The notes under the pieces: model-generated
Seen by the model: only the letters and a program-made list of their open reading frames with translations
What the model was told of the DNA's origin: nothing
Database searches by the model: none
Assembly: GCA_001972305.1 (NCBI GenBank)
Contig: BDDD01002905.1
Span: forward strand, 107,255-171,254
Origin: Cephalotus follicularis
Taxonomy: Eukaryota; Streptophyta; Magnoliopsida; Oxalidales; Cephalotaceae
Length of the DNA: 64,000 nucleotides
Direction: 5' to 3'
Program-made: the position numbers and the translations under genes
In this document: piece after piece, positions 1-64,000 of the stretch
Position numbering within the stretch: position 1 is the first letter of the stretch
Layout: every line of letters starts with the position of its first letter

Positions 1-1117
1 TTAACTTGTGCTTTTATTTGGTCTATAATTTGGTTGCCTGCGAGTACCATTGATTCCTATTTGTATTATTCTCTCTCTCCCTCCAATTTGTATTCTGTTC
101 TTTATTTTTAAATGTATTTTGATAAATTTCATTTTGTAAACAAAGAAGAGAAGAATAACAAAGCAGCTTGTAGAGGAAGATAAAGGAATTTACAAGACCA
201 AGTGAAGGCCATGTTTACGTGGTGCATTTTTTAATAAAGTAGTTTTAAATAGTTCACCTAGGAGATCGAGTGGTCACATTGGCATGTGTGATCACTCATA
301 GATTTAGTCCCTGGCCACGCCATATTTATTTCTAAGTGGGAAATAGGTTGCATGAGATGGATGTTTTCTTTTTGCAAACAATCCAAACACGTCAAGATTG
401 CTAAGCCGCTCAATTGGATTGGAAGATAAAATCAATCTAATTAATGGCATGGTAATATATAAAATTTGATGAGACCAAATTCCTCCAAACATGTGAAATA
501 ATAAGTCCATAAGCGGTGGAACATAAAGCTGTCCCGTCGTTGGCCTTCCATAATTTTTGTTGAATGGTATGGACATATTGGGGATAGCAATGCCAAAGCA
601 GAGGTCTCCCGTTTGACCATTTCTGTTCAATTTTAGTACAGGGGTTGTACTGGAAGGAAGTAACCATGTTTTGGAACTCTGACAGGCCAAAGCGTGTGGC
701 TGTCAAAACGGGTTTATGTCTTTGAGGGTTGTGGGTTCGGACTTATACCGGGGTCATACTATTGGCACGCCAAAGCTGTGAATTGTATGGGCCGGGAGGC
801 CGCAACTTGTATCGGATCTTACATTTTGGGCAAGAGGCCCTAATGTAAATATGGTGCTTTAAGCCTAACTATTCGCTATTGTGGTTTGTCATGCCAAAGC
901 TGAGACCATGATAGGGCGGGATAGATTCCGATCCCCACTAGGAGGCGAGAGGCTTCTCGAGTTCCACATTGGAGGTGTGGGATACGATTAGAATAGTGGG
1001 AGCAGCCATAATTACAAAAGGCCAAGGATTATGGTAATAACATAACTCGAATGATTTGTTAATATTCTCTTTCTTTTTCCTCATATAGGTTGCTAGTTTT
1101 CACGCAGTTGATTATAT
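1..1117 (+). other. Untranslated leader of Copia A
   Basis: Long leader between primer site and gag, matching the leaders of Copia B (39102-40557) and Copia C (12966-14294) along most of its length. No convincing coding sequence; the short open frames near 304-706 on the minus strand are not kept in the other copies. The word GCCAAAGC occurs at 592, 686, 769 and 893; the matching places in B and C carry other words (see findings). Confidence 0.75.
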
Positions 1118-2476
1118 ACTCAAATTGGCAAATAGCACAAACCAACATCAAACACGTTTAACACTCCTAAACTTGAACATCCGTATTTCGCTGAATGGAA
1201 ACATGTTTAGCGTAACATTCTTAGGAGCATGAGAGACTCTCATGTCATAACTGAGATAACCCTGAGCTAGTGAACGATGTATCCGACCATCACAAGGCCA
1301 GTTGGGCTAAATTGTGGAACTAAGATTATCAAGCTCATACCCTATCAATTGTTGGCATATTGCCACTTTTTCGCATGATCGGGATATGCACTCACAAACC
1401 TTGTGTGTCATGCTTACACAACTCGAGGAATTGTATGGCACCCAGTCGAGGACTGTAAAGGTGGATTTTGACCAAGAGAGGTCTTGATCGTCTGTAATGT
1501 CTCAATTTCCTACTTGAATAATCTCAAGGGGAGATAGATCAAGTGAATTTAAGTTCCAAGGGCGAAAACCCAAGGAACAGGCAGTTACTGCAAAAGGATT
1601 CCATTCTAGAAAGGATCAAAAGTTTTATATGGAGTTTGCCTACTTCCATTGTGGGAAGCTAAGGCAACTGGAAGAGATATAATATGTTCCTATAGTCCAA
1701 AGCAGGAAATACCTTATGGTTAGGTACTTTCATGTTTTATCTAGTTTACAATGTAAGTTCAATTTAAGTAGTTGGCTCATATTATGAGACTGACATTTGT
1801 AACTCTTTGCAGGTTGCTGAGAGACGCTAGATAGCTATGAGAGCTAACAAAGCTATGGACTGGCCCCATGGTGATGCATCAAGGATTCACACCTATGTAG
1901 CTGGCGTTTATGAATTGTATATTTTTTTAAAATGGTTATGTAATAAAGATTTGATTTCTGTATATAAAGAACATTGTATGGAATTTTGTTTCTGTGTGAT
2001 ATGTTTATAAGATGATCTGGAAGCTCAAATTTTTGGTATAAATTCTTAGTCTTATACATTTCAATGTTCTAGTTAGTTCAAGAGGCACGTGGACATAAGA
2101 GATCTATGTCTTATACAATTACCATACGTTATATTAACAATTCAAAGGAACAAATTAATAAAATATATAAATCGTTCATTATTATTGTATTGTTGATTAG
2201 GTCATCCCAGAGATGCTAGGAAAACATAATGGTGAAGGATGGTCAATGAGGACATCCAGGATGTGTGGTCCTCTCCAACGTGTGCACCATGTGTGATTGG
2301 TGTGATGACCAAATCTCCCTTCTCCATGCGAGGAGATAGGATGGTGGACATATTAGGTTAAGTCCACACTGACGGTAGTGAACCAATATCGGTTAATGCA
2401 AATGGAGATGTTCACTGCTTCAATACCATCATCGGTGTTTTATCACGATTTTGGGTAAGTGTTTCAAGAGGAAAGC
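1118..2476 (+). pseudogene. Broken gag, protease and integrase start of Copia A
   Basis: Remnant of the copia polyprotein. The gag start seen in Copia B (ATGGCAGAC at 40558) is TTGGCAAAT here, so the start codon is lost. The stretch near 1420-1460 matches the gag segment of Copia C around 27290-27320. Near 1650-1665 the cysteine-histidine box can still be traced (residues FHCGK). 1740-1950 aligns with the protease region and 2190-2476 with the pre-integrase zinc region and the start of the integrase core. Many stops and frameshifts are present. The segment ends at the S1 insertion point and continues at 4975. It cannot make Gag or integrase. Confidence 0.75.
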
Positions 2477-2629
2477 TGTAATAACCGCAATTTCAATTCA
2501 TGTATTTTGTTACCTACGATGAATAAAATATGCAATTATTGAAATTATATGTTGGGTTATCGCTTGAATAAAAGGAATTTGGAATAAACTTTAAATGAAA
2601 AATAAGGAAACAAATTCTGGGGCTAAACC

Positions 2630-2786
2630 GTCGACGCCTAACTTCACACCGTCGACGCTTTAAGCCCTGACATGTGCACAAAACGCACAGTTGAAGGCTG
2701 AGTCAAGGCGCCAAACCGTCAACCTTTAAACGCCCAGCATCGACATTTAAAGGCGTTAAGCGTCGACGCCCACGATAACCGGCGAC
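2630..2786 (+). repeat. GTCGAC palindrome cluster 1 of S1
   Basis: Six sites related to GCGTCGACGC. Cores start at 2630, 2651, 2718, 2739, 2762 and 2781 (GTCGAC, GTCGAC, GTCAAC, ATCGAC, GTCGAC, GGCGAC). Steps are 21, 67, 21, 23 and 19; the last two add up to 42. Bases between sites are not conserved. The cluster begins about 150 bases from the LTR start, the same place as the CAGTCGACTG cluster in S2. Confidence 0.75.
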
Positions 2787-3725
2787 GCTTTAGACGTGTT
2801 CTGGCGCAAAGAAATGTGTCAGTTGGAATGAAATGGCAGAGTTCAAATGACGGTAACATGGACATGTGTCCATAGTCGTGTTGACCATGCAAAAGAGGTC
2901 TTACCAGCTGTTGATAGTGCCAGACCAAAGGGCTTGCATGTATTCCTTTCACCTGTAATCTGCAAAACACAGTAGAAAAGGTAAGAAAGAACCAAAGAAA
3001 AGAGTGCATGCATGAAGGAGAGAGAAATGTACAATGGAGGAAAGGGAAACTGACAAACTTAAAGACACTAGTTGAACCTTATATCAACTCTGTGAGATTG
3101 AATTTGAGTGTTAGAAAACACTGGGTAATAAGGACAGCATTGGACAGTGGCTGAGATTGCATATAGAAGGGACTTGAAGTCAAAGGCGAAAACTTGGAGC
3201 ATCACCTGGAATTTGTAAGTAATCCGAAATTTCTTGATGTTGTTAGATCGTTAGTAGTGTAATACTCTGATGTTAGCAACCACAGCCACTGTTAACATGA
3301 TTAAGAAGGATAAAGCATGGAAGAGGAGATTGAATGTTTTATTAGTTAGAAGTTAGAAAGTTGAACTTAGAAATTAATGGTAACTTCTGATTAAATTCCT
3401 TGATGTTGTCATAGTTAGATAATTAGCTAATGTACTGGAAGTTGCATCCAAAACCTGCAAAAATACAATTATGTAGATTAATTCTTCAATTTTGGAAGAT
3501 TGAAGGAAGGTGAAGAACTTTGGACTTAGAGAGAGAAATCAATTTGATTTGATTTCGGGACTGCTTTAAAGGTAGGGGATTTTGACATGTTTTTGAATAT
3601 TTAACATGTATAATGTGTAGTGATTGTCAATACTTGATTGCATGTTGAATTGGATTGAGTTTGGGTTGATTTTGTGCATCCCCTGTTTTGAAATTGTTCC
3701 TGGAATTCGTATGAATGCCAGAAGC

Positions 3726-3858
3726 GCCGACGCTTACACAGAAACTGTCGACGCTTTGGTACAAAAATGGCATATTAAGGCTTAGAATGTTGACGCTTAA
3801 GTTGTGTAGTGTAAACGCTTAGTCATTAACCATCTACGCTTACATAGAAACTGTCAAC
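3726..3858 (+). repeat. GTCGAC palindrome cluster 2 of S1
   Basis: Cores start at 3726 (GCCGAC), 3747 (GTCGAC), 3789 (GTTGAC), 3811 (GTAAAC), 3832 (ATCTAC) and 3853 (GTCAAC), mostly followed by GCTT. Steps are 21, 42, 22, 21 and 21. The later sites look like decayed versions of GTCGAC. The cluster lies about 1250-1380 bases from the LTR start, near the second cluster of S2. Confidence 0.72.
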
Positions 3859-4974
3859 GCTTTAGAATAGTAAATGTAGAAATGTGTAAACTGATCGATT
3901 GAATTGTTCGTGGTTGTAATTATTGTTGATCTACTATATTGTAACTATTATTATTGTTATTTAACGAAAATTCTACTGTTATGGATACATATTCAAGGAT
4001 TTTACCAACCTAATGATTTAAGCATAAATAATGATTTTTAATGATTTTCCCTACGAAAATCTTAATGTCATACAGACTGTTATTTTCATCTTAACAGAGG
4101 CACTGATACTGTTTAGTTCTCACAAGAGAACCACTGATTGAACTGTTATGTTTTCAAAAAAAAAAATGAAAACTACTGTAATATTGCATATTATGCTATA
4201 TGTAATATTGTCACTGAATTGAATGAATTGATTGTCTATGCTAGACATCACTGGCTACGGAGGTGGTCCTATGTGCCAGGAGTTGGCTAGAGTATCCACC
4301 CAAACTGTCTGCAATGCAGAACTTGATTGTTAAACTGCCCGCTAATGCCGGTAGTAATTGACCTGATCTATCATCTTCGGAGTGTAGGGTGATAGATAGG
4401 TGCTGCACAGTTGGTGCTAGGAGTTAGTGACATGTGACACCCAAACCACTATACTGATTGATTGTACCCTTGTGCGGTATTCTTGCATTGTACTGTCTAT
4501 GGCCACTTGGCATGATTGCGTATATATTGGAATACTATATATATATATGTCATTTCATTTAACTGTCATGCATATTTACATTTATAGATTCAATTACATG
4601 CTTTATCTTCCTACTTAGCCAAGTGAGGACAACGGCTAACCCCCTACAATTTCAGATTAAGTGACGACATTCGGGGAGTTGTTGCTAAAGCGTGGAAAGC
4701 TTCTTTCTATCGTAAGGTTGTTATTATTATGATGTACTGTATTTGTAACGAACGGTTCACACTCTGTTATTGTTGTACTTTCCTTATGTATAAGGATATT
4801 GTTGGTTTGTACTCGCACGTAGTATGGGCTGTGTGCCGATGACTTATGTTTATAATCCAGATATGAATGCTTCCGCTTATTTATGAAATTTTTAATGAAA
4901 TGCTGGATTATTACTTATTCCTGATATCACTATATATGCTTGTCCCAATCGTAATGGAAGGGCGGGGTGTGACA

Positions 4975-7211
4975 AAAACAAGTCTAAAATCCTAAGAAAG
5001 AGTCATGGATTTATGACTAGAAGTAGATAATGGTAAGGTCCATTATGTATTTTATATATCTTCCAAATCTTTTTCTGTGTAATGCACTGCAGTTGGCAGA
5101 GCATATCCTAATCCGGATTCCTTTGAAATCAGTTCCCTCTGATATCGAGAGGATATCATATGATCAAGGAGATCATAAATGGAGGAAACCCAGCCTAAAC
5201 CGTTTGAGGGTTAAGGTTGTCCAGTTTATATAAGAAGGCAAAAACCTTCTAATCTAGAGGCACGATTGAGACATTGCCGGTTTGTGAAATATTCTAAGAA
5301 GTGCTTAGGATATTACTTCTACCATCCCTGCGAACAAATATGGTTTTGTTTCACGTACTGCAAAATTCCTAGAGAGGAATACCTGATTGCAGGAAGTAGT
5401 GGGGGTTAGGTAAAACAAAGAGAGTTTCCACAAGGTAGAAACCCACAGGATGATAAGAAACTAGAAGTTTATTCTTCTAAATACATAATTGGAAAATGAT
5501 CCCAATGTGAGATAGAGTCTCGGTAAGGCACTCCTCTAGCAAGGAGATCAGGCAAAGGTTTTCGACAATGCCTGAGAAATAAGGTTTTCTCATTAAGGCA
5601 CTGACAAAGCTAACGTCAGAGAGATGACGAGCCTGCCAGCTACAAGGAAGCAGTGCAGAGAACTGATTCCAAGACATGATAAGAGATCATGAAATCTGAA
5701 AATGACTCCATACACGCTTACCAAGTGAGGAACTTGGTATACGCACCCGAAGGCTTAAAATCCTATCATATGCAAGTAAATCTTCAAGAGGAAGATTGGC
5801 GTTAATGGTAAAGGTCAAAACCTTTAAAGCGCAATTGGTCTCGAAAGGATATACACTAAGACAAGAGATCTGTATACTGTGAACTTTTTGACCAGTTGCA
5901 ATGCTTTAGTCCATTCGGATTATGCTTGCTTTTGCCGCTCATTGTGATAATGAGCTATGATAAATGGATGTCAAGACAGTCTGCAAGAGGGACTATCTTG
6001 AATAGGACATCTTTATGTCCCAAACCCGAGGGGTTTACATCCGAGGAGCATTCACACAAGAGGTGCAAGATCCAAAGGTCTATGACCTTAAGCAAGCATC
6101 CCATAGTTGAAATATCCATTTTATTTTTATCAAAGATATGGATAAGCCTAATGTCTACCTGAAACAGGATAACGCCGAAATCACTTTCTTGGCGCTGTAT
6201 GTAGAAGACATACTACACATAGAGAATGATGTAGGTATGTTGAAGTACAGTTAAGCAAGAACTTCTCCACAAAGGATTTGGGAGAGGCTTTCTACGTTTT
6301 AGAGAATGAAGATCTAAAGAGTAGATCGAGTAGATTGCTTGGGCTTTCCCAAAGCCAGTACATCAGCAGAGTGCTGAAATGGTATGGAACGAATTCCATA
6401 TATGGCTTACTGCCAATTAGCCAAGGAATTCACCTTTCCAAGGGGATGTCTTCTAAGACTTATGATGGGAGGACACACATGAATAGACAACCTTATGCTT
6501 CGGCAATAGGCTCCATCATGTATTCCATACTTTGTACTGAGCCTGATGTCAATATGCCTAAGGGTCTGGGTCGTCGATTTCAGTCCAGTGCCTGTAAGAG
6601 AAATAGGGACCTAGTCAAGAGGATATAATGCCTGTGAAAGACTCAGGATTATTTCTTGACACATGGAAAATATAGTAAATTGAGATGCAAGAGTTGGGTT
6701 AACTATAGTTCAATTGTGATCCGGATGATCACAAATTCATTTCAGGATATGTGTTGATCCTGAATGGATGTGCTGTGTGAGTGGGATGAGTTTGTGGTAG
6801 TCGACGACTGCAGAGTTCACCAGAGAATAAAAGTATCTTGCAACCTGTGATACCGGTTATGGTAGCTGGTTTGGCTGCAGATGTTCATTGTGGAACTTTA
6901 TGAGGTTCCTTCCATCGTTGTCCAGTTGTGCAGCATAGGGACGACGATGGGGCTTTGCACAAACCTCAGAACCCGGGTCTCATTATCGCCCAAACATATA
7001 AAGAAACGGTATCATTTGATCATGGAGATCATAGATGAATATAACGTCTCAAAAAAGATGTTATTGAGGAAATATAGGAGACATCATGAGAGTAGAGGTC
7101 ACCATAGAGAGAGTCATGCGAGAAGTGAACTTGGCAGACCCACTGACCAAGGCCATGAGCAGTGCTAGAGTGCGATATGCTTAGGCTGGAGGTCTTCGTG
7201 GATGGAGGGCC
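4975..7211 (+). pseudogene. Broken integrase, reverse transcriptase and RNase H of Copia A
   Basis: Continuation of the Copia A polyprotein after S1. 5030-5233 matches the end of the integrase core (residues KSVPS and RKPSLNRLRV); much of the core before it is missing. 5700-6630 matches reverse transcriptase; the catalytic YVDD box reads YVED (near 6197-6208), so one of the two metal-binding aspartates is changed. The clearest open piece is 6278-6628. 6630-7211 matches RNase H and carries GCTGTGTGAGT at 6772-6782, a 2-base insertion shared with Copia B. Many stops. Not functional. Confidence 0.8.
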
Positions 7212-7222
7212 AAGTGGGAGAT
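7212..7222 (+). promoter_or_regulatory. Polypurine tract of Copia A
   Basis: AAGTGGGAGAT directly before the 3' LTR, the place where plus-strand DNA synthesis is primed. The same sequence lies before the 3' LTR of Copia C. Confidence 0.85.
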
Positions 7223-9638
7223 TGTTAGATTAGGGTGTCCCTGCAAGCCACGATAAGATTGCATAAATATGTTGTTGACATATGACACACTCTTGAATCG
7301 TATATTCTTAGTTCCATTCATGTTTTATTGTGAATTTTAAATAAAAGATTGGCATATGGCCATATGTATTATCCCAAACCGTCTCAATAGATCAGTCGAT
7401 CATCATGTCAACTGAATACATATATAGCGTCCTGTTCATAAAGGGTTGGATATCGTGCCGGAGAGGTTATGAGAATGAGATCCTTACTCCATTGTGACAA
7501 AAGTTCCAAGTCATAGGTTCACTCTCTTAGGGAAATTGATGAACCGCAAAGTCTTGTCGTATTATGCTTGCTCCAAATGGTAAAGGAGGATAAATCATCT
7601 CATTGCCATTTGGGTTTTACCCTACAGCTGATGCGGGGTGCGTGCAGAGGCATGGCACTGAACCGACCCACCATAGGTTATCTATTTGGAGAGTCAACAC
7701 CTCTGTCAATAGAGTTCCTGTTGTCACGGTAGTGCTTAGTCAAATCTGATTTATGTTATATCGTTAGACCTGAGTGACTGGCATGAATTGTATAGTAAAT
7801 GCCTGGCTTTGATTTTCGCATTCCCTAGCACTAGCCATGTGCTGGCAAAAGGGTTGTCTTTGAGCCTTGTGGGAGATACATTGAGATGTATGGGCGAGTT
7901 TGCAAGATGGGATCGTCACAGCCGTGTTGAGGGTTATAGGCTCTATAACATCTATGACCATTGAAGACATAAAATCCTGGCCGGGTACTGGGTGATTGGG
8001 AATAAGAGATTTCCGGGGATATCTGCCATAGTCTCAGTGCGTTTAAAGAATTATAGTTATCGCAGTTTTTCCTAGGGGTGACATTTATCCAAACCCTAGT
8101 TTGCGGTCAGATCTGAGACGACGAAGGATGCGTGGCACGCAAATCGATGACACTAATAAAGTACTGGGGAACCGGTTAATGAATGATAGACATGGTACTT
8201 TTTGGTCCCGCTGATCCGGGGGTTATTATAGATCACACCGAGACTATTAGCTGGATAGTCGTGCCAGAACTTCGAGATGTTCTGGGAAATTTATCATCGT
8301 ACCAGAAATCCACCGGGCTTTCAGGTCCCGCCCGATTATTGGAAAAGTGACGCATGCTATGATTTAATTTTATTAAATCAAAATTAAAGAGAGAGTCCTT
8401 AATTTACAAATGGGAGAAACTTTTTATTTTTTTAAAGAGACTTTAAAATTATAGGGAAGGAGAAAAATAACAGAGAGAGAGAGAGAGAGACTTAATTTTA
8501 TTTAAGTCAAAGTCAAAAAATTAATTTTAAAACTTAATCTCTCTCACACTCCCTCCCACTCTCTCCCGTGTCTTTTTCTTTCTCTCGCAACACCTGGCGT
8601 GCGTTTTAGCCGAGAGAGAGAGAGAGAGAGAGACGCTCCACGCGTCACTGCACAGGGTCGCGTTCTGGCCGAAGGAGAAGCCTATGCTTCGCGCCGGTGG
8701 TCGTGAGAAGGCGAGCGACATTCCCTAGTAAGCCTTCCCCCCTTTCTCTCTCATTTTCTCCTCTCTTTTCCTCCCTGGCAGAAGATGCGTTTTCTGCCAC
8801 CGCTTGCTCCCGACGTCTCTTCCACCGCCGTTGATCATTGTGGGTGGAGCCAAATCGATGGCTTTATCGATCCTTCTTTTACTTTTTCCAGTCATTTTCT
8901 GGTCGTTTTGTGTTTGGTGAGTCAACTGGGAGGGTTGACGCGTCGGGCTACTGTGACTGGGCATTCCGCGCCGAGTCACTACAAGTCTTGGGTTGGGGTG
9001 TGCCAGGATGGTGTCGCTGAGCCGTTTGGTGGCTTGGTGGCCGCTGATGACGAACGGCGAGTTAACCCTGTGACTCACCGCCGACCGTTTTTGGTGTTCC
9101 TGGTCGAGTCTCGACGACCAGTGTTTTTGTCGGGGTGTTGGCATCCACACATGTCGAGGCCTATCAATGACGCATTGACCGGGTCGCACTGAATCCAAAC
9201 TCAGTGCGTTTTCCCGCTCCTTTATCCTATTTTGCCGAGTTCCATGGCGTGTCTTCATCAGAAACGGGTAGAGTATATTTTTCCAAGTCCGGTGATGTCA
9301 AGATCGGACCTAACGTAGACTGTCCAAAAACCGGGACCGGTGACCGGCAGTTGCTACTGGAAGCGCGTAGCGGCAAAGCTGTGGAGCCTCCAACATTTGT
9401 ATGATTGCTTCGCTCTTACCTTTATTGTTACCGGCGTGTGTTCGGTTTATCTTTTTGTGCATGCTTGTTCTTGTTTTAGTTCGATTATTAATTAAACGGA
9501 GATCCTAGGCTTTTCAATTTGGTACTAAGATGTAAGTGTGGGCCATGACTTTCAGTCTTCGTGTGTTTGAAAAATTAAAATTATACAGACTTGCGTCCTA
9601 GGACCAAATCAACAGGAACCCTTGCCAGGTTTCCAACA
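7223..9638 (+). repeat. 3' LTR of Copia A
   Basis: A 2416-base LTR from TGTTAGATTA to TTCCAACA, matching the two LTRs of Copia B. The first half is AT-rich. It contains GA tracts near 8470 and 8611 and a GC-rich part at about 8640-9400. Open frames occur in the GC-rich part on both strands (8725-9258 minus, 8785-9192 plus) but do not match the frames in Copia B, so I do not call them genes. The element's target duplication cannot be checked because the 5' LTR is outside. Confidence 0.88.
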
Positions 9639-10544
9639 CAACTTCAATGCTTAATGCCAATGCTTTCGACGCTTATTGTCAAATTTTGCCTGGATATGTC
9701 TTTCTCAACTTGCATATAACACTTTGCATTTCAACTTTGTCAACTAGCACATAAACTGAAACTAATTAGATGCAAATATGTTATCATCAAATTTTAGGAC
9801 TGATACAAAAATGTCAACACTCGGGAATGCATGGTCTGGCATGCTTGGGGACTCATGGTCTGGCATGTTTGGGGACTCATGGTCTTGCTTTGCTGGTCTG
9901 GTAATGCTCGGATGACTCATGGTCTTGAAATGCTCGGATGACTCATGGTTTGACACTTCTCGGGTGACTCATGGTCTGGCATTGCTCGAGCGACTCATGG
10001 TCTTACAATGCTCAGACTAGTCATGGTCTGGCACTGCTCGGACGACTTATGGTCTGGCACTGCTCTAAGTACCTTTCAAGCACTAAGCTTTTACTATGAT
10101 TCCAGTACATATCTACGGTACAGAAACAACCAAAAATCCAAAGCTAACAAACACACACAATTCACAGTAATTCAAACATCACACAAATCAACACAAACAA
10201 TCAACATAACAAAACAAATAACACACACCCACATGCTGGTAGGCGCTCGAGCACATAGTAACCTATCTAAAATTGGTTGAAAACGGAGATCCCCTAGATC
10301 CTCGCTTAGATTTTGGACCTCCTTCCGATAAAGCCAACGCTGCGCACTTCGGACTTCTCTTCGCTTCCTTGCTCTTCACTACTCCCTTAGCTCCAGGAGA
10401 TGGGAATTTATGCAGGGGTGTAAGAGACATTGAACTCTCCTGAAAAGTTCCACCTTTTGTCTCCTTCCATCACTTTCCCGTGACACCCGGCCCCATCATC
10501 CACATTCTCTCTTTTCTCTAGATTCTTCTAAAACCAGGGGGGGT
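9639..10544 (-). other. LTR-like fragment between Copia A and Copia C, possibly part of the G3 3' LTR
   Basis: No coding sequence. It lies between two copia insertions. The piece at 35933-36174, on the other side of Copia C, is the start of the minus-strand G3 3' LTR and carries a TATA-like TTATAAGG. If C inserted into that LTR, this fragment would be the rest of it. It holds a 24-26-base tandem array at 9820-10066 and one GCGTCGA-like site near 9667. The link to G3 is inference; no second copy of this LTR exists in the window. Confidence 0.4.
9820..10066. repeat. Minisatellite, about nine units of 24-26 bases
   Basis: Tandem units built around GACTCATGGTCTGGCA followed by TGCTCGG. Units differ by a few bases and by one or two in length. 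Copies are best kept between 9900 and 10065. There is no similar array elsewhere in the window. Confidence 0.85.
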
Positions 10545-11768
10545 TGTTTGATTAGGGGTGTCCCTGTATGGAACGATATGGCTTGTTTGTATATAGACAC
10601 TCTTGATTTATATATTGGAAAGGCTATATGGCTCATCCCAACCAACCAAAAGGAACAGACTAATTATACGTAATTAAATGTATGCCATAATAGTGTCCTG
10701 TCATGTTCAAAGGGTTGGATCTCTTGCCTAGAGGGCTATGAGAATCAGATCCTTATTCCCTGTGACAAATGTTTCTAGTCATAGGTTCAGTTTCTTAAGG
10801 GCCATTGTTGAACCGTGAAGACTTGTCACATGAAGCTTGCTATCTCATAGTGAATTGGGGTAATCCCTAAAGCTGAATGTGAGGTGTATGCTAAATAGGA
10901 AACATATTTTGATATTCTATACCCAATGTCAATAGGATTCCTATGGTCTCGGTTGTGTATACTTTATGGTAACTAGTAGGTCTATAGCATGCGTTGCCTC
11001 TATTGACTTGAGCGGCTGGCATGCATTGTGTGGTGACTACTTGACTTTGATTTTTGCCTTCCCCAATACTAGCCAGGTGCTGGTAAAAGTGTTGTCTTTG
11101 GGTCTTGTGGGAGCTGTATTGAGATGTATGGGTGAGTGAACAAGATGGGATCGTCACACCCAGGCAGAGGGTCACCGGCTCTATTTCTCTATGTACGTTG
11201 CAGACTTAAAAGTATTGATCAAGCATAGTTGGACAGGGAAAGGGAGCTTCCCATGGGAGGTCTACCGATAGTCTTAGTGCAATCATAGATTCATAGCTAT
11301 CACAGCAATACTATGGGTGACATTCATCCAAACCCTAGGCTGTGATCGGAGCCATGTATGACGAGGGAAACGTGACACATATGCCGATGACTGGATAAAG
11401 CGAATGGCTTTTCAGACCGTGATTGATAGACGTGGTAATATAAGAATCCGGGGGGTGACTGTCACTCACACCAGGGGTGCTCTGATAGTCGGTGTACTAT
11501 TAGAGTGCTCATACCAAATGACGGGTTGCATTGGGAATTTATCATCATACCGGAGAATGACACGATTTCGGGTCCTGCCTGACTTTGAACAGGTTGATAT
11601 GTGGTTGGACACATATCATTTAGTGAAAGGACAACATCAGGAAATATGTTGTTGTGCTAGTGAGTATTTCATTTGCATGGATTTAGGTCCATGCAATGCC
11701 ACGATGAAATGTTCCATGCGAAGGCTTATTTGGAAATAGAAGAGATTGTCATATTCTTTTCCTTGGGC

Positions 11769-12108
11769 ATCGACTCCTTGGTTGGGTGTTGACGCCAACG
11801 TCTAGTTGGGCTGCTGGCCGTTGTCATGAAGGGATTGCATTAACACTGGAAAAACCATTAGGTTTACACGTCAATGCCAAGAGGGTATCACGTTGATGTC
11901 TAAACTAGAAAGTCCTCTGGGCGTTGATGCTATGGAGAGCATTGCGTTAACAATGGAAAAACCAGGGACTTTCCATGTTGACGCCATGGGGTTTTTGTGT
12001 TGACGTGAAGAAAAATGACACTATGCACAAGTCTCATATTATCTCTGGCGTTGACGCCATTTTATAATGTGAGACGCGTACACGTCGATGCCTTGCGTAC
12101 ACGTTGAC
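11769..12108 (+). repeat. GTTGACGCC-type site cluster in U3 of the Copia C 5' LTR
   Basis: Thirteen sites related to GCGTCGACGCC. Cores start at 11769, 11788, 11820, 11839, 11870, 11892, 11923, 11946, 11977, 11999, 12050, 12084 and 12103. Steps are 19, 32, 19, 31, 22, 31, 23, 31, 22, 51, 34 and 19, so pairs about 20 apart repeat about every 52 bases. Most cores read GTTGAC rather than GTCGAC. Further sites lie near 12228 and 12250 after the TATA box. Confidence 0.75.
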
Positions 12109-12133
12109 GCCAAGAGGAGAGAGAAAGTCAGCA

Positions 12134-12143
12134 CTATAAATAG
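12134..12143 (+). promoter_or_regulatory. TATA box of the Copia C 5' LTR
   Basis: CTATAAATAG, also present in the 3' LTR at 35138. A pyrimidine-rich stretch starts about 30 bases later, as expected for the RNA start (R region). Confidence 0.75.
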
Positions 12144-12953
12144 TTTGAGAGAAACTTGCTGAACACACTTTGACTCTTTCTTTCACTCTCTTCCATCTCG
12201 TGCGATCTCTTCTACCTGCTCTCGTACGCATCGACGCCTATCGCCTACACGTCAATGCCTGTGTCGCCTGGTGCGTTGAAGTAGCCTATTTCAAGCCTCT
12301 TTTCACCACTCAAACGTCATAATAGGTGGAGATAACTTGCATACTTCTTCTTATCTTTATCTAGAGTGATTTAGACTAGGTTTAAACACTTGGCCTTCAT
12401 CGTCCTCATCTGTGGCTTGAGGATTCGCTTGGAGGAGCTTGGGTTTTTTAGGACAAAGTGTCGAGGGAGCTATCTTGAAGGAAGGAGTCTTCACCTCCGG
12501 TAAGAATTCGTTTTCTTCTCTCTCGTATGGCGCCAGGGCAGTGCGTCTTGATATGGGTGTGTGAAACCGTTACCAAAACCTCCATGGTTCCCTTGAGTTG
12601 TTTTGTGTTTCATCTCTTATGGTTAGGGATGATGTGGACGAGGGTTGATAGGGCTATGGCTAAGGTTTTGTGTGTTATACATTGTGAGCCACTGTTAGTG
12701 TCCAATCCTAGGGTTTATCGCAACCCTAGCTTTATCAACCCATTGTGCCCTATGCTTGGGTTTATGGTTTCAGTTTAATTGGATGTTGATTAGATGTTCC
12801 TTGGAATTTATTGGGACCTTTTTGACTTATCTTAGGGCATCCCATTACTTAGGGATTAACCAATTAAGAGAATTTTAAAGTTAATCGGCCCTTAACCCCT
12901 AAGTCCGAATTGTAAAGTCTTCCGTTGCGCTCGGACTGAGCATTCCTGACAAG

Positions 12954-12965
12954 TGGTATCAGAGC
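12954..12965 (+). promoter_or_regulatory. Primer binding site of Copia C
   Basis: TGGTATCAGAGC two bases after the LTR end. It is complementary to the 3' end of plant initiator tRNA-Met, the usual primer for minus-strand synthesis in copia elements. Confidence 0.92.
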
Positions 12966-14294
12966 GTGCTAATCGACTACAATCAGACCTCAGTTTGATG
13001 TTTGGTGGATGGTTGATGATATATGTGTTTGACTGATTTGAGTATTCCTACTTTTCGTGGGAGTTTCTTGTTGGTTAGGCTGATGAAATCGACGTACCAT
13101 CGAATGCCAAATTGTTACGTGTTTATTCAATTATATATCGGTTATATTTTTTAATTTCTTATACATGCTGGTAGGCTTCGGACTCATACTGGCTTTGTGT
13201 TTTCTCTGTGTGTTTGATTTAATTGCTTTGTTACGATTCATGGAATTCAATCGGTCTGTAATAAGGCTGCCTGCGTGCGCCCTTTTCTTTTCTTGTTCTT
13301 TAATTCCTATAGTAGAATTCTCTTCTCCCTCAATTGTATTTATTTTTGTTTAATTGTACATATGGCTGTAAATTGAAGAAAGGAGATCAATGAAGTTTGA
13401 AGAGGAGATAGAGAAGATTGCAAGACCTGTTGAAAGCGATGTATGCATGGTAGCAATTGTAATAGAGTTAATTAAATTAGTTCACCTAGGAAGACTTAGT
13501 GGTCACGTTGGCTTGCATGATCACTTATAGCATATGTCCCAAGTCAGTCCACTTTTAGGATGCATGAGATGGATGTTTTTTCTTTTAACAATCCAAACAC
13601 GTCCAAACATGTTAAGCTGTCCAAATGGACGGCTTTTGGTAATTTTGTAAAATTGATGAGACCTAAATTCCTCCAACTAGCAAATAATAAGTCCATAAGC
13701 GGTGGGGCATATGGTTGCCCCGTTGTTGGCTTTCCACAATCATCGTTGAATGGTGTGGATATACTGGGGATGGCACCAGTGAAAGCTGAGGTCCCCCGTA
13801 TAACCATTTCTATTCAATTTCAGTGTGAGGTACACTGGAAGGAAATGGTCATGTTTTGATACTCTAACAGGCCAAAGCGTGTGGGTGTCAAAACGAATCT
13901 ATTTCTTTGAAGATTGCGGGATTGACATATACCAGGATCAGATGGCTTGCACAACCAAAGTTGGGACCATATGGGTCAGGAGGCCGAATCTTGTATCGGA
14001 TCTTACATATGGGCGAGAGGTCCTAATGTAAATTGGTACTCGTACCTACCTCTTCAGGTTTTATGGTTTGCACCAAAGTCGGGACCATGGTATTGTGGAT
14101 AGATTCTGATCCCCACTAGGAAATGAGAGGCTTCCCGAATTCCACATGGGGGTGTGGGATACGATTAGAATAGTGGGAGAAACCACAATTTCAAAAGACC
14201 AAGTATTATGGTAATAATTTAATTGGAATGATTTGCTAATTAGACTCTCTTTTGTTTCCTCTTATATAGGTTGTGTTCACCATATTCTGCTAAT
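12966..14294 (+). other. Untranslated leader of Copia C
   Basis: About 1.3 kb between primer site and gag, matching the leaders of A and B. Open frames at 13544-13859 on both strands are not conserved. Sites at 13781, 13871, 13954 and 14071 match the four GCCAAAGC words of Copia A. Confidence 0.75.
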
Positions 14295-14474
14295 ATGTCT
14301 GTTGGCTTAGCACTACCACGCGTACTTGAAACAAATAAGCTTACGGGACCAAATTTCTTGGACTGGCAGCGCAATATGCACTTGGTGCTCACAAGCATGA
14401 AGCTTGCTCATGTCATGAATGAGAGCCCCCCTAGACTGGGAGCACCCTCGTCGGAAGAGCAAAAGGCCACGAGG
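14295..14474 (+). pseudogene. Copia C gag, first 60 codons, cut by G1
   Basis: Start of the capsid gene. The ATG at 14295 follows the leader and begins MSVGLALP; the segment contains residues KLTGPNFLDW, a typical copia gag start (UBN2/DUF4219-like region). The frame is open up to the G1 insertion at 14475 and resumes at 27184. Removing G1 plus one copy of CGAGG (12709 bases) keeps the frame. Disabled by the insertion. Confidence 0.88.
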
Positions 14475-16726
14475 TGTAACGCCCCCGACCCGAGCACGCT
14501 AATAGCTCAAAGCGAGCTCCGAGGATTAATCGCGTTACGTTGGGTGTGAAACGTTACATCCTTTGGTACACTTCTCTAAAAGTACATAACATCATAAATT
14601 TCATGTCTTGCAACATAATACATAATCTTAAATTTATACTTTACACATAATCATCTGATATATAGATGTCATAACCATATCATTGATCTACATTTACACA
14701 GGATCATCCTTCTACATAAACATATAATACAGCGGAAAAACTTTATTCTTATTACATATCAAAACATTAATGCAAACATCATTGCATAGCCTTTCTTTCA
14801 CAAAAACTCCTTCTTAAGAGCTTCCTCTAAGCTCGTAATCTCCATTCATTCATTTCCTCATTTTATTTGAAAACAACATTGAAAGGAATGAGCTCAAAAT
14901 AGCTCAGTAAGGTGTTTTTATAATAAACACATTTCATCATAACATTTTTCTAGTCAATACATATAACTAGAACATTTCGTAAAGCATATCACTTTTCTAA
15001 TTACAAACTCGTAACTAGAACATTTCATAAACATAGAAGTCATAAAAACCTTGATGAACCCTTTACACCGCTTCACCGGGGCATTGTGCACTCCCCGACT
15101 ACTATCCTTACATCACATGCATGTCCGTGAGCATCTTGCTCCATTCCCCTTGGATCACAATCCAAGGGAGGTTCATTCATCATTTACTTTGAGTAATAAG
15201 CTCAAAGCAATCATAAAAATCATTTCATAACATTTCTTTCACAATTCATAAATCTTTCTCTTCATTTGAGTTATTGACTCAAATGAGTTCATAAAATAGT
15301 TTTGCATAGCTTTACTAAAACTGATAATTCATATAGAAATGAGAATTTTCAGAGAAAACTTAAAACATAAACATTAAAGTAGACCTATTTAAGAATTCAT
15401 AAAGCTCAAGATCATGACAATTGGTTGAGAATTGAATCCATTATGAATTTTTGAAAGTTGCTGGTTCCATAAGAAAACAGGGCATGAGTAGTAAAATCAA
15501 TCATTGATATTCATCAAGAATTTGACATAATTTAGAGATACATAAAACATTACAGTTAAAGAGGACATCCTAAGGTTTTCAAAACATCCAACCAATTAAT
15601 TTTTTATCAAGAAACGAGCAAGATATGATTTAAACAAGTTACTGCATACTCTAGAAATAAAACAGTACCCAAATAGCAATTTAAAACATGAATTTTCATC
15701 AAGAAAACGATAGAATCTTGAAACGTGAAAATCATAACAGTTGAAGAGGACATCCTAACGTTTCCAGAACATTCAACCATTAAAACATTCGTCAATAATT
15801 GAGCAAGATATCAATAAAACAATCTGCTATAAAATTGGAACCAAAACAGGGGATACTTTGTAGAAAATGGGTATAGAATTTTCTTACTTTGCTTTAAAAT
15901 TTCTTGCTCTTTTGCTCTCCCACGAATTCTCCACTTCACTCTTAGCAGGAGCACTTTCTTTGTCAGCCAAAATTACTGATTTCAACCCTCTTTGCCATTA
16001 AATAGAAGGATTACTTGGGAGGCAAGTCTTTTCCCCTTCTCACACAACTCAACTCTCTCTCTTGGCAGTCCATCTGCTCAAATTCAACCAATCCAAGTGA
16101 TGACACTTGTTAGATCACCTGATAACATCTCATATCATCCTCCCCTAGCCTGCCACGTGTCCAAAATTAAAGATTTTTACTCACAAAATGCCAAAAAGTC
16201 AGATTTTTCATTTTGTCTGTAGCTCAAAGCGTCGACGTTTTCTCCCTAAGCGTCTCCGGTCACGAGCTTGACCTGAGTTCTCCACTTCTATCCCGACTAA
16301 AGCGCTGACGCTTTCTTACAAAGCGTCGCCGTTTTAAGCCTTCATCCAGTTCAATTGATACACTTGACTTCAACGCGTCGACGTTTAAAATGAGAGCGTC
16401 ATGCATTGCCCAAAGCGTCGACTATTTTAATAAAACCGTCGACGCTTTAGACATCTTTGACAACTCTTAACCCTTTAGATTGATGCTTTCAACATGACAT
16501 TCATCCAAAACAAATAGCCAATTTCAATTTTCTTCCAGGGGTGCTTCCCCCCAGCCCCTGCCTGCTGACCGGGTAGCAGGACCCCCCGTCTGCTAACCGG
16601 GGATGGGAACCCCCGAACCCCCCGAGCGTAGGGTCATACTATGGGTCCCTTGAACTATTTGCCAATTTGCACAATAGCAACCATTTTCCATAATTAATAT
16701 CTTACATGGAAATTTGGGTCATTACA
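14475..16726 (-). repeat. 3' LTR of G1
   Basis: A 2252-base LTR with ends TGTAACGCCC and GTCATTACA as read on the plus strand. It contains about 100 bases near 16485-16600, with a G/C-rich stretch, that are deleted from the 5' LTR. Open frames are short; none is supported. Confidence 0.94.
16231..16443 (-). repeat. GTCGAC palindrome cluster in the G1 3' LTR
   Basis: Sites like AAGCGTCGACG with cores at 16231, 16252, 16304, 16325, 16377, 16398, 16417 and 16438. Steps are 21, 52, 21, 52, 21, 19 and 21. It lies about 280-500 bases into the LTR as read on the minus strand. The matching cluster of the 5' LTR is at 26791-27003. Confidence 0.8.
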
Positions 16727-16739
16727 ATCTACCCACCTT
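16727..16739 (-). promoter_or_regulatory. Polypurine tract of G1
   Basis: Minus-strand AAGGTGGGTAGAT directly before the 3' LTR; primes plus-strand synthesis. Confidence 0.82.
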
Positions 16740-16821
16740 ACAAAAATTTTGTCCTCAAAATTTGTTATACATTAGACTTAAAAAGATGAGGTTACTCTTG
16801 TCTCATGGTATCTTCCAACTC

Positions 16822-18222
16822 TCAGGTGGCCTCTTCAACTTCGTGGTCTTTCCATAAAACTTTTACTAACGGAATGGCCTTGGTTCGCAAGACTTGTTCT
16901 TTGTAATCCAAGATCTCCACTGGCTGTTTACTGTATGACAAGTCTTCATGCACTTGAATAGGCTCAACTCTTAGAACATGAGATGGGTTGGCCATATATT
17001 TCCGTAATAGCGATATATGGAATACGTTGTGTACATGGGGTAGACTTGGTGGCAAGGCAAGCCTATACACAACTTCTACTACCCTTTCCAAAATCTCATA
17101 TGGTCCAATGTATCGGGGACTACCAAACCACATCACTCCTTTCCATGGCGATACCTTAAGAAAAACGCGATCTTCTACATGAAATTGTATCTCTCTCCGT
17201 CTCTTGTCGGCAGAGCTCTTCTGTCTACTTTGCGCGGTTAAGAGGCGTTTTCGAATCAGTTTTACTTTTTTGGTAGTTACTTGTACCATTTCTGGTCCCA
17301 AAAACTTTCGTTCTCCTACCTCTTCCTAACAGATAGGCGTTCAACATCTTCGTCCATAAAGAGCTTCAAAAGGTGCCATCTGTATGCTAGCTTGGAAACT
17401 GTTGTTGTAAGCAAACTCAATTAGTGTAACATGTTGTTCCCAATTCCCTTGGAAATCTATAACACAAGCACGTAACATGTCTTACAAAGTCTGTATAGTC
17501 CGTTCTGATTGACCGTCTGTTTGCGGATGATACGCCATACTGAAATTCAACCTTGTACCCAAAGCATTCTATAAACTCTTCCAAAAGCGTGACATGAAAT
17601 GGGGATCTCGATCCGAAATGATCGATACGGGTACACCATGTAATCTGACGAATTCTTGTTCATATACCCTTGCCAATTGGCTCAATGAATGACTGTCCTT
17701 GATTGGTAGAAAATGAGCCGACTTCGTTAAACGATCCACAATCACCCATATAGCATTATTCCCTGTAGCGGTCCTTGGCAGTCCCGTCGCAAATTCCATA
17801 CTAATATGCTCCCACTTCCATTCTGGTATGGGAAGCGACTGTAAGGTTCCTTTCGGCAACTGAGGCTCAGCTTTCACTTGTTGACAAACAAGACATCTTG
17901 ACACAAAGGGCGCAATTTCTCTTTTCATATTATTCCACCAATAGAGATATCGCAAATCTCTATACATCTTTGTACTTCCAGGGTGTATTGAGAAATTTGA
18001 ACTATGTGCTTTGGTCATTAGTTCCTCTTTAAATTCTGCCTGAGTTGGAACGCATAATCTTGTATCGAATCTCAATACGTTGTCGGCTCCCAAGTTGAAG
18101 CGTGATACTTTTCCATTCTTTACTCCCTCTGCTATTTCCCTAAATTCCAAGTCGTCAAACTGACTTTGCTTTATTCTCTCCAATAGAGAAGGTTGTGCTA
18201 TGACTTGAAATAGGGAAGCCCC
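16822..18222 (-). pseudogene. G1 integrase with chromodomain-like C-terminus
   Basis: Inserts the DNA copy into the genome. From the N-terminal side: the HHCC zinc-binding region (H at AHSSNFSIH, then CLVCQQ), the catalytic core, a GPY motif (YIGPYEIL) and a chromodomain-like tail (residues YKEQVLRTKAIPLVKVLWKD). The first core aspartate, normally in a MDF motif, reads MEF, an acidic but unusual change. The second aspartate (SDRD) and the glutamate 36 residues later (GQSERT) are present. Stops break the frame near 17569 and at several points between 17300 and 17520. All open pieces stay in the same frame as the upstream domains. Confidence 0.9.
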
Positions 18223-19569
18223 TTATTCTTGTTTTATCACTTCCTGTGTAGTGATCATCATCGCCAAGTTCTCCGTACTTTTTTTACTTAGGGCGTCTAC
18301 CACAACATTCGCTTTACCCGGTTGGTATTGAATTGTGCAATCGTAATCTTTGATAAGCTCTAACCATCTCCTTTGCCTCATGTTTAACTCCTTTTGGGCG
18401 AAAATATACTTGAGGCTTTTGTGGTCGGTGAAGATTTTACACTTCGCTCCATATAGATAGTGTCTCCAAATCTTTAGCGCGAAGATAACTGCAGCCAATT
18501 CCAAATCATGCGTAGGATAATTCTGTTCATGTGTTTTAAGCTGTCTGGAGGCATAGGCGATCACTTTTCCTTGTTGCATCAGCACGCAACCAAGCCCTTT
18601 GTGAGATGCATCACTATACACCACAAAACTTTCTGATTCCGTCGGAATTGCTAATATCGGGGCATTCATCAGTCTTTCTTTCAACTCCAAGAAACTCTTC
18701 TCGCATTGGTCGGACCACTCAAACTTTACATTCTTCTGCGTCAACCTTTTGAGCGGGTTCGCAATACGAGAGAAATTCTCAACAAACCTTCAATAATAGC
18801 CTGCTAGTCCCAGAAAACTCCGTATCTCATCTACTGAGGTAGGTCTCTGCCATTCTCTTATCGCTTCTGTCTTAGCGGGATCCACAGAGATGCCCTCCCA
18901 TGTGATCACATGTCCCAAGAAGGATACCTCTTCTATCCAGAACTGGCATTTGCTGAACTTAGCGTAGAGCTGCTCCTTCCGCAGTATCTATAATACAAGG
19001 GTTAAATGTTCCTCGTGCTCCTCTATACTCTTTGAGTATACTAGGATGTCATCAATGAAGACTATAACGAAATGATCCAAAAATTCATTGAAGATCTTGT
19101 TCATCAAACTCATAAACACCGCTGGAGCATTTGTTAATCCAAACGACATTACCAAAAACTCGTAATGTCCATATCTTGTCCGAAAAGCAGTTTTCGGTAT
19201 ATCCTATTTCTTGACTTTCACTTGATGGTAGCCTGATCGAAGATCAATCTTCGAGAAGTATCGAGAATTCTTGAGCTGGTCAAACAAGTCATCAATCCTT
19301 GGTAGTGGGTACTTGTTCTTAATGGTGACTTGATTCAGCTCTCGGTAGTCTATGAAGAGTCTCATAGTCCCGTCCTTCTTTTTCACAAAAAGTACCGGTG
19401 CACCCCATGGTGATACACTCGGTCGGATAAATCCTTTATCCAAAAGCTCTTGTAATTGATCCTTCAACTCTTTCAGCTCAGCTGGTGCCATGCGGTAAGG
19501 GCTCTTTGAAATAGGAGCTGTTCCCGGTACCACATCAATAGTAAACTCTACTTCTCGGTCCAATGGCAT
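18223..19569 (-). pseudogene. G1 reverse transcriptase and RNase H
   Basis: Copies element RNA into DNA and removes the RNA strand. Recognisable are the RT start (residues [18 protein letters not shown]), DLRSGYHQ, the catalytic FIDD box near 19040-19051 and the RNase H residues YSDAS, DLELAAV and FTDHKSL. Stops occur near 19203, 18990 and 18790. The two longest open pieces (18223-18744 and 19204-19569) differ in start by a multiple of three, so the frame is kept. Confidence 0.92.
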
Positions 19570-19587
19570 ACCCGGTAAATCTTCAGC

Positions 19588-21186
19588 TTAAACATCGGTG
19601 AACTCCTTAACAACATGTAACTCTTCTATCTTGCTATTCTCTTTATCGGTATCCGTCACATAGGAAAGATAGCCTTCGCATCCTTTTTCCAACAATCGCT
19701 TAGCTTGCATCGACGATATGATCTTTAAGGGTTCACTGACTCCCATGCTTCGGAAAACAAACCCAAGTTGTTCCGGTATAGAAAACCTAACTTCCTTCTT
19801 AAAGCAGTCAACACTAGCATGATTCGCCAAAAGCCAATCCATGCCTAGTATGATGTCAAACTTTAGGATTGCTAGAGGTACTAATTCTACTAGCATCATC
19901 CTATCACATAATATTAGGTCACAAGACTTGTGTACTTTATCAGCCACCAAAGTATTACCACTTAGGGTTTCAATAAGTAAACCTATCTCCAAATCCTGTG
20001 ATGGGGTACTTAAATATCGTGCAAAAGATAAAGACACAAAAGGATGCGTCGCTCCCGTATCAAACAATACATATGCAGATCTAGAGCATACGGGAAAAGT
20101 ACCTGTCACCATGTCATTGGGATTTTCCACCTCTTCAGCCGTCATGGCATAGGTTCTTGCTGGTACTCTTTGTTGCTGGGCTCCGTTCCCTTCTTGCCCT
20201 CCCGTCTTTGGTCGGGTGCATTGATTGGACACATGTCCTTCTTGCCCACAGTTGTAGCATCTGATCGCCCTTTGATTTGGAGTTTGATTTGGTCCTTGTT
20301 GACACTCTTTAGCTAAGTGTCCTTGATTTCCACATTTGTAACACACTCCCGTCCCGTACAAGCATTTCCCACGGTGTCTTTTCCCACATTCTTGACAAAT
20401 TTTTGAGTCCTGTCCTCCATCGGACCTTGCTTTCTTATGCTTACTGTTAGAGGATTCACCTGATTTCCTCTTCCCTTGTCCTTGCTCAGCCCGTCTTAGC
20501 TGATACCTTTGGTTATCAATTTCTATCCTCAGTGCACACCTCAAAATTGCATCGTACGTTTGCAGGTCTTGTGCTATCACCAGCCTTCGGATATAAGACT
20601 TCAAACCATGAGAAAATCTAGTAGCCCTTGTTTCTTATGTGGACACTAGATGAGTTGCATATCGGGACATCCTTGCGAAATTTGCCTCGTATTGAGCCAC
20701 TGTTTCAGACTCACCTTGTTCTAGTTGGAGAAAATCTTCCTCCATTTTATCCTTCAAGGTTTGTGGAAAATATTTGTTCATAAATATTTCTTTGAACCCT
20801 TCCCATGTCATCGTTTCTCTTTCTCGACGTGTCTTGGTTCTCTCAATCATACACCACCATTGATCCGCTTCTCCATCTAACTTGTATATTTAAAACTCTA
20901 CTTTTTGTCGGTCTGTGCAATCCATCGCTCTAAAAATCTTCTCGTTCCCTTGGATCCATGCTTCCTCTTCCAAAGGTTCAGTTGTTCCCGAAAAGATTTT
21001 CGGATTTTGCCTCCGAAACTGCTCTAGCGTCGGTCTTGAGGGTGGATGCTCTTGATGATTATTGTCGTTGTTGTCGGCAATACCTTGAGCCAATCTGTTT
21101 AAAATCGCGCTCAGCGAATTATAATCCTCGTTTTATCGTGCATTTCCGTTTCTTCTTTGTCCTCTTCCTATTCTCACGTCGGCCAT
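19588..21186 (-). pseudogene. G1 gag and protease
   Basis: Gag coats the genomic RNA; the protease cuts the polyprotein. The likely start is the ATG at 21186 (MADVRIGRGQ), upstream of an internal start at 21093, because the frame is the same. Stops lie near 21133, 20890, 20635 and 19588. Nucleocapsid features are a CQECGKRHRGKC box and two CCHC knuckles (CYKCGNQGHLAKEC and CYNCGQEGHVSNQC). The protease site reads FDTGATH. No frameshift separates this part from reverse transcriptase, so G1 probably made one gag-pol protein of about 1450 residues. Confidence 0.9.
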
Positions 21187-21237
21187 CTAGTTAGCATCTG
21201 TAGGTTAGTTCTTAATCTTAAGCAATTCTACTCATAT

Positions 21238-24200
21238 TGTAACACCCCCAATTCGGAACCAGGATCACTCTCGATTCAGGATCGGTGTGTCACACAAAAC
21301 AGAGCTAAAAACATATCAAAGTTCTTAATCTTAATCATCATCAATACGTGGTGGTTCTAAAAATATGAAAATATGTATAATCATGGAACAAAAACTGAAT
21401 CTGAAACATAATCTGAAAACTTTATCATAAACCAAAATGTCATATTCCAAAAATCACGATACTGTTTAGATAACTGGCCTATACACGACCATAACACTAC
21501 TAAAAACATAACCGGATCAAACTCCTAGATGATCCTCTGACATAGGGTAACTCTCTCATCACACTTGCCCATGCTGTCCCTGAAAACTTGCCGCATGGAA
21601 AAACAAAACGCGGCTGAGCAAACCTCAGTACAGATATAGAATCATAAAACAATTTACTAACAGTTTATGAAACAAATCAATTACGAAACAACATAAATAC
21701 GAATCAAAACGGAAACGAATCGAAGCAGAACGAAACAAAACCCTATCTGAAACAATGCAGTTTACCAAAATGAAACGGTATCCGAAACAAAACAATATCA
21801 TGCTCAATACAGTATCTGAAACTAACACGATGCGATACAAAACATTTTACGAAACGAAACACTCTACGAAACAGAATAGAACAATTTACAGAACAAAAGA
21901 ATACAGTTTTTGAACAGTACGTAACAACCAAATTACGGAACAAAACAAAACAAATAGTAAATGATAACGATAATTTAAAAGCAGTAAGATTTCAAAGTTA
22001 ACTCAAAACAGAAATCTTAAGCAATAAATTAGTTTAAACATTCTTTGAAGTCACATATGAACTTTCATAAAAACCAAATCCATAACTTTCAAAACGTATG
22101 ACAAACCTTTCAAAACATAAGTTCCATACTGAGCCACATATCACATATTAGAACACATATAGCAAGGGAGTAGCTAATTCCACATGCCAAGTAGAATTGA
22201 AGTGTACGGCACTACACATATCAATTCTCATAACATATCATATCATATCACATATCATATACTAGAATTGATTCATACGCCTCTATCACGTAGAGGATCC
22301 ATAAATCCACCTCATGGGATTTATTCATAACATTCAGAGACGTCGTAGACTAATCACACCGCTACGGAAGTGTCATGTCCCTGTGCCAGGCCTACGACAT
22401 GCCTATGGTACGCCCCATAGGTGGGTACAATACTCAGTATTTTCACCGTTTCGAAAACATTGATTTATCAAAATCACTTTAAAAACACATAGATATGCTT
22501 TCACAAAACATATTTGCAAACCGTTCACCAACGATATCATAATATACATTTCGTAGTCAAAACACCAACTCATTTATTTTCCGTTATAAAGAGATGATCA
22601 TTTCATAACGTATCATAGCATAAGAATAATAAAGTCGAGAACATTCAAATTTCATAAAATGTCAAAAACCGACTTTATTTTCGAAATATATGGAAACCAT
22701 AAAACACAACCGAGTTCATAAACCGAAAGAACATAGCATAAAAACAAAGCTGATTTCCGTTCGATAAAATCAGATAGCCAAAGAGTGATAGTGTTCGTAC
22801 ATATCCATTAGGCAATAAAACAGGTTTATTCAATCAAAACCGATCGATGATAACCAAGAAAGGGGATCCATACCAAATACAGAATCTGAAATTATCTCAA
22901 ATAAAATCAGAAAGATAGCAAAGAAAGAAGGACATCCGTACTTCATTTACTAAAACAAAACCGAATTTATCTCAACAATACCGAAAGAGATATCAAGGAA
23001 AGAGAATCCGTGCTTTATTCATAAAAGTAAAATTAACTTTTTACTCTAATAAAAACAATAGGAGGGTATCAAGGAACGAAACATCCGTACTTTAATCATA
23101 AAAGTGAAACGAGATAATTCCAATAAAATTAGATAGCCAAAGAGCGAAAAATCCGTACCTCATGCAATCACCAAAATAACCTCAAGAATATAAATCGAGA
23201 CTTTTCTAAACCGCTCCTCGGTTGTTGCAAATATCTAATAGAAATAAAATCGTTCTCATAAGGACTTGAAATAAGATCAAACCTCAACTCATGGGTCAAT
23301 GTACACTGATCATGACCATATAAGATAGTAATAGGTTTAATACATCCAATTCGCAGAAGTCTCATCTAAACATATTTTCGAATTCACTAAGGTAACTCCA
23401 ATTTGTCCAATTCATCCACTTTCGAATCATAATACTAGTTCAGCTCATAATATCGTAAAACGATTACATAAATACATAATTCAACCGAAAACAGAATTTA
23501 ACGGAGTAGGGTTCAGAGTTTACCGAAATTAGTCAGAACGGAGCACAGAGCCATAATCACATCGCGGAACTGGAACGGATCACACCTATGCGGAGAACGG
23601 AGTCAGAAACTATAAAAAACGTGTCATCGGAGACAGCCGCGCGTGGGCTCACGCGCTGCTGCTGGGCGGCGTGTGTCTGTCACGCGTCGCCGGTTAGACG
23701 CTGAAAAGGGCTGATCTGAATCGATTGAGGCCGGGGGTCACATATCCAGGGCGCGTTTGCCACAACGCCGTCGCATTTGGCCGGAACAGAGGCATTTGAC
23801 CACGGTTGACTTTGCACCGATCTGCTTTTTTGGCGTCGCCAAGGGTCGAGGCTGGTCGGGTTTGCTTCCTCTCGACGCCAGGATGCCGATTATGTGGTTA
23901 TCTTGTCGTGACGACCACCAGAGACAGAGCTATGGCGTTCGACAGTGGCGGGGAGAGAAGACGTCGTCCACGCCAATTGGGCCGTTGGCCAGCGTGGGGG
24001 TAGGGTCTGGTGGACTCGGGAGCTCGTAGGGGTTCGACCGGTGCCTTCGTCGGTGCCATATCGGTACCGACGCCGGTGACAGTGGCTGAAGGAGAGAGAG
24101 AGGGAGAGAGGGTGGTGGGAGAGAAAGAGAGAGTGTGGGAGAGAAAGCAAATTTTATTATAAAATAGGGTTTTTAAAATTTTTAAATGCTGAAATTAGTT

Positions 24201-24392
24201 TTAACACATAAATAAAAAGCCAAAAATTATTTTATTTATTCATGGACTTAATATCAAAACCCACAAGGCTAAGGCCAAAACCCGCTTAGCCTAGCCAAAA
24301 GCAGGCAGTCCACAAACCGAAATAAAATAAACAGCCCAAACGAAACAGATCAAAAAGCCCAAAAATTCTATACGAAAAAATAGGATATTACA
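21238..24392 (-). mobile_element. Solo LTR G2 (same family as G4 and E)
   Basis: A 3155-base LTR with ends TGTAACACCC and GGATATTACA as read on the plus strand, flanked by perfect CATAT duplications (21233-21237 and 24393-24397). It lies in the G1 leader between the small coiled-coil frame and gag. The stretch at 22330-22440 is the reverse complement of G4 at 53895-54000, so it belongs to the G4 LTR family in minus orientation. It has a GC-rich part at 23640-24070 and purine tracts near 24090-24140. It lacks a GTCGAC cluster. Confidence 0.93.
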
Positions 24393-24546
24393 CATATGCT
24401 AGGTAAAGCAGTTAAATTCTAATGCTCAAGATCATACAAAGAACTAACAGCTTTATTTATCTTATAAACCTTTATACATCTCCTACACTTCCTTTCACAC
24501 TTATGTCACATATAAACATTTTTACAAAACCTTTCTTATCGTTACC

Positions 24547-24933
24547 CTAGTCTTCATCACTAGGGATATCATCGTCAGGCAGCTCCTGCTGAATCCGCCT
24601 TATCATCATTCGAAGGTTCTCTTTCACACCAGTCATCACATTGTCATTAAGTCCCCAAATATATCTCATAAGTACCCTAAGGCCAGATTTAATCTCTCTG
24701 AGGATTTTGTCTTTCCTTTCTAACTCTTCATGGTACTCTGCCTCCATCTGGTAAATGTGTGTATAGAATTGCTCTCTATTATTTGCCACCATTTGTCTTA
24801 ACTCTTCCTTTTCTTCACGTAATTGTTGGTTTTCAGCTATCAGGGTTGGTACTCGCCAGTGTACCATTTCGGATAACCCGCAACGGGAGAATCCTGTACT
24901 AGAATTGGAGTTGGATTCGCTCGTTGATGACAT
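24547..24933 (-). CDS. Coiled-coil leader protein of G1, unknown function
   Basis: An open frame of 128 codons from ATG 24933 to TAG 24547. It starts only 57 bases after the primer site and, without G2, ends about 200 bases before gag, so it is the first frame on the element RNA. Residues 1-16 are serine-rich. Residues 31-75 are very rich in E, Q, K, R and L with heptad-like spacing (LIAENQQLREEKEELRQMVA), pointing to a dimeric coiled coil. The C-terminus is acidic (PDDDIPSDED). It has no stop, whereas gag-pol has many. No known catalytic motif is visible. Role unknown; a part in RNA or Gag handling is a guess. It could also be open by chance, though the length and composition argue otherwise. 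Confidence 0.65.
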   Translation of the reverse strand: MSSTSESNSNSSTGFSRCGLSEMVHWRVPTLIAENQQLREEKEELRQMVANNREQFYTHIYQMEAEYHEELERKDKILREIKSGLRVLMRYIWGLNDNVMTGVKENLRMMIRRIQQELPDDDIPSDED

Positions 24934-24990
24934 CTGAAAAATAGGTTAGCAAATACACAAATCATATCCTCGACATGTATCACAATTATC

Positions 24991-25002
24991 TCTCTGATAC
25001 CA
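24991..25002 (-). promoter_or_regulatory. Primer binding site of G1
   Basis: Minus-strand TGGTATCAGAGA four bases after the 5' LTR. It differs at the last base from the Copia C site and pairs with tRNA-Met type primers. Confidence 0.88.
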
Positions 25003-25006
25003 TTCT

Positions 25007-27178
25007 TGTAACGCCCCTGACCTGAGCTCGCTAATAGCTCGAAGCGAGCTCCGAGGATCAGTCGTGTTACGTTGGGTGTGAAATGTTACATCCTTTGGTA
25101 CTCTTCTCTAAAAGTACATAACATCAGAAATTTCATGTCTTGCAACATAATACATAATCTTAAATTCATACTTTACACATAATCATCTTATATAAAGATG
25201 TCATAACCATATCGTTCGTCTACATTTACATAGGATCATCCTTCTACATAAACATATAATACAGCGGAAAAACTATATTCTTATTACATATCAAAACATT
25301 AATGTAAACATCATTGCATAGCCTTTTTTTCACAAAAACTCCTTCTTAAGAGCTTCCTCTAAGCTCGTAATCTCCATTCATTCATTTTCTAATAACATTT
25401 TATTTGAAAAAAACATTGAAAGGAATGAGCTCAAAAAAGCTCAGTAAGGTGTTTTTATAATAAACACATTTCATCATAACATTTTTATTGTCAATACATA
25501 TAACTAGAACATTTCGTAAAGCATTTCACTTTTCTAATTAAAAACTCGTAACTAGAACATTTCATAAACATAGAAGTCATAAAAACCTTAATGAACCCTT
25601 TACACCGCTTCACCGGGGCATTGTGCACTCCCCGACTACTATCCTTACATCATATGCATGTCCGTGAGCATCTCGCTCCATTAACATTGAGCATCTCGCT
25701 CCATTCCCCTTGGATCACAATCCAAGGGCAGTTCATTCATCATTTACTTTGAGTGATCAGCTCAAAGCAATCATAAAAATCATTTCATAACATTTCTTTC
25801 ACAATTCATAAACCTTTCTCTTCATTTGAGTTATTGACTCAAATGAGTTCATAAAATAGTTTTGCATAGCTTTACTAAAACTTATAATTCATATAGAAAT
25901 AAGCATTTGCAGAGAAAACTTAAAACATACATATTAAAGTAGACCTCTTTAAGAATTTATAAGGCTCAAGATCATGACAATTGGTTGAGAATTGAATCCG
26001 TTATGAATTTTTGAAAGTGGCTGGCTCCATAACAAAACAGGGCATAAGCAGTAAAATGAATCATTGATTCTCTTCAAGAATTTGACATAATTTCGAGATA
26101 CATAAAGCATAACAGTTAAAGAGAACATCGTAAGGTTTTCAAAACATCCAACTATTTAATTTTTCATCAAGAAACGAGCAAGATATCATTTAAAGAATTT
26201 GCTACATAATCAAGAAATAAAACAGTACCCAAACAGCATTTTAAAACATGAATTTTCATCAAGAAAACGATATAATCTTGAAACCTGCAAAGCATAAAAG
26301 TTGAAGATGACATCCTAACGTTTCCATAACATTCAACCATTCAAATATTCATGAACAAATGAGCAAGATATCAACAAAATAATCTGCTATAAAATTGGAA
26401 GCAAAACAGGGGATAGTTTGTAGAAAATGGGTATAGAATTTCCTTACTTTGCTTTAAAATTTCTTTCTCTTTTGCTCTCCCACGAATTCTCCACTTCACT
26501 CTTAGCAGGATCACTTTCTTTCTTAGCCAAAATGACTGAGTTCAACCCTCTTTGCAATTAAATTGAAGGATTACTTACGAGGCAAGTCTTCTCCTATTCT
26601 CACACAACTCAACTCTCTCTCTTGGCAGCCCATGTGCTCAAATTCAACCAATCCAAGTGATGACACTTGTTAGATCACATGATAACATCTCATATCATCC
26701 TCCCCTGGCCTGCCACATGTCCAAAATTAAAGATTTTTAGTCACAAAATCCCAAAAAGTCAGATTTTGCATTTTGTCTGTAGCTCAAAGCGTCGACGTTT
26801 TCTCCCTAAGCGTCGCCGGTCACGGGCTTGACCTGAGTTCTCCACTTCTATCCTGACTAAAGAGTTGACACTTTCTTACAAAGCGTCACTGGTTTAAGTC
26901 TTCATCTAGGTCAACTGACACACTTGACTTCAGCGCGTTGACGTTTACAATTAAAGCGTCGTCCGTTGCCCAAAGCGTCGACTCTTTTAATAAAACTGCG
27001 GCGCTTCAGACATCTTTGTCAACTCTTAACCCTTTAGATTGACGCTCACCGGGGAGCGGAACCCCCAAACCCCCAGAGCACAGGGTCATACTACGGGTCC
27101 CTTGAACTAGTTGCCAATTTACACAATAGCAACCATTTTCCATAATTAATATCTTACATGAAAATTTTGGTCATTACA
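25007..27178 (-). repeat. 5' LTR of G1
   Basis: A 2172-base LTR matching 14475-16726. It has a short duplication of GAGCATCTCGCTCCATT near 25665-25705 and lacks about 100 bases near 27045 present in the other LTR. Confidence 0.94.
26791..27003 (-). repeat. GTCGAC palindrome cluster in the G1 5' LTR
   Basis: Counterpart of the cluster at 16231-16443, with the same spacing: cores at 26791, 26812, 26864, 26885, 26937, 26958, 26977 and 26998. GTCGAC at 16377 is GTTGAC at 26937, a C-to-T change at the CpG. Confidence 0.8.
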
Positions 27179-27183
27179 CGAGG

Positions 27184-27797
27184 GCCAAATGGTTAGATGA
27201 GGACGAGCAGGCTCGTTGTTTAGTGATTTTGGGTATGGTCCCGGAATTACAAAGACAACATAAGAAGCTTGATACCCTAGGAGCCATACTTCTCCGTCTT
27301 CGGGAGTAGTATGGATCCCAGTCGAGGACCGAAAGGTTTAACTTGTCCCATCAACTCTTTTGCACAAAGATGGTCGAGAAATCTTCAGTCGACGCACATG
27401 CATTGAAGTTGATAGATCTTGTTGAGCAGATGGCTCAATTAGATCTTACCATGGACAATGACTTCTACATTGACCTGGTTTTATCATCCCTCCCTAGGTC
27501 ATACTCCCAGTTCATCACAAATTTCCACATGAACAAGGTGGATACTATTCTGCCTAAACTTGTGGAAATGCTTCGTACACCGAAGTAGACATGGGCCACG
27601 GTAGGTCTAATTCTGATGTGATGCTTCTCCCATCTACTTCTTGCAAGACAACTCTGAGAGGGAGCGGATCGAGAAGATCCAAGTCCAAGGGCAAGGCACC
27701 CATGAAACCTAAAGGGAAGAAGAAGAACAAAGGGAGACGACCACCTGCGCCGGTGGGGCCAGTTGTTGGGGGATCAGTTCCAGATATGATTCGATAG
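27184..27797 (+). pseudogene. Copia C gag, C-terminal part
   Basis: Continues the capsid gene from 14474. An in-frame TAG lies at 27307-27309. The frame is then open to 27588 (residues LVEQMAQLDLTMDNDFYIDL and SLPRSYSQF, typical copia gag), where a -1 shift moves the reading to 27591-27797. That part is basic (residues RSKSKGKAPMKPKGKKKNKG), as expected near the nucleic-acid-binding end. Confidence 0.9.
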
Positions 27798-28349
27798 TTG
27801 CAGGATGATGACTGCTACTTCTATTATTGAAAGCATGGGCATTGGAGATCACAGTGCAGTGAGTTCCAAAAGTCGAAATCTGGAGGTGCCTCAGGGTCAA
27901 GTACTTTCATGATTGAGCTCTTTCTAGCTACCAATGTTAGTTCAACTTGGGTTTTGGATTCGGGTTGTGGTACTAACATTTGTAACTCTTTGCAGGGGCT
28001 AAGAGGAGCTAGACAGTTGAGAGAGGCTGAAGCATTGGACTTGCGTCTAGGTGATGGATCGAGGATTCACACCACGACAATATGCATTTTTGAATTGTCT
28101 TTTTGTAATGGCCATGTAATTAAACTTGATCCTTGTTATTTTGTAAAGGACTTGGCTAGAAACGTTGTTTTTGCTTCTTATTTGTATATGATGGGCATGG
28201 AGCTCACTTTTTCTACATATGGCTGTAGACTTTTACAAAAGGAGGTTCTTTCATGTGAGGGACACATTTACAATGGGATCTATGTTTTAAATACTAATGC
28301 ACAAATGGCTTTAACAATTCAAACAGGAACAAGCACTAAAAGACAATGA
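27798..28349 (+). pseudogene. Copia C zinc knuckle and protease
   Basis: A degraded CCHC knuckle starts near 27813 (C, then Y in place of the second cysteine, a stop, then GHWRSQC). The aspartic protease follows with the active site LDSGCGTNIC near 27955-27985 and the downstream hydrophobic strand. The frame is open from 27909 to 28349. The protease frees the other domains. Confidence 0.85.
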
Positions 28350-28379
28350 GAGATAAGTGATGTAAACCCTTCATACATA

Positions 28380-28919
28380 TGACAATGTAGATTAGGTCAT
28401 CCTAGTCTGGGTAGACTAACACGCTTGGTTAAGGATGGTCTTTTAGACATCCAGGACGTGGAGTCCTTTCTAGAGTGTGAGCCATGTCTTATTGGCAAGA
28501 TGACCAAATCACCATTCTCCGGGGTAAGAGAAAGGACTGTGGACATACTGGCTCTTGCCCACACCGATGTCTGTGGACCTATGTCGGTCAATGCTAGTGG
28601 AGGTTTTCCCTACTTCATCACCTTTACCGATGACTTATCACGATATGGTTATGTGTTTCTGATGAAACACAAGTCTGAGGCCTTTGAGAGGTTCAAAGAA
28701 TTCAGACTAGAAGTAGAAAAGCAAATGGGTAAACCCATTAAGGTCCACTGGTCAGATCGGGGTGGTGAATACCTATTTGCTGAATTCCTAGGTTATCTTA
28801 GGGATAACAGAATTCTCTCTCAATTGATACCTCCTGGAACGCCATAGCATAATGGTGTTTCTGAGCGGAGGAATCGGACTTTGACGAACATGGTCCGATC
28901 CATGATGTCTTTCGCGGAT
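28380..28919 (+). pseudogene. Copia C integrase, core, cut by S2
   Basis: The pre-integrase zinc region (RLGHPS, then CEPCLIGKM) is followed by the catalytic core. The three catalytic residues are visible: D in HTDVCGP, D in SDRGGEY, and E in GVSERRN exactly 36 residues after the second D. A TAG lies near 28846 where the family normally has glutamine. The frame is otherwise open to the S2 insertion at 28920 and resumes at 31489. Confidence 0.9.
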
Positions 28920-30209
28920 TGTCACACCCCGCCCTCCGTTATAGACAACATATGTGGTGATATCAGAAATAACATAAATCCAGCATTCAACATTTAACAA
29001 ATTCAATTACATAAGCGGAAGCATTCCTTTGTCGGATTATAAAAACATCCGCACGCAGCCCATACTACGTGCTTATACAGTACCAATTAAAATTATTCTT
29101 TTACATACTGGAAACGTAAAGATAACAGCAATGGGGTATGATCGTTCAATTCAACATAAAATATAGTAAAAATAGTAACCTTAACAAAATAGAAGCTCTC
29201 CAAAAGTTTCAGCAGCACTTTCCAAACGTCTTCGCTTAATCTGAAATTGTAGGGGGTTAGTCATTGTCCTCACTTGGCTACGTAGGAATAAAGCAAGATA
29301 AAGAATATATAAATGTAACATGCATGTCAGTTATCTGAAATAACATATATATAAGTATTTCAATATATATAAGCAACCATGCCAAGTGGCCATAGACAAT
29401 ACAATTCAGGAATACCGCACAAGGGTAAAATCAATCAATACAGTGGTTTGGGTGTCAGATGTCGCTAACTCCTAGCACCAACTGTGCACCACCTAACTAT
29501 CACCCTACTCTCCGAAGATGATGGATCAGGTCAATTCTGCCGGCAAATAGCGGGCAAGTAACAATCAGGATCTGCATTACAGATAAGTGTGGTGGGAGCT
29601 CTAGCCAACTCCTGGCACATAGGACCACCCCGTAGCCAGTGATGTCTCCTATCACTCGACCAACGACAATAAGAATAGACAAACAATGCAATCAATTCAA
29701 TAGAAATATTACATAAGTTTATGATATGCAATATAAAGTTGTTTTCTTTTGAAACATTTAACAGTTCAGTGACCGCACCTGTCGTTGGAGGAAACGGTAC
29801 TCAGTACAGTAAGGGTGCCTTTCATTGGAGGAAAATCAGTAATCATTTTGACAATACGTATTCATTTTGGAATAATAAGGAAAACGGTATTTGTGCTTAT
29901 AGCACTAGTGGGTTCAATCATAATATTAAGTGTAACAACAGTAGCTACAAACACTTAACAAGTATACAACATGTGTAACAACATCAATAAACAGCAGCGG
30001 AACAATCACATTTCAAAGGTTCAACAAGATATTAGTATACCCTAGTCGTTCTTGCACAAACTATCACAATGAGTGCATAAGTCTATACTTTCTGTAATAT
30101 AACTACCTAAGGCCCGAATTGACTGTTACAATCACCCATTTTGGAGGCCAGGGTAATTACACAAAATTATAAGCCTAACAGCATCTAATCTTAGCATTTT
30201 ATCACCTAA

Positions 30210-30325
30210 CAGTCGGCTGTTCATAAGAATAGTCGGCTGTTTTAATTAGGTAGTCGACTGTTTGTCCTTAAGAGTCTACTGGTTACATTGAGTAGTCGAC
30301 TGTTGGGGTTAAACAGTCGACTGTT
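30210..30325 (-). repeat. CAGTCGACTG cluster with 21-base step in S2 (six sites)
   Basis: Cores start at 30212, 30232, 30253, 30274, 30295 and 30316 (GTCGGC, GTCGGC, GTCGAC, GTCTAC, GTCGAC, GTCGAC). Steps are 20, 21, 21, 21 and 21. The 10-11 bases between sites differ from unit to unit. It lies about 1160-1275 bases into the LTR on the minus strand. Confidence 0.88.
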
Positions 30326-31226
30326 CTTGCCCAGAAACGCCAGGCAGTAGTTTAATAAAACAGAGTATGCACTACTCACAATCCAATTTAAATCAATCCA
30401 TAACATGCAATCAGACAGAAAACATCCAGGCATGATATACATGTTATATCTTCTAAAACATGTGAAAATCCCTACATCAAATTGCTATCCCAAAATCAAT
30501 CGGATTGATTCTTCTCTTGTGTTCAACTCTTTACACCAACTTCCAATTTCCCGTAATTTATTCTACTTGCATGTAAACAGTAGGTGTAAACATTAAAATC
30601 AGTAGGTTTATGAGGTGTTTAATCATGACAACAACACGTGAGGTCGAATCAGTAGCTTACCAATGAAAAACTAAGCTATAACTCACTTTGTACACTCCAA
30701 CCTCAACATGCAAAATTCTAGAAATCTAATCCAAGAGCTGGATGTTAACAGCAGCTATATGCATGCATTTATGCCTACCTAGAACTTGTATATCTAATCA
30801 TCAGTAACATAAGTCGAGCTAAGATCTTACCAGATGATTGAGCTCCACTTTCCCCTTTGAAAACTCTCTACATCAACTTGCCAACAGCAACTGTCTAATG
30901 CGTTTCCTTCTCTCTCAAGTGTTTCCAACACTCCTTTCCATTCCTCAGTAGCTGATATAAGGGTTTCAAGTCTTAGAACTCGTCAGATTCCATTAATTCA
31001 GCCTTCCCTCCTTTTCCTTCTCTCTCTCACATGCACCTCTCCTCACTCTTTTCTCTTCTATTTTTGTAGGTTACAGGTCTGCAAGTCTACAAAAGGAATA
31101 GAGGCATGCAAGGCATCACCCTTGCATGTTGTTACAGCTGGTGGCATGCATACGACACCTGTCCATTGCATGCCATGCTTCTGCCATGTTTCACATGCCA
31201 TGCATAGACACTTGTCTGTGCCAGAC

Positions 31227-31334
31227 TAGTCGGCTGTTTTCCTGTGACAGTCGACTGTCCTTACTTAACCCAACTAGTCGATTGTTGCCCTGCGACAGTG
31301 GGATGTTCTTCCATGAACCAGGCAGTCGGCTGTA
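31227..31334 (-). repeat. CAGTCGACTG cluster with alternating step in S2 (five sites)
   Basis: Cores start at 31229, 31250, 31277, 31298 and 31325. Steps are 21, 27, 21 and 27. It lies about 150-255 bases into the LTR on the minus strand, matching cluster 1 of S1. Confidence 0.82.
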
Positions 31335-31488
31335 GGTGGCTGATTTTGGGTTATTAAGTTTATTCCCTCAATTAAATTTACAACCACAAGTCATATAACA
31401 ATTGGATATTAACATTCAATGTAAGTGCATATTTTATTCATCAAGAAGTACAATATACATGAATTGAAATTGTGGTTGTTACACGGAT

Positions 31489-31827
31489 CTTCCTATATCA
31501 TTCTGGGGTTATGCACTTTATGCGACGGTGTACATCCTAAACCGGATTCCTTGAAAATCTGTCCTCTCCACTCCGTACGAGATGTACATTGGGATGAAGT
31601 CTAGTCTAAACCATTTAAGGGTTTGGGGCTTTCCAGCTTGCGTGAGAAGGGCGGAGCCTTGTCAGCTGGAGGCACGAGTGGATTGTTGCCAGTTTATGGG
31701 GTATCCTAAGGAGAGCAAAACATACTTCTTTTACCATCCCAGCGATCAAAAGGTTTTTGTATCGCTTACTACAAAATTCCTAGAGAAGGAATACCAGCTT
31801 GTAGGGAGCAGTGGGAGCAAGGTTTAG
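31489..31827 (+). pseudogene. Copia C integrase, C-terminal part
   Basis: Continues the integrase after S2 in the same frame. A TGA lies near 31551. The open piece 31582-31827 has the usual copia integrase end (residues NHLRVWGFPACVRR and FMGYPKESKTYFFYHP). Its end is a TAG at about 31825. Confidence 0.88.
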
Positions 31828-33621
31828 CGGAGAGAGCTGTCACATGGTGAAATCCCATAGGATGAGAAGGACTAAGAGGTTCAATCCTCTACAGACACTG
31901 TTGGGAAAGGCTCCCAACCTGAGAGCAGATCTCAGTTAGGCGCTCCTCTAATGAGGAGATCATGCAGAGTTCCGGTATCCCCTGAGAGATATGGCTTTCT
32001 CATTGAGGACACTAAGGAACTCAACGACGTCGATGACAACGAGCATGTCAGCTACGAGGAGGCAGTGAAGAGCACTGAATCCGGGGCATGGCTAGAGGCC
32101 ATGAAATCTGAGATGGACTCCATGGATGCAAACCAAGTATGGAATTTCGTCGATGCACCTGAGGGTATTAACCCTATTTGTTGCAAATGGATCTTCAAGA
32201 GGAATATTGGCACTGATGGTAAGATAGGGACTTACAAAGCGCGATTGGTCATGAAAGGGTATAGGCAAAGACACGGAGTTGACCATATCAAAACTTTCTC
32301 ACCAGTCGCTATTCTTAAGTCCATCTGGATATTGCTTGCTATTGCTGCCCATTACGACTATGAGATATGGAAAATGGATGTCAAGACAACGTTCTTGAAC
32401 AGTTTTCTTGAAGAGGACATTTACATGTCCTAACCCAATGGGTTTACATCCATGGAGCATCCACAGAGAGTGTGTAAGCTCCAAAGGTTGATCTACGGCC
32501 TTAAGCAAGCATCCCGTAGCTAGAACATCCGTTTTGACGATACCATTAAAACTTTCAGTTTCATAAAAAATGTGGATGAGCCTTGTGTTTACCAGAAATA
32601 GGATGACACGAATATCACATTCTTGGTACTATACGTGGATGACATACTAATCATAGGGAATGATGTGGGTATGTTACAGTCCGTTAAAGTATGGTTATCC
32701 AAGAACGTCTCCATGAAGGATTTGGGAGAGGCATCCTATGTATCGGGTATATATATCTATAGAGATAGATCTAATAGGTTGCTGGTACTCTCCTGAAGCC
32801 AGTACATCAGCAAGGTGCGGAAACGGTATGGCCTTGAGAATTCCAAGCGTGGCCTTCTTCCGATTTTCCAAGGAATTCACCTCTCCAAGAGGATGTCTCC
32901 ACAGACAAATGAGGAGAGGATTCTCATGTGTAGGCAGCCATATGCTTTGGCGGTTGGCTCTATCATGTAAGCCATGCTTTGTACTAAGTCTGATGTTGCC
33001 AACGCCTTGGGAATGGCTAGACGATTTCAGTCCGAGCCAGGTGAGAAACACTGGGAGACCGTTAAGGGAGTACTCAAATACCTGAGAAGGACTCGGGATA
33101 CCTTCTTGGTCTATGGAGGAGAACGTGAGTTGAAATTAGAGGGCTTTACAGACTCTAGTTTCAATAGTGATCTGGATGATCACAAATTCATGTCGGGATA
33201 TGTCTTTATGCTGAACGGAGGTCCTGTAAGTTGGAGGAATTCTAAGCAGGAGACGACTGCTGACTCCGCGACTGAAGTGAAATATGTTGCAGCCTCGACT
33301 GCCGCTCAGGAAGTTGTTTGGATGAGAAAGTTCATTACTGAACTTGATGTGGTTCCAACCATTGCACGTCCAATTGTGGTATACTGTGACAACAATGTGG
33401 CTGTTGTACAAGTCAAAGAACCCTGGTCTCATCATCGCTCAAAGCGCATACAGCGATGGTATCATCTGATTAGAGAAATCATTGACAGAGGAGACATTAC
33501 CCTTGAGAGAGTTGCCATGGCAGACAACGTAGCAGACCCACTAACAAAGGCCTTGAGCAGCACTATTCTAGAGAGACATCGGAGTGTTATAGGCTTAGGC
33601 TATTGGTCGTCATGGCTATAG
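31828..33621 (+). pseudogene. Copia C reverse transcriptase and RNase H
   Basis: RT begins in the piece 31951-32433 (AWLEAMKSEMDSM, then CKWIFKRN, KARLVMKGY and WKMDVKTTFLN). The catalytic YVDD box is intact at 32632-32643. Stops lie at about 32431, 32521, 32599, 32794 and 32968. The last piece, 32974-33621, is open and holds RNase H (TDSSFNSD, then YVAASTAAQEVVWMRKF, YCDNNVAV and MADNVADPLTKAL). All pieces share one frame. Compared with A and B this is the best kept copy. Confidence 0.93.
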
Positions 33622-33625
33622 GGCC

Positions 33626-33636
33626 AAGTGGGAGAT
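33626..33636 (+). promoter_or_regulatory. Polypurine tract of Copia C
   Basis: AAGTGGGAGAT directly before the 3' LTR. Confidence 0.88.
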
Positions 33637-34944
33637 TGTTGGATTAGGGTTGTCCCTATATGCGACGATATGGCTCATTTGTATGTAGACACTCTTGATT
33701 TAATACAATTCTGAATTCCTTTTATATTCTATGTGCATCTTTATATATTGGCAAGGCTATGTGGCTCATCCCAACCAACAAAAAGGAACAGACTAATTAT
33801 ACGTAATTAACTGTATGCCATAATAGTGTCCTGTCATGTTCAAAGGGTTGGAGAGTCTATACCCAATGTCAATAGGATTCCTATGTTCACGGTAGTGTAT
33901 AGTCTATGGTGACTAGCAGGTTTATAGCCTGTGTTGTCTCCTTTGACCTGAGCGGCTGGCATGCATTGTGTGGTGACTGCTTGACTTTGATTTTCACCTT
34001 CCCCAGCACTAGCCAACTGCTGGCAAAAGCGTTGTCTTTGGATCTTGTGGGAGCTACATTGACATGTATGGGCGAGTGCGCAAGATGAGATCGTCACACT
34101 TGGACAAGGGGTGACCGACTCTATTTTTCTATGTACGTTGCAGACTTAAAGGTCCTGATCAAGAATAGTTCGACCCGGAACGAGAGGTTCCCATGGGAGG
34201 TCTACCGATAGTCTCAGTGCGATCATAGATTCATAGCTATCACAACAATACTAGGGGTGACATTCATCCAAACCCTAGGCTATGATCAGAGCCATGTATG
34301 ATGAGGGAAACATGACACATATGCCGATGATTGGATAAAGCGAATGGCTATTCAGACCATGATTGATAGAAGTGGTCATACACGGATCCGGGGGGTGACT
34401 GGCGCTCACATCGGGGGTGCTCTGATAGTCGGTGTACTATTAGAGTGCTAGTACCAGATGATGGGTTGCACTGGGAATTTATCATCATACTGTAGAATGA
34501 CATGCTTTCGAGTCCTGCTTGACTTTGAATAGGTTGATATGTGGTGGGACTCATATCATTTAGTGAAAGGACAACATTAGGGAAGATGTTGTTTTGCTAG
34601 TGAGTATTTCATTTGCATGGATTTAGGTCTGTGCAATGCCAAGATGAAATATTCCATGCGAAGGCTTATTTGGAACTAGAAGAGATTGTCATATTCTTTG
34701 CCTTGGGCGTCGATGCCTTTGTTGGCCGTTGACGCCAACGTCTAGTTGGGCTACTGGGCGTTGACGCGAAGGGATTGCGTTAACACTGGAAAAACTAGTA
34801 GCTTTACACGTCGACGCCAAGAGGGCATCACGTTGACCTCTAAACTAGAAAGTCCGCTGGGCGTGGATGCTATGGAGAGCATTGCGTTAACACTGGAAAA
34901 ACCAGGGACTTTACACATTGACGCCATGGGGTTTTGGCATTGAG

Positions 34945-35070
34945 GCGAAGACAAATGACACTATGCACATGTCTCATATTATCTCTGGCGTTGACGCGAA
35001 GACAAATGACACTATGCACATGTCTCATATTATCTCTGGCATTGACGCGAAGACAAACGACACTACGCAC
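34945..35070 (+). repeat. 51-base tandem expansion in U3 of the Copia C 3' LTR
   Basis: Units start at 34945, 34996 and 35047 (the third partial), each beginning GCGAAGACAAA and ending in a GTTGACGC-type site. The 5' LTR has a single copy near 12005-12060. The extra copies lie just upstream of the TATA box. Confidence 0.88.
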
Positions 35071-35137
35071 ACGTTGTCGCCATTTTGAAATGTGAGGCGC
35101 GTACACGTTGACGTCAAGAGGAGAGAGAAAGTCATCA

Positions 35138-35147
35138 CTATAAATAG
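35138..35147 (+). promoter_or_regulatory. TATA box of the Copia C 3' LTR
   Basis: CTATAAATAG at the place matching 12134-12143. Confidence 0.72.
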
Positions 35148-35932
35148 TTTGAAAGAAACTTGTTGAACACACTTTGACTCTTTCTTTCTCTCTTCCATCC
35201 CGTGCGATCTCTTCTTCCTGCTCTCGTATGCGTCGACGCCTGTGTTGTCTGGTGCGTCAAAGCAGCCTTTTTCAACCCTCCTTTCACCACTCAAACGATA
35301 TAATAGGTGGAGATAACTTGCATACTGCTTCTTATGTTTACCTAGTGTGATTTAGACTTGGTTTAAACACTTGGCCTTCATCCACCTCATTTGTGGCTTG
35401 AGGATTCACTTGGAGGAGCTTGGGTTTTTGAGGACAAAGTGTAGAGGGAGCTATCTTGAAGGAAGGAGTCTTCACCTCCGGTAAGAATCTGTTTTCTTCT
35501 CCCTCTTATGGCACCATGGCAGTGTGTGTTGATGTGGGTGTGTAAAACCCTTACCAAAACCTCCATGGTTCCCTTGAGTTGTTTTGTGCTTAATCTCTTA
35601 TGGTTAGGGATGATGTGGATGAGGGTTGATTGGGCTATGGCTAGGGTTTTGTGTGTTATACCTTGTGAGACATTGTTAGTGTCCAATACTAGGGTTTATG
35701 GCAACCCTAGCTTTATCAAACCATTGTGCCCTATGGTTGGGTTTATTGTTTTGGTTTAATTTGATGTTCATTAGATATTCCTTGGAATTTATTGGGACCT
35801 TTTGGACTTAGCCTACGGCATCCCATTGTCTGGGGATTAACCAATTGAGAGAATTTTAAAGCTAATCGACCATTAACCCCTAAGTCTGAATTGTAAAGTC
35901 TTCTGCTGCGCTCGGTCTAAGCGTTCCCAACA

Positions 35933-36174
35933 GTGTGGGCGTCCCAATAGCCTATCTCCCAGGTCTCTCTCCTTATAAAAGATGTAAGGAAAAGACCAGA
36001 ATTCCCCAGGCGTTCTTCAACAAATGTGGGCCGACTTCAACCTCTTAGGCCATTCTCTTCACTCTTTCTCCATATTGAGCCCAAATGCAAAATACCATGT
36101 CTAGATTCGGCCCAATGAGGAAGAATAGTTCTTCAAGGCCCAATAGTAATTATTTTTAATACTTGGGACATTAC
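35933..36174 (-). repeat. Start of the G3 3' LTR (U3)
   Basis: As read on the minus strand it begins TGTAATGTCCC at 36174, directly after the polypurine tract. A TATA-like TTATAAGG is on the minus strand near 35975. Copia C cuts it at 35932. Confidence 0.78.
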
Positions 36175-36187
36175 ATCCTCCCCTCCT
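36175..36187 (-). promoter_or_regulatory. Polypurine tract of G3
   Basis: Minus-strand AAGGAGGGGAGGA next to the 3' LTR. Confidence 0.85.
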
Positions 36188-36515
36188 TAGAAGAATCTCA
36201 TGCCGAGATTCCCTAGGGTTAAAAAAATAGGGATACATAGCCTTGATATCTTCTCCTCCTTCCCGGGTAGCATCCTCCACTTCGTGATATTGCCCCAACA
36301 CTTTCACCAGCGTAATGGCTTTCCTCCTTAACTGTTTAATTCAACGATCGAGAATCTGAATAGGTATCTCTTCGAAATGGCTTTCTTCCTTAATTCCAAC
36401 GGTTCCCATTGTAGAACATGAGAAGGGTCATGATGATATTTTCTTAGCATCGAGACATGAAACACATTGTGTACCTCCACTAGGCTAGGTGGCAAGGCAA
36501 GTCGGTAGGTGATGG
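36188..36515 (-). pseudogene. G3 integrase tail, cut by Copia B
   Basis: The residues YRLALPPSL and VHNVFHVSMLRKY, a standard chromovirus integrase tail, run from the Copia B border at 36516 to about 36430. A chromodomain-like end follows (VKVLGQYHEVEDATREG near 36250-36307) after a frameshift. It continues across Copia B at 46694. Confidence 0.85.
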
Positions 36516-39087
36516 TGTTAGAGTAGGGGTATCCCTGCATGTCACGAAGTGGCTCTGCATAAGTATATATGTATGTATGAGATGCACTCCTTAACTGGAG
36601 ATATCTCTTTAAGCCACGGGGCGGCTGCATGTGTGTTTTATACACTCTCTATTTATACAATCTGAATTATTTTTTGTGCTTAATAGTGCATATTCAATCA
36701 ACAATGGCAACCCGCTATATGTATATCCCCAACCATCTTAAATGGATCGGGTGATCACCATGTCATCCAAGTACACATATAGTGCCCTGTCGTTCGAGGG
36801 GTTGGATCTCATTCCTGAGAGGTTATGAGAATGAGATACTTACTCCCTTCTGACAGAACGTTCCAAGTCATAGGTTCACTTTCTTAGGGCAATTGTTGAA
36901 CCGTAAAGACTTGTTGTATTATGCTTGCTCCCGGGTTTAGTGGAGGATGGATTATCTCATTACCATTTGGATTTATCCAAAAATAATGCGGGGTTCATGC
37001 TAAGGAGCATGAGACTATACAGACCCACCATAGGAAACCTATTTGTAAAGTCATACCCCTGTCAATACGATTCCTATAGTCTTGGTAGTGTATAGTCTAT
37101 GGTGACTAGTAGACCATTCGTGGAGCTACGTTGTATCGTTAGACCTGAGAGGCCGGCATGCATTGTGTTGCAACTACTTGGCTTTTATTTTTGCCTTCCC
37201 CAGCACTAGCCACGTGCTGGGAAAATGGTTGTCTTTGGGCCTTGTGGGAGCTTCATTGAGATGTATGGGCGAGTTTGCAATAAGGGATCGTCACACCCGT
37301 AAGCAGGGTGATCGGCTCTATATTATTTATGTCCGTTGAGACTCATAAAACCCTGATCAGGTATAGGCAAACTGGAAACGGAGTTGCCACGGAAGTTTGC
37401 CTAAAGTCTCGATGCGAACGTGAATTTATAGTTATCATGACTTTACCTAGGGGTGACATTATTCTGAACCCTGGGTCGCGGTCGGAGCCAAGTATGGCGT
37501 AGGATACGTGACACATATGCCGATGACTAGATAAAGTACTGGTTTAACCGGATGTCGACTTATAGACGTAGTTGATTCTACAGATCTGGGGGGTGATGGG
37601 ATTCACACCAGAGCTATTTTAATAGTCATGGACTATTGAGATAGTCGTACCTGAACTCATGGGATGTTCTGAAAAATTTATAGTTGTACCGGATTCAAAC
37701 CGGGTTTTCGGGTCCCACCTGATTATTGGAAAAGCGATGCATGCTACACACATGCTAGCTTGGCAGGAAATCTAGTTTTAACTAGTATATATTAATTTCG
37801 GATTAGTGGTTTATTTATTTATTTAAATTTACCACTGTATTGTCAAATTGATATATTAAGAGAAGTCACAGTGGGAGTATGTTTAGCATACGTTGTGCAG
37901 GGTGCACATATTTAAAACAAGAGAGAGATTTTATTTTGAAAGAAAAGAGAATAAAACAAAAGTGTGAGACTTTGACTTGGTCCTAAGTCTCCCTTTTCTT
38001 CTTTGGCGTCCCGAGTATGACTAAAATTGCGAGAGAAATGCACGGCTGTGCGTTGCACGCTGCAGGCGCGCATCTGGCCGCAGAAGATGACTCGTGGTGG
38101 CATCGGTGGCTGGGGAAGACGTGCACCTTTATCCATGGTACTCTCCTCTTCTCTCTCTCTCTCCCCATTTTCCCTTCACTCTCTCTCTCTCTCTCTCTCT
38201 ATTTTACACAACGCGTTTTACGAGTCTCCCATTGTCGTCCTTCTCTTCTGCCGTCGGTGGTTTTGTAGGTGGAGCCATTCTTGGCTCTGCCTATTTTTGC
38301 CTTAGTCTAGGTGTGACCGGCATTGTTTGGTCGGGTTTGTGCGCACAGAGTCGACACTGGCGACTTAGTGCGCTTTATGCCATGACTCCGCATTTCACGC
38401 CGATTCACGGTGAGTCTCACATTGGGTTGTGTTGGCCGTGCTTTGTAGGTGCTGGTTGTGGTGGTGCGGGGTCGCGGTGATCCTGTGTTTGCCAGGCGGG
38501 TTGACTCGCCGCCGTCTATTCGCCACGTTCCAGGCTGAGTCTCGCCAAGTCTCGGCCACCAGTGGCTTTATCGGGTGTTTGACATCAACATATGTCATCG
38601 TCGGTCAATGATGCGTTGACCGAGTTGCACAGAGTCCGAACTTAGTGTGTCACCGCTGCTGTTCGCCGTGTTCCGGGGCGCTTCTCGGTACGTCTCTGCC
38701 AGAAATAGGTCGAGCGGATTTTTTGGAGTCCGTTGGTGTCTTAGTTGACTTTTTCGTGGACTGGCCAAAAACCGGCAGTTGAGTCGGTAATCGACAGTTA
38801 CTTCGGCAAGCGTGTAGCGGCAAAGTGATGGAGCTGCCAACGTTGGTATGGTTCCTAATCTTATGTTTTTTAATGTTTACCGAATTGGTTTTGGTTAAGT
38901 GGATGTATGCTTGACTATTCTCTTTTGTTCGATTGAATATTGAACGGAGATCCTAGGCGCATAGATTTTTGTAGTAAGATGTAATTGTGAACCTTGACTT
39001 GCAGTCTTGGTGTTTTTGAAAAATTAAAATTATAAACACTTGCATCCTAGACCCAAAACCGACCGGGACCCCTCATGGGTTCCAACA
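36516..39087 (+). repeat. 5' LTR of Copia B
   Basis: A 2572-base LTR from TGTTAGAGTA to TTCCAACA. The first 1.4 kb is AT-rich; about 38000-38840 is GC-rich with CT tracts near 38150-38205. Frames in the GC-rich part (for example 38094-38480) are not kept in Copia A. Confidence 0.95.
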
Positions 39088-39089
39088 AG

Positions 39090-39101
39090 TGGTATCAGAG
39101 C
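39090..39101 (+). promoter_or_regulatory. Primer binding site of Copia B
   Basis: TGGTATCAGAGC two bases after the 5' LTR, identical to the site in Copia C. Confidence 0.93.
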
Positions 39102-40557
39102 GATCCGTTTTAATATCAATTGGTCTTTAATTTCAATTTTTGGTGACTATTTTTGAATGATTAAAGTAGCTAGGATTCTAATTTAATTCCTTTCCCATTG
39201 TTGTTTTATAAAATTAAGTTTTTCTTAAACCGAGGGAAGCTAGATTTTAAATAATTTAGTGGGAGTTTTGTTGGAATATCGACAATCTTAATATTATTTC
39301 GATTGGTCGTCGAAAATTTAAATTGCTTGTGTTTATTTATTTTTATTGTGGGTATAGATTCAAATGTCTTATTCATAATGGTAGGCAATGGGATCGAAGC
39401 TAGCTTATGGTTTCTTTTGTGGATGGTTTAAATTGCTTTATTTTCGTGTACTTTATTTGGTCTATAATATGGTTGCCCGCGAGCACCATTTTTCCTTTTT
39501 TGTATAATTCTCTCTCTCCCTCCATTTGTATTCTATTCTTTATTTTTAAATGTATTTGTGTAAATTTCCTTTTTTGTAAATAAAGGAAGAGAAGAATCGC
39601 AAAGGAGCTTGTAGAAGGAGATCAAAGGAAATTGCAAGACCAAGTGAAGGCCATGTATGCATGGTGCATTTTGTAATAAAGTAGTTTTAAATAGTTCACC
39701 TAGGAGACTGAGTGATCACATACGCTCGTGTGATTGCTCGTAGATTTAATCCCTAGCCAGACCGTTTTTATTTCTATGTGAATCATAGGAAGCATGAGAT
39801 GGATGTTTACTTTTTGCAAACAACCCAAACATGTCAAGCATAATAAGCCGTTCCAAATGGATTGGAAGATTAAATTTTATTCAATTAAATGGCTTTGGTA
39901 ATTTAAAATTTGATGAGACCTCAAAATTCCTCCAATTGTGAAATAATAAGTCCATAAGGGGTGGGGCACAAGGGTGCTCCGTCGTTGCCCTTCCATAATC
40001 TTTGTTGAAGGGTATTGATATATTGTGGATGACACTGCTCAGCAGAGGTCCTCCATATGACCTTTACTGTTCAGCTTCAGTACTGGGGTAGCACTGGAAG
40101 GAAATGACTAGGTTTTGGTGTTCTGACTAGCCTCCTAGTGGATATCAAAACTAGTTCATTTCTTTGAGGATTGTGGGTACGGACTTATACTGAGTTCATA
40201 CCATTAGCACCGCTGAGTGGTGGATTGTATGGGTCTGGAGGCTGAAAGATGTATTGGATCATGCATATCAAGGGCGAGGCCCTAATGTAAATTGTCCTTT
40301 AAAGCCTACCTATTGCGTATTATGGTTTGTTTCGCTCAGCGGAGACCAAAATATGCGAAATAGATTCCGATCCCCAGTAGGAAGCGGGCACTTCCTGAAT
40401 TCCACATATGGAGGTGTGGGATACGATTAGAATAGTGGGAGGAGCCATAATTACTAAAGACCAAGAATTATGGTAATAACATAAAAGTGAATGATTTGCT
40501 AAATTACTCTCTTGTTTCTTCTTATATGTTGTTAGATAACATATTCAATATACTCAA
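39102..40557 (+). other. Untranslated leader of Copia B
   Basis: About 1.45 kb aligned with the leaders of A and C. No supported coding sequence. The four places that hold GCCAAAGC in Copia A carry GCTCAGC (40037 and 40334), GCTGAG (40212) or a divergent word (near 40129). Confidence 0.75.
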
Positions 40558-43500
40558 ATGGCAGACAACACCATTTTTTGGCATGTTTTATATTTTCTCA
40601 AGCGACATAATCCACGTTTTTTGAATGGTTACGCATTGTACTCACGAGCATGAGAGTTGTTCATGTTCTGACTGAGATACGCCCCCACTTTACAGATCAA
40701 TGCATCTGATCATCACAAGGCCAAGGTAGCTAAGTGGTGGAACGACGATCATAGACCTCAATACATGGTGAGTGTTGCCATAATGCCAAAGTGGCAAACG
40801 CTATGTATTCTTCACAGACCTTATGTACCGTGTTGATACAACTTGAGGAGTTGTTTGGCACACAGTCGTGGATTGATAAGGTAGTTTTGGACCAGTTTGG
40901 ATCTAAACAATCTGTGATACCTATTCAATCTTCTGGAACAACCTCAATGAGAGGTGGATCGAGAGGATTCAGTTCCAAGGGCAAGGAGCTCATAATGAAG
41001 AAAGAAACGGAACCACTTCACGTGGTTTATGGATGCCATTCATTAGAGCATTAAAAAGCTTATTAAGGAGAAATCCTGCTTCTATATGGGAAGCTAGGAT
41101 ACTGGAACAGAAATTGTGAACAATTTCTTGCTTCCATTGCAGATGGTTCCTTGGGATTAGGTACCGTCATATTTTTTATATTCCACTTAGCTTACAATGT
41201 AAGTTCAATTTAGGTTTTTGGACTCAGGTTGTGAGACTAACATTTGTAACTCTTTGCAGGATGCTAAGAGGAGCTAGGCAACTGCGAGTTGAGGATGCAA
41301 TGGACCTATGACATGAAGATCAATGATCTACTTTTATATTGTAGGATATTTTGATTTGTATGTATAAAGCAATGTGGCTTTTGTATATAGACTTAACTCT
41401 TATAAACATTGTAAAGAACTTTTGTTATAAACTTTAATTAGCATATCCAATGTATATTTTGTAAAGCTGAGAGCTTTTTATTTATTACAAAGGGATAATG
41501 ACTATTATTTTTTGGTTGTGCATCAGTCGGCAATGATTAGCAAGATAATGGGTTTTAAGTCCTTAATACTAATCAAACAATAGCACTAGCTATTAAGCAA
41601 GGAATTAATAATAAAAGACTATGAGAGATATGATATAAACCCTTCACAAGCTTTTGCATTGTTGATTAGGTCATTCTAGCGAGGCTGGATAAACACGTTT
41701 GGTTAAGGATGACCTTTTGGACATCCAGGACGGCGAGTCCCTTCTAACTTGTACATCATGTTTGATTGGTATAATGACCAAATTTTCTTTTCTCCAAGAC
41801 TGGAGCACTAACATTTGTGGTATAATGTCAGACAATGCACGTGAAGGTTTTCACTACTCCATTACCTTCAACTGTGATTCGTCACGCTTTTGGTAAGCGT
41901 TTCGGGTGAAACACAAATCTGAATCTTTTGAAAGAGTTAAGAGATTTAGATATGAAGTAAAAATGCAAATGGGTAAACCCATTAAAGCATTGCGCTCTAA
42001 TTGGGGAGCAAGTACCCGTCTCCAGAATTCTTGAGTTATCTGAGAGATAACGGAATTCTCTCTCAATGTATCCTTTCTGGAACACCATACTGTGATGATG
42101 TTTCCAAACAGAGAAAATTGACATTCGAGAATATGTCAAATCCATTATGTCTTTTATTAATCTTCTTATCTCCTTCTGGGATCATGCGTTACAGCGGTAG
42201 CGTAGATCCTAATCCGGATTCCTATGAAATTCGTCCCCTCCATATCTTTTAAGATATTAAATAGGAGGAAACCCAACCTAAACCAAGAGGGTTAATGGTT
42301 GTCCAGCTTTTGTAAGAAGGCAAAAACCTTCTAAGCTGGAGGCGCGAGCGGATCATTTCCGGTTTTGTGGAATATCCTAAGAAGTGCTTAGGATTTCATT
42401 TCAACCATCCCAGCGAACAAATGGTATTTGTTTCGCGTACTACAAAATTCGTCGACAGGGGAATACCTGTTTACAGGAAGCAGTAGGAGTAAGGTATAAC
42501 TAAGTGAGTTACTACCAGGTGAAAGCTCACAGGACGATGAGGAATTAGAGGTGGAACCCTCTAAAGACAAGATTTGGGAAAGGATCCCAACCTGAAAAGA
42601 GATCTCAGTAAGGCACTCCTCATGAGAGGAGATCAGGCAAGATTTTGACAACGTCTAAGAAATGTGATTTTCTCGCAAAAGGCACTGATAAATCTAAAGT
42701 CATCGATGATGACAAGCCTGTCAGCTACAAAGGAAACAGTGAAGACCACTATTTTCTAGGCATGGCTGGGAGTAATGAAATACAAAATGGACGCCATATA
42801 CGTCAACCGAGTACGGAACTTGGTTAATGCTCCCATAGGCAGGTTGCCCTATGGTTGCTTATATATATTCAAGAGGAAGATAGGCGTTAATGGAAAAGGT
42901 TCAAACCTTTAAATTGTAATGATTAATTCCATTTGGATAATGCTTGTAATTGCCACTTGTTATGGATATAACAAATGGCATAAGGATGTCAAGATGGTCT
43001 TCATTGAAGAACTATCTTGAAGAGGACATTTTAATGTCCCAAACCCGAGGGGTTTAAATCCAAGTAACATTAGCACAGAGTGTGTACAAGCTCCCAAGGT
43101 TTGTGTATGACCTTATACAAGAATCCTGTAGCTGAAACATCTGTTTTTGATTTTATCAAAAACGATGCTATGCCTTAAGTCTACCGGAATTAGGATATCC
43201 CAAATATCACTTTCTTGGTACTGTACATGGATAACATTCTACACATTGGTAATGTTGTAGGTATGTTATAGTACAATTAACCAAGAACTTCTCCAAAAGG
43301 ATTTGGGAGAGACTTCCTATGTTTTGAGAATGAAGATCTTAAGAGTAGATCAAGTAGGTTGTTTGGACTTTCCCAAAGCCAGTACATTAGTAGGGTGCTG
43401 ATATAGTATAGACTTTTGAATTCCACGTTTCACTTACTGCCAATTAGCCAAGGAATTCATCTTTCCAAGAGGATGTTGAAAGAGATGCCAGAGGAAAGTG

Positions 43501-44124
43501 TTGCATGAGTAGACCACCTTAAGCTTTGGTTATAGGCTGCATCATGCAATATCATACTTTGTACTAGGCCTGACATCGTACAAGCCTAAGGGTCTGGCTA
43601 GTTGATTATCAGTTCAATCCCTGTGAGAGGCACTGGGAATTGTCAAAGAGATCTGAGAGTGACTCGGGATTTCTTCTTGACATCTGGAGAAGATAGTGAA
43701 TTGAATAAGAGTTTTGTTAACTTTTCTTTCATCTGTGTTCTAGATGATCACGACATCGTATCAGGATATGTGATTATCCTACACGAAGGTGCTGTGTGAG
43801 TTGGAAGAGTCTACAACAGTGGGATACTGTTGACTCAACCATTAATAAGAGTATGTTATAACCTATTATACCGAAAATTTGTTGTTTGGTAGCAGAACTT
43901 CATGTAGTTTCATCTATCATTCGTCCAGTTGTGTAGAGTGATGACGATAGGGGGCCTTTGCACAGCCTATGGAACCCAAGTCTCATTACCGCTCTAAACA
44001 TAAAGCAACGGTATCATTATAAGATCGTATACAGAGGAAACATTATCCTAGAGAGATTTGTAGTACTTAAGCGACAGCGGAAGTGCGATTGGCTTAGGCT
44101 AAAGGTCTTCGTGGCTTGAGGGCC
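40558..44124 (+). pseudogene. Degraded gag-pol of Copia B
   Basis: The gag start ATG at 40558 (MADNTIF) is kept, but stops follow soon. Traces in order: gag to about 41050, a knuckle near 41073-41105 (CFYMGK then NRNC), protease near 41210-41330, pre-integrase and integrase 41650-42250 (the RSDRG box reads RSNWG), reverse transcriptase 42700-43560 with YVDD changed to YMDN near 43222, and RNase H 43560-44110. GCTGTGTGAGT at 43791-43801 is the 2-base insertion shared with Copia A. Clearly inactive, and much more eroded than Copia C although LTR divergence looks alike. Confidence 0.88.
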
Positions 44125-44135
44125 AAGTAGGAGAT
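44125..44135 (+). promoter_or_regulatory. Polypurine tract of Copia B
   Basis: AAGTAGGAGAT before the 3' LTR; one pyrimidine-independent change (G to A) from the tracts of A and C. Confidence 0.84.
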
Positions 44136-46693
44136 TGTTAGAGTATGGGTGTCCCTGCATGCCATGAGGTGGCTCTGCATAAATATATATGTATGTATGA
44201 GATGAACTCCTTAACTGGAGATATCTCTTTAAGCCGCGGGGCGACTACATGTGTGTATATTACACTCTCTATTTATACAATTTGAATTCTTTTCCATGTT
44301 TAATAGTGCATATTCAATCAACAATGGCAACCCGCTATATGTATATCCCGAACCATCTTAAATGGATCAGGTGATCACCATGTCATCCGAGTACACATAT
44401 AGTGCCCTATCTTTCGAGGGGTTGGATTTCATGCCTGAGAGGTTATGAGAATGAGATCCTTATTCCCTTCTGACAGAACTTTCCAAGTCATAGATTCACT
44501 TTCTTAGGGCAGTTGTTGAACTGTAAAGACTTGTTGTATTATGCTTGCTCCCGGGTTTAGTGGAGGATGGATTATCTCATTACCATTTGGATTTATCCTA
44601 AAGCATAATGCGGGGTTCGTGCTAAGGAGCATGAGACTGAACAGACCCACCATAGGAACCTATTTGGAAAGTCAAACCTATGTCAATAGGATTCCTATAG
44701 TCTCGGTACTGTATAGTCTATGGGGACTAGTAGACCATTCGTGGAGCTACGTTGTATCATTAGACCTGAGCTGCTAGCATGCATTGTGTTGTAACTGCTT
44801 GGCTTTGATTTCTGCCTTCCCCAGCACTAGCCACGTGCTGGCAAAAGGGTTGTCTTAGGGCCTTGTGGGAGATTCATTGAGATGTTCACAATAAGGGATT
44901 GTCACACCCGTATGCAGGGTGATCGGCACTATATTATTTATGTCCGTTGAGACTCATAAAACCCTGATAAGGTATAGGCAGACTGGAAACGGGGTTTCCA
45001 GGTAAGTTTGCCGAAAATATCGATGCGTACGTGAATTTATAGTTATCGCGGCTTTACCTAGGTGTGACATTATTCCGAACCCTAGGTCGCGGTCAGAACC
45101 AAGTATGATGTAGCATACATGAAACATATGCTGTTGACTGGACAAAGTACTAGTTTAACCGGATGTCGACTTATAGACGTAGTTGATTCTACGGATCCGG
45201 GGGGTGATGGGATTCACACCGGGGCTATTTTAATAGTCGTCGACGATTGGGATAGTCGTACCAGAACTCATTGGATGTTTTGAGAAATTTATAGTCGTAC
45301 CGAATTCAAACTGGGCACTCGGGTCCCACCTGATTATTGGAAAAGCGATGCATGCTACACACATGCTTGCTTGGCAGGAAATCTAGTTTTAACTTGTATA
45401 TATTAATTTGGCATTAGTGGTTTATTTATTTATTTAAATTTACCACCGTATTGTAAAATTGATATATTAAGAGAAACCACAGTGGGAGTATGTTTAACAT
45501 ACGTTGTGCGGGGTGCACATATTTAAAACAAGAGAGAGATTTTATTTTGAAAGAAAAGAGAATGAAACAAAAGTGTGAGACTTTGACTTGGTCTTAAGTT
45601 TCCCTTTTCATCTTTGGCGTCCCGAGTATGGCTAAAATGGTGAGAGAAATGCACGGGTGTGCGTTGCACATGGCAGGCGCGCATCTGGCCAGAGAAGACG
45701 ATGCGTGGTGGCGTCGGTGGCCGGGGAAGAGGTGCACCTTCATCCAAAGTACTCTCCTCTTCTCTCTCTCAATCTCCCCATTTTCTCTTCTCTCTCTCTC
45801 TCTCTGTTTTGCACGATGTGTTTTGCGCGTCTCCCACTGCTGCCCTTCTCTTCTGCCACCGGTGGTCTTGGTAGGTGGAGTCGTGCTTGGCTCTGCCTAT
45901 TTTGGCCTTAGACTAGGTGTGACCAGCGTTGTTTGGTCGAGTGTGTGCTCACAGAGTCGACCCTGGCGACACAGTGTGCTTTGCGCCGTGACTCAATGTT
46001 CCGCGCCGATTCACGGCCAGTCTTGCGTTGGGTTATGTTGGCCGTGCTTTGTAGGTGCTGGTTGTGGTGGTGCGATGTGGCAGCGATCCTGTTTTTGCCG
46101 GGCGGGTTGACTCGCCTTCGTTTGTTTGCCACGTTTCAGGCCGAGTCTTTCCGTGTCTCAGCCACCAGTGGCTTTATCGGGTGTTTGACGTCCACATATG
46201 TCACCGTCGGTCAATGACGTGTTGACCGAGTCGCACTGAGTCTGAATTCAGTGTGTCGTCATCGCTGCTCAACGAGTTCCGCAGCGCTTCTCGGTGCGTC
46301 TCCGCTAGAAATGGGTCGAGCGGATTTTTTGGAGTCTGTTGGTGTCTTGGTTGACTTATTTATGGACTGGCTGGAAACCGACAGTGGAGCTGGTAACCGA
46401 TAGTCGCTTCGGTAAGCGTGTAGCAGCAAAGTGACGGAGACGCCAACGTTGGTATGGTTCGTACTCTTATGATTTTCAATGTTTACCGAATTGGTTTCGG
46501 TTAAGTGGATGTATGCTTGACTATTCTCTTTTGTTCGATTGAATATTAAACGGGGATCCTAGGCACATAGATTTTGGTAGTAAGATGTAATTGTGAACCT
46601 TGACTTGCAATCTTGGTGTTTTTGAAAAATTAAAATTATACACACTAGCATCCTAGACCCAAAACAGACTGGGACCCCTCCCAAGTTCCAACA
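44136..46693 (+). repeat. 3' LTR of Copia B
   Basis: A 2558-base LTR from TGTTAGAGTA to TTCCAACA, matching 36516-39087. GC-rich at about 45620-46450 with a CT tract near 45785-45805. Confidence 0.95.
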
Positions 46694-47640
46694 GATGGTA
46701 CCCACTCTCTCAAGGATCTCAAAAGGTCCTATAAATTGAGGAGCTAGCTTTCCTTTGTTGCAAAACCTCATAATTCTTTTAGTTGGAGAGACTTTAAGGA
46801 ATACGTGATCGCCCATGGAGAACTCCAACTCAAGCACGCAATGGTCTGCATAACTTTTCTGTTGACTTTGTGCTATAAGAAGTCTTTCTCTGATAACCTT
46901 TGCATTTTTAGTTGTCTCTTGTACAAGCTTAGGCCCCACTATAATCTGTTCGCCAACTTCAAACCAACAGATTGGGGTTCTACATTTTCGTCCATAAAGA
47001 GCCTCGAATGGTGCCATTCCAATGCCGGCATGATAGCTATTATTGTACAAAAACTCTATTAATGGTAGGTGGTCATTGCAACAGCCATGTCTTCCAGAGT
47101 TTTAATAGTCCTCTCACACTGTCCATCAGTCTAGGGATGAAAGGTTGTGCTAAAATTTAACTGAGTACCATAGCTTTTTGCAGTTTCCTCCAAAACTGCG
47201 ATGTAAAATGAAGGTCTCTGTTGGACACCACGCTAACTGGTACTCCATGTAGCCTCACAATCTCTGCAATGTACAGGTTTACTAACCGTGTAAGAGAATA
47301 GGTCATCTTGATCGCAAGAAAATGGGTTGATGTGGTAAAGCGATCGACGATCACCCATATAGTGTCACGGTTATTCTTAGTTCTGGGTAGTCCTGTCTCA
47401 AAATCCATTGTAATGTGTTCCCATTTCCACTGTGCCACAGGCAAAAACTGTAGTATTCCTACTGGTCTTTGATGTTCTGCGTTAACCTGTTGACATGTCA
47501 ATCAGGAATTGACATACTCAGCTATTTCTCTTTTCATATTGCTCCACCAATAATTTAGCTTCAAATCTCGATACATCTTGGTACTCCCTGGATGTACGGA
47601 GAAACTGGAGCGATGTGCCTATGATAGTAGTTCATCATTA
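46694..47640 (-). pseudogene. G3 integrase, main part
   Basis: Read on the minus strand: the zinc region end (MTCQQVN near 47500), the core with ITMDF (first aspartate kept), SNRD in place of SDRD (second catalytic aspartate replaced by asparagine), then after a frameshift CERTIKTLEDM with the glutamate, and the GPF motif (FIGPFEILERVG) ending at the Copia B border. Not functional because of shifts, the substitution and the insertion. Confidence 0.88.
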
Positions 47641-49374
47641 AGCTCTTTATCACTCAGAACACAAATTCTGCCCCGATATCGGATCAATCCATCATTAACA
47701 ATGGAGATATTGGGCTTCAGTTCTCCTTGTTCATTCAACGCCATTTTGAGTAAGATCCCATCCTTACTCTGTGCCTCTCAGATTCTGTCAATTAACCAAG
47801 GATGTGCCTGGATATGAGCAATCGTTAGGCAAGCAAATCGATGACTTAGGGCGTCTGCAACCACATTAGCTTTGCCTGGATGGTACTGTATTTCACAATT
47901 ATAATCATTAAGCAACTCCATCCATCTTCTTTGTCTCATATTCAGGTCCTCTTGAGAGAACATATATCTCAAACTCTTATGATTTGTATACACCTCGAAC
48001 TTAGTACCGTAAAGATAGTGCCTCCATTTACGCACGCAAAGACTATTGCTGCTAACTCAAGGTCATGAGTTAGATAATTTTCTTCATGGGGCTTCAACTG
48101 CCTCGAGGCGTAGGCAATCACTATGCCATTCTGCAACAGGACACAACCGAAACCATTGCCCGATGCATCACTGTATATTACAAAATCTTCACTACCTTCT
48201 GGTAAGGCCAAGATTGGCGCAGAAATTAAGCGATGTTTCAACTCTTGGAAACTTCGCTCACAATTATCATCCCATACAAAAGCTGTATTCTTCTGTGTCA
48301 ATTGGGCTAGAGGTGTAGCTATTTTTGAAAACCCTTCAACAAAACGACGGTAATATCCTACCAAGCCTAAAAAGCACAAGACTTCAGTCAAATTCGTTGC
48401 TCGCTTCCAGTCTTTTACTGCTTCGATCTTGGATGGATCTACTGACAATCCAACACTGGCTATGACTTGACCAAGAAAATTTACCTCTGAAAGCCAGAAT
48501 TCACATTTACTGAACTTGGCGTATAACTGATGGTCTCTAAGAGTTTGCAATGCCAAGTGCAGGTGTCTTCCATGTTCATCCATGGACTTGGAGCACACTA
48601 TGATATCATCAATGAAGACCAGTATAAATTGGTCAAGATATGGACTGAATAGCTAATTCATTAAACTCATAAACGTGGTAGGGGCATTAGTAACCCTGAA
48701 AGGCATCACTACAAATTCATAATGTCCATATCGTGATATGAATGTTGTCTTTGGAATGTCTTCTGATCTAACTCTGAGCTAATTATATCCTGATCTTAGA
48801 TCCAACTTAGAGAATACTGAAGATCCCTTCAATTGATCAAATAGCTCATCAATATGCGACAATGGATACTTATTCTTCACTGTAACCTTATTAAGCTACC
48901 GATAATCAATACAAAATCATCATGATCCGTCTTTCTTCTTGCAAATAGAACCGGTGATCCCCATGGAGACACACTCGATCTAATGAAACCTTTGTCAAGT
49001 AACTCCTGTAATTGTACTTTCAATTCCTTTAAATCAAGAAGGTCCATCCTATAAGGAGCTCTTGATATAGGTGTTGTCCATGGTAAAAGGTCTATAGTAA
49101 ACTCAACATCTCTCTTAGGAGGTAAGGATGTTACTTCTTCTGGAAACAAGTCCGGGTATTCACAAACAATCGGGACAACTTCCAACTTTGGCACCCATCT
49201 ATCGTTATCAATAACATGTGCCAGGTAAGCATCACAACCCTGTCTCAAGAGTCCGTTAGCCTGAATAGCGGATATCATAGGAGTTGGCTGATTCTCTAAG
49301 GTTCCAATAAACTTGAACAGAGACTGGCCTGGCATATGGAAGGTTACAACGTTCCTGTTACAATCCACGTATGC
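47641..49374 (-). pseudogene. G3 reverse transcriptase, RNase H and end of protease
   Basis: Minus-strand order: end of protease (YVDCNRNVVTFHMPGQ near 49320-49370), linker, RT start (SSVSPWGSPVLF near 48950), the FIDD box near 48610-48625, the thumb and RNase H ([17 protein letters not shown] and [10 protein letters not shown]), then a linker to integrase. The RNase H TDHKS motif reads TNHKS. Frames change near 48900, 48600 and 48000. The N-terminal end is cut by LTR E at 49375. Confidence 0.88.
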
Positions 49375-50643
49375 TATAACACCCCTGAATGGTTGCGAGG
49401 TCTTAGAGGACATATACAAAACTTATCAAAACATATGCATAACTTTATTCAAATACGTGGTGGTTCCAAGACTGAAATACAGAATATCATAATCCAAATA
49501 TCAAAACATAACTTCCAAAATCAAAATACTATTTGTAAAATTGGCCTAAACATGACCATATGACAACTGAAACACAACATGATCAAACTCCTAAGTGATC
49601 CTCTAACAAAGGGTTGACATCTCTCATCACACATTCCCGAGATGCTCCTGATAACCTGCCGCATGGAAAAAAAAATGCGGCTGAGCAAACCTCAGTACAG
49701 ATATAGAATATAAAACAGTAAACAGTAATTTAAAAGATAGAAAAATATCTGAACTTTAAAATCATAAATTTCATGCGTGACATGAATAAAATACTCTTTC
49801 ATAAAGTAAAACATAATATTTATATAAAACAGTTATAAAATCTCATAATATCCGAATGTCATAATTTTTCCGAATTTCATAATTCCCAAATATATATATG
49901 TATGTATTCAGATTCTCTATATGGAATTATAAAATTATAGACGTGTACGACATTACACAATCAATTCCAAATCCGAATCCGATAATATTTTCCTAGGGCT
50001 GACCCATACGCCTGTATCCGAATATCACACTCAGGTGACCAAAAATCCTATTCACAGGATATCAAAACAATGAGAGACGTTGTAGACTAGTCACACCGCC
50101 ACGGATGATGTCATGTCCTCCGTGCCAAAGAACATACCAATAGGACCCCATATGTAGGTATAACTTTGTATGTCATTATTCCAAAATATTGTGTTATTCT
50201 AAAAACAATTCAAATCATAAACGGTTTTCCGAACATTTTCCGAACATATCCGAAATCAATATCATATCCATAAAAATATCAACATACTTTCGTAATTGAA
50301 AGTCATGCTCATTTAATTACACAAATAATTAAAAGGTTGACAGCAATAAAATCTGCATTTTATTCATTTAAACTACATTTATAAAATTAAAACCGAAGAG
50401 ATATTCGAAAATTAAATCCGTACTAAAAGCATAAGGGAATTCATTTCCATAAAACCGAATGAAAATTCCAAGAATAAAGAATCCGTACCTTCGCTGTTCA
50501 AATCTAATCAAATACTAGAACAGAACAAAAGTAGACACATAATCGACTTAACATTCACCACAGATGTTTCAATACCCTAAACATACAAACCAATTTGAAT
50601 TACAAAACAAAAAGATACAAAATACAAACTACAAGAAGAAAGC

Positions 50644-50862
50644 GTCGACGTTCTGGACAAAAGCGTCGACGCTTAAGACCTGGCGTTGACGTCTAAACAC
50701 AAGGCATAGACGAAAGCGCTGAACAAAGCGTCGAAGAATACATAACAATTCACGACATAAGCGTCGACGCTCAAAACAAAGGTTGACGCTTAGACACATG
50801 CATGATGATTTAAAATAACTTTTCTATACACAGGCGTCGACGCATACGGTATAGGCGTCGAT
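50644..50862 (-). repeat. GCGTCGACGC cluster in E (far)
   Basis: Cores start at 50644, 50665, 50685 and 50706 (steps 21, 20, 21), then 50730, 50763, 50782, and 50836 and 50857 (step 21). Arms are mostly AAGCGTCGACG. It lies about 890-1110 bases into the LTR on the minus strand. Confidence 0.8.
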
Positions 50863-51478
50863 GCTTTAGGTCAAAAATATGAAAAACGTACTGCTTTATA
50901 AGTTGCAACCATGAACAAAATCCAATTTTTCTTGAACATGAATCGTAAAATAGTAGTATATAAATGTTCTAATCATGACTTCTATGTTTGAAAATACCAG
51001 TGTAACAATTTAAAAGTATATACATTTGCAGGTTAAATATAGCACCAGAAACTTCAAAACATGGTTTCTCACTACATGATTTAGAGCAGTTTTATATAGA
51101 TGAATAGCAGAATTTTTTAACAATCTAACAGTTTTCTAATCAATAACAATAGCCATATATGATACTAGTGAACTCAGTAGCATAACATACCTTCAAAACG
51201 ATGTGCAAAACATGAAGAAAACAATGGCAAAAGAAGGGCTCTTTCTGGTTATAAAAAAATGTGCATGTAATGGAGTTTTTTAAAAGAAGAAAATGAAATC
51301 TGAAATTAAATGGTAAAACGTGTATTTTAAATGATAAAATTAGTAGAATAAGACTTTCCTTACGAGCAGAAACGCGTCCAACATATAAGGAAAATCAGAT
51401 AACCGGTTTTATGGAAAAAATCCCAACTTCGAAACAGACTGCACCGACCATGAACATATAAGGAAGAAAGGCTAAAGC

Positions 51479-51623
51479 GTCGATGGTAATGAAAATGTGT
51501 CAGCGCTTAAGAACTTCATACAAAAGCGTCGATGTTATAACAAAGCGTCGACGTTTATAGCACTGGAAGAAAAACGAAAGGCCACAACGCTAAGGCATCG
51601 ACGCTTAGAACAAGGGCGTCGAT
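51479..51623 (-). repeat. GCGTCGACGC cluster in E (near)
   Basis: Cores start at 51479, 51499, 51528, 51547, 51597 and 51618. Steps are 20, 29, 19, 50 and 21. It lies about 130-275 bases into the LTR on the minus strand. Confidence 0.75.
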
Positions 51624-51753
51624 GCTTCACGCCCAGAACAAAACAGAATTTTCAAAACAAAATTCAAACGGTCCGAAAATGCATATCATGTAACACGTGA
51701 TAGAAACACAACATATGACGATAAGCACATAGGCAACGAAACAGGATATTACA

Positions 51754-52100
51754 TACTATCAGATATGCTGGAAGAATATGGCTGAAAATCTCGATAGCAC
51801 AAGACCTGGACGCCCATTCGGAGGTAACAGACTCTCCTACTAGTGTGCTGAGCTCTATTACAAAGGGTAAAGGCTCTGGCTCCACATCCATTTGACATAT
51901 GAAATGTGATGCAACATACGAATGGGATGAGCCTTGATCTATAAGTATCCGTGCCAATTGTTGGGATATAAGAATAGTACCTCCAATAACCGAGGTAGAT
52001 CCTACTGCAGCTCTCTGGTCCATAGCATATACTCTGCCTTGTATTGTGGGTGCGGACCTCATCGGTTGTTTGCCATGATCACCTCTCGACCTAGTGCTAG
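51754..52100 (-). pseudogene. G3 protease, N-terminal part
   Basis: A minus-strand open piece with RILIDQGSSHSYVASHF, the retroviral-type aspartic protease site; the usual DTG or DSG reads DQG. It continues to AEIFSH-like strands and PAYLIV and then meets LTR E. The gag side is cut by G4 at 52101. Confidence 0.85.
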
Positions 52101-54823
52101 TGTAATACCCTGCTCGTTCGTAAATATATTTTACGGATTTTATGTGTGCTTTCGGGCTTTTAAAATATGTTTAATTTTAAAGTCCGGTTGCCCTGTGTTT
52201 TTGGCTTATATGATATGGGCTGACTGATACCAGTCCAATTATGGGTATGAAATGCTATGTTGGGTTTGGGTTTATTTTATCAAAATTTATTTCACTAAAA
52301 CAATTTATTTTTACTTTATAAAACCTTTGTAATTCATTATTTTAATTATTTCTTTATTTTCCTTTTTATTTTCTTTCCTTTTCCTTATTTCTTCCTAATT
52401 TCTTCTTTTCTTTCCATTTCTTCTTATTTCCTTCTTCCTTCTCCCTTCACCCGAAGTCTCCCTCTCTCCCTCATTATTTCTACACGGCAACAATCTCTTT
52501 TTCCATTCTTGTTCCCTACAAATCCTGCTTTCTTCCCTTTTTGGCAGATTGTGTCTCTTTTCTTCCTTTTGTCTGAGACATTGCCATTATAATATGAATG
52601 TGTCTCTTCTTGTTATGTCACTGCTGAATTCTCCCTGTGGTATCTATGTAGCTGCTGTGTAAATGTTTCCTCAAGTCAGAAGAGGTAAATCTTAATCCTC
52701 TTTGTTGTTATTTTGAGTTGAATTCGTTTGGTTTGCTAAGTTTCTCTTTATTTTGGTTTTCTCTTGGTTTTGTCTCTTTGTCATCTGTTTTTGTTCACAG
52801 CCGGGTAACAATTGTTATTGTTGTGTTTTCTGTGTCCTTAACATCATTACAGGTTAGTTAATTCGTTTCCTCCAGTGATAGTTTTGTTTCAATGCCATAA
52901 TTTGAGTTTTATGCTCTTTATGTCCTTTGGTTTCAATTCCCATATCTAAATGTGTTGTCATTGTGTTAATATGATTGTCAAAACGTTTTATGCACATAGA
53001 TATGTCACAAACTGGGTTTATAACATCCGTATTTGATAAAAGAAAGAATCTGGATATGTATATGCATTGTTTTCTTGCTTCCTTTTGTAAGTTAAACCAC
53101 TGGTACGTTGTTTTCTTGTCAATTCTGTGTTTTTATGTCACCTATAAGTCATATATAATCATATGTTTATGTCCATGTGTCTCTGGTTTAATGTAGAAAT
53201 CATTTGAACCATTTTCAGGAGTGAATTGTCGAATTTCCAACTGTTCTGTCGCCCAGAACAGTCGGCCGTCTCTATGGACAGTCGGCTGGAATGGATGAGT
53301 AGCCGACTGCCATATGAATGCAGTCGACTGCCTTGGTTGAGTAGTCGACTGGACCTTATGAATAGTCGACTGTTTTGCTTCCCCAGTCGACTGGAGCCCT
53401 GTTTTAGTCGACTGTTTTGCCATAAATGTACTGTTTTCAACTGTTTTAATTCATTTGATCCTCGAATCGATCCGAGTCTTTTCCAAACACTGTTAAGAGT
53501 CTGTTTTATACTTCTAATGTGTTTTAGACTCTTATGCGTATGATTTTGAATGTCTTTTTAGATTGATTGTGATTGAAGTGAAGTTTGGTTTAAGTCATCT
53601 ATTCGTAAGTACTTTGTGAGCGCATAAGGTACGAATTTTCTGTTCTTTGGCTATCTAGTATTCGAACTGAAAACAGTTTTGCTAAGCTTCTTCGTTTATG
53701 AAATTGAGAATGTTTTATGACTTTGACATGTTTCAAATTTAAAGTTGGTTTATGATTCTGACTTTATCCATACGATATGAAATGATACGATATGTTATGA
53801 TACCGTTGTGAGCGGTTTTCTGAATATGTTATGAGGAAACATATTTTATGTGATTTTGAATTGATTCTGATAAATGAATTATTTTTGAAATAAATATTGA
53901 GTATTGTACCCACCTATGGGGCGTACCATAGGCACGTCGTAGGCCTGGCACGGGGATGTGACACTTCCGTAGCGGTGTGATTAGACTACGACGTCTCTGA
54001 GTGTATGAACAAATCCCATGAGCTGGATTTGTGGATCCGCTATGTATGATAGAGGCGTATGAATCGATTCTAATTTATTTGATCTGAGGTGTGAATCAGA
54101 TATGGGATCCGAGGTGTGATCGGATATGTGTATGTGAGAATTGACTTGTGTAGTGCCGTACACTTCAATTATAGTAGGCATGTGGAATTAGCGCCTCCCT
54201 TGCCAAAATTTATGTTATGTGATATGTATAGGGCTCATTATGAACTATGATTTGAGATTTAAGATTTGTGAATCGAAAATAATGTTTTGAAATGTTCCGT
54301 AATTCTTTCGAAAGATATGCAATTATTATTTGAATATGATTAAACTGTTTTAACTGTTTAAGATTTCTGTTACCAAATTATTCAAATATTACTGTTTCTA
54401 AACTACCGTTTACTGTTTTATTTCCCTTATCCGTACTGAGGTTTGCTCAGCCGCGTTTTTATTTCCATGCGGCAGGTTTACAGGAGCAATGGGGGAAAGT
54501 GTGACGAGTGATTACCACCTTTTGTGTTAGGATCCCTAGGAGTGTGATCCTTTTGTTTTATGTTTAGTGGTCAAACAATGAAACTTATGTTTTATGTTTT
54601 TAAATTTGGAACTGGATTATGCTTTGAGTTTTCCGTAACTGCTTAATATGATTAATTCTTAAGTTTCAATGTTAAGATAAGACTGACACATTTTTGGCTG
54701 TTTTTGGCTTAATAAATTAATGTGATGATTCGTTATGTAATGTTATGATCAGACAAGATATGATAAGTAATGATTAGATATGATATGACCCTGTGACGAC
54801 TCCCGCCGTCCGGGGGTGTTACA
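52101..54823 (+). repeat. 5' LTR of G4
   Basis: A 2723-base LTR from TGTAATACCC to GGGGTGTTACA. It has a pyrimidine-rich stretch near 52320-52570, a cluster of CAGTCGACTG sites, and a block (53895-54000) conserved in G2 and E. The left flank is in G3. No partner LTR is available for dating. Confidence 0.92.
53259..53414 (+). repeat. Eight CAGTCGACTG sites with 21-base step in the G4 LTR
   Basis: Cores start at 53261, 53281, 53302, 53323, 53344, 53365, 53386 and 53407 (GTCGGC, GTCGGC, GCCGAC, then five GTCGAC). Steps are 20 and then six times 21. The 10-base palindrome is kept while the 11 bases between are different in each unit. Because 21 is seven codons, open frames with SRL every seven residues arise on both strands; I do not call them genes. 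Confidence 0.92.
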
Positions 54824-54828
54824 GATTA

Positions 54829-54840
54829 TGGTATCAGAGA
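54829..54840 (+). promoter_or_regulatory. Primer binding site of G4
   Basis: TGGTATCAGAGA five bases after the LTR, the same as in G1; pairs with tRNA-Met type primers. Confidence 0.88.
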
Positions 54841-54994
54841 ATTTGGTTCTGTTTCCTTAGAAGACCTAACTAGGTTTGACCTGTGAGATTGGGTAGACAC
54901 CGCGTTAGGCTGTTTCGATTTTGATTTTTTGATATGTTTTCTGATTTGGTTTTTGTTCCTTGTGATGTTTTATGTTTTGGATGCCTTTTCGTAG

Positions 54995-56089
54995 ATGGCA
55001 CGTACAAGGAACGCTGCTCGAAGAACTGCACCTGCTGAGGCTCAGGAAGTTAGAAATGAGCCTACCATGGAGGAGCTTGTACGTCAGGTTGTCGCTCAGG
55101 AGATACGGCGCGCGTTGAATGAGCAGAATCGGAATCAGGGCCGTAGGGAGCCGATGGTTGCTAACGATGCTCCAGATGATGTTCAGTTGGGAAGAGATGC
55201 TGTGGATAGGACCGATACGCCCACTTATGTTTGGCTTGAGCGGTTCCAGAAGTAGAGACCGTAGTCTTTCAGCTCAGCCATGATTCCTGTTGAGGCTGGG
55301 CACTGGATTGCTCATATGGATAAGATCTTTGATGTGCTTGGTTGCAGTGATGAACAGAGGATCAAGCTAGCTGTGTATAAGCTTGAGGGTGATGCTCAGA
55401 AATGGTGGAAAGCTGTGGATTTGGCTAAGGGTGGTAATTATGCGGAGAATTTGACCTGGTCCGAGTTTTGTGAAGTCTTTTATCAGCAGTACTTTCCCAC
55501 TGCTGATAAGGAGGCTTACACCGGGGAGTTTATCAATACCAGATAGAGGGATGGAGAGTCGGTGACTGGATTTCTGACTCGTTTCACTAGGCTTGCTGGT
55601 TTTGCTGGTTCTGCGGCGGGAACAACACTGGAGCAGGCAGAAAAGTTCAAGTGGATGTTACATTATCAGCTATGGGGTAAATTGATCAACACCAGGTTTG
55701 CTGATGTGTCTGAGGTGGCCAATGCGGCTAAGAACATTGAGCTGGAAAGGTTAGATTTCCAGGCAGCTCGTCAAGAGAGTGACAGAAAGAGAAACAGAGG
55801 TGATTCTCAGGGGCAAGGTTCTGGATAGAATAAGAATAGGAATGGTAAGCGAGGGAAGAGAAATGATAACCGGGGACAGCAACAGCCCGGTAATGACCAA
55901 AGGCAGACTTGGGGAGCTGCGGATGTCCAGATTGCCAAGTGTGATGTGTGTGGTAGACAGCATCCAGTGGGAGTGTGCTACAAGGCTATCGGAGTCTGTT
56001 TTGTGTGTGGACAGAAAGGGCATTTCGTGAAGGATTGTCCTAACGCTCGTGCGAAAGAAAGAAAGGGGAACAATGCAGATCGTGGATAG
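54995..56089 (+). pseudogene. G4 gag
   Basis: Capsid and nucleocapsid. ATG 54995 begins MARTRNAARR. Stops lie at about 55253, 55544 and 55826, all in one frame. Typical capsid residues are GDAQKWWKAV and FYQQYFP. The nucleocapsid has a C-rich box (CDVCGRQHPVGVCY) and a CCHC knuckle (CFVCGQKGHFVKDC). The TAG at 56087 marks the border to protease in the same frame. Confidence 0.9.
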
Positions 56090-56095
56090 CGCAAT

Positions 56096-56536
56096 GTGGG
56101 AGGTCGTGTCTTTGCTATCACGACTCAGCAGGCAGCTAACGCACCAGGTACTGTTTCGGGCTTGAATTATGTTGGTAACCGTAGGGCTTATGTTTTGTAC
56201 GATACTGGATCGGCCCACTCGGTTATAGCGAGGTCTTTTGTTCGACATCTTGGGATGCCTTCTCAATTGCTAGATCCAGCTTTGGTTCTTTTGACCCCTA
56301 CGGGTTCTTTTGTTGTGATATCTGAGTGCTTGTATGCTTGTCCTCTTGTTTTCGATGATCAGAGTTGTGATGCGGATCTTTTGCTTATTTACATGTATGA
56401 CTTCGATATGATTCTGGGAATGAACTGGTTGGATCGTCATCGGGCTACGATTGACTGCTATGCTCGGAGGGTTCTATTTGGGGATGTGAATAGTCCTGAG
56501 TTTGTTTATCAGGGTTCACAGCCTAGGAAGAAGTGA
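56096..56536 (+). pseudogene. G4 protease
   Basis: An open piece in the gag frame with the active site YDTGSAHSVI and the downstream FDMILGMNWLDRH and IDCYARRVLF, the classic chromovirus protease. It ends at a stop, and a frameshift follows before reverse transcriptase. Confidence 0.9.
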
Positions 56537-56565
56537 AAGTGATATCTGCTCTGAAAGCTTGAAAG

Positions 56566-58000
56566 TTGGTAGCTAAGGGCGCTGAAGGTTTCTTAGCTGT
56601 TGTGAAGGATGTCTCAAAAGTTGAGCCTCGCCTAGAAGACTATCCTATGGTCAGAGAATTTTTTGATGTGTTTCTGGAGGAGTTACTGGGTTTGCCACCG
56701 CAATCAGAAGTGGAGTTTACCATCGAACTCATTCCCGGAGCGGCACCTTTATCTAAGGCACGTTACAGAATGGCACCGTTGGAACTGCAAGTGTTGAAAG
56801 AACAGTTGCAAGAGCTATTGGATCGGGGTTTTCTTAGGCCTAGTGTTTCGCCGTGGGGTACTCCGGTTCTTTTTTGTGAAGAAGAAAGATGGGTCTATGA
56901 GGTTATGCATAGACTACAGAGAGTTGAACTGAATCACTGTTCAGAATAAATACCCGCTACCTAGGATTGATGACTTGTTTGATCAACTCCAAGGTGCTCG
57001 GTATTTCTCGAAGATTGATTTGAGATCGGGATATCATCAGCTTTGGGTAAAGGATGAAGATGTGCCTAAAACTGCTTTCCGTACTCAGTATGGGCATTAT
57101 GTGTTTCTGGTGACGCCTTTCGGACTCACTAATGCACCGGCAGCTTTTATGGATTTGATGAAAAGGGTTTTTCATGAGTACTTGGATCAGTTTGTTATTG
57201 TGTTCATAGATGACATTCTCGTGTATTCCAAGTCAAAGGAAGAGCATGAAGAATAGCTTCGCATTGTGTTGAGTATTCTGAGGAAGAATCAGTTATACGC
57301 GAAGTTTTCGAAGTGTGAGTTCTGGTAGGAACAAGTGGCATTTTTGGGTCATGTAGTTACAACTGAAGGAATTTGTGTGGATCCTGCTAAAGTTGAGGCT
57401 ATTACAAAATGGCCGAGACCTACCACAGTGACGGAGGTTAGGAGTTTCTTGGGTTTGGTCGGATATTGTAGGCGGTTTGTGGAAGGCTTTTCCGCTATAG
57501 CCTTACCACTAACTCAGCTTATGAGGAAGGGAGCTAAGTTTGAGTGGAACGAAGAGCGAGAAGCAAGCTTTGAGAAACTGAAGAATGGTCTTGTGTCGGC
57601 ACTGAATCTTCGTTTATCATCTGGGTCGGGTGGATACCAGATATACAGCGATGCTTCCAACAAGGGTTTGGGATGTGTTCTGATGCAGCACGGTCATGTG
57701 ATAGCTTATGCTTCGAGGCAGTTGAAGCCTTATGAAGTGAACTATCCTACACATGATCTTGAGTTGGCAGCAGTAGTGTTTGCGTTGAAGATTTGGAGGC
57801 ACTACTTGTACGGAGAAACTTGTGACGTCTTTACCGATCATAAGAGTCTCAAGTATATCTTTACGCAGAAAGAGTTGAACATGCGTCAGAGAAGGTGGTT
57901 GGAACTTCTGAAGGACTATGATCTGAACATTCAGTACCATCCTGGTAAAGCAAATGTGGTAGTTGATGCTCTTAGTCGGAAGAGTTCTGGGAGTGTAGCG
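56566..58000 (+). pseudogene. G4 reverse transcriptase and RNase H
   Basis: Residues EFTIELIPGAAPLSKARYRM and SPWGTPVLF open the RT. A shift in a run of T at about 56870 moves the rest to another frame. [17 protein letters not shown] (catalytic, near 57206) and [12 protein letters not shown] (RNase H end) are kept. RNase H acids are present in [17 protein letters not shown] and FTDHKSL. Stops at 57254 and 57327. Confidence 0.93.
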
Positions 58001-58341
58001 GCTTTGCTTACTCAGCCGCAGTTGATAGCCGATATGGAGCGAATGGATTTGCATTTGTATGTTCGGGGTTCTGAAGAATATGTTGCTACAATGAATGTTG
58101 AGCCTACTCTTGTATCTCGGATTAAGACAGCTCAGAGTGATGATGGTGAGCTTTGGGCCTTAGTCCAGAATGTTGAAAAGGGTAAGCAATCAGAATTCCG
58201 TATGGATAAGCAAGGTGTGATATGGCTGGGTAATCGGTTGTGTGTTCCGTCAGATTCTTCTATCATAGATGCTGTTTTGTCTGAGGCACATAGTTCTCCA
58301 TTTTCTATACCTCCGGGTTCTACGAAAATGTATAGAGACTC
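58001..58341 (+). pseudogene. G4 integrase, N-terminal fragment
   Basis: Linker and the first half of the HHCC region, with [18 protein letters not shown]; the second histidine position reads P. The similarity ends at about 58341, before CxxC, and unrelated sequence begins. Confidence 0.88.
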
Positions 58342-59132
58342 TTAGGATTTCTCGAAAACCGGGCATGATGTATTCGTTTATCGGACTCCATGCCACCTGA
58401 TAGACCACAGTTTATATGTTTGGAGATCAATTCTCATATATCATCACAATATATATGTTGGGTCAACCCGCACCAGACTATATCACCACTAAATCAAATA
58501 TACCATTTGCACGCGAAGTACAATCCTTTCAATATTCTCAAAGATGAGCTTAATCATATCCAATAATATCATAAGCATCCAAAAGATAATCATGTCAATG
58601 AAATAATGAATTGAGTACATTCTAACTCTTATAATCTCCCAAAAATTGGGCATGTAGTATTCGTTTATGGGACATATGCCCCCTGTAAAGAAAACACAAT
58701 TTATATCCACACTCCCGAAGGAGGAACAATCAATTATAAATAGGCTCAGCCCTCAGTAAACCACAATTTAAATCCAAATTATCATTGCAATCTCTCAAGT
58801 ATGAACTCATGCATATCCAATACATCAACATACATCTCATAAGCACTGCCACATGTCAGCAGGTCAATAACTAAATAAACATATCTCTAAGTTACCTCTT
58901 ATACATAACAAGTCTTCACAGTTAAAAAGAATGTTTTTAAATTTATAGCCGCAAGTGCACGGATCATGCAGTAACGGGTCGAACGCAGGGAAACGTAAAC
59001 TAGTTATAATCTATCCAACCTAGGCGAAGTATACCAATTTCAAGATAAACTATCAAACTAATGAATAAAAGCTAAGAAAAGATATAATTAAAAAGCGGTT
59101 TTAGGGTTTAGAAACTCACCGTAGATTGCATC
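58342..59132. other. Unassigned non-coding segment between G4 and the Athila element
   Basis: AT-rich, no supported open frame and no match to the domains nearby. It contains two copies of a 67-71-base block (58351 and 58636). A stretch near 58940-59020 resembles the leader or 3' region of a gypsy element but I cannot name it. It may be an LTR remnant. The end of similarity to integrase lies at about 59132. Confidence 0.5.
58351..58706. repeat. Two diverged copies of a 67-71-base block
   Basis: Blocks 58351-58417 and 58636-58706 share GGGCATG, TATTCGTTTAT, GGAC, ATGCC, CCTG and TTTATAT in order. The step is 285 bases. Confidence 0.75.
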
Positions 59133-60416
59133 ATGAAAAGCCTTGGTCTTTTCTTTGGAAATCTTTGCATTGTCATACGCGTCATGACGAATTTCTTCTA
59201 ACTCGGATAATTGAAGTGCACGATGACTACCCGCAATGGAACGATCAAAATTAAATTGCTTAATAGCCCAAAATGCTCGATGTTCTAACTCCACCGGAGG
59301 ATGACAAGCTTTACCATACACAAGACGGTAAGGAGATAGACCAAGGTCAGTTTTGAAAGCGGTTCAATAAGCCCACAAAGCATCCACAAGTCGCGTGGAC
59401 CAATCCTTTCTATTGGGGTTGACTATTTTTTTGAGAATTTGCTTGATTTGGCGATTAGATACCTCAACTTGCCCACTCGTTTGGGGATGATATGGTGTGA
59501 CAAGCTTGTGAGTGATCCCATACCTTTTCATTAGGGCTTCAAATGAACGATTGCAAAAATGAGTACCTCTATCACTGATAATGGCATGTGGGGTGCCAAA
59601 ACGAGAAAAAATATGCCCCTTGAGAAATTTAACAACGACGGAGTTGTCATTGGTTCGACAAGGTATCGCCTCAATCCAATTTGAAACATAATCAACAGCT
59701 AGAATGATGTATAAGTTCCCAAACAAATTGGGAAACGGACCCATAAAATCAATATCCCACACATCAAAGATCTCGACCGTCAAAATCGGTGTCAAAGGCA
59801 TCATATTTCTTTTCGTCACACGACCTAAAGCTTGACACGAAGCACAAGCCTTACAGTACTGAAATGCATCTTTAAAAATTGTCAGCCAATACAAACCACA
59901 TTGTAAAACCTTAGCCGCTGTCTTGGTCAGGCCGAAATGACCACCACATGCTTGATCATGACAAAAAGATAAAACCGAGCGATGCTCATGATCAGGAACA
60001 CGTCGTCGCAAAATCAAATCTGGACATGCTTTAAAAAGATAAGGATCATCCCAATAATAATGTTTTGCTTGCGACAGAAACCTATGCTTAACTTGAGCAG
60101 ACCAATCCGAGGGTACACTTCCCGTAACAAGATAATTCACTATGTCCGCATACCATGGTTCGCTCTCAACGCGCATAATTTGCTCATCAGGAAAACTCTC
60201 ATTAATCAGACCATGGACCTCAGGTGTATTGGGAAGTCGGGATAGGTGGTCGGCTACCAAATTCTCAGTTCCTTTCTTGTCTCGAATTTCAACGTCAAAC
60301 TCTTGAAGGAGAAGAACCCACCAAATAAGACGCGCTTTTGCATCCTTTTTACTCATGAGATGCCGAATTACAACATGATCGGTATACACGATGACATGTG
60401 ATCCTAAAAGATACAA
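59133..60416 (-). pseudogene. Athila-type RNase H end and integrase
   Basis: The end of RNase H ([10 protein letters not shown] and VADHLSRL) leads to the HHCC zinc region ([11 protein letters not shown], then CKACASCQ) and the core: D in [10 protein letters not shown] in SDRGTHF and E in GQVEVSNR, exactly 36 residues after the second D, so the DDE set is complete. Stops are at 60417-60419 (upstream border) and 59364-59366. After that, the residues [17 protein letters not shown] continue in the same frame to about 59133, where similarity ends inside KTKAFHD. Confidence 0.92.
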
Positions 60417-61505
60417 TCAAAACTTCTCGAGGGCAAAGACCACAGCTAAGAATTCCTTCTCAGTGGTCGTGCAATTCAATTGCGCATCAGAAAGGGTCCT
60501 ACTAGCATAATATATGACGTGAGGGAGTTTATTCATTCTTTGTCCGAGAACAGCTCCAATGGCACTATCGGAAGCATCGCACATGATCTCAAAAGGCTCA
60601 GTCCAAATGGGTGCCTGAATGATAGGAGCAAAAGTGAGCTCCTTCTTTAAGCGGTCAAATGCTACAAGGCACTCATCTGAGAAAACAAAATCTTGATCTT
60701 TTGCTAGGAGCGAAGTCAAGGGGCGTGCTACCTTGCTAAAATCCTTGATGAACCTTCGATAAAAACCAGCATGTCCGAGGAATTCTCGGATATCTTTCAC
60801 ATTACGAGGTGGAGGCAAATGCTTGATGACTTCAATTTTCGCTTTACCTACTTGAATTCCTTCTTTTGACACTACATGTCCAAGAACGATCCCCTCCTTC
60901 ACCATGAAATTGCACTTTTCCCAATTTAACACCAAATTCTTCTCTCTACTTCTTTCAAGCACTAATTTTAGGTGATGAAGGCATTCAGAAAATGAGGAAC
61001 CATGCACAGAAAAGTCATCCATAAACACTTCAAGAAAGTCTTCCACCATGTCGGAGAAAATACTCATCATGCACCTTTGGAAGGTAGCGGGAGCATTGCA
61101 AAGGCCAAACGGCATGCGTCGGTAAGCAAATGTTCCAAAAGGGCATGTGAACGTGGTTTTCTCTTGATCTTGCGGAGCGATGGGAATTTGATTGTATCCG
61201 GAGTACCCATCGAGAAAACAATAGTATTCACGACCAGCTAACCTATCAAGCATTTGATCGATAAATGGAAGTGGAAAGTGATCCTTCCAGGTTGCTGTAT
61301 TCAACTTTCGGTAGTCAATGCACACCCTCCATCCAGTTTGGATTGTTGTAGGAAGTAAATCATCGGTGGAGGATTGCACTACCGTTACTCCAGTTTTCTT
61401 TGGGACAACGTGGACGGGACTCACCCATTGTCTATCCAAAATGGGGTAGATGATCCCATTGTCCAGCCATTTCAAGATTTCTTTTTGGATGGCTTCTTTC
61501 ATCAA
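60417..61505 (-). pseudogene. Athila-type reverse transcriptase and start of RNase H
   Basis: An open piece of 362 codons. Residues MKEAIQKEILKWLDNGIIYP, VCIDYRKLN, DGYSGYNQI and the catalytic FMDD box (near 61005-61020) are kept; RNase H starts with CDASDSAIGAVL and TEKEFLAVVFAL. The frame is bounded by TGA 60417-60419 and TAG 61521-61523. Confidence 0.94.
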
Positions 61506-61520
61506 AGGATTTGCTCTTCG

Positions 61521-62519
61521 CTAAGGTTCTCTAGAAGGTTTGGATCCTTCTATGAGATTTATGCGATGCTCACAAATGGAAGGGCAAATTCCTTTGATGT
61601 CAGCCATTCTCCAACCAATTGCCTCTTTGTTTTCTTTGAGTAGGTCTATAACCTCCTCTTCCTGACTGGGAGTAAGATCAGATGAAATAATAACAGGAAG
61701 AGTTTGGTTTTCACCTAGAAATGAGTATTTCAATGTAGAGGTCAATTCTTTGAGTTCAAGTTTCGGAGGCTCCTCAATTGATGGTTTAGGCAAGGATGTG
61801 GACAAGGGGCCCACTGGCTCTAATGGCTGCATACTAAACACATCAACGAAATCACCTCCATCGACATCCTCTAAATCCCGCATGCAATCATTAAAATTTC
61901 CATCAAAATCAATGTCAAAGTGTGTATCAATATAATCGGGAAATGCCTGGATTGCGTTCAAATCATCAAAATCAGCGGAATGCCTACCCAATCGAAAAAC
62001 ATTAAAGTCCACGGACGTATTTCCAAAGCTTAATCTCATCAGTCCGTTTCGACAATTGATTAATGCATTGCTTGTGGCGAGGAAAGGTCTACCAAGGATA
62101 ATCGGAATTTGATCATTTAAGTTTGCAACAGGCTGGGTGTCTAAGACGACGAAGTCGACAGGAAAGAAAAACTCTCCAACCTTAATCAACACATCCTCAA
62201 TTTTACCTCGCGGCACCTTCACAAACCTATCCGCTAATTGCAATGTCATCGAGGTTGGTGTTAACTCTCCTAATCCAAACTTGTCATAAACTGATGACGG
62301 CAACAAGTTCACACTTGCTCCTAAATCGAGAAAGGCATGCTCAATTTTCGTGTTTCCAATGACACAAGAGATTATCGGACAGCCAGGATCTTTATACTTT
62401 CGCATCGTGGGTTGCGAAAACAATGCACTAATGTTGGCTGCCAAGAAAGCCTTTTTCGGAGTCTGAAGGATCCTCTTTTTCGTGCATAAGTCTTTTAGGA
62501 CTTTTGCGTAAGAGGGCAC
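61521..62519 (-). pseudogene. Athila-type protease and linker
   Basis: 332 codons without stop. The lineage-typical PSYAKVLKDL is followed by the active site LDLGASVNLLPSSVYDKFG (DLG in place of DTG, usual in Athila), PVDFVVLD and IILGRPFLATS. An acidic linker with ELKELTSTLKYSFLGENQTL leads to reverse transcriptase. Confidence 0.93.
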
Positions 62520-64000
62520 CTATTCAATGGCTTCAAGCAATGGAATATTAATGTGGACTTTCTTAAATGTTTCAATGATCTTCTCCATTGCTGGGGCTTT
62601 CTTGTTTTGCAATCTTTTTGGAAAGGGAGCTGGTGGGTCAAATGAACGTTTTGGCTCCTCGACCGGTTGTGTCTTCTTTTCGTCCTCTTCTTCCTTCCTC
62701 AAATCATCATGCGCATTCAATTGCATTGGTTACACGGATGGGTCAGCCAATGGTTCTTGATAATTTTCTTGCGCCAATGATTCCTCCATTTGCTCGTTCA
62801 CGTTCTCCATTTGATCCGCTGGATGGTATTCATTTCCACTCCTTAGGGGAAAAACTTGTTTTGATGGACCCGAGGAGGAAGCTAAATTTTGCTGATTTAC
62901 AGGTTGTTGGATTGGAGCGGAATGGTTTAAGGTAGTCCTAGGATTTGGGTCAGGTTGTGAAGGCATTTTCCCTTTTTCTCTTTCGTGCAGAGCTGATGCT
63001 AGTTGTGAAATTTGTTTCTCCATGTTATGCTGACTAGTCATCATGGTGCTCATGAGAAGTTCTACGCTCTTTTCTAACGAAGAAATCCTAGATGTATCAT
63101 CCCTTTGGTTTGGCAAACCCGATGTTTGTTGATTTGAGAATTGATTTTGTGGTGGGAAGGATGGTCGAATAGTGTTCAAATTTTGAGAGAACCTTTGAAA
63201 TGTCTGCTGTGGTGCAGACTGGATAGGGAAGCTCGAAGGTTGTCCCGAAAGGTGTGGAGGTGGGGTACCAATGCTAGAAGGCTGCCCCGAAAAGCTTGAT
63301 TGTCCTCGCATGTTTTGCCCTTGACTCCATGAGAAGTTTGGATGATTTCGCCAACCCGGATTGTAAGTGTTACTATACGGGTTGTTTTGGTTCATAGCAG
63401 ATACATTCTCAGGAGTATATTGGCTGTCAATATAGTTTTGGCATTCTTCAAAAACATGGTTTGGGGACTGACACCAAGAACACATAGGGGTACTTTTGAG
63501 GCGGCTATCTAACTGTGCCTCGAGCGCAACTGCTCCTTCTATAACGTACCCTTTATTTGGTAATGCTCTCTCGGAAGCTTGAGCTGACTCCCATTCTCTA
63601 GTTCGCTCACCCAAATCTAAAAGGAAATTCCATGCCTCGTTTTCATCAGTGTACGAGGTCAACCTATCGGGACACATAGATTCGACCAATTGCTTGATCT
63701 GGTAATCGATCCCTTCGTAGATGATTTGGCATAAATGCCACGTGTTCAAACCATGATGAGGACACTCTAAGAGAAGATCCTTAAAGCGTTCTATACACCT
63801 AGAAAATGATTCATTGGGTTTTTGACGAAATTGGAGAATGTCGTTCCTAAGTTTATTGGTTTTATGAAGCGGAAAGAATTTCTTAAGGAACGAGACAGTG
63901 AACTGATCCCAAGTGGATATGGAATTAGTTGGGAGACTGTAGAGCCACTTCTTAGCTCCGTCTTTAAGAGCAAAATTTATGAATCACAACTTAATATCAT
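62520..64000 (-). pseudogene. Athila-type gag, N-terminus outside the window
   Basis: From the window end: FALKDGAKKWLYSLP and SISTWDQFTVSFLKKFFP (capsid), FRQKPNESF, a CCHC-type knuckle (CSWCQSPNHVFEEC), then a long Q/N/P/S-rich low-complexity part (about 63050-63400) and an acidic end (DDLRKEEEDEKK). Stops are at 63984-63986, 62730-62732 and 62520-62522, all in the polyprotein frame. The true start is beyond 64000. Confidence 0.9.

Follow-up and report, generated by a model that had tools for sequence, protein, structure and literature searches.

Two related solo LTRs in the stretch of Cephalotus follicularis DNA that we analyzed (64,000 nucleotides; hereafter the window) carry clusters of short GTCGAC-centred words at the same two places, and each LTR uses a single word of its own in both clusters. 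The first, S1 (2477..4974, plus strand; TG...CA ends, flanks AAAGC and AAAAC, alike at 4/5 positions), has GCGTCGACGC-type words, referred to as GCG-type, at 2628..2788 and 3724..3860 (plus strand), whereas the second, S2 (28920..31483, minus strand), which is nested in the copia element Cop1 and has an exact 5-bp target duplication (CGGAT), has CAGTCGACTG-type, or CAG-type, words at 31227..31332 and at 30210..30323 (minus strand), the latter spaced by 20–21 bp, in clusters collinear with those of S1. Sites were classified blind to the word, by at least 5/6 agreement with the core and with the class set by the arms, in cluster ranges that were set by hand after the words had been seen; over the two clusters together, nine of the ten S1 sites were GCG-type and one was a tie, and all ten S2 sites were CAG-type. 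The preliminary description of this DNA, which had both clusters of each LTR sharing one word, is thereby borne out, and it had also correctly placed the LTR starts (2477 for S1; 31483, on the minus strand, for S2) and the words (sense offsets 152–312 and 1248–1384 in S1, 152–257 and 1161–1274 in S2). The best explanation, which we hold with slightly more confidence than doubt, is that these are putative binding-site arrays that underwent word switching driven by a protein reader.

S1 and S2 had been described as one family, alike at both ends. The ends do align, and a lenient BLAST comparison showed that the homology is collinear well beyond them, in three segments (S1 positions): 1–62 (86% identity), 475–1276 (61% identity, E-value 1.5e-35), i.e., the ~800 bp between the clusters, and 1427–2498 (73% identity over ~1070 bp); a likeness limited to the ends is thus ruled out. 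Under global alignment the stretch between the clusters is only 44–67% identical, and 100-column windows reach 92% from S1 position 1906. The 80-80-80 rule is a criterion for a single LTR family, and S1 and S2 fall short of it, as it asks for 80% identity or more across 80% of the length; judged from these alignments they are sister families, not one tight family, which would have left ample time for turnover. Each consists of the LTR only, without a coding part. Word type conflicts with relatedness in this pair, and as the four changes that separate the GCG from the CAG word are all transversions, methyl-CpG decay cannot convert one into the other and is excluded as the origin of the CAG word.

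The pattern is wider than previously described. GCG-type words are present in both LTRs of the gypsy element E_C (the 3' LTR EC3, 14475..16726, words at 16229–16445, and the 5' LTR EC5, 25007..27178, words at 26789–26984; both minus strand, sharing the target duplication CGAGG), in both LTRs of Cop1 (the 5' LTR C1, 10538..12951, start approximate, words from 11767, and the 3' LTR C2, 33630..35932, bounds approximate, words from 34707; both plus strand), and in L3 (49356..51753, minus strand; bounds approximate, no target duplication seen), likewise LTR only, which sits inside a gypsy element, with the RT/RNase H ORF on one side and the protease ORF on the other, and has clusters at 51477..51625 and 50642..50864 (minus strand). 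CAG-type words are found in L4 (52101..54823, plus strand), the 5' LTR of a gypsy element with a primer-binding site at 54829, where eight of them at 53259..53414 (plus strand) are separated by one 20-bp step and then six of 21 bp. The dataset is therefore eight word-bearing LTRs in one window, four of them forming two LTR pairs. Gypsy clusters hold 4 to 8 classified sites each; first clusters lie at offsets of 129–500 (S1, S2, L3 and the E_C LTRs) and later ones at 890–1384 (S1, S2, L3 and L4). The majority word of its own LTR is matched by 67 of 69 classified sites, with two further sites tied, a level reached by 0 of 20,000 shuffles, and the clusters are concordant in all three two-cluster LTRs (S1, S2 and L3). 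The GCG word is common to gypsy and copia LTRs that scarcely resemble each other, if at all, beyond the clusters, and the conflict between word and relatedness recurs more loosely in L3 and L4, whose 5' halves do not align.

Allowing at most one mismatch, we counted 24 copies of GCGTCGACGC in the window (0.26 expected) and 12 of CAGTCGACTG (1.10 expected); GTCGAC occurs 35 times and the next CG-centred palindrome 14 times. When hexamers composed of three or more different letters were ranked by pairs 19–22 bp apart, GTCGAC and hexamers overlapping the words took ranks 1–7, and these counts and ranks together rule out a chance origin of the words. Both words have a GTCGAC core with arms GC or CA/TG, and AA...TT flanks prolong the symmetry in the gypsy GCG arrays; perfect palindromes are nevertheless a minority (five of GCGTCGACGC and four of CAGTCGACTG across the window). 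The GCG word has a direction, its right arm being intact at 41/48 sites and its left arm at 18/48, and every GCG array is oriented sense-wise, so that its reader could be monomeric or directional. S2 and L4 differ in which end of the CAG word is the variable one, a difference that a DNA site permits.

Adjacent gaps of up to 60 bp measure 19–22 bp in 30 of 49 cases, and the distances have a period peak at 10.6 bp (R 0.54, against a 99% null maximum of 0.26 under independent uniform distances, unlike the real ones). While the words are well kept, the spacers vary: those between exact 21-bp neighbors have a mean identity of 26–45% across the five LTRs that contain two or more of them (without a shuffle control), the 45% of S2 being partly due to a kept AA flank, and simple recent tandem duplication is ruled out by this low likeness. 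The phasing looks like that of DNA-binding protein sites on one face of the helix. After insertion the words are no better kept than their surroundings, as both LTR pairs show: word identity is 35/40 bases between EC3 and EC5 (one of five words gapped and dropped), whereas the LTR is 93% and the cluster region 89% identical, and 55/70 bases in the Cop1 pair (one of eight words dropped), versus 89% and 88%. There is only a hint, from words that are few and CpG-rich, that any selection on them acts in active lineages.

Concerted replacement by a reader, or exchange of whole cassettes, had been put forward for S1 and S2. The word uniformity on which that proposal was built is upheld, and a reader would account for the phasing along the helix, for the symmetry of the AA/TT flanks in gypsy GCG arrays and for the keeping of words among varying spacers, but the setting of one tight family does not hold. 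One exchange covering both clusters is disfavored because BLAST still aligns the ~800 bp that separate them, though at the low global identity given above. We consider it unlikely, though worth weighing, that modular cassettes recombined between LTR families (by template switching in reverse transcription or by gene conversion) and that S1 and S2 obtained different ones without any reader-driven change. The clusters do lie within or at the edge of non-aligning S1/S2 segments (S1 63–474 and 1277–1426), one word type is common to otherwise little-related LTRs, the S2 and L4 clusters begin at near-equal offsets (1161 and 1159) and match weakly (E-value 1.5e-4), and the non-aligning 5' half of L3 and L4 is as expected from a large exchange. 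However, S1 and S2 would require two separate exchanges bringing in the same word with the middle segment kept, and BLAST among the LTRs of the window found no long spacer match between families. In local S1/S2 alignment words 1 and 2 of cluster 2 are also in place with their flanks kept, but this is a weak point, since they are displaced by one unit when the alignment is global.

A reading in which the words act in RNA, with neighboring words forming hairpins or the 5' leader pairing with 3' U3 copies, so that all must match for packaging, dimerization or siRNA production, seems improbable to us. Agreement of the two clusters would follow from it directly, most of the nine clusters are more stable than shuffles (z -0.8 to -8.4 in sense, -2.1 to -10.0 in antisense), and palindromic regions of maize Sireviruses have reportedly been linked to siRNAs. 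Yet any self-complementary word array folds, 8/9 clusters have a lower z-score in antisense than in sense (raw energy is lower in sense for EC3, EC5 and L4), and a 10.6-bp period is a property of DNA. The S2 word variants, T4 to C and G10 to A (sense), moreover disrupt sense pairing.

A named case of the host-factor model, that DREB/CBF-type stress factors, which recognize a CCGAC core, bind the words, is the least probable of the readings we weighed. GCCGAC stands on one strand in 7/18 CAG-type sites, a change opposite in direction to C-to-T decay, and a plant LTR study associates DREB1D sites with LTRs; only three such changes occur, however, among 70 loosely matched GCG-type sites, and if GCCGAC were ancestral, C-to-T decay could have yielded GTCGAC. 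AP2 factors bind as monomers, and such binding would not require symmetric arms.

In the model of binding-site arrays with reader-driven switching, sequence-specific DNA-binding proteins would read the GTCGAC-centred site, with the two-base arms (GC/GC or CA/TG) setting reader specificity, and sites about two helical turns apart would place several proteins on the same face of the LTR. Binding would take place upstream of the likely promoter, with a second cluster further in for S1, S2 and L3, and the arrays would most likely serve the element as an enhancer or anti-silencing module. With a change of reader, related families would change word as new-word sites accumulate and old ones decay, and we propose that both clusters change because one reader uses them both. 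Between their clusters, S1 (604) and S2 (525) have kept a TATA-like CTTATATCA, but further TATA-like sites are present in both LTRs and promoter positions are therefore guesses; cluster 2 lies downstream of this site, which would be unusual for a plain enhancer and counts against the model. So does L5 (21288..24392, minus strand; bounds approximate, no target duplication seen), an LTR nested in E_C whose 3' half is related to L3 and L4 and which lacks a word array despite its kinship to L4.

The domain matches of E_C are of gypsy type (gag, RVP_2, RVT_1, RNase H, integrase and a Tf2-1-like SH3); of its nine sense ORFs of at least 80 aa, six match gag-pol domains, two preceding the gag match have no match, and one has a match below the curated cut-off. 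No reader gene was recognized among these ORFs or among the two ORFs of the L4 element that were scanned, one of them antisense, and the ORF that spans the L4 array had no match in a protein search. Given that gypsy and copia LTRs have a word in common and that E_C showed no recognizable extra gene, a host factor is the likelier putative reader over an element-encoded one. In viral contigs, exact 21-spaced word patterns were found in two stretches by one pattern search and in none by another; the two stretches have two and three GTCGAC sites without a longer array, and no relatives were confirmed there. More tentatively, and with more doubt than belief, we speculate that LTR superfamilies of one plant genome share a helically phased, GTCGAC-centred dictionary of addresses for a few readers, and that lineages have switched address as a unit over both clusters, more than once, in following or escaping a reader. 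If genome-wide data confirm the pattern, natural word switches in sister families would offer pairs already suited to identifying the reader and to testing coevolution of LTR control regions with trans-acting proteins.

Tandem cis boxes in plant LTRs are short repeated boxes read by DNA-binding factors, as we propose here; Tnt1, Tto1 and ONSEN are cases. In general such boxes are described as arrays of two or three (PMC2829016), compared with gypsy clusters of 4 to 8 classified sites, up to two per LTR and common to several families, in the window. The closest mechanism is that of the VANDAL elements, whose VANC proteins read short motif arrays in non-coding regions; related elements have different motifs, much as here, and the unrelated element AT9TSD1 bears the motif of VANC6 (PMC5735166, PMC10398659). 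VANDALs encode their reader, whereas none was recognized among the E_C ORFs of at least 80 aa, and the term "palindrom" is absent from PMC5735166. The closest known thing is the palindromic repeated motif of Sirevirus (Ty1/copia) LTRs, with at least eight copies per element, most of them grouped in the LTR's upper half, upstream of the TATA box, and with words that differ between elements while elements of low homology can have one in common (PMC2829016). Here too the copies are many and clustered in the upper LTR half, and they are often imperfect palindromes; the second cluster, the 21-bp phasing and the change of word between two related LTRs at collinear places set the present arrays apart from that motif. 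E_C is of gypsy type rather than a copia Sirevirus, and the motif was reported as Sirevirus-specific within a Ty1/copia set (PMC2829016), whereas the words here are in Ty3/gypsy and copia LTRs of one genome; no GTCGAC arrays in gypsy LTRs were among the literature matches listed, and confirmation would extend palindromic LTR arrays to Ty3/gypsy. The arms needed for the CGG-CCG core signature given for Sireviruses are absent here, where a GTCGAC core has GC or CA/TG arms, but the grape Sirevirus word, CGGTCGACCG, has the same GTCGAC core as the words in the window (PMC2829016).

The solo LTRs S1 (2477–4974, plus strand; 2498 bp) and S2 (31483–28920, minus strand; 2564 bp) both run from TG to CA with termini common to both, and a lenient BLAST search aligned three collinear segments between them. 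In LTR sense, arrays of words centred on GTCGAC start at offset 152 in both and again at 1248 in S1 and 1161 in S2, inside or bordering the two segments left unaligned by BLAST; the right arm is mostly GC in S1 words, and the arms of S2 words are of the CA/TG type. The preliminary description, that S1 and S2 carry different palindromes at the same two places, thus held for different words at collinear places (152/152 and 1248/1161) but not for the palindromes, perfect ones being a minority. A local alignment paired the first two cluster 2 words (1248 and 1269 of S1 with 1161 and 1182 of S2) and a global alignment displaced these words by one unit, so the unit-to-unit correspondence is uncertain. 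In the global alignment, identity was just 44–67% over much of the 5' half, the inter-cluster segment included. In the 3' part, a ~420-bp block (4206–4626 in S1; 29264–29708 in S2) was mostly 78–92% identical, most other windows of the global alignment being at 44–67% except the two ends (72% and 76–83%); this block may reflect strong constraint or recent exchange. S2 (28920–31483) is also rich in the RY-like sites ATGCAT (5 copies, 1.3 expected) and GCATGC (4 copies, 0.6 expected).

Across the eight word-bearing LTRs of this one window, four of which form two pairs, 67 of 69 classified sites (71 minus two ties) match the majority word of their own LTR, an agreement attained by none of 20,000 label shuffles; this test assumes independent sites, an assumption that the LTR pairs violate, and cluster ranges were picked by eye. 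GCG-type words (GC/GC arms) make up 13/13 sites in the two clusters of the gypsy-type LTR L3, 5/5 and 6/7 in the 3' and 5' LTRs of the gypsy element E_C (EC3 and EC5), and 8/9 in each LTR of the copia element Cop1 (5', C1; 3', C2), the remaining site being of the other class in EC5 and C1 and a tie in C2. All eight sites in the single cluster of L4 are CAG-type (CA/TG arms). BLAST related the 3' halves of L3 and L4 (62% over 964 columns) and of L4 and L5 (73% over 676), yet L3 has GCG words, L4 CAG words and L5 no array; since the 5' halves of these three mostly gave no alignment, L3/L4 support a word change less well than S1/S2. When S1, L3 and the E_C LTRs were compared (BLAST, E 1e-3; C1 and C2 left out), only short matches were found, almost all at the clusters, with a single L3/EC3 match (99 columns) outside them. 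In an all-against-all search, none of the listed matches of 60 bp or more joined C1 or C2 to a gypsy LTR. C2 contains a 51-bp tandem repeat (34935–35071, 2.7 copies) with the GCG-like word GCATTGACGC in its unit.

Among 49 adjacent gaps of at most 60 bp, 30 measured 19–22 bp (19 exactly 21), the pooled distances had a period peak of 10.6 bp, and GTCGAC and hexamers overlapping the words ranked top among hexamer pairs at 19–22 bp; spacers of exact 21-bp neighbours averaged only 26–45% identity. The gypsy GCG consensus is AANCGTCGACGCTTT (33 sites). With copia included, the GC right arm is intact in 41 of 48 GCG sites and the left in 18, and the sense right arm is better kept in all six GCG LTRs, giving the arrays a common direction. 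S2 sites have CA as left arm in 10/10 cases and a variable right arm, whereas L4 sites have TG on the right in 7/8 cases and CA or TA on the left, the variable end therefore lying on opposite sides. Given the two-turn spacing, symmetric arms and words kept amid variable spacers, the arrays look like sites of a dimeric or cooperative DNA-binding protein, the specificity of which would be determined by the arms. The rival explanation, that the words act in RNA, is made less likely by folding z-scores lower in antisense than in sense in eight of nine clusters. The TATA-like CTTATATCA conserved in S1 and S2, which have further TATA-like sites, would as a putative promoter place cluster 1 ~270–450 bp upstream and cluster 2 ~640 bp downstream.

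Domain scans of the nine E_C sense ORFs of at least 80 aa matched gag-pol domains in six and recognised no reader gene; two ORFs ahead of the gag match had no domain match and one a sub-cut-off match. Because of this, and because the GCG word crosses superfamilies, we favour a host-encoded reader; DREB/CBF factors are a possible candidate for the CAG word only. VANDAL transposons have element-encoded readers and motif arrays that differ among relatives (PMC5735166, PMC10398659). A Ty1/copia study describes palindromic motifs, termed Sirevirus-specific, clustered upstream of the TATA box of Sirevirus LTRs, with words that vary by element and are sometimes the same in distant elements; the core of the grape word CGGTCGACCG is identical to that of our GTCGAC words (PMC2829016). 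As such motifs are already described, the arrays are of a known kind, extended here to gypsy LTRs and combined with the phasing and the word change at collinear places.

The window is plant DNA, as a plant snoRNA match indicates, and holds nested LTR retrotransposons with gypsy and copia domain matches. Cop1, with C1 ahead of a primer-binding site at 12954 and C2 from ~33630, is split by insertions of E_C (target duplication CGAGG) and S2 (CGGAT); E_C is in turn interrupted by L5, and S1 lies within a second copia element related to Cop1. The bounds of L3 and L5 were set without target duplications. E_C is likely a chromovirus; the domain scan listed a Tf2-1-like SH3 match and no chromodomain, and the best 9 of 56 proteins listed for one of its ORFs were from Cephalotus follicularis (65–89% identity), making this plant or a relative the host. 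A 26/78-bp tandem array lies between copia elements (9894–10065), and a plus-strand match to the plant snoRNA snoR71 (63748–63854) overlaps an ORF on the opposite strand in which a retrotransposon gag domain was recognised.
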